From assembly GCA_032358255.1 (NCBI GenBank), contig JAULBX010006220.1, positions 61,973 through 125,972 on the forward strand: a stretch of 64,000 nt of DNA. Direction: 5' to 3'. Each line of letters begins with the position of its first letter. The stretch's first letter is position 1. Below are positions 1-64,000 of this stretch, piece after piece. Below the pieces are notes generated by a model that had not been told where the DNA came from, searched no databases, and saw only the letters and a list, made by a program, of their open reading frames with translations. A program made the translations under genes and the position numbers. This stretch comes from Heterotrichella gracilis (Eukaryota > Sar > Xanthophyceae > Tribonematales > Xanthonemataceae).

Positions 1-1
1 C

Positions 2-1785
2 AAGGTGGAAAATGAGACGCCGGATCCAGAGGATGTGGTGGAGCCCTGGTTGCGCAAGCCGTACAGGCTGAGGTGAGAGCTGGCGCTGTCCCTGGATGCA
101 CACACATAAGGCTTTGCTGGCCAGTGGGGTTAATCCTGCCACCAGAGTTGCCTTGATGTTGGTTGCTACCACGGCTGTAGAGGGTACTTCACATGGCTCA
201 CAAGACGCATGTTGGACCATTCAGTCCAGCCGCACGCACTTTCACTTCTTATCCCTCACCAGACACACCGTTTGGCAATAATTACCATCCCTAGTGGGTG
301 AGCCACTCATCCACTCTCTCCCTCTTTCCCTTCAGCCGACGGGCACCCGAGCGACGGAGGCGGCGTGCCCTTGAAGAGGATGAGGACGCTGCTGATCGGA
401 GCAAGGAGGCGCGTGAGCGTGAGGAGGCGGAGGCCAGGCGGGAAGCCAAGCGGGCCAGGCTGGAGGGGGAGGCTGCGGAAGGTCGGTGGAGGGAGGGTAG
501 TCCTAAAAATGTCCAATTGCCCAATTTGACTGACTTATGGTGACCTGGGATAGGGCACCATGCTGATGTGTGTTAAGGGCCTGAGCGGTTGCGCGCAAGT
601 ACTGTTTGTGGTTTATGCTGTAGGTTGCTGTTGGTGCTATACTCTATGAGGAGAAATGTGTGTTAGTGGGTTGGACGGTGTGGTGCATGCCCTGCTTGTG
701 ATGCTTGTGTGTAAACAATTGCTTTGGTACCTGTGGGTAAGCAGCACCATCTGAAATCCTCCTGTGTGCGTGCTGCAGCGGCGTCGCAAGAGGAGACCGC
801 GTCAGCCCAGCGGTCTGAGCCCAAGGTGGACCCCAATGACCCCATCTACCAGGCAATGATGGCTGCTGCCAAGGCCCCGCCGCGGCCCCCCGCACCCCCA
901 CCCACAGTCATCGCCCCTGCCCCTGCGCCTGCCCCGCAAGCCGCCAAGCCTGCGCCTGTGAGCCCGCCACCGGCTGCAGTCACGTTGCCGCCTCCGCCCC
1001 CGCGCCCGCCTGTCGCCGCCCCTAAACCCAAGGCCAAGCTGATTGCAGCATTCGATGACGAGGAGGAGGAGGCCAAGCCCCAGCGCAGGCTGATCCCGCT
1101 GCAATACACAGGTGCGGATGGAGCTATGGAAATGCTCTGCCTGAGTGCAGAAACCTGAGCCAGCACCGGCCGCAGCCGCACATGTAGCATCAAGTGCATC
1201 GCAATGCATGGGGTTTGTGGAAGTGGCGCTGGCTGTTCTTTGCTACTGGCGCATTAAGCATGCCCATGGCTTCGAAATGCCCACATGATGATTGCCCTGC
1301 CATTGCAATAACCACCTGTCTGCACAAGGCATGCAAGCAATTTAGCAAGCATTCCAATCATGCCAAGAACACCCTGAGGCCCTGCCCATCCCCTTGCAGA
1401 CGAGGAGATGCGCTCCATCCAGCGGTCCCAGGAGCTGGCCCAAAAGGACCCCCAGACCCTGATCAAGGAGATCGCCGACAGCATACCCACCTCCAAGGCG
1501 GAGGTGTTTGCCTACCCCATCAAGTGGACATCCTACGACACGGCAACTGCTGAAATCTCTGCCAAGCTTGGCAAGTGGCTGAGCCGCAAGATCCAGGAGC
1601 TGATGGGCTCTGAGGAGGCCTCCCTGGTGAAGCACATGTTGGAGCAGCTGGCCAAGCACCCCAGCGCGCAGGCCATGTGCGAGGAGATGAGCGTGATACT
1701 GGACGAGGACACGGAGGACTTTGTGTTCAAGCTGTACCGCACAATCATTTTTGAGACGGAGCGGGCGGCGAGGCTGGGCGCGTGA
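2..1785 (+). CDS. RBM25: RBM25-like splicing factor, C-terminal part with PWI domain (5' truncated by window edge)
   Basis: Four exons are visible: 1-72, 336-481, 779-1111 and 1400-1785. Reading starts at base 2, codon phase closes at each junction, and a TGA ends the gene at 1783-1785. The product runs from an acidic/basic stretch (exon 2, rich in E, R and K) through a long Pro/Ala linker (exon 3) to a conserved R-R-L-I-P-L motif. It finishes with a helical domain in exon 4 that contains FAYP-KW, an acidic EEASLV helix and a closing YETE-like FETER. This order matches the C-terminus of RBM25/Snu71-type proteins, in which the PWI domain binds nucleic acid and links U1 snRNP to alternative 5' splice-site choice in the nucleus. 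The N-terminal RRM lies left of the window. The family assignment is firm; the gene symbol is by homology only. Confidence 0.88.
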
Positions 1786-2535
1786 GGCCCTTGGGGTTGA
1801 TGTTGGCCATATGCACTGGAGGGTGCTGTTGTGCTGTGGTAGCCTTACGATGGGAATTAGTCTGCCAGACGAGCTGATCAGCGCTACTCATTGTTAAATG
1901 CAGTGCAGTGCACACCTGGGGTTTCATGTCCACCTGGTATCATGTATACGATACCCAGATGACATTGTTGAATGAGCGAGTGAATCTTAGACAGCAGTTT
2001 CAGACTGGTTGATAATGTACCGTGCGTGGAATGCCACATGAGTGGCTCATGGTTTGGTTTGATGGGCAACCATATGGATGCCACATAGCACGGTCACTGT
2101 AATGCCATGCCATTCACTGGATGCCGGATTCAATTTGTCATTGCAATGGCCGATCACGTGATGACATCTCACATTGTGCACATCTGCAGAGGCCTAAAAA
2201 ATAGAAAAAGCTAAGCAAAAGGCAGTAATTGGCTGCCAACGCCTACAATAAAAATTACGTGAATCGTCGAAGGCAACAGTCTGCTTGAGTGGAGATGTAG
2301 TTCGAGGTGAATCACTACAGTAACTGCCAGGCTTGCCAATCATTGGGGTGTCAGGGACCATCAGCAGGGCCTTCCAAAATTGCGCTGTTCAACCTGGTGA
2401 CAACTCTCCATGCACTTGGACTACACAGCTGCCCCCAGAAGGACTTCTATTTGATACGCTGCCTGGCATCAGACTGAGCGTTTCACTGGTGCCTTGGACA
2501 TTCATGCATGAATTCACTGCCTCAAGTTGGGCAGC
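1786..2535. other. Convergent intergenic spacer, RBM25 / MAD2
   Basis: About 750 bp lie between the stop codons of two convergent genes, so the spacer should hold both 3' UTRs. A TGTAA, the usual green-algal polyadenylation signal, occurs near 2097 in the RBM25 direction. I see no credible coding segment, RNA gene or repeat here. Confidence 0.6.
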
Positions 2536-4206
2536 TTACACCTCCTCGTCCGCTTTGTATGAAACCAGGGTGTCCACCTTGTGTACCTGCATGCAAGGGT
2601 CACATGCAAATCTAAATCGCGGGCAACCTCCAACATCAGGTTGGATGTTGGACATCAACCCCTACTCTATACAAACAAATCATGATGATCGCAGGTAGTT
2701 GCATGCAATATAATTTGTACGACAGCAGGATACCAGAACTACAGTAACTACAGGGCAGGTGACCGAGGCAGGCAGCTGATGTCAACATACCCTCGTTGAG
2801 AAGGAGCGCAGCCGCACGTCTGCACTGTTCTTGATCATGCGTGCATCGCTCTCCTCCCTGCAACAGTCACACAGCAGCGTTCACAATCTGCACAGTGTAA
2901 TCATGGCAGAAAGCAAGTAGTAGATGCGCACACATCCACACAGCTTGCACAGCTCCCATTTGAACATGCCACACTTACCATTCCACGGGTACATCTGAAG
3001 ACACATCTGTGTACACCAGCAGGTCAAAGGTGCCTGCAGGAGCATGGCAGAGTCAATAACTTGTTGGCAGTTGCAACATAAAGCCAGCAGAGCCCAGACA
3101 ATACACTCACATTTCTCGTCGAGGAGAGGGAGGAAGGTGATGCTGGCAGTGACCTGCAGCCAGGATGGCATTTAAACACTTCTGAATGCCTCAAAGGAAT
3201 TGGAAGTGCAACTAGGTCCCTCGCGTCTTGATTACCGCCTTGGAACCACAGCACTTGCAATAAATGAAAGGAATACCTGTCTGATGATGGCTTGGATCTC
3301 TGACATGATTTCTCTCTCTGGCTTATCATAGTTTGTGCTGCAAGAGCAACCAGCAGTAAGTAAATACATCTCATAATGGGCCCTGGTAATAGAGCATTGC
3401 GCCTTCCACCCCAACCAAATATTTCCCCCTTGCACACGGTGCGTACAATTAGGTGGTTGATGGTGGAATGCAAGAGCACGCACCTGCTGTTCTCCTTCAC
3501 TGCCTCATCTGTTTCGATGTCAAACGACCAGCGCTCAAGCACCTCCTTGGAGGTGGCGCTTGTGATCACCATGACCATTTTTTGGAGGTCCCCCTTCAGT
3601 ATCCATTCTACGACAAGGACGGTGGACATCGCCATCAGTACATGACACCTGTATGTGGCTAGCTGTACAGTTGCACACGACCAAAGACATCAATCACACA
3701 CAATGGCCGAAATGGCAGCGCTTTTCTTGCACTGTTTGATGCAACTGATATGGATTGGCATACCTTCCATTTGCGTGAGCACGTTGCTCAGGTACTTTGA
3801 CAGCCTGCCGTCTGTTGTGACCATCATGCTCAAGCCATACTTTTTCTGTGACTGGAACGCCTCTGGTGGGTAGATGCCTCGTTGGAAGAGGATGCTGAAA
3901 GCACAAGAAGGATACAGGTCAGGGCTGAAAACCATTTGTCCCTAAAATCTAGGCCAGGTGTGCACGTGGTGATAGCTGGCGCAAAACTAGACAACAAGAT
4001 GGCGCATGAACACACTCTCATACGCCTTGTGGCAGTGCTCAGCAAAGGCAACAACTACACAATATAACCGAAATTGCAATATAGCCGCTTCCATGGTTTT
4101 GTGCAGCTGCGTACCTGTTCACTGCATACTGGAAGAACTCTGTGACAATCTTTGTTGAGCCTTTGAGTGTGATGTTGTTCTGCGTGGCTGTGGCAACAGC
4201 CGCCAT
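2536..4206 (-). CDS. MAD2: MAD2 spindle-assembly checkpoint protein (HORMA domain), complete
   Basis: Eight exons on the minus strand: 4206-4115, 3894-3764, 3607-3484, 3337-3277, 3153-3111, 3033-2979, 2857-2791 and 2586-2536. They join without a phase break into about 207 residues; the human protein has 205. Recognisable MAD2 blocks in order are NNITLKGS-KIV-EFF at the N-terminus, FQRGIYP and KYGL-MMVTTD, VLERW-FDIE, IM-EI-AIIRQ, TASITFLPLL, an FDLL-YTD strand and RLRSF-T-VHKVD-LVSYK at the C-terminus. The last block is the mobile safety-belt segment that closes over CDC20 or MAD1. The protein inhibits APC/C-CDC20 at unattached kinetochores. The ATG at 4206 is directly followed by the conserved N-terminus, so the start is secure. 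The gene is divergent to PTRHD1 and convergent with RBM25. Confidence 0.95.
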
Positions 4207-5283
4207 ATTGTCTAGGCGTGTCAAACCACTCCCCTGCAGTAAGGGTTGACGTGTTGTGCAGTGGATATATGGCTGGTGGTACGGCATTGCGGGTGTTGTT
4301 TGGGACAAGGTTGCTACTTCACTCTGCAAACCCCGGGCGCCAAGCGCAGACCTATGAGCACTTCAGGTGTTTCACGCCTATACCCAACCTAGCTTGCAGA
4401 TGCACGCTGTCGTTAAGCTTGCAGCAGCAGAAAGGTGGTCATGGCTAGTGTGGCAGTTGCACTTGAGTGCAATATGCATGCATATGAAGTTTGCCTGAGA
4501 AAGCAAGCAGGAAGCTGAACAGCTTTCAGACAGTCTAATGAGCGTGTGCCTCCCCTTACTGTGGAAACCTCTGCTGGGTATGTACGACCTTACAGCTCGG
4601 ACTGTGCGTTCTTTAGCACAGCACGAAACAGCCCTCAGATACCACCCAATTCTTCTCAGAGAGCATAGAGATATTTGCAACGAACTTACCTCACAACGAG
4701 GCCTTTCAGCGCCTAGTTTGTGACGTTTGGGCCTGATTAGGTGTCCTGTCCAGCACTTGTGCAACCACACAAGGGCACACGAAAGCTCCAAACCGTTTGG
4801 CAAAAGCTCGGTCAAAGGCAGCAACACGCTTGTAAACGTTATTTTCGAGCTGAAACTGCTTCTGAAGGCTGCGACAGCAGGTTCAACTTGAGTCAACGGA
4901 TGATCGGAGCAAATCTTCCATAGTCAACGCGCTTGAAAATGGGACCAATTTTCCGATAAAACCTGGATAAAACGAATTTTCCAGAAAACAATTATGTATT
5001 TCCACGTATTGACCATCGCCGATGGCATCGGTCTGTATAGTTGACAAGGACATTCTGTCGTGTTTGGGTCCTTGTCAAGTACACACCAGAACACATATAC
5101 CAGTAGCGGATCGTGCCCACCCATCCCACCACTCTGGCATATGCATGCATATCACCTTCTGGACAGTGTTGGGTCTCTTCACTAAAGATAAAAACCGTCA
5201 GTAGTTTTCAAGGACAAATCGGGTAATCAGTTGTGATTAGCGGACCCCGTATTGAGGCTATAACCACCGGCACCCACCACCAC
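4207..5283. other. Divergent spacer, MAD2 / PTRHD1
   Basis: About 1.1 kb lie between two start codons read outward, so it should contain both promoters and 5' UTRs. No ORF in it shows family resemblance or repeat structure. An ORF extends in frame upstream of the PTRHD1 ATG but begins without an ATG. Confidence 0.55.
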
Positions 5284-6160
5284 ATGGTTTGCAGCAGCAC
5301 CCCGTGCTTCAGGGCGTGTGTGCGGGTGACAAGGTCCCTAGCGCACTTCAGCACTCACTCAGAAGCTACCAGGTCATATAGTCAGTCTCAATTAGGGTTG
5401 AAGCCCAAACCTTTCCCGCATATGGCGAGCTCAAGCCCCAGCACAGCTCGCGCCATGTCAACGCACCCACCTTCAGCAACAACCAGTCAGCAACCCACAG
5501 AAAGCACTGAGCAGTCCGCCAGTGACCCCATCATCCAGTACGTGATCATGCGTCGGGACCTGTACGATGAGTTGGGGTGGCCGCTGGGGCCTCTCATCGC
5601 CCAGGCATGCCACGCCTCGGTGGCAGCTCTGTGGCTCAGCAAGGACTCCCCAACCACTGGCGAGTACTGCTCGCCAGAGAACCTGGACCACATGTACAAG
5701 GTAAGCTCTACCCTGCGCCAAGCCTTCACACTCACTACTCCCGCAGAATGCCTCCCACCCGCATGTGGTCCATGCCACAAGTTACACAAGTTCCCGCACT
5801 ACAGCCAGCATAGCATTCAGCCCTACACGCATTGCAACAAGCTGCCTTGTCAAGACACTGCTCATATCACCTGCCTATGCAACCTGCATTCCCAAAGTGG
5901 CAGCGCATGCATTTCCGAGTTGCCCGGTTGTTGGCCCACACCGCTGATGGCCCAAATGCAACTTGCAGGTTGTTCTCGAGGTGAAAGGGGAGGCGCAGCT
6001 GTCCAATCTCAGTAGCAAGCTGCAGGCTGCTGGCGTGGCGCACAAGGTGTGGGTGGAGCAGCCTGAGAACTACCCCACCTGCCTGGCAACTGCACCTGGG
6101 CGCAAGTCAGACCTGCAGCAGCACTTCAAGAAGCTCAAGCTGTGCAAGGGCAAGCAATGA
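5284..6160 (+). CDS. PTRHD1: PTRHD1-like protein (peptidyl-tRNA hydrolase II-type fold), complete
   Basis: Two exons, 5284-5700 and 5969-6160, join in phase 0 at TAC-AAG/GTAAGC and CTTGCAG/GTT. The core matches PTRHD1: a first strand with QYVIMRRDL, then GPLIAQACHASVAAL, and in exon 2 VVLEVKGEAQL, a WVEQPENYPTC-A block and a terminal K-FK-LKL. The family is related to archaeal-type Pth2 enzymes, which release tRNA from stalled peptidyl-tRNA, but the activity of PTRHD1 itself is uncertain. Upstream of the fold sit about 70 residues rich in Ser, Thr, Ala and Arg. If the first ATG (5284) is used this could be a mitochondrial or plastid presequence. The ATGs at 5422 and 5455 would give proteins without it. 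Confidence 0.9.
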
Positions 6161-6964
6161 CATACGCCTGCAGGCGGCCGGCACAAGCAAATTTTTTGTG
6201 TCACGCTGTTGAAGGCTGCCATCACCGGGTGGATAATCTCGCACGGGAAAGTGTGTGGGGGCGTTTTGGTTTCTTTTGTTTTCCCTTTTCACGTGCAGCT
6301 GAGGTGATTTTCATCATCGGCGCGCATGATAGTCCATATCTGGTGCGCACACAGAAGACAATAGGATTGTACTCATAGGGCAGGTAAAGGTATATTTCAT
6401 TAACAAAGAACTCCAAAGACTGCCTAGCTCTACCCAGGAGTTTTTGGCCCTAGGCAGGCAAACCACCATCCCCTTGGGACTGAGTAACCGTACGTACATG
6501 TGCAAACAATCAAAACTTGGACAACTAAAGGAACCACGATTTATCACTGGTGACTGGTGAAAAACATGCTATGCCTTGCAACTGTACAGTATAGTGCCAT
6601 GTTGGCCTAAAGGCAGCGTAAGCAATCTGATTCATAGGTAAACGACCACTGGTTGACCCTGCATATATGGCGCCTGTCACCTGCAAAACCTGTTCATCAT
6701 TTACTGTCACCATTGCTGATTCGCTCATTGCTAGCACAGAATCGTGTGCAGATGATAATTGACGGACATGAACAGAGCCCATCCAGGTATAAGTGCACAC
6801 CCTGCTTCTCACTAAATATACCAGTGCGACAGAAAAATGCCCCAGCAAAACCCCAGAATGAAGAACCAATTCCCCATCATTCCCGAGCAACTGCTGTATT
6901 GTGGGAACCCCTAAAAACTTCCCCTAGCAAAGCGGGAGCGCACATGCCCCTCGCACCGAATCCC
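6161..6964. other. Convergent spacer, PTRHD1 / RAP-domain gene
   Basis: About 800 bp lie between two stop codons and should carry both 3' UTRs. I see no coding segment, RNA gene or clear repeat. Confidence 0.55.
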
Positions 6965-9900
6965 TCAGGGTTTTTCTTGCTGCTCCCCTTGCGGCGCCAC
7001 ACCCACATCCCCCAGCAGCAGCCCACTCAGCGCCTCCCTGCGCTCCCAGTCGGGCAGCTCCCCCCAGTAGCTGTGCCCCACCTCCACCACCCGCCACCCA
7101 TGCACCTCCAGCAGCCGCCTGCGCAGCCTGGCTGCATCCGGTGAGGCGCCCATGGGCAGGTGGGGCTCATTCCGTGTGAGGTCATGTTCACCCAGCAGCA
7201 CCAGCGCGGTGTGGGGGATGGTTGGGAATGTGAAGCTGGCGGTGACCTCCCCGTGGACCAGGGGGGAGAGGGTGGCGGGGAGTGCTAGCGAGGCCAGGCA
7301 GGCGTGCACCGATTGGTGGAAGGGGTCCTGCTTCTGTAAGGGGACAAGGGGGGGGATATGTTGGAAATTTGGAAGGACTTATATTACGCCAAAGTGGAGG
7401 GCGAATGGCTAGGAAAGAAGACACATGCACCCCTTGAGTATACAATAAAGGTGCATACGCACCTGGGTACATAATCAAAGTCCATTTACGCCATTCTGGC
7501 AGTAAAATACACCCAAACAACGCCATCAATCACACGCTGCAGAGCCCACGAGCATGCAATGCATGATGCACCATCATCATTTCACCAAAACCAACCCAAT
7601 GTGACTATGCATACAGCCAATTACCACCGCTGCCCCGCCGCTCACCTGCCGCCTCTGGATCTCGCGCTGCCGCGCCACCCACACCTTCCTGCCCCTCTTA
7701 AACAAATCCTGGGTGGCGCTGCTCCAGAGCACGCAGCGGGGGCCCCCGCCCGATCCCGCAGGGCTGCTGCCATACACGCACGTGAGCAGGTGGAAGTTCT
7801 CAACCACGTGAGAGGGGACGGTACGCGTCGTCGCCAGGCGGGCCACCAACACCGGCAGCAGCGAGGCGCAGGCGCGGGCAGCGCGGGGGCTGTTGCTCCA
7901 CGGTTCGAGGATTGCAAGCACCTGCACGCGCAGAACAGTGATTTACATTTTTTTTATATTTTTAGTTTACGCCATGTGGGCGTTTCCTTTCTTTCTTTCT
8001 TAATATGAAACGTCACTTCCTGAATTCGTTCCAAGACAAGATGGTGGTCATGTCGTGCACACACTGGGCAATGCGCCAGGACTTTCATGAATCACCGATC
8101 TATTGGGATAAATTAAAAGTCTTCCTGACGCCAGCCGTGGGGAGGCTGACTGTGCGACTGCACTGGTGTGTGTGGCCAACTGCTTTAGCCACCCTGTGCA
8201 TGTGCGCCGGCAGGATGTATTTAATCAGTTACTTTTCCCGGTTGCACATTCCAATTCTGGAGGATAAGCTCAGCTGCCACTTTTAAAAATCATTCTCATT
8301 GTCAACAGCATATTATATACAAATGGACAGGTTGTGGGTGTGCGCAACATGTGCATCGAGTGCTCTTGTCAGAAGGGGAAGGCACGTACCTTCATTATGT
8401 CCCCCAGCGCATCAATGTCAAAGTGCTCGATGTGCGCCACCACCCAGTCCAGCGCCAGGTCCATGCAGGGCAGGGGGTAGTAATTGAACTCTGCAAACGA
8501 GGACAGCAGCGAGGCCACATGCTGGGGCAGGCAGTGCTCCTGGAGCCCCTGGCGCATCACCCCCGCTATGTGGTCAAGGTACATGCCCCCCGGGTGGTGG
8601 CCCACCGTGGCGAAGGCCGACAGTGTGTTGACCAGGCTGGGCAGGGTCATGGTGCGCAGGTGCGGCTCCAGCAGGTGGCTCATGTCATCGAAGAAATGGC
8701 TGCGGGGGGGGAGGGGGGTGCGGTTCGTGCATTGCACAGGAGGAAGAGGTGCACATGCACAGCCAACCTACTTGATCCCACCTCCCGTTTATTTTTTAAA
8801 CATGCCAGTGTGACGTGGACATGCACGTCCTAAGCTGCGGCACGCCCGGTATCCTGAGGGTGCAAACTTGTAACTTGCACGCAGTATGAATACGCTGCCA
8901 ACTACCCATTTGATGTATGCTTTGCTTGCTCAGGCAACACGCCAACAGTCAAGAGATGTCTTGGCTGGAAGGCCAAAGCCAACTTCTCAACATTTGCAAA
9001 GGGTCCACAGGGTTTGTCCCCACATCCCTGTGGGTGCGTGTGCTTAAGGTTTAGACATAAGGGTTCAGAGTTTGTCCCCACCTCTCCTGCAGGTGCGTGG
9101 GCAGGCCCATGTCCCTACTGGCCAGGCGCGCCATGCCGTGCAGGATGCGCGATGCCTCCTGCGGCGTGTAGCGCGCCTTCTTGGCAATCACAACCTCAGA
9201 CAGGGCGCGCAGCAGGGGCGGCCCGGACACAAACTCCAGCTTGCTCTGCAGCGAGGGATTAGGGTTAAGGGTTTGAGGATTAGGGTCAACTCGAGCTTGC
9301 TCTGCAGGGGGGGAGCGGGAGGATAGGGATCGGAGACAGGGGGCGGGAGAGGGTGGGATGACAGCAGTTTGGACTGGCTGGAAGGCTTGTTTAGGGTTTA
9401 GGATTTAGGGTTGTTGCCCACTTCTAATCTCCGCTGTCAGGTTTGCACTGGTGTGCAGCTCACAGCATCCGCATGGCCACTTTGTACGGTGTATATGGGG
9501 ACTCAAGGCATGCTTGGAACCAACGGCTGACGATGGGCAAGGTCAAACATGCAAGGTGGAAGGAGCATGCATGGATGGATGGCAGAGACACACTCCCCCC
9601 ATGCTACATGCATGCATATGGCACTCCCCCCCCAACCCCCCATGCCCGCGGCCCCCACCACCCCGCTCCCTCGCCACCCCACGCACCAGCGCCCACAAGC
9701 AGTTGCTGATCGACCGGGCATCAAAGTTCTGCACATGCGTGGACACCATGTTGCACAGGTCGAGCAGCAGCGGGCGCACAGCATCGGCAGCAACGGGGTC
9801 GCCCGCTCGCCGCGTCTCCAGATCCGCCAAGCGCCAGATGGCGGTAGCCACGTTCATTTCCCGGAACTGCGGGCCCTTGGTCTTGACGATGTCCTGTTGG

Positions 9901-11155
9901 AGGGAGGGGAGGCGTGGGTTGGCGATGGGGGTGGGCGCACTGCTGGGATGCATGAGTAGTTTTAAACCCTACACCCTACATACTATACCCTTGGTACGGT
10001 GCAGTGCTCGCCATGGGGTTGACATGGGGCTCATTGATGCCGTGTCCCATTGCCCACAAATGTGCATCAAATCCCCGGTGGAGACATACTTGGAACCAAC
10101 TTTAAGGCCCAGAATGCGTGACATCCATTGCCCAGCAAGCCGCAACAACAACCATGCTTGCACAGCTAGTGGCAATGCGCTACCGGGTGCGAATGGTACG
10201 GCACCTGTATTTTGGTCCAGTCCTGGGCGCGTAGTATCTCCCTGTTGAGCGCAACAGCGGTGCTTTCGGTCTTTGTCTGCAGGCCAACCCGCACACGGCG
10301 TCCCGCGCCTCGGGAGGTGACGTAACACTGCGATTGTTGGGCCCCGGGGAGGGAGACCAGGGGGGCAAGCAGCCTGTGGGGAGAGTGGCGGACGCATTGG
10401 TATGCGTGTGGGGCGGGGTTGGATGAGGGGCAGCATGGCCCCTTGGCAAACCAGGGCAGGCGTAAACCCAAACCTTGGAAGCGTGATGCAACCATGGTCA
10501 CCACGTTGCAGGTATCAGACCATTGGCCCAGTATGAACCAATGCCCACCACTTTAGTGTAGCTTGTGGGCTGTGTGCAAGTCACATTGAGCACAAGTGCA
10601 TGCCCCCGAAAATCCGGGTGGCGATCTGCTGTGCGCAATGTACCTGTGTGTCCTTCCATTAAGTAGCTCACCCAGTCCCAAAAACGCAGGTTTTGTACTG
10701 CTTGAAGCGCCACACGAGCAGGTATCCGCTGCAAGCACCCACAAATACAGTGTCAGGCAAACAACACTGTGTATGGAAGAAGATGGGGCCTGCCAACGAG
10801 AGCTGCAGGAGTTGCAAGGAGCGAATGGCCTGAGCTGACCAATAGCAAATGACGGCAACTATGAAGACACACTTGTGAAATATGGGCATTGTGAAGCTAA
10901 GGCGCCAGGTGAGGGGTGGTACCTGGCCACCACCTGTGACGTGTATGCATGCATATGCATATATGTTGCCGGCAGGAAAGGTTGCAAACGGTGGGTTGCA
11001 GGTGACGACACAAAACAAAATACAAGAGCTACCCTCTGTCGCTGCAAGCACTGCAGTGCACAGCGCACGCCCTGGGGGAGGTGGTGGCTAAGCAGCCCCT
11101 TACCGAAAGCGGGCACGAAGGCCTTGAGCGGTCCTAGCAGCGCTCTGTGTGCCAT
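6965..11155 (-). CDS. RAP-domain, octotricopeptide/FASTK-like organelle RNA protein (5' end unresolved)
   Basis: Supported minus-strand exons are 10373-10205, 9893-9687, 9245-9082, 8699-8390, 7921-7646 and 7333-6965, all joining in phase. A possible first exon at 11155-11104 (M-A-H-R-A-L-L-G-P-L, a transit-peptide-like start) needs at least one linking exon that I could not place. The middle carries helical repeat units typical of OPR/FASTK proteins, such as NVATAIWRLA and S-NCLWAL/SKLEF across a junction. The last exon encodes a RAP domain: V-L-L-G at a strand, then L-RRRLLE-HGW-VVEV-HSYW-EL. Proteins of this type act in chloroplasts or mitochondria, where they stabilise, process or activate single organelle transcripts; the target cannot be read from sequence. 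Two exon boundaries (near 9082 and 9245) are duplicated into the neighbouring introns together with telomere-like sequence. Confidence 0.8.
9009..9100. repeat. Duplicated 5' splice-site segment in the RAP gene
   Basis: The real exon end and donor (plus-strand bases about 9068-9100, donor at 9081) are imperfectly repeated at 9009-9040 inside the intron. Between the copies lies a degenerate TTTAGG-like stretch (about 9047-9067). On the minus strand both copies read as an exon-like end followed by GTGGGGACAAAC. Confidence 0.7.
9231..9311. repeat. Duplicated 3' splice-site segment in the RAP gene
   Basis: The acceptor and first exon bases (about 9231-9256, acceptor at 9246-9248) recur at 9287-9311, upstream in the intron on the minus strand. 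Both read TGCAG/AGCAAGCT-GAGTT. The 30 bases between them are degenerate telomere-type repeat (GGGATTAGGGTTAAGGG on plus). The upstream copy also has a full AG acceptor. Confidence 0.75.
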
Positions 11156-12061
11156 GTCCGGGCCCGCACAAGCCGGTGTGGGGCCAGGTGCCAAGGCATA
11201 TGCCGCCAAGTTTTGTAGTATAACGGCAGGTCTGCTTTCTACCGAGCTGTGCCGTCCAAACTGCGTGGCTGCGTGTGAATAACCCCCTGCTCCAGCAACA
11301 ACACAGTGCTATTCTACAACAAATGTTTCCTGCTTGCGACTGTGGGTTTGGCTCGAGGTTGACGAGGGCTGCTGCGCAAGTGTAGTTGGCTACCCTCGAA
11401 GGATACAGGGCAAGAATGGTGGTAGTGGGTGGTGGGTGCAGAGGTGAAAAGGCAGGCGCAAGCTCCAACAACAAGTCGACACTGGCGGCAAAACACACTC
11501 GCCTACGTGCATAACTGGTGCAAATGTCGTGCTTAGAGTTCCAACAGCTGCTTTTGCAAAGCTTTTTCGCCCATTGGGTGTTGTCACCATGCATAATATT
11601 TGTAAGACCAGCGGGTACCTGGCTGGCTAGGTACCCCATTCGACCTTATAAACTTTTGACAGCATGCAGGAGAGCCGTGCTTCTCGTCTGCTTCGAATTC
11701 TCGTGTGTTGAGTGTTTGCTGCCAAGTTCATCCTAGCAACGTTGCTTGCTTGCTGGTTGTCCCTTGGCGTTGATGACGGATTGCATGCATCCTCCACAAC
11801 ACACATCAACGTCCACCCAGTGTTCCGGTGTCACTTGTTGACTTGTTTGTTGTGCTTTATCGCTGCATTTGTGTGTATTGACGTATACTTGCCGCACACT
11901 ACGTGACACTAGCCACCATCGGCAGTACATTGGGTTGGACTCGCCCAGCTAGGCAACTCTCCCCCTTTTCTGTGTGGGATCGGCTACCTAGCTTAGCTGC
12001 CCATCAGTACAAAGTTGGGCTCCGCCGCTCTCTTTTTTTCTTGAGGGGATAGCCTCCAGGC
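11156..12061. other. Divergent spacer, RAP gene / LSM12
   Basis: About 900 bp lie between the provisional RAP start and the LSM12 ATG. If the RAP gene starts elsewhere the boundary moves. No other gene, repeat or RNA is recognisable. Confidence 0.45.
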
Positions 12062-13256
12062 ATGGCAGAGCCAGATGTTGTCAGCAACCAGGAATGGGTG
12101 ATTGGGTGCCAAGTCACTCTTCAGACAACTTTGGGAGAGGTACGGAAGGGCAATAAGCGATGGGTTTCTTAGCAGGTATTGATGCAACTACCTCCCAGTG
12201 TGCAGACTTGCATTCAAAACCCTGACCATTGCACTTCAGGAACTTGATGGGGAAATCTTTGCCTATGACAAAGCCACAAACGTGGTGGTTCTCAAGCAGC
12301 AAGGGTCAACCCCATTCTACAACAACTTGCGGGTACTGAAGGCAAACTACATCAAGGTACACTTCAAAAAGTCCTCCTATCTCGGACAGTTGTGCACTGC
12401 GTCTTACCCTGTCCTCATCAAGGACACATGCTGAAAGGGCATTCGCCTTGTGTGTGTTTTGCAGTCTGTTGTGTCAGCCATTCGCCCCGAAGAGGCTGTG
12501 GACCTGCGTCTACCATACGTGGATGTGCAAAAGTGCAAGGACCGGGAGGAGAAGGCTGTTCGGGTACGTGTGAGTTGCATTGTGCAGTCCCCACATGGCG
12601 CATCATCATGGTTGTTTGGCTATCAGTGGCTGAGCAGTGTTTCTTGGTTTGTTTCCAGGCTGCTGAGCTGGAGGACGCCAAGATCGGTGTTGGGGTGACC
12701 AAGGAGGCGCAGCAGGTGTTTGATGCGCTGGCCAAAACCCTACCGTGCAGGTGGCAAGGAACAACCATCATCGTATTGGATGAGGTAGGGCGCACTGCCC
12801 ACTGTGGCATGCGCAGGTTGACGCCTGCTATAAACATATGCGTATGAGGTCTGCTTGCCAAAAAGGCTGTAGCATATAGCCGGTGTGACATTTGCTGCTA
12901 CTTTTTGCTGTCCCGTGCGTGAGAGGCACTCTGCTACTGCTGCAGGTCACTGTGTCGGAGCCCTATGATGTGAACTCATGCAAGAACATCCATGAATCAG
13001 GCTCCAGCCATATAGTGGACCGGATAAAGAAAGTGGTAAGTGGTCGAAACTGCTTTAGCATACTATTTCGCATGCACACATGCCTGCTCGCTGGGCGCTG
13101 CTTGCGCTGAGCTACTGCATGACAGTGGCGTGGCATCTAGCACGGCTTCAGCTTCTAGGAATATAGCCCCATGCTGATTTTGATCAACAAGTGTACCATC
13201 TTGACGAGTTTAATTTCTCGCAGCTGGAGGAGGAGCGCAAGCGGCTGGGGCACTGA
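12062..13256 (+). CDS. LSM12: LSM12 homologue, complete
   Basis: Six exons: 12062-12139, 12240-12356, 12465-12563, 12659-12784, 12946-13035 and 13224-13256. Every intron is phase 0, and the exons give 180 residues ending in EEERKRLGH. The N-terminal half is an Sm-like fold ([10 protein letters not shown], then GEIFAYD and N-VVLKQQ with [11 protein letters not shown]). The C-terminal half carries the anticodon-binding-like AD domain ([25 protein letters not shown], then [14 protein letters not shown]). Length and order match LSM12 of other eukaryotes, a cytoplasmic RNA-associated protein that works with ataxin-2-type partners. The ATG at 12062 leads straight into the conserved Sm region, so the start is well supported. 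Confidence 0.94.
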
Positions 13257-14504
13257 CAATCTGAAGGCGTGTGGACTGCGTGGAACCTGAGCGACTGGCT
13301 CCAGTGGATGGCGTGTCACAGAGCAACTACCAGGCTGGTTCCCAACATGCAATACTTATCAAACCTCCAGGACATGTGACCAGTGTTTAGTTTGCTTTGC
13401 GCCCACACCTCAAGTCAGCGAGCAACCCTGATTGGGCCAGCCAGCAACACTCAGTTCCACAGATCATCCACTGGTCAGCAGGTCAACAGCCCAGCTCAAA
13501 ACCGCATGAATTGCCGGCATGTGGGTTTTGGTATTCAATGGAGGCCAGCATGGCAGTTTTCCAGTTCAGTATTCCCAGTTCAGCGCGTTCAAAGGTGTAT
13601 GCGTCAGAGGAGAAGGGAAAGAAACAACGGCAACATTGCAAGGGAACAGCAGTCCATCTTGGGGAATCATAGTTGTGCAAGGATGTGGTACTGTTGCCGT
13701 GAAAAGCACACAGAGGCAGGTCAAATACTCAAAGTGGGTATGCCATGGGGGAACTTCCACTGAGTCATGGTATTGCATTGCGGGGGAAAACAGAGGGAAC
13801 ACTGTTTTTGCAGCCTACTTTCGGGATGTGACCCAACCGTTGCTCGTTAGGATGATTTGGGGAAACACCATTGATGCTGTGCAGCACCTAGTAGGGTACG
13901 GACGTGGGTACGCAAGATGGCGGTGGGATCCTTCATGTCCATCATGGGCTCAAGGTCGCCACACATTATTGCAATATATGCCATGCACAATTACAGTGGC
14001 TTCATGACGTGTGTTGAGTGACCTTTGCGGTTGAGTCGTGCATGTTTGGCCTCATGCGGCAACCTGAGTGATGGACATCCTCCTCCTGATGTGAGTTGTG
14101 GGGATGCTATGAGCATGAATGTGGGCCGGACCTGGGACCCTGTGGTTAGTGTATGAGCGCTGTGTCATCGCAGCACAATGGCGCATCTTGAAGATGCCAT
14201 TTATTTGGAATTAGCAGTCATTAGTCCTTGGGCTGGTTTTGAGCCATTGGCTAAGCCTTGGCGTATGTGTCGCCGACGGCGGTGCCTTCAAAATTTGAGC
14301 GGCTCCCAAGTGTTAAAATCTGATGGCTCAAAACCAGGCTGGGACCCTGTGGTCAATAATTGTGTTGGCGCATCTTGAAGATGCCATGGTGTGCACTGCC
14401 AGTCGTTAAGCTGCTTTTGAGCCATAACTGCTTGGCGTATTTGTCACCAACAGTGGCGCTTTTTGAGCGGCTGTTACATTCTGATGGCTCATGTGCGCAC
14501 CTGA
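13257..14504. other. Spacer 3' of LSM12 with a tandem repeat
   Basis: The first part should be LSM12 3' UTR. A 162-codon ORF at 13519-14007 has no recognisable domain. The last 370 bp are a tandem duplication listed separately. Confidence 0.5.
14128..14492. repeat. Tandem duplication, about 210-bp unit, diverged
   Basis: Two head-to-tail copies begin with CTGGGACCCTGTGGT (about 14129 and 14339). They share GGCGCATCTTGAAGATGCCAT, then TTTTGAGCCAT, a GGCGTATKTGTC segment, TTTGAGCGGCT and TCTGATGGCTCA. The second copy is shorter. The segment abuts the WEE1-derived duplicate on its right. Confidence 0.75.
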
Positions 14505-14900
14505 GGTGGGTGTCCAGGCACTGAGCTGCTGTTCCCGGTGGCCTAGTCAAAATAGTAGAAATTTAGACAGGTCAAAATGCTGGGTTCACAGGTGTACCGA
14601 GTGCAGCACCGGGTCACCGGCGAGGTCTATGCAGTCAAGCGCTCCCGGAGGTGCGCAAGGTCAAGTCAAAAGCGCCCCGAGAGAGGTGCATGCGCGTAGT
14701 GCTGGCAATGGCTGCCCTGCCCAGCCACCCAAACGTGGTGGGGCTGTACCGCGCGTGGCAGCAGGGAGGACACTTTTATATTCAGATGGACTACTGCAAG
14801 CAGGGCAGCCTCACCGACCTCCTGCAGCAGGTCCACCCACGTTGTCTGACACAGCTTGCGTGGGAGCCACGTCAGTTTGCTGCATGGCTGAAGGTGGCAG
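14505..14900 (+). pseudogene. Partial, frameshifted duplicate of WEE1 kinase exon 3 and flanking introns
   Basis: This segment aligns with 28991-29381 of the WEE1 gene in this window. It includes the intron before exon 3 (shared GTGGGTGTCCAGGCACTGAG), all of exon 3 and the first part of the next intron. Only one kinase exon is present, without the glycine-rich-loop exon or the catalytic exons. After the codons for AVKRS (about 14646) six bases replace one relative to the parent, a net +5 that shifts the frame. The donor equivalent at the exon end is GTCCAC instead of GTACAC. It cannot make a kinase. Its right end overlaps the last exon of the coiled-coil gene on the opposite strand. Confidence 0.93.
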
Positions 14901-17900
14901 TCAGCCCTGGACTGCCCCCCACTGACTGGCGCATGGATGATGTCCTGCTGAGCCTGTGCACATGTGTCAGCGGGGACCCGCCCTCCCCCTTGTCCCTCAG
15001 CGCAGCCTTGAGTGCACGCATCTCCTGGTACTGATCCTCCTCGCGCTGCTCAAGGTCAGCCACGTGCGCCTGTCACAGTGGCAATGGATGGTCAAAAGCA
15101 AATGAAAAGGAAACTTTTGAAAAGCCATGATGTCCCCTTTCTTTACGTTTCTTAGACAGTATAGAAACGAAAATGAAATGAACGCGGACGTACAATAAAT
15201 GAGCGACAGATGCTTTATATATTCATATCCAACATAAAATATTGGTGCATATTATTACATCAGTAGGCAAGAGGTCCCTAGTGCACACACGCAGTCCACA
15301 CCTGCATTGCCTCCAGCTCTCCCTTTGCCGCGTTCAGGCGCGTGGCCGCCTGGCGCCCCGCCAGCTCCGCGTCCTCGCGGCACCTCTCCACCTCCTGCTG
15401 CAGGCTGCTGCACCGGTCTGACTGGGCAGCAAGCTGAACCTGCATACACAGCACACACATCCGTAAATGCATGGTGAAACTTTCAACTAGGAACATTTTG
15501 CAGCAGCCACCACAATTGGGATTGGGGAGGAACTGTCATTGCGAGATACAATCAGTGGAAGGACATTCCCCAGCCTGGAGCTTATTTGGCCAGTGGCACG
15601 GTATGGCATCATGCGCAGTTCCACCCCATTTTTTGCTATTTCCATTCTACACAACGAAAATTTTTCTTTTATTTAATGCGCGCAAACAAGCATTTACATA
15701 CACGGGTTACCTGTAGCTGTGCAGCTGCTTGCGCCGCCTGCCGCGCCTCCCTGTCTGCCTGCGCCCCCAGCTCCGCAACTTCTGACTGGCACTGCTGTTG
15801 TAGCTCGGATACAGAAGTCTGCAGAACAGGGTAATTGCAGGTATCAGCTTGCCTGCAAATCCCGCCGTAACCACCAACCAGCAAATCGCCGCAATGGGCC
15901 TTTTAATGTAGACACTCCTTACCTCCAGCTCCACCAGCCTGGCCTTCAGGGGTCGCACCGCCTCCTCACGCGCCATGTCAGCGCACCGAATGCCCTCCGC
16001 CTTGCACTGCAGCACAGCGAAAATGGTGATAAGCCGTCAACCACACTCCAATGTGCATGTGCTGCAAGCACATCCTTTACAACATCACAGCAGCCTTGGT
16101 GTGACCGGCCTTCAGACACTCAACGGCGCACATGCATGCATCAGCTGCAATGGCAATCATTGTGGCTTGGCCATGCACACCCACCTGCTCCAGCCTGGCC
16201 AGGAGCGCATTGACCTGCTCCTGTAGGCCGTTCACCAGGGTTGCAGACTGCGCGCTGGCGGCACTGGCGCCACCCGACAGCTCCCCATTCAGCTGCTTCA
16301 GGTCGTCCACCACCCGGTTGGCGGCATGCAGGTCGGATGCGAGCTCGCTGCTCGTGTGCTGCAGCTCCTGGACGCGTGCATTGGTAGTGCCCAGCTCTGC
16401 CTCCAGGCCCGCATTCGCGCTGCGCAGCTGCTCAAGGTTGGCGCGCGTGGTGCTGAGGTCGGCTACCAGCTCGCTGTTGTGTTTGCTCAGCTGCGCAACC
16501 CTGTCGGACAGCTGCGATGCTTCGCTGGCCAACCGCTCATTGCTGGACTGCAGATGCTGCACCTACAAGGGATCGAGCTGAGTGAGCAGCCCTCACAGCG
16601 CCATTGGGTACATCATCAGGTAACCCATGCCATCAGTATGGTAATCACCACACCTTTTATACATGTGTACATGTGCATCCAGATCTGACGGTGGTAAATC
16701 TCACTTCCTGTGCTGGATTAGCATCATTTACTGATGTAATGAAAACGATATGACAGTTGTTCAAAAACAAAGCGTATATCAGTATATTCTCATGTGTATA
16801 TACATCTGTAAACATGTACTCCTTAAAAAATCAAAATGATTCCCCCATGTACCTGGTTGCGCAGCGCTGCCTCCACCTCGCTCTGTGCGGCTGTGCTTGC
16901 AGCTGCCCGCGCCTGCTGCTCTACCCGCAGCGCCGCCTGCGCCTCTACCAGTGCGTGCCGCCCCGACTCCGCGTGGCGCCCCACCTCATCTAGCCGCGTC
17001 TGCAGATCGCGCTGTGCTGTGCCCGCCTCCGCTGCCTGCTGGGTCAGCTGCGCCACCTGTCGCTCTAGGGAGCTGTTGCGCTCTGCCAGCTCGGAAGAAT
17101 GCTGGCCAAATGTGTGCATGTGCTGTGTGAGTGCCTGCATGTCACATGGGTGGTGTGCAGTCAGTTGACCACTGGCGATTATAGCTACAGCAACCTTGTC
17201 TACCACTGATGCCATTAATTCAGGCACCTGTGCTTTCTCCAGTCTGCCAGCAGCCCCACGCATCCAACCCAGCTGCGCAGGATGGCAAGCAGCGCTCACC
17301 TCTGCCAGCTGACGCAGTGCATCAGCAAACTCCTGTTGAGGTGGCGCAGAAGCTGTGAGGGCGGCCACCAGTTCCCAATCTACTGGTATATGCACTGCCA
17401 GGGCTGTCAAGATGGCCCCTACAGCCTCCCGCAGCCGCCATTGGCTGTCGCCATGCGCACCCGGTGAGGAGGGTGAGCGCTGCCCAGTTTGCAGGGGGAG
17501 CAGGGGGAAGGCAAAGTCAGGAGATGTTGGAGCCTGCAGGGCAAGAATGTCAAGGACTTGAAGCTCCAAGACTTAAGAGGTACCGTGCTGAGTCATAATA
17601 ACAGGGGTGTTAATATATAAAGGCTACGCTGGTTGGGACATTTAGGACGTTTATCAGACGATAGGGTTCCTAAATGTATGGTGTTTGGTAGGGTAGAGGG
17701 GGCAAAGGGGGTAGGTAAGCCAAGGGCCACATGGGCTGACTTACTCCAGCAGGACCTCAAGTCGCGTGGGATCAATAAGTGGTTCAAACAGTGCCAGGAA
17801 AGAGCTGCGTGGCGCCGCATGTGCAAGACCGACTGCTAATCTGGCTGTGTTGCTGGAATGCATGTAACTAACTAACAAATAGTATATAAACCTGGTTTAT

Positions 17901-20900
17901 ATATTAACACCCCTGATAATAGTGAATGGCACACAAAGGTCATCTTCACAAGCCGCAGGCGCAGCTCCCACCATTAAAGGGAAATTCTGCCATTTCAGAA
18001 TAAAATTGCTAAGTGCATATGATTTCAAATGAAATTGAAAAAATTTAATGGCAGATGTTTTGTAATTGAAACTGCGGTCACTTTTTGCTCATGTAGTGAT
18101 GTTTGTGCATTGCTGCATCCCACCTGCTTGCTTGGCATGGCCCCTTGCCCACCGCTTGGACCTGCTGTGGGGCTGCTAGCCAGGGATGCAGAGTAAGCAG
18201 AGTAAAAGCCAGGTGTGGCACCCGCTGCAATAGGTTTGGGGGGCGATGCAGAGCCTGGCGCCAGCATCTGGCGCTGGTTGTGCAGGGCTAGTTGCTGCGC
18301 CGCTGTGTGCACCTGAATCTGCAGCTGCTGTAGCTCCTGGCGCTTGACATGCACAGCCTGATCCAACTGCTGCAGCTCAGCCTGCACCTGGAAATTAAGT
18401 GACAGATGTAAACAAAATCAATGACAACATAATACAACAACAAAAACAGACCCCATAAGTCGGCTCGTCAACCTGTCAACCTTGGAATGCGGGGAAGCTT
18501 ATTCACAAGGGGCCCAGAGTGCGGAAAGCCCCTGTATACTCTTTCCAACACATTTCTCGTGTCAATTATTCAGCGCACAATGGCCTTCTAACCTATCTAG
18601 CCTATGGAATCCCAAAGAATACAATGTCTTGATATCCATGTGCTAGCAGCGTAATAACAAATGAGCTCGGCAAAGTTCTGCTTCATAGTACCTGTTGGAG
18701 CTCCACTGCCTGCTGCTGCTGAGTTTGCAGTGCGGTTCCACTCTGCTGTGCCACTTGGCGATAGTGCGCCATCTCCACCGCATGCATGCACTCAGCCTGG
18801 CCCTTGACGATGACACTCTCAGCTGCAATTGAGTACACAACTCAGACATCAGATTGCAGCTGCGCAACCATGAAGTAATGGTATCCACACACAGCATGCC
18901 ATGGGGCAATGGCGTGTTCTGTGCTTTCACAGCAGCAATGACAAGGGTTTTATTTCTGCAGCATCGTATGCATGTGGCACACCAGGGTTATGTACCTGCT
19001 GCTCTGAGCCGAGCGTGGTCTGCCTTGTGTGCAGCCACCTGCGCCTGCAAGCTGCTGCTGAAGCGCATGAGGCGCTGCTGCCATGCCTGGTTCAGGATAC
19101 GCTTCTCCTCTTGAAGCACTTCCACCTGCCGCTGCAGCGATGCGCTCTGGACCTAGACCAGTGCAAAATTGCAGGTTTCTGTCAGCCTGTGGGTGACGGA
19201 AGAGGTGTGCAGGGTTCATGAATCATTGCATTGACCATGTAGTATTCCTGAACATGGTTGTTTATAATCTGTGCGCTAACAGTGTATGGTCATCATTATA
19301 AGGTAATCAGTGTACGCATGTGCGGCCCACCTGGAGCTGTGTCATTGCTGCGCTGCGCTCTGCATCCACCTGTGCCGCCTGGGCCGCCTGCAGGGAGGTG
19401 GCGGTTGATACCTGCTGTGTCGTGCAGCCCACAATGGCCTCAGCATCCTTGCGGGCAACAGCCAACTGCCGCTGCAAGCGCTCAATGGTTTGCTGCTGCT
19501 CCTCTGACTCAGCAGCCGCCAATTTCTGGGTGCGAGCAGCCTGGCGTTGGGCGTCCTCCAACTGGTCAGTCAAGCCCTGGCCAATGAAATGTGAAGAAGG
19601 AAAGTGTGATATTGGTGTTAAAGTGGTTTATGTTTTATACACAATTTTTTTCCAACTCATATGATTCATTGTATATCGTGTATACCCTGAATTACAAATA
19701 TTACAATCCATGTAGGCCATGGTGCACATGCAACAGAAAGTGCACAGTATCTGGCGTGGCAACACCAAATGCAGAGATTTAAATTAACTGAGTGTTTACA
19801 GACAGCGTGAAGCATGTGCTCAGCATCATACCTGCACCATGGCCTGCTGACGCTTGGCAGCCACCTGGGAAGCCTGCAGCTCAGTGTTTGCCTGGTTGCG
19901 CGCTGCCTGTGCAGCATCCTTCTGGCTGCGGTGAGTATCCTCTAGCTGGCGCAGGCGGGACTGGTCCTGCAGGTTAAAAAACCAAACTTTTGTGTCATAG
20001 TCATAGTAATATAACATATATAAATCAGTGGAGAGCACGCCGAAAAGATAACATGATACACCATGTAATAACGACGTTGGCCCATGGCTTACTTGATTCT
20101 GAGCAGTCTGCAGGTCCTTGACTTGTAGCTGGGCGGCCTCCAATTGCTGCTGCGCACGCTTGGACACCTGCTGCAACTCATCTCGTTCCGTGCGCAGGCG
20201 TGCACTGACATCCTGGCCCTCCTCCATGGCACGCTGTAAAGCAAATAACACCGTGGGCTGCGCGACAACGCTGCACAATATGTTTACATTATTTTTGTTA
20301 AACTCAATATAAGAATCATTCTAAATGAGCCCGGGTTGGCTCCTCATGCCTCTCTCAAATTTGGTGTAACATAGAACAATTGCAAAACACAAATTATATA
20401 TGCCTTAGTATTACTCATTCGCATTCATCCATCGTGATCACGCATGAGCCATCAGGGATAACATGGCCTATGGCTCATGCCATACCTCCAGTACTAACAG
20501 ACCATAATATTTATTGTTATAACTGGGCTGATAACAAAATCCCAGCAACTAACGATGCATTTTGCTGCAATGGCCCCTGCACACCCATTGGACTCGTTGC
20601 CCTGACTGACCTTAAGCTTCTCCACCTCCCTGCGTGTTGCCTCCAGTGCCGTTGTTGCCTCTTCAGCAGCAGCTCGGTTGCGCCGCAGCTGCTCCGTGGC
20701 CTCAGCCAGTGCATCCCTGCCACGTGCCACCTCAGCGCGCAGCTCCTCCTCCCGCTGCCGCAGCTTGGTGGTCAGGCTCTGGATCTCAGCATCCTTGGTG
20801 TCCAGGCGCCAATGGAAGCTCTCCTCAACCTGCGCAAGCAGTGCACACGCTTTTCATCGCACGCAAGGTGTGTACACGACACACACATGATATCAAACTA

Positions 20901-23896
20901 GAATGATATGGTAGTTTTAATAGTTGCATTCCCCCGATCCAGTATGTATCAGTCATATTCCTACGTCCCAGGTCCAAAATTGTAAGACTCTGGCAACTCA
21001 CCCATTAATTTTTGTGATGGCTGTAGTTGGCCCAAGCCCAGCTCATGCTGAGTACCACATTGGACATTGTCAACTAGCTAGCTAGGTGTAGGTATGTGTA
21101 GCTAGGTGTCGCTAGGGTGTCAATTTTACCAGTTAATTCTTTATAACGTTCCCATTACACACACAACCCCGACATAATATGTCTACGTTCGAGCATTTAT
21201 GTCCCAGGCCAGCTGCCAGTCTCAGGCATCTACACACACATGCAGATGAATCCCACCTGTGCCACACGGGCATCTGCTTCCTCCTCCTTGCTAGAAAGCT
21301 TTGCCTCCAGCACGCGCAGGTGCTCAGCCCTGGAGATGCACTCCTCGGGAATGGCCGCACTGCGCACTGCAGCGGCAAGGTCGGCAGGGAAAGCAACGCT
21401 GCGCCGGCGCTCAGAGGACGTTTGGTGCAGCGAGATGCACCGCTGCCTGTCCTGTTCAAGCTCCTGCATGAGATCCCTAATCAGTGTACCCTGGTTGTGA
21501 CTGATCGGTGGCATTATCAACCGGCAATGATTTTCCAAACTGGCAGGACCATTTTGAAATGGGTTCTGGCTGAGCATGTGGTGGTACCAAGAGCGCTGTT
21601 GAGGCTGTTGCAAGCATCCCATGATCATTGCAGCGAATGAATTTCATACAGTGGTGCCATCTTATTTTTAAATCTTCGTTTTGGTCAACAAAATTCGGGC
21701 CATTTACGGGCCTTTTCCTCGTTATAGTGGGGACGAAATCAGGCGTTCGCAATCCCAAAACCTCGTTTCGCCTGCCCAAGCATGGCATGTTTTCGCCATG
21801 TTTTCGCCAAGTTTCGCAGCCTACCAAGGAAAACCGTGCTTCTGTGCTTGTTACCGACGATACTAGCCGATGTAGGTGCCCTATTGACACTGCTAAAGGT
21901 ACTGAAGTGACCACCATTCAACGAAAATGGTGAATGCCAGCGTCGCTGGTTCGTTACAGTGGGACGAGAAGGACCCTGGGGATCCCGGATTTCTCGTCTT
22001 TCTGGCCGAAATGGGCCCCGACCAGTTCGTTATTTTCAGAGATTTCGCCAGATTTTCGTAAATAACAACGAAGATGGCCACACTGATTTCATACCTGTAC
22101 CCGTTTCTCATATGACTGCTGCATCTCCTGCATCTGCTTCTGATGCTGCTCCTTTGCCTCATTTGTGCGCTCCTTCACAGCTGCAGCCTGCGCCTCCTGC
22201 TGCCTGTGCATCTGCTCAATGGCACCCGCAACGTCCTTGCGCAGCTGGTTGAGCTGCAATGCACAAGGTATGTTTGAGAGTGTAAATTGTATATCCTTTG
22301 CAGCAATCCATCATGCACAGAATGTACTGGCAAATCGATTGACACCCAATTGAATTGCAGGATTTCGTCATGCATAATTTGTGATTGCAATGATGCGGCC
22401 TGCCAAGAAATACAGTGCCCGCCCATTGTTCAGGAATAAAGGCCCGCACCTGGTGCTCGTATGCAGCAGATGTGTTCTGCGCCTGTGAAGTCACAGTGTC
22501 CACCTCCTGTGTCTTCTTGCGCACAGCTTCGTCCAGCTCAGATGCCTTAGCTTGGAGCTCCTGTGACTCCTTCTCATGCTTCTTCTTGGCCTTGCTATGC
22601 GCTTTGCACTTCTTGGCCAAGTCATCTTCAAGATCCTCAATCTGTGACAGTAGCCGCCTGTTTTCTGCTGTCAGGGTGGTGATCTTCCCTGCTTGCTGCT
22701 CATTGCTTGCCGAAAGTGCCCTTTCACTTGCAGCTGATGCTTGCAGGCTTTCTGCCAGTGCAGCACACTTGTGATGAAGCTCCCGGCGCCCCATTTCTGC
22801 CTCGTCCAGCAGTTTTTGAAGCTCCACATCTCGCTGCTGAGATTCGATGGTGGATGCCCTGAGTGCATTTGTGGCCGCCTCCAACTGCTTGGTTTTGCTT
22901 CTCTCGATGTCAAGCTGCTCAGTGGCGCGGTCCAGCTGTGCTGAGCAGATATCAAATTGTTCTTTGCACTTTGCCAGCTTTTTGCACAAGTCAGTCTGGC
23001 GCGTGGACCATGCTTGCCTTTCCTTTTGCAGCTCGCAGCTTGATTCTGTTAGCGAGGCTCTCAGCTGAGCAACTTCCTGCTCCCGCTCTTCGCACAGGTG
23101 TTTGTAGTGGCTTGCACTCTGCTGAGACTCCACCCCCTTGGTGCGTGCCTCCAACCTGACTGTGGCTATAGTCTTCTCAGCATTCTCCTTCCCTTCTGTG
23201 AGGCTTTTGATCTGCTTGTCACACCGGTCCAGGCTCCGCTTCAGGTCATCCACCTGTGCCACGAGCTTCTTCTTGGCGGTGCCTTCCGCAATTGACTGCT
23301 GCACCAGGTTTTGCGCATGCTGCTTGCTGGCAAGGAGGTCATCTTTCAGCTGCTCTACCTGCTGACGTAGGGCATTGCACTCAGCCTCCTTTGCGGATGC
23401 ATTCTGCTGCAGCTGGCGTTTCTGTGCTGCTTGCTCTTGCGACAGTAACTCCTCCAGAACCTGCAAGAAAGCATATAGGACCTTGTTGACAGCCAACCAA
23501 CCATGCAGACATGTCAAGCAATTCAAAGTAAGCAGCGCCCAGTGGCAGCAGATGGCATACGGAGAACATTCCAACCTGCTGCGCCCAAGCATGGCATACC
23601 TCCTTGCTCCTTATGCCCGCATAGCCTGCTGTGGTGGGGTGCTTTTTCAACGCCTGCAAAAGCTCATCTGTTTCCAGGCTGGCCTTGAAGGCGTGCTGCA
23701 ACCTTCCCAGGTCTGGCACATTGTAGCTTTGCACCCTCTGCAGTATGTCGTCAATGTTGCTGTTTGCTGTTTGGCCCCCAGCTGAGGCGTAGTTGCCAAC
23801 CTGGCTGACCCCGCTGACCCAGCCAGGTGAGGCAGGATACGCATGCCCTCCCGGGGATCCCACTGTAGGAGTAAAGTGGAGCTTTCTGGCTGACAT
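14872..23896 (-). CDS. Large coiled-coil protein, about 1460 residues, family not identified
   Basis: Eighteen minus-strand exons join in phase: 23896-23600, 23460-22450, 22253-22095, 21463-21257, 20829-20611, 20233-20093, 19966-19832, 19576-19331, 19152-18996, 18822-18692, 18387-18124, 17533-17300, 17134-16853, 16562-16185, 16006-15923, 15818-15711, 15439-15302 and 15069-14872. Exon 1 (99 residues) is Gly/Ser/Pro-rich and then turns helical. Nearly all the rest is Gln-, Glu-, Ala- and Leu-rich heptad sequence, broken by a Pro/Ser/Gly linker in exon 11 and a short globular-looking segment in exon 12. The architecture suits a centriolar, cytoskeletal or golgin-type scaffold, but I recognise no family signature. 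The last ten residues and stop codon are encoded antisense inside the WEE1-derived duplicate. Donor choice in exon 3 (22095 or 22101) is open; both keep frame. Confidence 0.82.
17602..17915 (+). mobile_element. LINE 3'-end fragment bounded by terminal inverted repeats, in an intron of the coiled-coil gene
   Basis: An ORF ending at 17839 encodes a motif characteristic of the C-terminal tail of non-LTR retrotransposon polyproteins: RLRWLGHL-RLSDDR-PK, then GKPRATWADLLQQDL and W-QCQERAAWRRM. A 3' tail follows, with CTAATCTGGCTG and an (ACTA)n-like end. Unusually for a LINE, the piece lies between 20-bp inverted repeats (17602-17621 and 17896-17915, CAGGGGTGTTAATATATAAA and its complement) with ATAA on both sides. 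It could be a TIR element that captured a LINE tail, or a hairpin formed after insertion. Reverse transcriptase and endonuclease domains are absent. Confidence 0.75.
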
Positions 23897-25405
23897 TCTC
23901 GTTATGTGTTACTCAGGGTGTTACTGGCTTCCCGCCTGCGCAAGGAGGCAAAGCTTCGTTTGACCAGGCACACTGGCCTCCAAAATACTGTGGACTGGCA
24001 ATATCTCACAGGCTGCCTGTGCCACTCAACAGCACAGCAAGGTATTTTTGAACTTGGAAACTTTGTTTGAGAATTAGCTTGGCACCATACAGCGGCCATC
24101 AAGTGTGCAAGGGTTGGAAGTGTGCATGCCGTGCTGTACTTCGATGGGACCCCCACACCCTGGTGCATACACTCAACCCGTGCAAGCAAGACAGTTGCAG
24201 TTTGGCAAACTTTGCTCGTTCAAATACTTGTGAATTGTACTGTGTTGAAGTCCTTTTTACACTTGTGCGGCACGTTCTAGCTGGCGTCCTCCACGGCATG
24301 TCATATTAGTCAACGTGTGTCGGACCAACATGAAATAGTGCATCGTCACGATACCTATACCTTCTGAAGGTCCTTGAGGAGGGATAATGTAGTTCGGTCG
24401 AAGGTAGTAAATCCCCAAGCTTTTGCCAACCCCGCAACGTTCCTGCTCCGACACTTGAAGTGGTGGAGCTGCTAGGTACCGGTACGCATAGAACTCCCAG
24501 GCTCTATTCATGCTACCTACGCACCTTTCACAGCGGCTTGTTGACATCAGAATCTTGGAAGCGTGAAAGCAGCCAGCTTGTTTGGACCAGCCAACAGATA
24601 GCTTGTAGAAGTCTTATTGATATTGAGCTCGGTGCCCGACTACAGGGTTGCCCATTGCACCGCTTCCTGGCTATGAGTTGTTAGGAAGGCCACCAACGTG
24701 GTCTTTGAGTGACTTCAAAGCCTCTTCAGTCACATTTAGCACCCAGTCAGGGCCCAATCTGCACCATAACTGATCTCCCTATCGGAAGGGGTGAAATCAT
24801 TATTGAGTGACGAGGAGGCAAGGGGAACACCAAAACTTTGGCATAGACTGCCCATCACTGATGCCATCAGCTTGCCAGGCTTACTGGTTGTTTCTACCAA
24901 TATTTTAAGCCAATTCATGAATAGGTCGCACAACAGTGGGCACTCCATAGCCTGCATCTCCAAGGCAGCTCTTACATGGCAGCTTAAATACAATCAAGTG
25001 CACAGCAAAATGCAGTCAAGCTTGAAGTTCGAAGCAAAACAGTACTAGCAATCCACAGTGATTACAGCTTGGGTAGCGCTAAAATACTGTTCCATATAAA
25101 TAGATGAAAAGACAGTGCTGTAGATTAACTTCATCACGAGTTCTAAAGCAGCAACTACTTTTGATACAGTGAAGCGGGTATAATACAACAACTTGCGCTG
25201 CTCCTGATGCCAGAGCACTCTTAAGGCAGAGCCTTGCAGCAGAGGACCCTATGAGCAGGCGCAGCACAGCTTTCAACATTTGAACCAGAGGACAGGGCGC
25301 CCATGTCCTACAACCATCAGCAGCAGTCCACGGCCAGTTGCAGATGGAGGATCGCTTCCAGCATCCCCACCAATGACCACTGCCCATTTCCACCAGCAAC
25401 AGCGC
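23897..25405. other. Spacer between coiled-coil gene 5' end and SLBP 3' end
   Basis: About 1.5 kb should contain the promoter of the coiled-coil gene and the SLBP 3' UTR, both minus strand. Several short ORFs have no recognisable domain or splice context. No RNA gene or repeat was seen. Confidence 0.5.
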
Positions 25406-27777
25406 TCAGGAATCCTTAAGGATGTCCTCGATCTGCCAGTCGTCCTCCTCAAAGTCCTCGAAAATGGACTTTGGCGTCGCCTGCTTGACGCTGCGGTCCA
25501 CCGATACCCTCACCCAGCTGTCATCGCTCGTCACCATGTCATACGAGCTGCCTGTGTCGCCTGTGCGCTGCTCCTTGCCGCTGACAGCATCCTGTGGGGG
25601 CCGCAAGCTGTTACAAATGCAAGCAGGCAGTGGCGATAGATGTGTTACCGCCCTAAAATCTGACCAGGAAAATGCAACTGGGCAGCGGCCTTGCGCACAA
25701 GTAAACAGGCAGTGTGGTGGATTGCTGACCAGTGTGTGACCTGCTTACCGTGTCATCCTCCAGCCCGCGCTTGCGGGGGTTGTGCCCGCCAAGCCGGTCC
25801 TTTGAAGTCTTGGGAGTCTCGCACTGCAGCAGGTACACCATGCTCAATCCATGTGTCATTTACAATACCCATTCATTTATCACTTGTCAGCGGCGGCACA
25901 GGCCAAACCATGCAGTGCTCACCTGCGCCTGCGGCACATCTTCTAAGGTTGGCTCAGGCTCATCATGTGATTTGGGGTCCCAGTCATGGAGCTGCCGCCG
26001 CCATTTTTTAATCTGCAGAGCAAGCATGGAGCTGTGCTTATTTTACATGCGATTATTGCGCCCCTGCTGTAATCATGCATGGCAAGCCTGCAATGGGCAA
26101 AGCTACGCCACCGGCCATGCAACCCTCAACTACAAGAGGCACAGCCATGCGCAAGCATTTAAAATGAATAATGAAAAAGCCTAGCTGATTTACATGAATA
26201 AACCACTTTGTGTTGATATTGACAGATATTTGTGACAATATTGGCAACAAAGCATGTGGCATGAACAGTTGTGGTAGGAACGCAGCCCACCTGGCCATCA
26301 AATGCCCGCTTGCTGCATTTCACGTGGATGTCGGGTGTAACGGGGTCGGCTTTCCGCCTCTTGTGGCTGAAGACGATGAAAAGTTGTACTCAATGGTGGT
26401 ATACAATATATTGGCACACCATAAAATATCAGGGAGAGCTTGGCAACACAGGAACCTCCTGAGCAGCAAGGGCGCCATGCAGCGAGGTGGTGTCCAGGCA
26501 ATACTCACGTGGGCACTCTATCAGTGTACTGTTGGTACCCTAGGGTGTTCTTCCCAAAGTCTACTTGCTTCTGCCGCTGGGTCAGGCGGTGCTTATCTTG
26601 CTCCTTTTCCTGGCTCAGGACAGGGACATCTGCAACAGCATGCACAGCCAATTTGGCATGCCAGGCAATGCTCACAAGTGCTTAGCCCTTACAAAGAAAA
26701 AAATGCTCCTAACAGGATAACAAGGTTCCATGATAGCCACAGCACGTCAGGTGTGCACCACACACCCCAGAGGGGAGGTGTCACGCACCTTCCAATTCCA
26801 CCTTGAACTCGTCTGACACATCGACCGCCACTTCATTGCTACGTGCTTTCAGTTGGGCTGCCATGTCTTGTACGTGCGGGAATGTGGCTGCGCGACACGC
26901 TGAAGGAGAGCAAACAACCGGTTTGATTGACTTGGATTTCCAGAGTCCAAGTGGTACAGATCAAGAAGCCGTATGTTTATGCAAACGTGGGCGGTAGCAG
27001 AATCTATACAGATATACACAAACACGCCGCGTGATGGTGCGCTGGAGTTGCGTTATTTCTGAGAGCACAAGGCGCTTTCAAGAGCGAAGTTGGCATGCAT
27101 GTGTGCAGTGATGCCAAATCAGGTGAAGCGCGCCAGTCCTTGCACTAGGGTGCGATCTAGGGTGGCTATAGGGTGAAGCAAGGTGAGGATCGTTGTAATG
27201 CGCCCCGAAATCTGTGGACCGCGGTGTGGTGCAAGCTGCCCTTTGACTGTTTTTGAAAGTTTTTTGAATTGTTTTTCCCGCGATGTTTCAACAAAGTTTC
27301 CGGGGAGGTACAAAGTTTCTGGGGAGGTATGTCTATCCCCGCGCAGAATTGTTTTTACGGGGATGCATCATCTGTCTTCGTAATCCCCGGAGTGATGGAA
27401 TTCAAATTTTCCAAGGAAGCATGAAAGTCAGCGTCTGTACAACTTGCAAAAGTAAAGCTAGTGGAGCGTGTGACGAAGGATTATTGCCTTCAATAAAGCA
27501 ACAAGATCTTGAGTGGGAAGCATATGGGTCTCTTGGCTGTTCCCTTCTGGATGGCGTAACCAGGTGAATATGAGGAGCACGCATGCACGGCACATCGTTG
27601 TAACGCACACCGTTTTGGGGGGGTGCGTGTACAGCCATGATGGCAGCAGCAGCACAGCGGTATTTGTATGGGATAGGTAGATAGGTCATCACAGTGCTGG
27701 TGCTCGGTACCTCTCAGTTTCGCTTGTGGGAGCTTCCACTCGATGTCACCTTCCGCGCTGACTACTTTCACATCCAC
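25406..27777 (-). CDS. SLBP: SLBP, histone mRNA stem-loop binding protein (5' end unresolved)
   Basis: Seven minus-strand segments join in phase: 27777-27711 (left open at its 5' side), 26899-26789, 26629-26509, 26366-26291, 26012-25923, 25823-25749 and 25591-25406. The RNA-binding domain is clear: RLTQRQKQVDFGKNT-GY-QYT in one exon, RRKADPVTPD in the next, then KRAFDGQIKKWRRQLHDWDP across the following junction. SLBP binds the 3' hairpin of replication-dependent histone mRNAs and directs their processing and S-phase translation. The usual TPNK reads TPDI here. The tail is acidic and ends in DDWQIEDILKDS. The first segment has no in-frame ATG before an upstream stop, so an earlier exon is likely. 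The ATG at 26864 is an alternative start that would give 207 residues and keep the whole RNA-binding domain. Confidence 0.92.
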
Positions 27778-28380
27778 AGTGTCAGGGTTGGTGTGTATGC
27801 CTGGCCCTGCTCCTAGCAGTTCCCATGCTCAAATGGCCCATACTTGCGTATACATGTATGTGCGTAGTCTATTGACGCTCCTTGGTGTGTCTGCATTTTG
27901 ACAGCTACACTCTTTAGTTACGACCCCCCAGCGTGCTTATATACTTCCTGATGTTCAGCGCAGGTCACCTGGCAGCGGTTTCGTTAAGCAAAACTGACCT
28001 GTTTGCTGTTTCTCTTTCAGGAGACAGCAGACTGCCGGAAAGTGGCCACTTGACTAGCTGGCTCTGGCGGGTCACATCCAGCTAACATCCACCAGAGAAG
28101 CTTCGCGAAGGTAAAACATTTTCACCTTTTCCAGCAGCGTGCTTTATGTGCTGCGTGAATCAACGCCATGAGTCAACTGGTCAACTTTCACTGGTTTGCA
28201 CTATCTATGCACGCCACCCCTGGCTCAGGCACACCACCCCTGAACCTCCAAAGATAGCACAGCTGGTCACCAGAGTCAACCTATGTCACCCCGTGACAGT
28301 GTCAACCTTGGTTGCAGGACCCTGCCCCTGCACGGGCACACAATCCACATTGCAGGAGGTGACCGCCTGCTGAACAAGCG
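27778..28380. other. Divergent spacer, SLBP / WEE1
   Basis: At most 600 bp separate the visible 5' ends of SLBP (minus) and WEE1 (plus). It probably holds a shared promoter region and the missing SLBP 5' exon. I cannot point to a defined regulatory motif. Confidence 0.45.
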
Positions 28381-31300
28381 ATGGAGTTCAAGGCGCTATC
28401 CCACTTGCAAAAGTCCCCCCTCAGTGTCCTTGAGGGCTTCTCTGTGGACTCACCCATCACAACCGCCTATGGGAGCACAGAAGTCAAGAACGACGACACT
28501 TGTGAGCTGCCAATCTTCCTCACGCCACCAGTTGCGGAGGCAGCCCCACCACTCCCGCCCCTGCCAAGGGGCCAAAGCCTCAGGCAGGGGAGCATCCCAT
28601 TCGTGGACCAAGACCTCTTTGAGTTCGGTCAGCCAAGCAATGGCATAGGGGCGGCTGCCTGGCCAGCAGCACGGCCTTGCGCCCTGAGCTACAACCCACA
28701 TGGGCAGTCTTTGAAGCACAGGTCAAACAGCCTGAACGAGAGCAAGGCAAGTGTCGGGATAGCCAAAGCATAACCTCAACGGATGTTGAACCCAGTGCTT
28801 GACTGGCGCCCTTTTCGTGTTTGCGCGGTGGGGTGAGAATATGTACTGTGCTGCAGGTGCTGTTGGCAACCAACCTGAAGCGCACTGCCTCGATGCTCCG
28901 GCCTGAGCTGTTCAACTTTGAAGAGCACTTTGAGTACCAGTGCATCATCGGCAGGTCGAAAATCAGCGAGGTAAGCAGTGCACATGTGCTAGGGTGGGTG
29001 TCCAGGCACTGAGCTGCTGTTCCTGGTGGCCTAGTCAAAATGCTTTAATATTTGACAGGACAACTTGCTGGGTTCACAGGTTTACCGAGTGCAGCACCGG
29101 GTGACCGGCGAGGTCTATGCAGTCAAGCGCTCCATGCGCAAGTTCAAGTCAAAGGCGCACCGAGAGAGGTGCATGCGCGAGGTGCTGGCGGTGGCTGCCC
29201 TGCCCAGCCACCCAAACGTGGTGGGGCTGTACCGTGCGTGGCAGCAGGGAGGACACTTTTATATTCAGATGGACTACTGCAAGCAGGGGAGCCTCACTGA
29301 CCTCCTGCAGCAGGTACACCCACGTTGTCTGACAAAGCTTGCGTGGGAGGTTCATCACTCTGCTGCATGGCTGAAGGTGGCGTTCACATGGATTGAACTA
29401 CCATCATGGACTGACACTGCTTCCGCACAACTAGTGTCATACTTTCTCGGACCTTAAAGACCCTAAACCCTGACTAGTTCATGTGTGGTGTAGGGCCAAG
29501 GCCAGGGCAACCCGATCCAGGAGGAGTACATCTGGAAGGTGCTGTGGGATGTGGCCAAGGTAATTGCACAGGGAATGGATGCCATGCTGGCTGTGTGAAT
29601 AACGAGCACGTGCAAGTTTTCCATGAGATGCATGTGTTGGCTGAGAACCAATGTACGCAAGGCAGTGGGGTGTGGATGCGATTTGCAGTTCATGGTTGCA
29701 CCTTGTTTATGCTGGAAATAGCGCACAGCCCCAATAACCAATTCAGTGTTGACCCTGGATGCCGTCTTGTAGGGGCTGGATTTCCTTCACGAGAACGATG
29801 TGCTCCATTTGGACATCAAGCCCGACAACATCTACCGGGACGCTGATGGCACGCTGAGAATAGGCGACTTTGGACTGGCGGTGCTCAAGCAGCAATGGGT
29901 ACGTGCTGCACCCCAGCTTGGCATGGTTGTGGAGCAAAAGTACGCTGCATGCATGCACCACTGGGCCCATGCATGCATAAACACGCAGGGTACATCTACG
30001 TCCAATACAATCGTAGAAACAACAAATGTGCATGCATGTTTTGTGCTTGCATTGGAAGCTGAGAATGTCTCCACACCTGCTGCAGCAAGACTGGGAGGAG
30101 GGTGATGGCGACTATGTTGCCCCGGAGCTGCTGGATGACCACCATGAGCCAACCAGCGCTGCAGACGTCTACAGCCTGGGCGCAACCATATACGAGTTTG
30201 CAACAGGTGGGTGTGCGCTTCTTCTGCATGGTGTCATAGGGGGCGGAGCCACCTGACTGGCAGCCTGCCACCGGACGCAGCACCTAGTGTATCTCACTAA
30301 GCGAACTCTTTACGACAAGGCTTAGCCCTCACAGTTTGCAATAACATGCATGTCACACTGCACAGGTGGTGCCATGCCACATCATCCAAACATGTTGCCC
30401 TTGTCCCTGCAGGCGAGAAGATGCCCAAGTCGGGCCCGGTGCGGGAGACGGGCCAGGTGTCGTTCCCTGGCCGCTCCTCCGCGCTGCAGTGGGTGGTGCA
30501 GTGGATGATCAACCCGCACCCCGTGCAGCGGCCACAGGCGTCGGACATCCTGCACTACCTCAACCAGCTGCATGTGCCTGAGGAGGGCAACGCGGCGGTG
30601 CCCATGAGCCCCGAGCCCAGGCCCAGGCTGGCGCACCTGCCGTCGCCATTCGAGCTCCCGCTGCGCAGCGAGTGCCCCACGCCGTTGCCGCTAGGTGCGA
30701 AATGCTTGGGATGGGTCGAATGCTCCTGGTGCATTTATATGGAATGCATTTTGGTGCATTATTCATGCAGATCTAGTATATTGTTGGTGCTCTTGGAGCT
30801 ACATGCACTGCACGTGTCAAATGCTTGTCAAATGCAGTGGCGGTGGCACGGTGCGGAAGTGCTTCATCGACCAAGATATTTGCATATTAACCTGAGCGGT
30901 TCAATGTTCCTTGCAGGCGCTGGGCCAGCTGCTCATGAGCTGAATGGGGAGCCATTGGTCAGCCCCTTTGCCTTTGCCGCCGCCAGCAGCCCATCATTCC
31001 TGGCCAATGGCTCCACCCCCCCGCTGCCCATCAACACCAACTGCAGCCCCAGCCTGGACCAGTGCCTGTCCTTCGACATGCAGCCCTACCAGCCCTACGA
31101 CCTGTCAAAGACACCCGAGACGCCGCACTGGGTGGCCGCGAGGAGGTGCAAAGCTTCAGGTGAGCTGCTGGGGTGGCCGTGCTTGAGCCCGGATCCTGCA
31201 ATTGGCCTTGCACTTCCTTGGAGATTAATACAAGAATCCAACACATAGAATGATGGAAAGTAAACAAATAATCAGCCCCAAAATGAATCTCTTACGAGAT

Positions 31301-31860
31301 TGTAATTTGGTGCTGCAGGTCTGTCTGTGTCAGACGATCCCGTCCTCCTCATGCACCACCGCCTGCCCAGCACGCCCCTGCGGGAGCGAAGCATATCGCC
31401 CGTCGACATGGACGGAGAGGAGGACGACCGCGCCATCGACTTCAACGTCAGGCCATTCCCGCTGCTGGATGACGAACTGCAGGCGGCACCATGCGCGGAG
31501 GCGCACGGCAGCACGTACCCCACCCGCCCGCAGCCCACAGCCAGCAGCGACAGCGGGCCCCCATCGCCCATGCGTGCGCATGGGGACGGCGGTGTGCCTG
31601 GGGACAGCAGCGGCATCCCCAGCCCAATCTTCTGTCAGAGCCCCGACAAGATGCGCAAGACCCTGCACCGCAAGCCCTCCTACAGCAGCTACCCTGCGTC
31701 GGTGATGCATGGCCTGGAGATCCCGCTGTCCCGCCACCTGCACAGGCGCACCATCAGCGCGCACTCCATGCAGTGCATACTGGACCACCACAGCGACATG
31801 GCAGGGGATCTCATCACCTGCGGGTCGCTCACAGACGTACAATTCCCAATGGCGGAGTAG
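28381..31860 (+). CDS. WEE1: WEE1-family protein kinase, complete
   Basis: Nine exons: 28381-28746, 28857-28970, 29080-29313, 29494-29559, 29773-29898, 30086-30206, 30413-30694, 30917-31159 and 31319-31860. They total 2094 nt and give 697 residues. The kinase domain runs from about exon 2 to exon 7: a glycine-rich loop read as [13 protein letters not shown] with the ATP-binding Lys, YIQMDYC at the hinge, HLDIKPDNI catalytic loop, GDFGLAV and [12 protein letters not shown]. The L-D-I-K-P-D-N-I and E-G-D blocks are typical of WEE1/MYT1 kinases, which phosphorylate the inhibitory Tyr of CDK1 and delay mitosis. The loop has Ser where most kinases have the second Gly. The N- and C-terminal extensions are Pro/Ser-rich and probably regulatory. 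Intron 1 has a GC donor (AAG/GCAAGT). A partial duplicate lies at 14505-14900. Confidence 0.94.
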
Positions 31861-32965
31861 GCGCAAGGGGGTGGTGAATGCAGTAATGGTTTTTTGGTGT
31901 CAATTTCTCGGTGATGCTGCTGGCCCAGTGTATTTGGGACCAGTAGCTGAATAGCGACATTGGCATGCTTAGCACCTTTTCACTTGATAAACGTACGCCT
32001 TGGAAGCCGCCCGTCGGAGTCCAAGTTTGTAGTGCCCTTCCCGCACAATTCTCTTCTATTCACAAACTTGATGGTTCTTGTCGAAAATTTCGTATCAAAA
32101 TGCATGCAATTTTGATTGCCTGGTGTATTAAGGCTGCTGCCAAGTGTCATTTGGTGCGTGGTACGGGGCGACAATTTATCGACAGCCCGGGTGGTGAATG
32201 CATTTTGTTGCCGCGCACTGCTGACAAATATCACATTGGTATGGCTCATGTGTTTGTAGCAGCAGCAGTGAATGTACCACTGATGACAGGCGGAGTGGTA
32301 CCCAATGTTGGATTGCTGGGAAAGTGATCAACGGAGTAGGACCTTTTCTGAACCTAATCATTGCAGTTCATGTCAAAAATGTGTTTTGGGCGATCTATTG
32401 ACGGATGGGCATCACTTGGCCCAGATCAGGCACCGTATTTTTCAGGGCCATGAGTTCACGGACATTGTAGATTTTGTACTTGCATTGTTTTGCATGCATT
32501 TATGTTGGCTTGTTTTCGTTAATCTTTCAAAATTGGGTCAGTTGGCGTTGTAATTCTAACGCAGCTTATCCCGGGGCACTTCATTTTCATTAGATTGCCA
32601 AGACTCGTTTGCATTTAGTTTTACCCGAAACTACACGAATGACCATTGTGGAAAACCATAGTCCACTAGCTTTCTGGCGGTTTGGATTGTTAGGCTTGCC
32701 CTCTGTTGCGTCAGGACTGCGTTTGCCACTGGCACGTAGCAAAATGGGCAGGTGTTGTTGAAATCATGTCAGCAGGGCTGCGGGTGCATGCACATGCGTT
32801 TTGCAGTGCTGCCGAATCAGATGGGAGGCTGGCACTTTGTGTAATTTACAATACAGTGACTGGGAAAGGTTCTAGGCCACAATATATTATATGACGGCAG
32901 TTGAGCAGTAAAAACCAAAATGTGCGCACACACTGCGGCCACATTGACTATCGATATTGCAGCAG

Positions 32966-34427
32966 GGCTTTGTGTACGGTACTTCCCACTACGGCTTATA
33001 ACACTGTCACCTGATCATCGCCCAGGCCACTTTCTGAGGAAGTGGCTACACAGTCAGAGCTCTGAGGACAACTGGTGGGAGGTTATGAGTACCCAATTAT
33101 CCACCACACTCAAAGGATAATCAAAGGATCTTGAAATATACTTTTTGAGGTGGGATTCTGAGGGAACTTTGCAGCTGGTTACACGATATCGTGAGAACAA
33201 TGGCGTAAAGGCGTACACCTGCACCAAGTTGACAACAGGCAGAACAAGCAAAGTAACAGGCAGAGGATGTTAACGGCGTTGTGGTCAAACTGATTTCAAA
33301 AGTTCAAGGCAGCGTTATGCGCCGTGAAACACTGGACCACACTGTACTGTACTTAGATAGCCTGAACAGCATCAAATTCATACATGCCTGCTATCCCAGC
33401 TATCCTGTCTATCCTGCCTAAACCTCAAACCCTAAACCCTAAACCCTAAACCTAACCCAGGGTCTCTCAATCCATGCTTTAGGTAGGCAAACCACTCATG
33501 TGGATTGTTGAATTCCAAAAAACCTGAACGGCCCAAACTAATTTGCCCATGCGCTACAACAAACCACTCCCCGATCCACTGCAGGAGTTGCATGAGCTGG
33601 TGCACAACAGTTGAACCACAAACGCGCCCACGCGCCCAGGCTTCCGCGTAGGCCGGTAAAATCGGCCCGTTTAGGGGGAATGTACGTACTGTACTACGCG
33701 CTTCCACGCTGCCGCGCTGCAACTGCAGTGGGAATGGTGCGAGTCTCGCTTCCGCTTACAAGCGCTGCCCGTTGTTATTGTTAACATTAACAGCTTGGCT
33801 AAGTGCTAGCACTAGTTGAACGACAGGCGGCAGAAGCATGTTCCACAAGGGCATCACAGTCAATGCTCTGAGGACAACTGGTGGGAGGTTATGAGTGCCC
33901 AACTATCCACCACACTCAAAGCATCTTGGAATATACTTTTTGAGGTGGGATTCGAGGTGGGAACTTTGCAGCTGGTTACACGATCGACTATCAACAGCTG
34001 TTACTCTAAAATCCCACCCCACTGAAGAGCTGCAAACGCTCTGGAGGGCTTTGTGTACGGTACGTCCCGCGCGATGCCAAACCGTCTGTAACACTGTCAC
34101 TGGATCATCGCCCTCTGGCCCACTTTCTGGGGAAGTGGCTACACAAGTTCAAAGCTGTTAAGAGCAACGAGGACAACTGGTGGGAGTTCATAGGAATCGA
34201 GTACCCAACTATCCACCATATCCTTGACCACAGTCAGGATCGTAAAATATACGTTTTGAGGTGGGATTCTGAGGGGGACTTTGCAACTGATTACACGATA
34301 CGCGAGGGCAGTAGCCGAGTAGCGTAAAAGTGTACAGTGCACCAAGTTGACAACGGGCAGAACGAGCAAGTAATGAGCAGAGGATCTGAACGGTGTTGTG
34401 GTCAAACTGATTTCAAAAGTTGACTAC
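32966..34427. repeat. Repeat family X, three copies (32966-33308, 33859-33985 truncated, 34046-34427)
   Basis: The copies share GGCTTTGTGTACGGTAC, then AGTGGCTACACA, GAGGACAACTGGTGGGAG, TATCCACCA, TTTTGAGGTGGGATTC, GCAGAACRAGCAA and GTGGTCAAACTGATTTCAAA. The middle copy is internal only. All read in the same direction. In one frame the copies encode similar peptides (SEDNWWEV, then LRWDSEG) broken by stops, as expected for a decayed coding element. Confidence 0.8.
33422..33458. repeat. Interstitial telomere-like repeat (CCCTAAA)n
   Basis: About five units, mostly exact, of the plant-type telomere repeat, CCCTAAA on the plus strand. They lie between repeat X copy 1 and repeat Y copy 1. Unique genes lie on both sides, so this is internal and not a chromosome end. 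Confidence 0.9.
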
Positions 34428-34687
34428 CGTAAAGCGCCCACGCGCCCAGGCATCCTGCACTTTTCTCAGAGGCTTCCGCGTTGGCCGGTAAAATCGGCCC
34501 GTTTTGGGGAATTTTGCGTAAGGGCTTACTGTACTACGCGCTTCGAATTCCACGCTGCCGCGCTGCAACTCCAGTGGGAATGGTGCGAGTCTCGCTTACA
34601 AGCGCTGCCCGTTGTTATTGTTAACAGATTGGCCAACTGCTCGCACTAGTTGAACGACAGGCCGCAGAAGCATGTTCCACAAGGGCA
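33622..34687. repeat. Repeat family Y, two copies (33622-33854 and 34432-34687)
   Basis: Both copies start with AAGCGCCCACGCGCCCAGG or a close variant. They share GGCCGGTAAAATCGGCCCGTTT, CTGTACTACGCGCTT, GGGAATGGTGCGAGTCTCGCTT, ACAAGCGCTGCCCGTTGTTATT and a CAGAAGCATGTTCCACAAGGGCA end. Copy 2 directly follows X copy 3. Copy 1 is separated from X copy 1 by about 310 bp containing the telomere-like array. Confidence 0.82.
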
Positions 34688-35355
34688 GGGTAGGGACTTT
34701 CCCATGACATTGGCACGGAGCACATGCACGCATGCATGGTCAAGACGCGTAAACAAGATGCATTACCATGGGTTGCGTGTGGCGTGTAGCTGGGGGCCGC
34801 ATGCGTCTTGTTACCTCGTTCCACTTGTCAACTGCAAGGAATATGCGCCAGCCTGGGAAGCCGGCGGGTGTTTTGGGGGACACCCAGCACTTGGTATTCA
34901 AGGCTTGGAATCCTTCATACATAGGCATTGCCCAACCTGATGCGTGTGTGAAAGCACACCATACAATATCCACCTGACATTCCGCAATGTTACATTTGCA
35001 GAGGACACCACGGGGCACACAACGCCACGAACATGCCCTGCTGCAATATCGATAGTCCTAGTCCTGCTGCAATATCGATAGTCCTGCTTTGTAGGATTTA
35101 TTGTGGAGTAAATTGTCAGGACAAAACAGTCTGTCTCCTGTCAGGCTGGGGCAGGCTGGGCATGCCATTCCAGCTACAGCAATAATTATTTGCGCCCCGA
35201 TCATGCCACTTGACGTTGCAATTTTACATCCATATGCGCGCCGGCGCCCATCAATGATTGTATTATACCATCATGGCAACACACGATGCTGTGCCACAGG
35301 GACTGCACCCTCGGGCCCTGAGGACAGTGTTCTCGTGACAGTGTTCTCCGAGTGC

Positions 35356-38300
35356 TCATGCCTCCCCGTCCCTGCCAGCCGGTGGGTGCCATCCCGCCTG
35401 CCGCAGCAACCCCGCCACCTGCTCCCTTGCCTCCCTGTCGCAGTACAGCCCCAGGCAGCCAAACAGCCCCAGGATCAGCACCACACGGGCCAGGCGCGCC
35501 AGGCGGCCGCCGCCGCTGCCACCACCCCTCGCCCTGCACCGGGATGTGACAGCAACCTGAGGCCAACTAGGTGGCATGTTGATGCCGCAGATCTGGGGTT
35601 AAATGAACCCCCAAAAAGAAAAAAGAAACGATGGCCATGTCGTCAGGCCAGGCCCAAACCGTACGTGTTCTGCTGTGCAGTGCATCGCACCCATGACCGC
35701 TGTATACGATATCCCAGCATTGTCAGCTGGCAACAGTGGGCTGTGCAGTATAATGCCAACCAATCCTAGTACCAAAATCGTAAGGGGCTCGTGCAAAGAC
35801 ACTCGTTTGCGCCACACATGCACGTAAAGATGAGATGGCCCACACTTTTGACACACACCATGGGTTGTCCCCCTACCGTGTGGCCACGTTGAGTACTCCC
35901 CCTGCGTACACCAGCAGCAGCGTGGCGGTGAGCAGCAGCGCGTTGTAGGGCATGCTGGAGTCAGGGTACAGCAAGGGGAGGAACTGCCAGGTACCAATCA
36001 GCTGCACAGGGGAGGGAACCAGGGGTCACCAAGGTGCACCCACAGCATTGACGTGGCCCAGGCCTGCCAGTGACCCACATTAGAGTCGTGATGAAGTTAT
36101 AAGGTAATTTTTCCAGATTGGCGCAAATGGCATCTGCTTGCTGACGCAGTGACAGTGTGACCCAACGTGCCGTGGCTCCCTGCTCTCACCAGCTGCTGCA
36201 GTGTATGACTACTTACGTTATCATGTAAAGGAAGGGCAGACCACAGCGAACAGCTGGGTATATTGATGCACATGTGTCAGGTCAACGGCGCAGTGTGCAC
36301 CACCACCCACCCCACCACCCACAGCACAACTGCAGCCCCACGGCCATGCCATCCTCACCTTGCGTGGCTAAGTGCATGGCTTTCAACATTTAACAATATA
36401 AAATTTCATGCGGGTCAGTGAACAGCAAGTTATGGGGGCCCATGGTCATGCCATCCTCACCTTGTGTGACTGACTGCACATGGCGTGCAGCAGGGGGCTG
36501 CTTGTGTTGCTGCACCACTCCCTGCCCCAGCCAGCCGCACCCACATGGCCTCCATCCAGAACTGTCAGCTGGGCAGGGGGGATGGGGAGGCCACTACAAA
36601 ACGAAGAAAACAAATGACAAGGGGGGCATTGCCTTTAAAATGGCCCTGGTGCACCCAAGGTGCGTAGTTGACTACCGTAGAATTAATTAAGCATGGTCTT
36701 TGCAGTTGTAAATCGTAGGAGGTCATTCTGAACACGCCTGTTCACCTAATCTGAGTTTGGTGCAACCATGTTGCCACCAGTAAAGCTACAATACAATGGC
36801 CATTAGTGCCAATGGGCCCTCTCACCGTCCGGCATTTTCCGGCCATTCCCACACCGACAGGAAGGCCTTGCTGAATGTGATGGAAACAGTCAGCCCGCTC
36901 ACATCTGGGGCCATGTTGAGGCACATCTCCAACAGAGAGGGGCTCCCCTTACCATGTGATATGGCAAGGTGGCTACCGCAAATAAGATCGGGAGAGGGTT
37001 CTTCCTGCAGGCATCACCATCATGTCAGGACCAGCGCAAATACCGTAATTTACAATCTACCCCAATCTACCTCGAAGAATGAAGAAACATCAATCCATTG
37101 GATGCAAATGCATGCTGTGCGTTTCTTTTCACAGACAACCGATACCAGATCCTTCAAGCAACAGCATCCATGCTCTGCCAGGAAGCACGCTACTCGCTTT
37201 GTAATCTCCGCTGTGCAAATACTTGACCCCCCACATCCATGTGCACACCCTTCCCAAGGAAAATCCCCCTCACCCTCACCCTCCCCACCTGCCCCACGCC
37301 CCTGACCTCCAGCGTGTGGCCCCATGGGCGGCACCACCTGGGCAGCATCTGCAGCAGGTGGAGCGACACCTGGCGAGTAGGCAGCGGAGTAGCGCCAGGC
37401 TGGCGGGTCACGTGGATGGCCAGCGTTGCATGCAGGGGGGCGGCGTGAACGATGGACCTGTAGGAGGGGAGGTATTTTTGGCGTCAGGTACTGGGATGGG
37501 GGTTGCCACAGTCCCCTGCTTGTGAATTGCATGAAGCGCCACTGCTGGTACAATGTTTCGCGTGGCTCCACAGGGTTCCTCAATTTTCAAGGGAATCTGG
37601 TTTAAGTATGGCACCACCTTGTGCGAACAAATTTGCCCAGCTTACTGACCAGGCATCCCCAATGGCCAATACATCCCATTGGTGGTGCAGCTGGGGCTGC
37701 ATAATGGTCCCATTGGTGCCATGTACAATCCCAGCCACCATCACAACTCCAATGCAACCAGATTAAGAAATACAAGGATGGCAGGTGTCCAGGGGGACGT
37801 ACTGCGAGATCCTGAAGGGGTCGGGCAGGCGACAGGTGGCATCTGCAGAGGGCAAGTGCAAGGGATGGGGAGGGGAGGATGGAAAGGGGAGGGAACTCAG
37901 GTCTCTGCCGCAGGCGAGGTGTATCCGGTAGATGGAAGCTGATGGGCAGGAGCCTGCAGGGGGTAAATGGATGTGAAGAAATGGAGCAACTATAGAATGT
38001 GAAGAATGACGCGATGAAGTGGATAGGCAGCGAACACAGGAGACACGCCTCATGGAGATCCAAAGAGAAGAAAACGAGGATATGGTGCATGAGAGCAAAG
38101 CAATGCTGCTGAGATCCATCATCATTATTGTAAATGTGACACCCAATGTCACCCTCTGCAATGCCCTTGGCTCGTGACCATTCCACCTTGCAAATAACTC
38201 AACACAAATGCCTCGATGACCACGCCTGTACACTCTACACCCTATAGCATCATACCTAGCTGCTGTGCCTTATCCAATAGCTGCTGCGCCTGCTGCACCC

Positions 38301-40219
38301 CCATGACCGCCATCAGGGTGTGTGCTATGCGCACACTGGGGAGGGCACCAGGCACCACCTCCACCATCACCTGTAGTGAGTGGTAAGCTGCAAGGTGGGA
38401 AAAGCACACTGCCTCACAAGCACAAGGAAGGCCCTAGGGTATCAAAACAGAGCCTCATCAGATGCGATCCGGTGCCCATTTCAGCACCATTCCCCACCCC
38501 ACCATGCACATGACCATGCCCCACACAAGTACAACCCCGGCGCGCAGCCAACCGTGTGCACATTGCAGCACCGAGCCGCAACCCACCGGGACCGTGCAAG
38601 GTTGTATACGATACATCAGGGTGCATGCCGAGTCCCGCATCTCATCCTGCACGCCGCCTCCGGACCCACCTGCCCCCAGCAACCAGTCGGGCTCCACCAG
38701 TGCCGCCAGGCCCCCTCCCTGTTCCCCCCCTGGCGCCCACATGCGCCGCCAGCACCACAGGTTGGGGCCGCACAGGGGCTCGGGGTGGTACCACGCCTGG
38801 CGCCAGCCGCTGCAGGGCATTCATGTAGGGTGTTTAGGGCTTAGGGTTCAAGGTTTTGGTATTTAGGCTTGGTGGTCACGGCTGACGCCAGCCGCTGCAG
38901 GGGCACACGGGAGGGGTCAAAGCCAACGTTTTTTTTAACCCTGCAACCTGCCTACCTAGCAATGAGATGCCCGCCGCAGCTTGGTACAAACCATGACTGC
39001 ATTCATCTAAGTTCCTGCTCCCACCTGATGGCATTCGCATCACTTATTCCCCCTTGCGCGTGGAATCGAGGCTGCACAACCCACCCATCCCCGTCCATCC
39101 CCGCCAGGGATGCGCCGCTCGCCTCAGCCATCCCCACAATCACCCGCCGCCACGCCGCCTGGCTGTGGTTGGCTGAAGGGGCCAGGTGGCAGGTGAGGGA
39201 GGCACCGGTGGGGCGTGGGGGGAGCAGTGGGGCACCCCACTCGTGGTGCTGCGGGTGGGGGAAGGGATGGTGTTTATTAGGAGGGGGCATGCACAGTGCT
39301 TCTGGTATACCTCACCCATGAAACGGCCTGTTTGAACCCTATGAAATGATCTGCAGGAATACCCACATGGGCCACATGGACTGCGCACGTGATGATCCCA
39401 AATAAAGAGCATGTGGGAGTCCAATTTCATATGGCATGGGTGGTTCTCCTGTGCGTGCCCAGGTAAATGTGTTCCATTCATCCTCCATCCAACAATTCGT
39501 CACATGCACCGGCTATCTAGTAATCTGGCTGTATGGTAGAATGCATGCAACCAACCAACCAACTGGATTGACAAACAATAAATTAGTTCATTTTACTAAA
39601 ACATCTAATAATAATAATAATAAAATAATAAAATAATTAATTGGTTGATTTTCTAAAGTACTGTAGGCAGCGCCATGCGCCACATGTCAGCGGCGTACCC
39701 ATCGTCCTCGTGTTAGTGCCAGGTCAGCCACATGCACAGCCACCTCATCCAGCAACGGACCCAAGGGGTGGGGCAGGAGGCCGGAGAAGGGGGTTGCGGC
39801 ATCAGGGGCGGTGGTGGTGGAGGTCACGTGCAGGTATACCTGCAGTACCAAGGGGGGTAAAGCTTGATCCAACTGTGCTAAGGATAACTGCAACAGGCGA
39901 TATAACCCTTCAGGGCTCTGTCCCAAACCTGGTGTTCTCATGGATGAGGGAATGGCCGGGTGTTTTAATAATGCACCTTCAAAGCATTAACCAGTGTGGT
40001 GACACCCTGTCCGTGCTGGCTAAAGCATGGGAGTCCAGCGGGCAGGCAGGCAGGCCTGGCGCCAGGCAGAGGGTGCCGTGGTGGCCCACGCACCGCTGCC
40101 AGACCCTGGCTTAGGTTGTCAAATAGCACTTCCTCGCTTTGCTGGCACGTGGCATCACAGCACGAAGGGCGGGGTACACGTGTCAGCAGCAGAAGGGCTG
40201 TGAAGGCGGCCAACAGCAT
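35356..40219 (-). CDS. PIGT: PIG-T / GPI16, GPI-transamidase subunit, complete
   Basis: Eleven minus-strand exons join in phase to 533 residues: 40219-40094, 39839-39699, 39248-39025, 38809-38670, 38387-38256, 37953-37803, 37457-37307, 36926-36826, 36593-36461, 36001-35877 and 35533-35356. A hydrophobic signal peptide starts the protein (MLLAAFTALLLL), followed by SEEVLFDNLSQ, corresponding to the EELxxxPLPSG block of PIG-T. Further landmarks are LTRGRW, a WRRVIVGMAEASGASL helix, a Cys/Trp-rich LCGPNL-CW stretch, AYHSLQV, LEMCLNMAP with SITF-KAFL, and PDSSMPYN before a transmembrane helix (LLLTATLLLVYAG). A second hydrophobic stretch lies in the last exon. The subunit sits in the ER membrane complex that attaches GPI anchors to proteins. 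Exon 6 contains a pyrimidine-rich in-frame stretch that could be a 54-bp intron; I kept it as coding. Confidence 0.88.
36341..36470. repeat. Duplicated 5' splice-site segment in PIG-T
   Basis: The exon 9 donor region (plus-strand 36441-36470, reading CACAAG/GTGAGGATGGCATG on minus) is repeated at about 36341-36368 as CGCAAG/GTGAGGATGGCATG, 100 bp into the intron. No telomere-like sequence separates them. Confidence 0.65.
38800..38903. repeat. Duplicated 3' splice-site segment in PIG-T
   Basis: The exon 4 acceptor and first exon bases (38800-38816, minus CTGCAG/CGGCTGGCGCCAG) recur at 38884-38902 further upstream in the intron. The 60 bases between are degenerate telomere repeat (GTTTAGGGCTTAGGGTTCAAGG on plus, about 38831-38852). 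Confidence 0.75.
39521..39564 (+). mobile_element. Short LINE 3'-tail relic
   Basis: The sequence TAATCTGGCTGTAT, then GAATGCATGCAAC and (CAAC)n resembles the 3' tail of the LINE fragments at 17838-17875 and 60370-60418. It lies in PIG-T intron 2. It is only about 44 bp, so the assignment rests on the shared tail alone. Confidence 0.5.
39607..39640. repeat. Microsatellite (AAT)n / (AAAT)n
   Basis: An A/T simple repeat about 30 bp long lies in PIG-T intron 2, just downstream of the LINE tail relic. Confidence 0.85.
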
Positions 40220-41119
40220 CGCCTCCCCTTGCTCATGTGGTGCAGTCCCCACCCAACTAGGGAGGGGGTGCAATGTCAAGGAGACCTGTCCTTTTGTAGC
40301 ACGAAGATATGGTCTTGCATCCTTTGAAAACTGCTGCTATGACAGAAAATTCGTCAAAGTTGCAAAAGTGTTGCACCTAGCGTCCACTGTCCAGATTGGC
40401 AAAGCTGGGTTGTACCTATAGCATGCGACCGCGGGTAGCAACTGTCGCGATTAGCAACTGTCGCGGGTGATGACACGAAACCATGGGGCAATGCACTGGA
40501 ATAGTTGCATAATGTGAGTTACCACAGTTGTGCCTGCAGCGCAGCGGCCAAGTGCAAAGCTAGGTGTGTAGGAAGTGCCATATGCATGCATATGCCCACA
40601 TAGACATGCCACAACATGACTTTTGGCAGCAGAACCAGTGGTGTACACAGGAACAGCTATCTTCAAGGCTACAAGTGCATAAGCCAGTATGCCGACATCT
40701 TCAGACACCCGTGTCGTGTGGCAAAAGCTGTTTTTTGGAACTTGGTTGAGACTCCAGTGTCCCCGTCCACCTGCACCGTGTGAGACTTCACCCCTTGCAC
40801 ACCGAAAACACTCGTGTGGCTTGCTTGTGCTGCAATAAGCATGGCCTCCCCCTGATCAGTCTATCGGGCATATATTTGCAGGCGTGCTTTACAAATAGAT
40901 GCCCTGATGTACCCTTGTCAATTAGCTTTCCAGCTCGTTGCCCATTTACCGCCCGCCATGCGCATGACACACAAGTATTGCCAGTGCTAGCGGTGCCGCG
41001 GTCAGTTTGCACGCCGTACACCTTGGTGTGCATCATCAGCTGCCGAGTTGTAACGTACAGCGTGGCCCAATGCAGTAGGGGGCTGCCGTTCTTCTTGTGG
41101 CAGTTTCACTCTTTGCGGG
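40220..41119. other. Divergent spacer, PIG-T / pTAC3
   Basis: 900 bp lie between two start codons read outward, so it should include both promoters and 5' UTRs. Weak ORFs on both strands (for example minus 40451-40708) show no family resemblance. Confidence 0.5.
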
Positions 41120-44100
41120 ATGGCGACCGCCAGGGGCATGACTTCAATGACTGCCAGCACTAGCGGGCGGGCGCTGGTATCCACCCCTAGAACCCGTCCT
41201 TCCGCCAACCTCCAACCCTTGCACCAGCGTATTCCGTCGCTAACGCTGGGGGATGGGCCAGCGTGGCAGCAGCCCTCGAGGCATCAATGCCGGCCCGTCC
41301 TTGCCAGAGCCGCAGAGGGTAATTGCCTAGGCTAGGCAGTGTTGGTACCGCCCAGAAACAGCCTTACTATCTCACACATTGATATGATATGTTTGTGCAC
41401 TTGCATCTCTCTTTCATGCAGTTTTCATTTTTGGGTAAATGTGGGGTGGATGACACTTGTGGCTGGGAATTGGTCCCTTCATAATCAGCAACCCATTGGG
41501 ACTCCTCAGGAAAAGAAGGGCATGTTTAGTCAGTGTCTTCTGCCCTGCTAGTGACACACTGGCTTACTGCTTGCAGAGGAGGTTGAAGACGATAGGTACT
41601 CGGGGATAGGCTGGGTCACAGAAACAGGTGCGCTAAACTTATGGACTGCACGTTTGGTGAGAGCAATCCAAAGCCATCAGTAGCGTGTGGTGGTCTAGCT
41701 AGCACACATGTGTCCACTGACAGATACAACGACCATCTTGCATATGCATGCATTGCATCCCATGTGATTGCGTCCACCTCTTGACATCATGAGTTGGCAC
41801 AACCCGGCCACACCTTCTCAATACTACTAATTGAACAAAGTATTGATAAATGCACTGCACGGCATGTTGGTATCCACAGCCTCCCCTCCTTGCTAACCCC
41901 CTTTGCCTCCCCTGCCAGCCGATGAGCTGCGCGCCGCTGATGAGGCCAGTGCCGCCTCAGCGGAGCGCCAGGAGTGGCTGGCACAGAGCGGTGTGGTGGG
42001 TGCGGACTGGCAGGCGGACAAGGTGGATGAGGAGGCGCCGGAGCGCAGGCAATACCACAGGTAGGGGTTTACTCTAGGGTTTCTGTAACCCTTAGCGTAC
42101 CACGCACATGCTTGTGAAGGAGGCCTCACCTGTGGGGAATTGTAGCATGTGCCACTGTGTGTATGTTCAACCTCGCAAATGGGTGTAGAAAGGCACCCCT
42201 CCACACACAAAGCAGCCCTTGCCCGGGCCGACCTCCAACACCCATTTACCCAGGCGGCTCGTCAAGGCAGCCCAGCAGGGGGCGGTATCAGAGGCCGAGG
42301 ACATCCTGCAGGACATGGTGGATGCGGGGCTGGCGCCCGGCCCCCGCGCCTACCACGGTGTCATCTTTGCGTATGTCAAGGCGCAGGACCCCGAGGGGGC
42401 GCTGGAGGCGATCAGGAGGGAGTACAACTCGGGTGAGGGAGGGGAGGAAAAAGTGGGATGCCACCTGCTTTGCTTCTTGTGCGCGGTGTTTTGCACTCGG
42501 TCGTAAATTCCTTGCATATGAGACATGTATGGGTGTTGCATGCCTCCCCGGGGTTGCAATTGCTCCGTCTGGGGTTGGGATCATGTTTAGTAATGACAGT
42601 GGCGGGTGGTTTATCTGTCATACTATTATTTTCTTTCCCTTTTTCATGCATGACATGCAGATGGCATTGGGTTGTGTGCGGCGGGAATGATGACGTGACA
42701 CGTACTGCGGTACATTTTTGAGGGGCAAAACCTCACTGAAAATTAAAAGCTTTCACCGGCGATCTGACCCCTGCACCCTGCATGCATACACCGCTGATAT
42801 GGGGATGATTCAAACTACTGCGTTATCTTATTGAGAGGCTTGCCTCACTGAAAACGCTTACAACACATTCTGACCCTAGCGACTGGCCCGTGCACCACCT
42901 TGCTGCACGTGCCTCCCACCCATACATGCATAACAGCCTGCCCAGTGGCCGGCCAAGGCTTGCATATGCTTACCAGTCTTGCCAACACTGGATCCAGCAC
43001 CAGTGGCGCACCATCATCCTAGAAGTTAGAAAATCTGTTTACCTCTTTGTAACCTCGCTTGTTGCCGAATGTGTCCAGCCCATCATCAAGGGTCACCACA
43101 CGCCCATCCCTTTCTTAAACCCTCAATCTTAAAGCATTTTCCCCGATTCCCGGCAGGTGTACAGCCCATCCCTGAGAGCTACTGCGCCCTCATCCACGCC
43201 TTCATGTCCCAGGGCCAGATGGAGGCGGCTGAGGCGGTGTTTGCAAGCATGCGCCGCGCGGGGCTGCCCCCCCAAGGGGGGTGGCTCGTGCTGGCCAAGG
43301 GGTTGTACAAGATGGGGGAGAGGGAGAAGGCGGAGCAGTACGTCACGCGAGGCCTGCAGGTGGGGTTCCAGGGTTTAGGGCTTTTATTTTAGTGTGCGAG
43401 TTCAGCAGTACGTCACGCGAGGCCTGCAGGTGGGGTCTAGGTCCTAGGGTTTAGGGTTCTAGGGTTCCCTCAGGCGAGGCCTGCAGGTGGGATTCAGGGT
43501 TTAGGGTTACGTCACGTGAGGCCTGCAGGTGTGTGGGGGTTTGGAAGGGGGTGATATTCAAAAGCCTTGCCGCATGCTGAAGTTCCTGCACGCAGCCCGT
43601 GACAGACAGCGCCAGAGCGGTGTGCAACCATATGTACAACAACAGGTCAAGAGCCAGTCACTTGGTCCACCTGCTGAAATCATGCAGCCACAACCTTGGC
43701 ACAGCGCGCAATAAAAGCGGTGTTGATGTGTAACATGCTCCCATGTGTGCCTGCAGGAGGGCTGGAAGCCGGACGCTGCGCTGTACTTGGGGATGATCAC
43801 AGCATTGAGTGAAACGGGGAGGAAGGACCAGGCACTGGAGCTGCTCAACCGCATGCCGGTGAGGTCTAGGGTTTAAGGTTTAGGGCTTCGAGCTATGGAT
43901 GAAGGGCATGGGAATTGGCAAGCATGTGATTGCATTGTTACTCGATTCATATGCGCTTGGTGGCGCTGTGTGCTTGTCCAATGTATACGCACACTACCCA
44001 CAGCTGGGGCAGCTTGGAAATGGAAAACCTGCTCAAAATTGCCGCGCTTGCCCACGCCTAGCGCACCCTTACTGAAGGAAAATTGAGGATATTGGGCACT

Positions 44101-47100
44101 GTCACACAACATACAGCTAGCATAGATGCTCATTAGCCCGCCCCATCCCCACATTATGAGAACATGATCCCGAGATTAAGAACTTGTATATGAGAACTCG
44201 GTCCCCACATGAGTCTGAGGACATGATCCTATCCCCGCAGTATGAGAACATGATCCCCACCGCTGCGCACTTCAACCCCATCATCCGCGCGGAGGGCATC
44301 GGCGGTGCGCTGAACGAGGCGGAGCGCCTGGTTGACTCCCTCATCACATCGCGCATGGTGCAGCCAACCATAGAGACCTTCAACGCGCTGCTGCAGGTGC
44401 GTGTTGGGACTGAGGTCGAGGGTTTAGGGTTTCGGATAGGGGACGTGTAATGCGCTGCTGCCGGTGGATGGAGGATGGTGGGTTGGGGTTTAGGAGACGC
44501 TCAATGGGTTGCTGCACTTTGCCGGTGATCATGACACATGTCGCTTCTTTTGAGCTTCGTATTCTGGCGCCATTGGTGAAGTTCTGGGCAAGAGGTCTTG
44601 ATTGCCATTGCGTGAAAGCAATGATTCACCGATGGTGCTACTGCTTGCTTGCTCATATTTTGATTAAATAGAAATGGGGATATGAAGGTGCTGCAACTTG
44701 ATGCGCTTTCGAATATATGGCTTATGGCTTTCTCTGATAGCGCCCTCAACTTGAAACCCTTGTCGCATGGGCAGGGGTACATCATCCACTCCGGCATCGG
44801 CGAGTATGGTGTTGAGGACAAGATGATCACCATCGGGGGGCGCATTGCCAGCGTGGGCCTGCGGCCAAATGTGCACACATTTGCGCTGTATGTGGAGGGC
44901 TTCCTTAAGGGGGAGTTGCTACAGGTGAGGAGCGCGGGTAGTTAACTTACAGCCACAGTTGCAATTGCCCAATCTTGCATGCAAAATACAAAGCTGCAAA
45001 AATTGATAGTTACGGTCTTCAGTTACAGGTGCATGTATGCCCCAGATGGGTGCGTACACCAATAGTGGCCACACGCCAGACCGCCTGTCTTTCACAAACC
45101 TCCCTCAAGCGCTAGCCCTAGGGGCCTGGACACCATTTAGGAAGTTTTTAACATCCCAGCTGCACATGTTTACACTTAAGCTTGACGACCAGCTTGTCCA
45201 TCTGGCTACCACAGCCATGGCACCGGTGAGTGTGCCCAGCCACTCTCCACACCCCCTTCAACCACACCCCCTTCAACCCACCCTCCTCCCCCCACCGGCC
45301 CGCAGGACGCCCTCAACGCCTTCTACCAGATGCGCACCGTGGGCATCCGCCAGGGCGGCGTGCGGGTGCTCGAGCACCGCGTCATGGTCCACCTGCTCAA
45401 CCTGCTTGCCCAGCAAGGCCAACCGGCAGACATGCTGCGGGTGCTTCGGGCCATGGAGATGGATGACGTGAAGCTGCCAAGGGATGCGCTGCTGCCAGGG
45501 GGGGAGGCGGAGGCGGAGGGAGGGGAGGTCGAGCAGCAGACGTGTGTCACGGCGTGGCTCAACAACAGGCTGGGGATCCTGCGCGCCAGGGCCAACCGCA
45601 TCCAGGGAGGTGAGGGTGCAGAATTGTTGAGCAATTGGCTGGGGTTCACATCTAGGAATGTGAGGGTGGAGGGGAAGGGGGGGGGACAAAAGGAGGGGGG
45701 TTGAGCCGGGGGGGGCACTCTGCTGTCTTGGTTGAGGGGAAGGACAAAGGCAAAGACCACGACCTAGTGCGTGTCACATGCCACACCTAGGAACGGCACT
45801 CGCCATCTGTGCCCCCCTTCCGCCACCCACCCGCATTGCACCCCATCGTCCAACCCCGTTTGCCCCCCTCCCCCGCAGGCAGCATGATCCAACAGCAGCT
45901 AGCGGCCCAGCAGGCATTCGAGGACGGGGCGGATGTCCCCGGGGAGAGCCCGATGGAGGACGTCGGGATTCGCGAAATCGACGGCATCCGGATCGGCATC
46001 GGCACCTGTGTGGTTGACGCCACTGGCATGGTGGTCCCCCCAAGCAAGCTCACAGTGAATGAGCTGCGGGTCGAGCTCAAGGCCAGGGGGCTGGTGGAGG
46101 AGGGCAACCGCAAGGAGCTGTACAAGCGGGTGCAGGTGAGGGGATGGGGGAGTTTGGATGGAGTGATTGACTCTAATCCGCACGCGGGACGGTGTAAATT
46201 GCAATGTGCTCGTGCATGGGACAATGGGGCAAATTTAGTTCAGTGTCCTGGAAAAAGCTGCCCTCCCCTCTCACACCAGCCCTCCACCCACCCTTAATGG
46301 ATCTAAAACACACAACTATCAGAAAAACAATGCTACTTTACTTCAAAAACATTAATTTTGTTGGTAAAAGACATAAAATCTTCCAATCCCCAGGCCGGCC
46401 GCAAGGCCATCCCCGCCGACCTGGTTGCGATGAACAGCGCAACCGTGCTGCCACATCAAAACACATTGTAGAAACTAGATCATGACAATATATTTCCAAT
46501 CCCCAGGCCGCCCGCAAGGCCATCCCCGCCGACCTGGTTGGGGACGAGAAGCGCAAGCGCGCCGCCAAGAAGGCCCAGGCTGTGCGCCGCAAGATCGCCA
46601 AGGGGGGAAGCGCCGATGACGGAGTGCAAGTGCGCGAGGCGGATGGGCGCAAGTCCAGCCGCAGCCCCACCATGGTGTACAGCTACCTGAATGGGGAGCT
46701 GGTGAGCCAATTAGAGGAGGTCACAGGGGAGGAGAAGGAAGAGGAGGAAGAGGATGACGATGATGACGAGCAGGTGGGTCTGGGGGGTGGGATGGGTGGG
46801 GGAGGGGAGGAAAGTAGGAGGAAAGCCGCACAGCCTGTCTTTAAATGAGCATTGGTTTAGGAATAGGGGAGGGAGGCAGTGACGTTTAGGGGCGAGGTTG
46901 GGAGCCACTTGGAGGGGGTACATGGGAGGAGAAGCAGGAGGGGGAGGAGCAGGAGGCTGGGGAGGACGGGAGGAGACGGTGTACATGTAGCTTACTGCAT
47001 GGCAACCCTCTAAGATGTTGGTGTTTGGGAATTTAGGTCAAGGGTTTCTTTGGTGGGGGCGCGCCATGCTTGCCGCATGGCAGCCCCGCGGCACGGGGCA

Positions 47101-48818
47101 CCCTACCAGTGGGTGCATATCCCAAACGCAAACACCGCACAGCGATGCACCTGGTTGTAGGCCCCGCCGCTGCACTGCAGGCGCAGCTCGCTGCAAATGC
47201 GGTCTCGGAGGACCGCCTCCCTTGATGCTTGAATGCTGATTCCATCGCCTTGGGGAGCGCCATCGGCGCAATTACCTCTTTGGTCTTACCCAGCAGGCAA
47301 CACTCAATAAAGTCTTGACACTTTTCGAAAAATAATATTATTATTCTTAAATACACAGAGGATCCAGGAATGTTTTCAACAGTCGAAAGGGAATCACCCA
47401 TGGCTCATTAGACTGGGTGAATTCTGTACGGTGTTAACCTCCATTTGTCTACTGTTCTGGTTAACAGGAATTTTCGAGACAGTCATGAGGGAGCCAACCC
47501 GTGCTCATTAGACTGTTAACACAGGTCCAATACCTCACAAATCTGCTAATTGTCCCAGGTCGCCGCGGAGCCCAAGCCCAAGGCGGCCTTTGTGGACGAC
47601 GACGCCATCTCCCCCGATGATGATGCAGCAGATGACGACATGCCGGTCATGCTGGCACCCGAGGGTGGCGACGAGACCCTAGCGGCGCTCAAGAACCGCA
47701 GGGCCCAGGTCGCGGTTCAGCAGCGGGAGGAGCTGAAGGACAACGCCAGTGCGGGTGTGAATGTGGCGCTGCAGATCATGCGCATGGTGGAGGGGTGCGG
47801 GGCGGCGCCCTCGGCGGCGGACCTGCTCATGCTGGCCAAGGTGGGTGGTGGTGGTGGGAGGGGGGTTGCCACTGAGGGGGCAGGGGGAAGGGGGTGTGGC
47901 TGAGCCTAGGATGGGTGTTGCCTACAGCATAAACCATGCGTTATTTGAGAAGATGCCATTTGCGGGCATCATCTGCAACTTGGAGATCACAAGCGGTAAT
48001 TGCCATTGCCGATTCATGTATGGATGTTGAAGACAAGCTGGAATGAGGGTTTAGACTATGATATCTAATTTGCAATATCATTTAATGGCAAACATAGTTT
48101 TATTGAAGTTTTTGGCACTCAATATATAATCAATGTAATATTTCACAAATTTCATGTATCAATCACCATTTTCGTGGAGTTTGTTCTACACTGACGGGCT
48201 TCCTGTATTCATGTCCCCCAGGCCACGGAAGCTGAGAAGAATGTGTCGGCTGCCTGGAACCTGGTGAAGCGCTTTGCGAGCAAGGGGGCGGGGGAGGTGG
48301 AGGTGTACGGAGAGGAGACAGTGACCTACCTGCTCAACCTGTGCACGCGCGCGGTCCTGGATGGTGAGCAGATACCCAGTTTTTGATGTTGCGCATCGTC
48401 GATGCGCGCCCCTGCTTGAGCCTGCGGCACAGCCACACCTCTGACACCCCCACACACACATGATGCAGTACGCACCCCTCCATCTCCTGACCTTCAAGTT
48501 TCAAACCCTTAATTCAAAACCCTAAACCCTTTGACATGTGCCTCTGGCCCACCACACCCCATGAACTGACCCCTCCCCCCCTCCCCTGCAGCGCACGAGA
48601 CCACCATGGCCCTAGAGTTCCTAATGGACGCCGAGGGTCTTGGCCTGACCCTAGAAGCCGAGCTGCAGCGCGAGGTGATGGCCAGGGTGGAGGAGGAGGA
48701 AGGGGCCAAGGCTGCTGCAGCGCTTGGTGGGGGGGCCAAGGGGAGGGGGGCACAGGGACCGGAGCCTGAAGGGGCGCAAGAGGAGAGCGGCGTGCAAGAA
48801 CCTGCAACGGCTGCATGA
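41120..48818 (+). CDS. PTAC3: pTAC3-like plastid transcription protein (PPR repeats + SAP domain), complete
   Basis: Fifteen exons: 41120-41318, 41577-41627, 41919-42060, 42254-42432, 43157-43359, 43757-43858, 44241-44396, 44775-44924, 45160-45225, 45306-45609, 45879-46135, 46507-46773, 47559-47840, 48222-48363 and 48592-48818. They total 2727 nt, or 908 residues, close to the length of plant pTAC3. The N-terminus is Ser/Thr/Arg-rich with few acids, as in a chloroplast transit peptide. Exons 4-8 encode PPR-type helix pairs (for example AEDILQDMVDAGLAPG-RAYHGVI and EAVFASMRRAGLPP). Exon 11 holds a SAP DNA-binding motif (KLTVNELRVELKARGL-E-GNRKELYKRV). Acidic stretches follow in exons 12-13. 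Plant pTAC3 associates with the plastid-encoded RNA polymerase. Exon 9 is short and the least certain. Several exon edges are duplicated into introns. Confidence 0.9.
43326..43532. repeat. Exon-5 donor segment of pTAC3 repeated four times with telomere-like spacers
   Basis: The exon end CAGTACGTCACGCGAGGCC-TGCAG/GTGGGG (to 43359) recurs at 43406-43429, then more truncated at about 43473-43486 and 43508-43529. Each copy is followed by a donor-like GTG. Between copies lie GGGTTTAGGG-type stretches. The first intronic copy is preceded by TTCAG, so it forms a 24-bp in-frame block with acceptor and donor. Confidence 0.85.
44378..44526. repeat. Exon-7 donor segment of pTAC3 with intronic copies
   Basis: The exon end AACGCGCTGCTGCAG/GTGCG (to 44396) is echoed at about 44447-44466 (AATGCGCTGCTGCCG/GTGG) and more weakly at 44498-44526 (CAATGGGTTGCTGC...CCG/GTG). 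GGGTTTAGGGTTT lies between the first two. Confidence 0.6.
46383..46550. repeat. Duplicated acceptor and exon-12 start in pTAC3
   Basis: CCAATCCCCAG/GCCGSCCGCAAGGCCATC and the following CCCGCCGACCTGGTTG occur twice, at 46383-46432 and 46495-46547. The second copy opens exon 12. The first has an intact AG acceptor but runs into a TAG after 25 codons with no donor before it, so I read it as intronic. Confidence 0.85.
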
Positions 48819-49534
48819 TGTGTGCAGCTGATGGCAGCGGGGCAGTTTTGACAAGCGGGGTGTCATTGTACCTTGGCATGCAGGGTGTATACGTAGGCAT
48901 GCCTGATGTGCAGCTGATGGCACTTTGACCAGCGGCTTCTCCAATCCACTCCATCAATGTTAAAGGATCCTCAGGCATGTTGTGCCAGTGAATACTGATT
49001 CTAGGAGTGTGCAATTTTTCATTACGTATTGCTAGTGGCATTGTGAGGTCTGGGGACCAGCAAGCATTGAGTTGGGACAACCGCTAGGCGTTAGTAATAC
49101 TATCAGACACAAGCATCACCACATGTCATGGCGTTGCGGTGTCGCTGTATATATCTACAAGTTGATCCGTCACGCTACTGTAGCAACTTATAACAAGGAA
49201 AGTTTCACCATACTACGGGTTTGCCCCACAACTACTGTAATTAACTCACGAGTAGATCTTAGTTTGCGCAGCATTGCCAATACCCAACCCGCGTTGAATA
49301 AATGATATCACATATATGGCGTTCAACAACTCGTAATTACGACTTGTTTATAAACTCGTGATCAATGATGACATCAATCACTGCCAGAGGCGGTAGGCTG
49401 GCTCATCAGAGAGTCTCACTCTTGTCCCGTCCGTGAACAGGGGCGTACCTCAAAACTGAATGCTGAGAAGAAGAAGAAAGAAAAGTGGCCAAAGGCGTAA
49501 ATGCTGAATTGTTTTTTCAGGTGAATTGTATCCA

Positions 49535-49650
49535 ATCAGGGCGGCCCCTCAGCCAGCCAGTCCCCCCAGGGTTCCCCCCCATTCCCTTAGGTGGCCAGCG
49601 CCAGCAGGCCTAAACCCTAAACCCTAAACAGCAGCGCTGTCACAGTTGCG
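49535..49650. repeat. Dispersed copy of dynein-gene 3' sequence interrupted by telomere repeats
   Basis: This stretch matches 52775-52862 and the dynein terminus at 53029-53060: GGCGGCCC-TCAG, a C-rich run, then AGGTGGCCAGCGCCAGCAG. There it is broken by about 22 bases of (CCCTAAA)n (49609-49629) before resuming with CAGCAGCGCTGT. Confidence 0.8.
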
Positions 49651-49663
49651 CTGTCACAACGGT

Positions 49664-49756
49664 TGCGCATCACCCACGGACACCTAAAGGATACCCATCA
49701 CCTCAAGGACGCGTCAGTGGTGGGTATCCCTCAGGTGTCCATGGGTGATGCGTACG
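49664..49756. repeat. Inverted repeat, arms about 35 bp
   Basis: The left arm (about 49664-49701) reads CGCATCACCCACGGACACCT, then AAAGGATACCCATCACC. The right arm (about 49719-49754) is its near-perfect complement, GGTGGGTATCC, then GGTGTCC and GGGTGATGCG. The loop is about 17 bases. It could form a hairpin or cruciform, or be a small folded element. Confidence 0.85.
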
Positions 49757-50838
49757 CCCTCAAGCACACCTCAAGGACACCTCCAAACAAAATCACGAAT
49801 TGCTTTTCGATACCGCACGGGCTAACCTGCACGATTTTCTTGCTGTCACTAAATAAGGTGTAGAGAAATTGCGTTTTGGCGCCGCCTGTCCTGGCACATG
49901 AAGCATGCCATGCCATGCCACTGGCAAAGGCCACTGTTTTTTTGTTCCATGTTTAGAGTGCCCAACACACCCAGGCACCTTTTCAAGCGCTTGTGTGCGG
50001 CCATCCAGGCTGTGCGTGCTGCTGGGAGCTGGGATGGGGCCCCATGGGGTAGCAACCTGCATGTCCTCTGTAGTTACGGGCGCTGGGAAACCCCTGGCCT
50101 GATGCTGGAGGTCCACTGTTCTGCCTGAGATGATGTTCTTCACGCCAGTGCAGTGTGTGGCGGTCGTCTTGAGGGCGGTGGCAAGGCTACAGTGGAGGGG
50201 GTTGAGCTGCTGAGGGGTGGGCTGTTGGGATGGGCTGGGGATTTGAGCTGCACGGGAAGCTGGGAAGCTGTTGTCGAGGGCTGCCTGGTATCTGGGCTGG
50301 TGGTCTGGTTCTAAAAAACCACCTGGCACCCCTTTCTGCGAAAGGGCACTTGCTGGGCAAGCGCAAAGCCCTTCTTTCCCCTGCCCAAGGGCCTGGGTCG
50401 GTGGGACGCCGCCGCCGCCGTCGGCGTCAAAAACGCGCTTGCACTTTTTACGGGAACTCGTCTGCCTACTGAAACGGCGGGAACCAAGCAACACGCTTCT
50501 TTCAAACCGTACAAAAGCTTTTTGCACCCGCGTCGAAGAGCAATCTAGCAATCAGTCTTCTACGTGTGATCCCGTCATTCCTCTCGTCTGCGGTTGCGTT
50601 CAAACCCTCGCACAATTTGCTCCTGCGACCACTTTCAAACCTCTGAACCAGGCAAACACCTTGTAACCCGGTCCGCTCTGAAAGCCTGTGGCGACGTCAG
50701 TGAGGCCCCAAACAAGCACCCAGTACCGTAGTCTTGAAGCACACATAGCCTACAGTGTTATTCTGTTTCCAGTCTCCAACCCATTACTGGTCGCTGCCCA
50801 CTTTTGAAACCTTTTGCCGACACCCGTGTCCCTACACC

Positions 50839-52036
50839 ATGGACTCACGGCGTTTGAACACGTACAACCTGATGCCCCGCAACCCGCATGACCGATACAG
50901 CAAACCCTACCTGGTGCTCAAAAAATCTGGGCGGAGGCTGACCATGGACGGAGAGGAGGGTAAGGCTGTGCTGGACGCATTGATCCAGAAGAGCCGCATC
51001 TTCTCCAAGCCGAGGGTGGACTTTCGGCCCACCAGCACCACACCCGGGCCCCGAGCCTGGAGGGAAGGAGGGGGGCACACCTGCGCACCACTTTGTGGTG
51101 ATGACCAGGCGGCATCCAGGTGGGGAAAGACAAGCACATGCATATGGGTCTGTCCCGCGGAAACGCGCTTGCAAGGGTGCACGTGCGTGGAATGTGTGAC
51201 ACCTTCCGTTCCTGATGCTACTGTTGCTGGGTACTGACGCCCGTATCAAACCCTGCAGGATGAAGGACCAGCGGGTGGTGAACATTTATGCCTGCCAGCC
51301 GCGTTGCGTGGAGTGCCTTGCTTCCACGAGCGTGTCGTCGCTGGGGGACGTCGTGGCGGGAGAGTTGGCTCAGCCCCTCACTGCTTCCTCGCCCATGGGT
51401 GCAGCGGACTCACCGCCAGAGACACCGCCGAGGAGCCTGCCGGTACGTGCACCAATCAAAGCTTTTCTTGTTCCCAAGTTGCAACTTTGCGCAGCCAGCT
51501 GCCATGCGGTTGTGCACGTGCATGCCTTTGACCAGGCGCTTTGCCCTCCTGGCCAGTTGCAACCCGTCAGTGGATATCTAATAAACTCCCCAGCCCACCA
51601 AACCCCGTAATTACCTCGTGCATATCCAAGCTGTGTAAGCTGTGCTGCTGTCACTGGTTCTTACCACCTCCATTGACCCACCTCCCCTTGCCCCACACAT
51701 GTACAGGCAGGCACAGCCCACACACCCACCACCACCACACCCTCAAGCCCAACACCTGCCACACCCCGTTCAACCAAGGTCCCTGTATCGCTCTTCCAGA
51801 GGCTTTCCAACTGGCTCAAGGCCAGTTCCGCCAGGGCCAGTGGCACCGCCACCACCACCCCCGCCACCACCGCCACCACCCGCACCCAGCACCCAATAGT
51901 CGCAAGCACCACCAGCCCAGCCCTGTCCTCGCACGAGGCCGACAGGATCTACCGGCTGATGTGCGATGCCTGGTGGGGCCCGGGGGCGGAGGTAGTGCCT
52001 CCCGAGTTGATGACGGTGGCACCAGTGTTGTCTTGA
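50839..52036 (+). CDS. Unrecognised three-exon gene, about 264 residues
   Basis: Exons 50839-51119, 51259-51442 and 51707-52036 join in phase with consensus signals (AG/GTGGGG, CCTGCAG/G, CCG/GTACGT, TGTACAG/G) and end in TGA. The N-terminal part is basic and compact (SRRLNTYNLMPRNP, then KPYLVLKK). Exon 2 has three close cysteines (YACQPRCVEC). A long Thr/Pro/Ala-rich low-complexity linker in exon 3 leads to an acidic C-terminal helix with Tyr and Trp (HEADRIYRLMCDAWWGPG). I recognise no family. The clean phase closure and the change from low-complexity linker to ordered-looking ends argue for a real, probably lineage-restricted gene. Confidence 0.6.
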
Positions 52037-53028
52037 CCACGTGAACACCACCAACAAGTCTGACCTAGCTAGGCGCGCTTGGTCTATTCACAGCTGCCAA
52101 GGCCTGTGCCAGGCAATTACTTCCCAATAGTTCCATTGTACAGCGCACGTGCGACTTATTTCCCATTGCACTCCAGGATGCGTGAGTGAATGTACTACGC
52201 TGATCAGAAACGTCCTGACACAAAATTTTATTGTCACAAATCCCAAACAGAATACTTTTCGCTTGGCAGTTTGACTGCCGCTGTCATACACTAGGGAAAC
52301 TGTGTTTCCTTTCATCTTCTGTGTGCTTTGTTTCATTTCTTTGTTGGCTGTGCAGCCAGTTTGTAGCTTGTTGTAGTTGTAGCCTAGTGTAGCCTCTAGA
52401 GACAGCAGTTCATAGGTATCGATAGGTATGGGTACATTGCCCCGCCCCAATAGCTTTTCCACCACCGTGTTCTGTGGCAGGGTAGCTCAACTTAGGTAGA
52501 CTCAGTCTGACAATTTGCAGTGGCAACAGTGGCAATAGCATTCACTGTGACTCTGATGTACATGGCTACACACGCCTGAGGTGTGACTGATAAGACCCCG
52601 AACAGTAATGGTCCACTACCATCGGCCTGCGTTGCTTGACTAAACGCCAGTGGCATTGCTTGCTGTAACCATGTAGCACACACCACACTCAAGGGTACAG
52701 TAGCAGGCAAAATCAAGTACTGCTATGCTATCTAATGTGCGTGCTTATCATGATACCTATTCACATTGAAGAAAGGCGGCCCGTCAGTTAGCCACGGGCA
52801 ACCTCGCCCCCAATCCCCACCCCGGAGGTTGCCAGCGCCAGCAGCAGCGCTGTGCCCCGCATGAGTTAACACGCGAACTACTGGCACTTTAAACAATAAA
52901 AAAATATCTCCCGCACATATCCCCCTTCAGGTGGCCAGAGCCAGCAGCAGCACTGTGCCCCGCATGAGTTAGCATGTAAATTATTTGCATTTTAAACAAT
53001 AAACAAAATCTCCCGCGCATATCCCCCC
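52037..53028. other. Convergent spacer with two extra copies of the dynein 3' end
   Basis: About 1 kb should hold the 3' UTRs of the unknown gene and dynein. Its right end (52826-53028) contains two tandem copies of the dynein C-terminal coding end plus flanking A-rich sequence. The rest has no recognisable feature. Confidence 0.6.
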
Positions 53029-53060
53029 TCAGGTGGCCAGCGCCAGCAGCAGCGCTGTGC
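52826..53060. repeat. Three tandem copies of the dynein terminal-exon end, unit about 100 bp
   Basis: GGTKGCCAGMGCCAGCAGCAGCRCTGTGCCCCGCATGA occurs at about 52828, 52930 and 53033. The third is the real end of the dynein coding sequence. The intervening parts also match (TTTAAACAATAAA, then ATCTCCCGC-CATATCCCCC). The duplication therefore spans the stop codon and the start of the 3' UTR. Confidence 0.92.
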
Positions 53061-56000
53061 CCCGCATGACCCAGTGGTCCGGCTCCCTCCCGCCCGCCGC
53101 CAGCTCCACCATGGTCTGCAGGCTGGGCCGCTCCCGCGTACCGGTGCGCAGCGGGTACAGGTACAGCGGGCAGGCGTAGGTGGTGGGGTGGGCGCGGTGG
53201 TGGTGGCTGGGTCGCTCCACTGGGCGGAAGTGCAGGATGGGCATGGGGGTGAGGAGCTGCATGGGCTGGGGCTCGCACAGGCAGGCGTTGGCGGGGTCCC
53301 ACCCAGCGCCCTCAAGGTGCAGGCCCTGCGTGGTAAGGATTTAGGGTTTAGGGTTTTTGATGATAGGGTATGGGTGCACGTGATCGCATGAGGGCAGATG
53401 TTTTCTGCGCTGCACTATACGCTGCATTATTGCTGCGCTTTAATATACTTACTGACGCATCTTAATTTGGTGAACTCCTCTACGGTGACATGGCACAATG
53501 TTTTTTCTTTACTGATTTTGTCCATGGGGGCTATGCGTAGTTGCTATGCCGCCTATGCACGGTTTTGACATTTCTTTTTCTTTTCCAATGCTGTGCCCAC
53601 CTTGACGTACACCCCCTCGGCCGGCCCCTCCTCAATCTCCTCCTCCCGCTGCGCCACCACGTGGAACTCGAAGCACAGCCCATCCACCGCCACGCCGCTG
53701 CGCCTCGCTGCAGTCTGGAGCACCGCCGTGAGGAAGGCTGTGGGGTATGTAAACACAGACAGGTCGTACACGCGGGGGTAGGTTGAGGTGGCCCATGTGC
53801 GCAGCACTGCCAGGCGCCGCACCAGGTCGGCTGCCCATGCGTTGAGCGGCTTGAGGGAGGGGTAGGCGCGTTGCCAGGTGGAGGGAACCTGTGCAGGCCG
53901 AGGTGTGTGGCTGAGTCAGCCGCAACAGCGCACATGGCAGGGGACGCAGTGGGCAGAGGAGTAATCCTCCTTGGTGTCCTACTTTTCCTCAACCACCACC
54001 CGTTCCATGTCCTGCTTCATCAGTTAAGTTGAGGCCTTAGGGTCAAGGGTTTAGGGTTTGTGTTTCACCTTGTTGCTGAGCAGCGCCTCCGCCACCCTGT
54101 CCATGCCCTGCCTTGGGCTCACGGTACAGGGATAGGGTTTAGGGTTCACCATGTTGTTGCAAAGCGCCTCCGCCACCCTGTCCATGCCCTGCCTAGGGTT
54201 AAGGGTTTGAGGTTTGGGGTTTAGGCTTTAGGGTTCACCTTGTTGTTGCGCAGCGCCTCCGCCACCTTGTCCATGTCCTGCCTAGGGTTGAGGGTTTGAG
54301 GTTTGGGGTTTCGGGTTTAGGGTTCACCTTGTTGTTGCGCAGCGCCTCGGCCACCCTGTCCATGTCCTGGCTCATGACCACCAGACCCTGCAGGCCCCGC
54401 GCCACCTCCCCGCAGGCGCGCCCAACCTCCGCCAGCAGCGCGTTGTATCGCTCCAGCTCCTGCATAAGCACCGTGTGCAGGGCGGAGGGGTCCCCGGCCT
54501 TGGCGCAGGCCACGGCGGGCAGGTCGAAGGGGGCGGGAAGCTGCACCGAAAAGGAAAGAGGTCAGGGGAGTGTGCAGGTAGCCGGATACAGTGCGTGCCT
54601 TCTGGAATGGCCATTGCTTGGAAGCCCTTCAAACGTTTTGCCAATTGTGTGCACCAGCAGCTGCAATGTGAGTGTCTTTTATGGCTAGCAATGTAAGTTC
54701 TCGTACTCTTGCATTTGGCTGCGTAGTAAATGTTGACACAATAACTATTAAATTTCACCTGCTTCAGTAGCTCCCCGGTAATGCCCAGCACGCCATCCTC
54801 CTTGCCTCCCGCCGCGCCCGCCACCACCTGCTGGGGCTGCAGCGACGTCAGGCAGTCGAGCAGCAGGTTGGTATCCTCGATCTGGTACGAGATCTCGGCA
54901 TTAGGATGCTGCCCAAACGCCTCGGGCTTATCAATCCCAGGGAGCACAGCGATGAAATCCCTGAACTGCGCCAAGGTGGTGGCATCGGGGATGTGGTACT
55001 GGGGCAGCGGTGAGAGCGGGAAGTTTGGTGTGGTGATGGCTGCCTCGCAGTAGAGCTGGTTGAGGTAGGAGTTGAGCACCCGCCGGTCCAGCTCGTCTGT
55101 CACCCTGCCCCCGTAGTTTGCTTCAGCGATGAGGTACTTGAGTGCGCGCCAGGGTGTGTCGTGGTAGCTGTCCAGGTAGGACTTGAGCAGGTCGTCGGAG
55201 ACCTGGGTGTGAGGGATGCAATTATTGGACATATATGAAACTGTTACTATAATTAAAAATGGACATTCTACTTTGTTTTCTAAGATGAATGACATTTGCC
55301 TAAACCCCCATGGATCAATAATTTGTTTGATATTCGACAGATGTTTCTAATTTGATTAAATGCGTAATGCTTGGCTGTGGTATATAGAACGGTGTATAGT
55401 AGCGCCAATGTGTACTCTGAGCACTATAATATTATTTATCCATATGTTCGTCAATAAACACAAGAGATGATGGGTTTACCTTGAAGTCGGTATCATTGAA
55501 ATCATATGGGATATTCAGCCCCAGCGTCCTGAACTTGCGGCGTTCCAGCAGCACCGCATGGAAGTACGCCAGTGCAAACACCAGGCGCCGGTACTTGGTC
55601 TGGGCGCGGCACTCTGCAAACTCAGTGTCGCTGATGCTGTTGTACAGCCGCAGCAGGTTGGCACGAAGACCCTGCAACCCAACATGGCCATGTAAGCACT
55701 TATATTGCCACCATGGAGACGCTCTGTGCATCACATCAGTCAATGGCACTGGGGGTGACCATTCAAAATCGGCTTGCTGCTGATGTCATGTGGGAGTCAC
55801 TCAATGCCGACCTTTAAATTTACAAAGAAAAAGGGTATAAATAAACTAAAGAAAATATTTTAAAAAAGGTTATATATTCATAAACTTTACATAATTTAGT
55901 GCCTAACTAAATGGAATACGTTAGATTTTGGGGATGAAAGTATTTCTTTATGCTGCGCTTGTGAATGACGTGGGCATGCGCGAATGGGACCAGTATGCAA

Positions 56001-59000
56001 TTACCTTGGGTGGCTCCGTTGTCATTTTGATGCCCCGCTGGAGGATGGACATGGGGAAATCTTGGCATGGGTTGCTGGATAGCCACAGCCTGAAATCCTG
56101 GTGTGATGTGCGGGAAGGTATGGCATCGACTAATTTCTCCAGGGTTGGTAGCCACTTGACCATCAAGTGGCAGTTTGCCAGGAACACCCAGCGGCCTTCC
56201 CGTATGCCTGCCTCAATAGTGGACATGGCAAGGGGTGCCTGTAATTGCACACAAGAAAAGTTGGGTTGAGCACGGCACCAGATACTTTGCGCGGTTTGCT
56301 CACTGGCTAATGTAACAGAGCACGGCGCATCCCTGCAAACAGCTACCTGACTGGTAATCTCTAGGATGGAACATGTAAAGTATCCTGTCCTGTGGGTTGC
56401 AAGCAAAGGTGTTTATCAATTGGGTGCCAACAGGTCATTGAGGTACTTGCCTGTCCTTGCCCAAGTGCCACGACATCAAGCTTCTCTGCCATGCTCTTCT
56501 CTGCTGCCACCTTGCGCAGGTTATCAAGTGGATCCATGCCAGGAGAGAGGATGAAAAGCAATGGAGTGGATGGTGTAGAATCTGACAGCGTCTCAGCCAG
56601 GTCAAGGGCAGGCGGCTCTACATACTTGCGGCCCAAGATGCTGGAAACGTAAGCGCTCGCAGCAAAAAGAGTTCTATCTGGCCTGTAATTGGCGAGCAAT
56701 CATTGGGTTAGCATATGAAGGACAAAAATGGGATTTATTGAGAAAGTGTACAGGTTTTGTGAGGGATCCGCTGGTGGGAATGGAAACACATTGTTGAGCT
56801 AAATGCAGAATACCTGAGGCAGCGAATGAGCAGGACTTTTTGTAGCAATGTCCACCGCGATCCCCAGGGATGAGGGAGGTCTGATGCTTCCGGTTCCGTC
56901 TGATTGTACCATTCTTCCCACTGAACCAAATTAGAGGAAAAGCTGGATGCAATGCCCTGCGCCAGTGTCCATTCCCGTGTTCAGTTCCACGATTGTCAGG
57001 CACATAATATGCCCAGTAATGTCAGCAAAAGTGGGTGAAGGTTTGGTCCCAACCTGGAAAGCCGGCAGGTTGTCCAACTGAACAATATTTGCCCATGAGG
57101 AATGGACAAGCCATGAAGCATTTGGCTTGGAGGCAGCAGGTTGTGCAGCTACTGCTAAGGCCTGTCCACCTCTCAGCAGAAATTGCCACTCTGACAAGTC
57201 AATCTGACCTTGAGTTTGTAGGATCGATGCGGACAGTTGAAGTGACAGGAGGAGCTTGTGCTTTTCAAACAAACCCCTGTAGCGACAGAAAAATCAATTT
57301 AAACTAATCGAATACTTTGAGATTAATTTATATTTAATATAAATTAGTTAAATATTCAAGAAAAATGTTGAATTGTTTCTTATATAAGGAAGCTTCAACT
57401 GCAATGGTGCCCATAGCTTGGCTGGCAACTTACCTGGATGCATACTTGTACACGGCGTACGTGTGATAATCATTTAAATGCCTCATGCGGTGCTGTATGT
57501 CGTCGTTCTTGGGGCTTTTGGCAATGGATAGCAGGAAGAGGGACATGTATGCTTCCAACGAATACTGGTACATCGAGTCCACTGCTTCGAGGCTGTTCAG
57601 TACAAAGTACAGTGCTGATGCACGCACAGCACATGGCTGGTACTGCAACGATGCCTCTTCAAGCTTTGCCGCAGTTGTTTCAGCCACCTGCACAGTGTGC
57701 CATGGGTTAGCTGTTCATCCAATTTCTGTCACGGTATCAGCATGGTGTTTGATGCATCACCACATGGATTGCAGCCAGTGACTGCAGTGCTGTGAGTCCA
57801 CTGCTCACCTGTAATGACTGATTGACCTGTTCCCAAGTTCTTTTAGATTGCTCTAATGCCTCCACCAGCTCAACATTGTCGAGGAGGGACCCAGATGCTG
57901 TTGACAGCAAATAAAGGATCTGGTCTTCAAGTTTCGCCTGTAAACATAGCATGGCTCTCGTAAGATGCACTAGTTTCTGGTGGTCATGCACAGTGTCCAT
58001 GTTGCATTTTCAGTGCAATTTGCTGGCAGCTAATAGCGCATACGTAACCGCCAGCGGTTCATCATGCAGTTGAATGAAAAGCATGGATACTAAATAGAAA
58101 TCAAATCCGGTTGTTGAAATACCTGTGTCCGCTTGCCCTCAGCAACCTTGATGACTACCTCCTTCTTTTGGCTGTCAAGGTCTGGTTTCTCATGCTTGAC
58201 AACCGTATTCAGTAACTGCGCTGTCAAACCTTCCTCTTTGACAGAAAAGTTGACCACCATGACCTGAGTTGCACACACTTTCTTCAATCTACCAGAAAAA
58301 ATAGGTGCTGTACCAGGCGGCACACTACATGATTGCCATGACCTTTCCATCAACTTCCTGCCAGCATTGCCAAAATACTGAGCACGCATCTCACCTTTGT
58401 TGTCAGTTCAGGAAGGAAGTGAGGGTTTGCAATTTTTGTGGCTATGTACAGCTTGAAGTCCTTGTGGAAATCTACTTCCTTGTCACCTATTTTGACAATG
58501 AGAGCATTTCCTCTCTTTATGAATGGTTTTGCAACAATATTGTCCAGCGAAGGATCCAGCTGCTCAGGAATGTCTTGCAGGAGAATTGGCTGACCAAGTC
58601 TCACAGCATTCTCAAGCTGTCGCAACAAGTCTGGGGCATGAAGGTCCACAATCTTTAATCCGTTTGCCTCTGCAAGGTAAATCAGGAACGTCAGTGACCA
58701 TGGCCGATGCGCTGCAAGCTGTAAGAATGACACTCAAGATTAATGGCCTATAGGGTACACCATAATATTATTGCAAAATGTATTAAGAGTATATTTTGGT
58801 GAAAACATGTCACATGACCACAAAGCACGCCCCACATTGCAATGTGTCGCCGCTATGTCTTAAATGCCCATTGCCACTATACCTTCCATGTTCTTTATCC
58901 AGTTCTTGGCCTGCCCCTGTGGGTCAATCATGAGTGGCCATCGTTGCCCTCGAGTGACCATTACACCATTTTCAGTGGAGAATGAATCAGCAGGTAACCC

Positions 59001-62000
59001 TTGCGCATTCCACGCTTGCAAATCTGTTGGGTTGCTCAAGAAGTCGGCGAAGTCAAACTCGTTGGAGACTGGAATGCCAAGCTCTTTCACCTGTTCAACA
59101 TTTCAGCATTTGGTGGGGTTAGCGGCTCTTTCAATTTTTTGAATAAGAAATGACAGCGCAATACTGCAATGCGCATTTAGTTTACCTGAGGTAGCCACGT
59201 TTTCTGTATTAGGTCCACACGATACAAACTTGGGAATGGCCCCGCGTATGAGATGAAAGCTGCGGCGATCAGGGCATCCCCTGGCAGACTAGCAGCTTGT
59301 GAGTCATACTGCTCTATTGACTGCTGCCACCTGTTTTTCTCAGCTGCAAGACCATTGACTAGCCGTGCGGCTCGGTTGAGCTTGCCCTCCAGGTCTGTCA
59401 GCTCATCTTCCAATGATTTTTTGTGCGCAAGTGACTCGTCATATTTTGCCTGTAATGTGACACGATTTAGAGCTTAGGACATCCTGTCAGTGCTGCAATG
59501 TTCATGGATTTATAAATCCTTCCCTGTGCACTATAATGGCCACAAAACATGCGTAAAAGAAGGGATATGTTCGTAAGTCAATGCAAAGTATTAGGGACTG
59601 CACCTGCAGCGACTCCACCCTTTGAAGTGCATCGGCAAGTCGTGCTCGGGCTGCCTGAAGAGCGGCCTGTTTCTTCAACAGGTTATTCTGTGCTTCCTGC
59701 AAGACATCCAGGCAAGCTGAGCATTTGTCATGATGTGGAGCATGCATTGTGCATGCCACTCTTATGAGCCGCGGTTTCTGCTCATATGTTTTCAGAAATG
59801 ACAGGGAAAAAAATGCTGACCTGAAGGCGTTGCCGCTTGGGCGCAATCTCCTTTGCCACGTTGCCATAGACCTCCATAGCTCTGACCCACATGCACAGTC
59901 CTTTGGTTGCAAGGGAAACCTTTCCAACTGCCTGTGAACAACGACAGTCATATGTCAACTTTATGCATGCATATGTGCAGCTCACAAGACTGGCCTTGGC
60001 CTTAGTTCAATACTGAAAATGTAGAAATATGTGTGCGCAGGTGCATCACCTCAGGAGTGAAGTCCGAGTTGCTAGTAAATCTTGCAAGTTTCTTCAAAAG
60101 GCTGTCGTCCAGCTGATCCTTATCAAACTTCAGTAACCGTTCCATGAAGCTTGGATCCGTCAACTGCTTTTTGGCCTCCTCCCAGGATGGAGGGCGCTTG
60201 AGTACTGTCATCACTGCTGAGAACGTAAGCTCCACAAGTGCTGGTGGTTTTGCATATGCCTGTAAGATAGCCAGGGATGGTCATCCAACGATATACGTTT
60301 TTTTGGTGGGATTACTAGGTGATTCAAATAATGCCAGGAAAGATCTGCGCAGTGCCGCATGTGCAAGACTGACTGCTAATCTGGCTGTATTGCTGGAATG
60401 CATGTAACTAACTAACTAAGGAACATTTCTTTGTGCTTCAAAATCAGACCAAAACAATGTGCGTTGGGTAGCCTGCATAAATTGCACAAGCGAAGCAACA
60501 ATGGTGGATGGACGGTTACCTTGAGCTCTGACATATCCTTTTTGGTCAGCACATGCAATGCTTCTTCAGCAGCCTGCAGGGCTGGAAGGGCCTTATCCAG
60601 TGCAAGCTGGCACTCTGCAGCTATGGCATTTGCCTCTTCAGTTTCGTTTTCAATTTTCTTTGTCTCTGCGTCCACCTGTGTTCAACGCATTGAGTAAAAA
60701 TGGACAATAATGGATGGTCACTGTAATGCATTGTTGTTAAAACTTGTAATGATAGCAAAATTAATAAAATGAAGAATCGCACCTGTTTTTGTTGCTCATC
60801 TGCAGTCCTCTTGTCTTGAAACAGTTTCACAACCAGCTCATCACAATCACCTTTGGCTTTAGCAACAACGACCTTTTTCTCCTCACAAACCACTTGCAAG
60901 GCAGCCACTTGAGTACTGGTTTCGATCAGTTTTGTAAGGCCTGACCTTAGTTTATCGGACTTGGATGAAAATTCCACGCGCTTTTCAGCCAACAATGTCC
61001 TGCACAGAATAATTATATATTAAATTTCCCATTTTTTGTTCATTTAATGATTTTTTGACAGTCAGCTTCAGATGATGACCGGTAACTGTAAGCTGCTCTG
61101 CATGCATCACCATACCACCCATGCATTGCGGTGCATAGTGTGCCAGCTGATTAAGACAAAATGAAATGAGCCCTGGTATCCAACAGGCTGGTTGATCAAA
61201 ATTCACCTGTAATTTGCTAGTGTTTCCATGTAGCTTGTTGGGGTCACATACACATGCCGCTTCACCTCCCGCAGCACTTTCTGGGACGTTTCTATGACTG
61301 ACTGGTGAGCCAACACAAACATGTTGCAGACGCTCAGCTTTGTCGCATCTGTGCCCAAATCCTCGTCCTGCAGCTGCTTTGTGGCCAACTCTAGCAGTGC
61401 ATCGCTGGGCCATTCAGTGAACCAATTGATGGTTGTGCAGTTGACTAGACCTGGGAACTTGCGGCAACGCTCCCGGAACAGCTCTCCAACAGGGCTCAAA
61501 CAGAGGACGACATGCAGGTTGGATTTTACCCTGCAGGAAGAAGAGCAATTGTCAGGGGGGAAATCTGAGTGACTTCAGTGTCAGCAGCACTGGCCACTGC
61601 TTAATTGCATACCATGGTAGCTGCATCTAAATTGTCAAAACAGCCAAATACCCACCTTGCGAGGAAGAACTCAAAGAGTTCATCTACAGTAGCAGACTCC
61701 ATCCCTGATGCAGTTGCTGCCCCTTTTACCTCCTCTGTTATTTGGGTGATTTCATCCTTGGCAAATAAGCCAGGAATTTCTCCAGATGTGAGAATGTTGT
61801 TGATATCTTCAAGGAATGTTTCATATGCAAGCTGGGACTGGTCAACCAAAAACACGGTGGATACATTGTCACATCCAACCTGCAAACAGATAAAATGGCT
61901 TATCCTGGGTCACATCACCACAGTCACGCGCATAGTGAGACAGTCATTCAGAAAAATGTGTGATTTGTTTTCTTGAAAATCAAACAGGGGGCGCCATTGC

Positions 62001-63751
62001 CTAAATGGCTGTCTTACATCCTACAGTCAGTACTGATCATCTTGATGATCATCCAATTATAGGCATGGTTTTAATTGTAATTCAAGTCCTATCAGGGCAG
62101 TAAATTGATGTACCTGCTTGAACAAATTCTTCATATCTTCTCGGAACTCAACAAGGCGATAAGTCTTGCTGACTTCAATTGTGAAGCACTTCATGTTTGC
62201 AATGTAGGCCGCCAGTTTGCTGAGTGATTTCCGCCCACTGCCTCCCATTCCAATCAGCAGTGCATGTCCATAGGGCTGGGAGATTATGCGGTGAATACGT
62301 GAAATGTGCAGTAAAGCATCTTTAAACAGCACCAGGTCCATGTTCTGGAGTTTTGGCTCAGAGTTGTAGTCGTCCAGTTTGGTAGCAACGGCTCCCTGGA
62401 AAAGAATGTCATACAGCGTGATAATTCATGTGATACAAGCACCTGTCCAATTGTAAGATCTCACCAGCAGGCACAATAATGACCATGGAAGCATGCAGAA
62501 CTGCACCTTGTGTTAAAGCTATCAGGAGTTTGCTAGATGTACTAGCCAGACATCACAGCTGCCGGTGGCCAGCTGCTTTGCAGTAACAGATGGCAAAATT
62601 ACTATCCAGCGTACCTTCAAGACCTCGATGTTGGCAACTGGCTCATATGACGCAGCATCCTTTTCAGGCATGAATGAAACAAATGGTGGGCATGCCGATT
62701 CTGATCCCGCAAACAGCAAATCCCAGCTGCTCAAAAACGATGATCGCAGTTTTTCATCCAGCTGGGCTTGGATCCATAGCTTGTCATCTTTGTCCCACAT
62801 TCTATCTCCAAGCACTCGGACAGTTTCATGGCACCATAGGCGGATAAGGGAATCCTACATGAACGTAAACGACTTGTCAAAAACATGTGTGGTGAAGAGC
62901 TCGCCCCTGCGCCACTCAATACGTAGCATGTACCCGGGTGGCCATGGCCATCAATCACATTGCATACTTTGGGTTCAAACCTGACGCAACTGTGCACTAG
63001 CTGTGTATATGCGTCAGGCATGTTGTCTGTGTATCTTGACTAGGCTCCACCAATTTAATTGCTAACTTGGCGTACCTCTGAATCAAAGATACTGCTGCTT
63101 CCCTGCATGACACCAGAGATAATCCTGGCAATGTCACGTGTATTGAACAGGTAGTGGCTCTTGTTGGGAGTAGGCAGTAGCTCTTTGGAAATCGCTCGGT
63201 ATATTTCAACCGTAGATTCACATATCTTGTCATTGAGAGACCGCCCTGATGAAGCAAATGCTGCTGGATGCTTGCTGCTGAGTATCGTTGTGAAGATTTT
63301 GACGAGCTGCGCATTGCTTGGGGGGGTGACGTTGATGCATGAGAACATTGCTTTAATACGCGGGCTTATCACATTTCTGCCCCCCCCTGGTGGAGCCATG
63401 GCTGCAAGAAGCTGCATATCCTTCACATGCTTGGGTTCACACCTGCGCCTATCATACCTGCAGCCAGCAATAGGTTATAAGTAAAGAAAGCTTGCAAAAT
63501 TCAGTTGATTATTTAAATAAAATAATCCAAGCGCAGAGGCAATGGATATATGTGAGGCCTGTTTGCACGCACAATACCTGTGATATAGTGCAGCAATTTT
63601 AATACAAATTGCAAACCTACCAGAATCCATAACTAGCCCACAGCTTCAAGAGCTCCAGAGGCGGGATGAAACCAAATTTGCTTTTCTGGGGCATATTCAA
63701 GTCATCTATGAATGTCACCAACTGCTTGCCACTTGATGGCGCAAAAACACC
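53029..63751 (-). CDS. Axonemal dynein heavy chain, C-terminal half (5' part outside window)
   Basis: Twenty-six minus-strand exons, from 63751-63621 and 63457-63076 down to 53325-53029, join in phase to about 1956 residues. Landmarks in order: AAA3 (FIDDLNMP, APPGGGRN), AAA4 with P-loop GMGGSGRKS near 62240, the stalk as two coiled-coil stretches around a microtubule-binding region (61000-59186, AYAKPPALVEL opening it), AAA5 (DPQGQAKNWI), AAA6 (NFSVKEEGL, LNDYHTYAVYKYASR-LFEKHKLL, LSPGMDPL) and the C-terminal domain (SNPCQDFPMSILQRGIK, VRR...PTAFLTAVLQ..AR, GLHLEGAGWDP, HWVMRGTALLL). It is an ATP-driven flagellar motor. The sequence looks more like inner-arm than outer-arm chains, but I cannot fix the isoform. 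One intron, after 56451, has a GC donor. Confidence 0.95.
54069..54277 (-). repeat. Three 39-bp in-frame mini-exon-like copies in a dynein intron
   Basis: After the exon ending at 54328, the intron holds blocks at 54277-54239, 54188-54150 and 54107-54069. Each is 39 bp and begins after GGCAG. The first two end before GTGAAC and the third before GTGAAA. They encode variants of the exon end (DMDKVAEALRNNK, then GMDRVAEALCNNM and GMDRVAEALLSNK). None has a stop and all are phase 0. Telomere-like CCCTAAACCC sequence separates them. Confidence 0.9.
60310..60420 (+). mobile_element. 5'-truncated LINE 3' end in a dynein intron
   Basis: About 110 bp match the LINE fragment at about 17770-17877: GGTTCAAA-like start, TGCCAGGAAAGA-CTGCG, GCCGCATGTGCAAGAC-GACTGC, then TAATCTGGCTGT-TTGCTGGAATGCATG and an (AACT)n end. 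The 5' truncation and simple-repeat tail suit target-primed retrotransposition. Confidence 0.8.
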
Positions 63752-64000
63752 CTGTACAAGGAGCACTCAAATGTAATGGTGACTATGCACCCAATGCAAG
63801 TGATGTGCACCGAAATAAATAAATAAATAAATAACTACGCTCCTCATCTCAAGAACGAGGGCGTTGGTTGAGTAAGAGACAGAATGAGAGAGAGCCAGCC
63901 TCGGAGGCTGGATATTCCCTCAAATGTCCCTACCATAATGGCCGAAGCCAGTTTGGCCCAGGGGCCTGACTCGGGTACGGGTCCTAGCCCTCCCCTCGTC
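63752..64000. other. Dynein intron, running off the window, with (AAAT)n microsatellite
   Basis: About 250 bp upstream of the last recognised dynein exon show no dynein similarity and are probably intron. An (AAAT)n repeat lies at about 63812-63833. Confidence 0.6.

Follow-up and report, generated by a model that had tools for sequence, protein, structure and literature searches.

What copies the ends of introns, and what brings telomere-like sequence between the copies? The original prediction held that, in at least four unrelated genes (RAP, PIG-T, pTAC3, and dynein), a short segment covering a splice site is repeated inside the intron, in most cases around degenerate TTTAGGG repeats, as if breaks at splice sites were repaired by local duplication and telomere addition. 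All counts given here refer to one 64-kb window, the whole stretch of DNA analyzed, and to a reference set of 184 curated exon/intron junctions. A gapped duplication search retained pair clusters with a score of at least 15 and copies at most 300 bp apart, telomere tracts being masked; several clusters may belong to one event. Duplications were called clear when the score was at least 17 and the second copy lay inside the adjoining intron, and weak at a score of 15. Telomere tracts were called at a score of at least 11, and order-3 shuffled windows served as the null for both tracts and duplications. We assumed that TTTAGGG, the ancestral telomere unit in green algae (PMC8226300), is the telomere unit of the host.

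The gapped search returned 41 local pair clusters compared to 2–6 in five order-3 shuffles, and an ungapped search after masking gave 41 pairs compared to none in two shuffles. Among the 184 junctions, 8 clear and 2 weak cases showed a border copied into the adjoining intron. The clear cases are four donors, at 54327 (dynein), 43359 (pTAC3), 36460 (PIG-T), and 9081 (RAP), and four acceptors, at 46506 and 44240 (pTAC3), 38809 (PIG-T), and 9245 (RAP); the weak ones are donors 44396 and 45609, both with a score of 15. Donor 38497, which has a score-18 match, was left out of the count because its second copy sits in an exon. As predicted, all four named genes carry border copies, and both junction types are hit. 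At 54327, 43359, 38809, 9245, 9081, and 44396, the copies are separated by telomere-like sequence, so that the predicted “most cases” amounts to 6/10 (5/8 of the clear ones); none lies between those at 36460, 46506, 44240, and 45609 (4/10). The copies are about 20–80 bp long, all ten adjoin the same border that they duplicate, and, judged by eye, they appear mostly to retain GT or AG. The main offsets between copies number seven (56, 70, 85, 86, 89, 102, and 113), and only one is a multiple of 3, so using the copies as the predicted spare splice sites would usually break the frame.

In pTAC3, junctions 43359 and 43858 are supported by gapless homology in a PPR alignment. At the donor of junction 43359/43360, the original (43334–43366, + strand) is identical over 33/33 positions to the next copy, detected by the ungapped search at 43404–43436 (+). 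Shorter third and fourth copies follow at 43470–43532 (+) with a short telomere run between them (7-mers at 43496–43502), and two tracts called by tract score occupy 43363–43384 and 43433–43466 (both +). The spacings between copies are 70, 57, and about 42 bp, and such unequal values fit repeated events better than one tandem array. The first tract is already 14% off a perfect repeat while the copies flanking it are identical over 33 bp, which means that the filler was not a fresh perfect repeat and argues against plain telomerase synthesis. At donor 43858, a tract (43863–43888, +) lies 4 bp into the intron, and the gapped search found no duplication of this donor. Acceptor 44240 has copies at 44142–44171 (27/30) and 44212–44229 with no tract between (whole region 44142–44257, +). 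Donor 44396 has a degenerate copy at 44436–44466 (region 44370–44466, +; score 15, 24/30) with a tract at 44419–44435 between, a weak case. The other weak copy, of donor 45609 (45599–45621), lies at 45649–45671 (+; score 15, 19/23), and that of acceptor 46506 (46484–46567) at 46370–46453 (+; score 38), both without a tract. A further tract (48503–48530, − strand) lies 61 bp upstream of acceptor 48591, where the gapped search found no duplication.

The dynein donor shows a more regular arrangement. Its original (54325–54372, −), whose junction 54327/54328 is gapless against 8glv_Co, has full copies at 54236–54282, 54147–54193, and 54066–54112 and a cut-off copy at 53993–54015 (together 53993–54282, −). 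Four tracts fill the spaces, at 54283–54324, 54194–54235, 54115–54146, and 54028–54065 (54028–54324, +), so that the original and each full copy are followed by one tract, indicating that the tract predates the tandem expansion. In the three full exon copies, 7 changed codons are nonsynonymous and 4 synonymous, matching what is expected of neutral DNA. Another tract (53336–53375, +) lies 10 bp upstream of dynein acceptor 53325/53326, with no duplication in the gapped search. Intron gain by AGGT tandem duplication was considered at dynein 54327 and pTAC3 43359 and rejected, since joining the outermost copy to the distant acceptor gives the gapless match to homologs.

In the RAP gene, the donor region at junction 9081/9082 (9074–9102, −; score 17, or 47/56 in a longer gapped alignment) and its intronic copy from the gapped search (9016–9043, −) flank a degenerate TTTAGGG tract (9044–9073, +; score 12.5, 23% diverged). 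The RAP acceptor at junction 9245/9246 (9232–9251, −) matches its intronic copy (9288–9307, −; ungapped and gapped searches) at 24/27 positions, with a tract reading CCCTAAA in sense between them (9254–9286, +; score 20.5). A second tract in the same intron (9389–9412, +) has no flanking border copy in the gapped search. The PIG-T donor at junction 36460/36461 (36439–36492, −) matches its copy (36337–36388, −; self-BLAST and gapped search) at 43/52 positions without a tract between. In the 5' part of PIG-T, the acceptor at junction 38809/38810 (38784–38817, −), whose exon falls outside the Gpi16 match, and its copy from the gapped search (38871–38902, −) agree at 30/32 positions around a tract (38832–38870, +; score 21). 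At 38809 and 9245, the tract is confined to the space between the copies, which is what insertion with target duplication predicts. Border duplications thus occur in four genes, and tracts in five; the fifth, presumably a WEE1-like kinase gene from its translation, has a tract (29451–29471, −) 22 bp upstream of an acceptor, with no border duplication in the gapped search.

Are the tracts more than chance? The window contains 18 TTTAGGG tracts compared to 0, 0, 0, 0, 0, 0, 2, 0, 0, and 1 in ten order-3 shuffles, and the remaining 19 7-mer units with identical composition give 1–12 each. Curated introns hold 15, against a mean of 0.27 (maximum 2) in 100 simulated intron sets with separate border and interior composition. 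The tracts are therefore short, non-terminal arrays of the telomere unit beyond chance, and they fit the definition of short interstitial telomeric sequences. Their position is also biased: in curated introns, 9/10 tract events are at most 25 bp from a junction, where 1.94 would be expected (P = 2.0e-6), and 6/10 when the farthest tract of each cluster is used instead (P = 0.005). Same-composition units (4/24 near a junction, 4.97 expected) and 150 random unrelated 7-mer units (17/92, 19.5 expected) served as controls and lacked this bias. Telomere k-mers are thus enriched near splice sites within the window, as anticipated. Introns with a border duplication contain tracts in 7/10 cases, compared to 3/82 of the introns lacking one (Fisher 1.5e-6; within-gene permutation P = 9e-4). 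In the coiled-coil gene, none of the 18 curated introns has a tract. As a side observation from a control gone wrong, homopolymer runs are also found near junctions (5/8, 1.24 expected), which may mean that borders attract simple sequence of any kind.

The border preference is demonstrated for the tracts; for the duplications it is not secure. We counted 8 border duplications and 2–3 interior ones, with binomial P anywhere between 3e-5 and 0.30 as the count and the null are varied; the null border shares (0.21, 0.34, 0.43, and 0.60) are our own geometric estimates, based on how long introns are on average and how long the duplicated unit is. A weak test with raw probes scoring at least 20 gave 6/184 at junctions, 51/2436 in intron interiors (border copies included), 13/1938 in exon interiors, and 25/2047 elsewhere. 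Stop codons were duplicated twice, both times without a telomere tract. Three copies of the end of the dynein CDS, each comprising 12 codons, the stop region, and the 3' flank, lie at 52824–53069 (−), with the stop placed from alignment, and the pTAC3 stop region is duplicated at 48809–48858 and 48896–48935 (+; score 18), where the frame was extended by hand and the gene finder spliced differently. The process is therefore not specific to splice sites. Of the predicted break repair with telomere addition at splice sites, the closeness of tracts to junctions, their association with border duplications, and one insertion of telomere repeats with a small target duplication are supported; preferential breakage at splice sites is not established.

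These data could be read as two ordinary processes that overlap, with duplications arising anywhere by slippage or unequal exchange and telomere-like repeats carried along as a general intron component. Border-straddling duplications would then stay visible longer because their exon half is conserved in the original, and geometry together with this slower decay could explain much of the border excess: with 82-bp units, our own geometry gives an expected border share of about 0.6 and P = 0.17 for 8/10. The stop-codon duplications and others in intergenic DNA agree with this reading, and dynein 54327 and RAP 9081 resemble true tandem units that include the tract. It leaves unexplained, however, why tracts lie so close to junctions, and why they are found exclusively between the copies at 38809 and 9245. 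We consider it rather unlikely.

It is also opposed by one locus at which an insertion can be seen directly. A short, stray duplicate of the end of the dynein CDS at 49584–49640 (+) is interrupted at 49608 by 21 bp, nearly three CCCTAAA units, together with a 3-bp CAG target duplication. Compared to its empty sister copy at 53026–53058, it shows 32/33 matches around one 24-bp gap. Telomere repeats were thus inserted here, at 49584–49640 only, in one step and with a small target duplication. At the break, a single base on one side is in register with the insert (49608–49628; by eye, single locus). No empty counterpart of the other 17 tracts appeared among the self-BLAST and gapped pair matches.

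The orientation of the tracts raises another explanation, namely that selection keeps them near splice sites, CCCTAAA providing a C-rich tract and a branch-point-like CTAAAC before acceptors and TTTAGGG providing G-runs after donors. Polarity agrees with the G-rich strand in only 8/10 tract events: in curated introns, all 5/5 acceptor-side events read CCCTAAA in sense and 3/5 donor-side events TTTAGGG. Tract-free introns likewise have G-runs after donors and C-runs before acceptors, GGG reaching 26.8 per kb after donors compared to 15.7 mid-intron and CCC 26.4 before acceptors compared to 13.2. Against selection, 2/5 donor-side tracts (9044 and 54028–54324) have the opposite polarity, and an uncurated acceptor-side tract at 9963 reads TTTAGGG in sense. 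CTAAA and CTAAC give 2 and 0 hits before acceptors, without clear enrichment (CTRAY 5.1 per kb compared to 3.5 mid-intron), and the intronic tracts are 4–23% diverged from a perfect repeat. Such selection seems improbable to us.

Only 3–4 intron bases separate the donor from the tract at 43363, 43863, and 54324, as would be expected if tracts mark the birth of introns: telomere filler and a target duplication would have entered an AG|GT-like site, and later growth from inside would have left the tract close to one of its ends. Precedents for intron gain through break repair and direct repeats are given in passages of two studies (PMC4202315, PMC3443670). This scenario predicts, however, that the upstream exon end is repeated at the far 3' end of the intron, and the ten border copies adjoin the same border instead. 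One pair does link the two ends of one intron (38345/38484), at a score of 15, a level that shuffles reach. We give intron birth little credence. Least credible of all are introner-like mobile introns built of telomere repeats. Similar tracts do recur in the introns of five genes, but self-BLAST showed no family sequence in common beyond the 7-mers, and in the self-BLAST and gapped pair matches the duplicated parts, the stray dynein fragment at 49584 excepted, are private to each gene. Within the window, no families of similar whole introns came to light, self-BLAST returning one dispersed intronic pair (17766/60306) that lacks telomere repeats.

We slightly favor the reading that copies and tracts were left by DNA breaks repeatedly repaired within or next to intron ends, with local copying and telomere filler. 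A break near an exon/intron border would be healed by end joining; fill-in of the ends, or their renewed copying from the border sequence alongside, would leave a direct repeat at the site. Either telomerase or the copying of telomere-like DNA already present could supply the degenerate TTTAGGG filler. That tracts sit at borders is plausibly due to the border G-runs and C-runs, which tract-free introns also have and which could offer short homology in register with the filler. Some events may later have grown by ordinary tandem duplication, as in dynein with its unit of about 89 bp. The extra copies would lengthen the intron and, as the dynein changes suggest, probably decay neutrally; they would be tolerated, since the intact donor or acceptor farthest out maintains correct splicing.

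A bolder and doubtful extension is that, across the genome of this algal lineage, splice junctions attract telomere insertions or selection retains them there, the polarity of G-runs and C-runs offering a foothold for telomerase or telomere-derived filler. The chromosome-end machinery would then repeatedly give rise to intron growth, to decoy splice sites, and perhaps to splicing signals. The origin of intron sequence and the cause of intron lengthening are largely unexplained. If the border preference holds genome-wide, a recognizable filler would mark intron repair events and make intron growth datable. The effect of intronic telomere repeats on splicing, which the authors of PMC7215372 left as an open test in the part of their text on this point, could also be examined in an organism that offers many cases naturally.

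Both break repair and telomere insertion are already known; their meeting at splice junctions is not described in the titles and abstracts of the matches listed. Introner elements carry splice-site target duplications at both intron ends; here the ten border copies stay at one border, and one pair at the level of shuffles (38345/38484) spans both. In the relevant passages on AGGT tandem duplication (PMC3443670), intron gain likewise yields new potential splice sites; here, by contrast, one and the same border is copied and the intron continues to a separate partner exon. Polymerase-theta end joining in Caenorhabditis elegans, as described in passages of PMC4490562, leaves inserts with exact matches near the break, and our border copies likewise match nearby sequence; those passages have no telomere filler, and the word “intron” is absent.

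Rogers and Bendich (2025) report, in the sections concerned, 4–30 bp direct repeats at or near intron borders and ascribe them to insertion and break repair (PMC11782384). They compare 5' with 3' borders, whereas we set each border against the intron it belongs to. Their text has “telomer” two times, one of them in a cited telomerase paper's title. In Daphnia, according to the main text of PMC4202315, direct repeats inside introns exceed chance (55/90 new introns) and are read as repeated staggered breaks that lengthen introns. Both of our pair searches likewise find such repeats beyond chance, but that main text lacks the word telomere, and our copies, about 20–80 bp, lie beside the same border. 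Telo boxes in Arabidopsis and rice are single telomere motifs spread across genes, for which telomerase action at free 3' ends was proposed (PMC3022908, main text); 5' UTRs have more of them than expected and introns slightly fewer, and “splic” does not occur in that main text.

Short interstitial telomeric sequences of rodents, primates, and horse, as treated in passages of PMC2246262 and PMC7215372, were inserted at double-strand breaks. They show target duplication at 4.6% of rodent and 16% of primate loci and complex local rearrangement at some, and the intron share of the human ones, 31%, fits random insertion. The tracts described here resemble them as short internal telomere arrays, probably inserted at breaks and sometimes with target duplication. 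In contrast to them, they hug splice junctions and co-occur with border duplications.

The self-trained gene finder placed intron-rich genes on both strands of the 64-kb window (G+C 53%). At the right end lies a dynein heavy chain whose best match by far is the inner-arm I1 beta chain of 8glv, a Chlamydomonas axoneme structure (836 bits vs 594 for the next match). A search of viral contigs for relatives gave one match, IMG/VR contig L001, which combines a phage terminase-like part with an intronless dynein heavy-chain coding part; it is probably a chimeric assembly and was set aside, and the phage label is our own reading. The PPR gene, in which a SAP domain was found, matches the plastid-transcription protein pTAC3/PAP1 (8xzv_H, E 4e-33), although designed PPR proteins outscore 8xzv_H. 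In the PIG-T gene (minus strand, 35-39 kb) part of a Gpi16/PIG-T domain was recognised (7e-14); the RAP gene (7-10 kb) gave a weak RAP match of 6e-4, under Pfam's cut-off. Taken together, these genes point to a flagellate green alga as the probable source.

To define junctions, 105 of 275 predicted exons were retained, giving 92 curated introns and 184 junctions. Exons below 45 bp, those whose coding score fell under 2 (a limit waived for dynein) and 15 named by hand were removed, as were genes 5 and 11, both ends of gene 8 and the part of pTAC3 preceding exon position 41900. By hand we also shifted two borders, the RAP donor to 9686/9687 and the pTAC3 acceptor to 44775/44776. For dynein we used the gene finder's exon start, 53910; the acceptor implied by homology lies about 20 bp further inside the exon. 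Spliced without its border copies, the dynein protein aligns gaplessly over the exon end of which the intron contains four further copies, and the alignment of the pTAC3 PPR array shows no insert over junctions 43359 and 43858. Junction 44396 is less sure, with a six-residue gap just beyond it in the alignment to designed PPR proteins. Support for the RAP and PIG-T borders comes from reading frame and from partial family matches, which leaves them less certain than 44396, and the exon at 38809 falls outside the Gpi16 match of the PIG-T gene.

A cyclic alignment scan of the window detected 18 degenerate TTTAGGG/CCCTAAA tracts, 15 of them scoring at least 14. Ten order-3 shuffles yielded 0, 0, 0, 0, 0, 0, 2, 0, 0 and 1 tracts, none reaching 14. 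For each of the remaining 19 7-mer classes with this composition, 1-12 tracts were counted (0-4 at a score of at least 14). The curated introns contain 15 tracts, compared with 0.27 on average and at most 2 in any of 100 simulated sets in which donor-side, middle and acceptor-side composition were modelled separately. The tracts differ from a perfect repeat by 0-23% edits, and the only perfect one is 49609-49629.

After merging the tracts of each cluster, 13 events were left, 10 of them in curated introns from five genes. The three outside curated introns (9963-9991, 33417-33458 and 49609-49629) were omitted from the distance test; the first of these would sit about 20 bp from an acceptor. Nearest tract-junction distances for the ten events were 8, 8, 22, 22, 3, 4, 22, 61, 10 and 3 bp, so that nine lie within 25 bp of a junction where 1.94 were expected (P 2.0e-6). 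When the farthest tract of each cluster was used instead, the count was 6/10 (P 0.005). Control units showed no such bias, with 4 of 24 near junctions for the 19 same-composition units (4.97 expected) and 17 of 92 for 150 random 7-mer units (19.5 expected). Homopolymer runs were near junctions in 5 of 8 cases (1.24 expected), indicating that such runs partly share the junction bias. Co-option of the tracts as branch points was rejected, as neither CTAAA nor CTAAC was clearly enriched.

To find local duplications, 40-bp probes taken along the entire window were compared with the 300 bp on each side, telomere tracts being masked. The gapped scan gave 41 pair clusters scoring at least 15 vs 2-6 per shuffle in five order-3 shuffles, and the ungapped scan 41 pairs vs 0 in two shuffles. 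A clear copy in the junction's own intron was found at 8 of the 184 junctions, namely donors 54327, 43359, 36460 and 9081 and acceptors 46506, 44240, 38809 and 9245, with two further weak copies at donors 44396 and 45609. Border copies on both donor and acceptor sides, in the RAP, PIG-T, pTAC3 and dynein genes, had been noted beforehand and were recovered. At donor 38497 a match scoring 18 was left out of the count because its second copy falls in the exon. Stop codons were duplicated as well in dynein (three copies) and pTAC3 (48809/48896, frame read by hand). Two pairs are intron-interior (42689/42804 and 47373/47471), one copies an exon interior into an intron (46693/46891), and 57689/57987 (score 16), beside acceptor 57687, is ambiguous. 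Six clusters, spread over five places, are either intergenic or unassigned; the remainder comprises exon-exon pairs, pairs at noise level that touch a junction, and extra pairs of the same events.

Other repeats were seen in the window. The intergenic region 32999-34687 contains direct duplications, degenerate and spaced by about 0.8-1.1 kb, and the window's top-scoring tract, 33417-33458, lies inside it. A 399-bp pair, 14505-14903 and 28993-29386, is 90% identical, and both members encode one kinase-like stretch; it seems that a fragment of this kinase gene, which we take to be WEE1-like, was copied to a site 14 kb upstream (14505-14903). A 114-bp pair, 17766-17879 and 60306-60419 (89% identical, same orientation), lies in introns of two different minus-strand genes and is a dispersed intronic repeat, possibly SINE- or introner-like. 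Introners as a source of the border copies are disfavoured by self-BLAST of the window.

Tracts and duplications occur together. When weak cases are counted, 10 introns have a border duplication, and 7 of them contain a tract vs 3 of the 82 without (Fisher 1.5e-6); the co-occurrence persists in a within-gene permutation (P 9e-4). Telomere-like sequence had been noted between the copies in most cases; it lies there in six of the ten border duplications but not in four, and at 44240 the tract is at the opposite end of the intron. Both stop-codon duplications lack a tract. The coiled-coil gene (14872-23862), with 18 curated introns, contains neither a tract nor any of the ten border duplications; the phenomenon is therefore patchy among neighbouring genes.

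The original prediction also placed breaks and repair at or near splice sites. A border preference of the duplications is not established: border duplications made up 8/10, 8/11 or 10/13 of border and interior cases, with P from 3e-5 to 0.30 across nulls. This range turns on unit length (visible match or copy spacing) and on whether the decay rate is halved for copies that match conserved exon, and the expected border shares are our own geometric estimate. The count omits exon-exon and intergenic pairs, junction 38497, the two stop-codon pairs and 57689/57987. Probes scoring at least 20 numbered 6/184 at junctions vs 51/2436 in intron interiors, a weak contrast in which the interior includes the copies. 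Intron gain through AGGT was rejected, since the copies sit on the wrong side of both borders that were checked.

Of the seven main offsets of the copies, which are putative spare splice sites, only one is a multiple of three. The dynein copies carry 7 non-synonymous and 4 synonymous codon changes (1, 6 and 4 at codon positions 1, 2 and 3) and change like neutral sequence. These changes, and aligned homologs without an insert, led us to reject the gene finder's proposal of three functional 39-bp mini-exons there.

The clearest mechanistic clue lies outside introns. Segment 49584-49640 is a stray copy of the dynein CDS end, matching 53026-53058 at 32/33 bases around a single 24-bp gap, which consists of 21 bp (nearly three CCCTAAA units) and one extra CAG. 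It is a filled site with an empty sister and a 3-bp target duplication. At acceptors 38809 and 9245 the tract is solely between the copies, as insertion with target duplication would leave it. At pTAC3 43359 copies and spacers are unequal, as repeated events would make them, and dynein 54327 and RAP 9081 appear to be tandem units with the tract already inside. Since the tract at 43363-43384 is already 14% off perfect between flanking copies identical over 33 bp, the filler is probably not a fresh telomerase product in every case; degenerate telomere-like DNA could have been copied instead.

Across the window, tract-free introns have donor-side G-runs and acceptor-side C-runs at nearly twice the mid-intron density. 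In those of at least 150 bp, GGG reaches 26.8 vs 15.7 per kb mid-intron (bases 7-58 past donors) and CCC 26.4 vs 13.2 (bases 60-9 ahead of acceptors). Tract polarity fits this G-after-donor, C-before-acceptor pattern in 8 of 10 events, small numbers that would suit either in-register homology at insertion or selection for splicing signals.

Telomere filler linked to splice junctions appears neither in the cited passages of the works compared here nor in titles or abstracts among the matches listed, a scope mostly outside the subscription literature. The link is observed in this one window, and its component processes are all known. The passages cited describe telomere-repeat insertion by break repair (PMC2246262, PMC7215372), new introns whose internal direct repeats are ascribed to staggered breaks (PMC4202315), direct repeats close to splice sites (PMC11782384), telo boxes within plant genes (PMC3022908) and templated inserts (PMC4490562); passages on introners (PMC9860276), an intron-gain review (PMC3443670), PMC3596301 and PMC8226300 served as further comparison. 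In its target duplication, 49584-49640 resembles some mammalian break-repair insertions.
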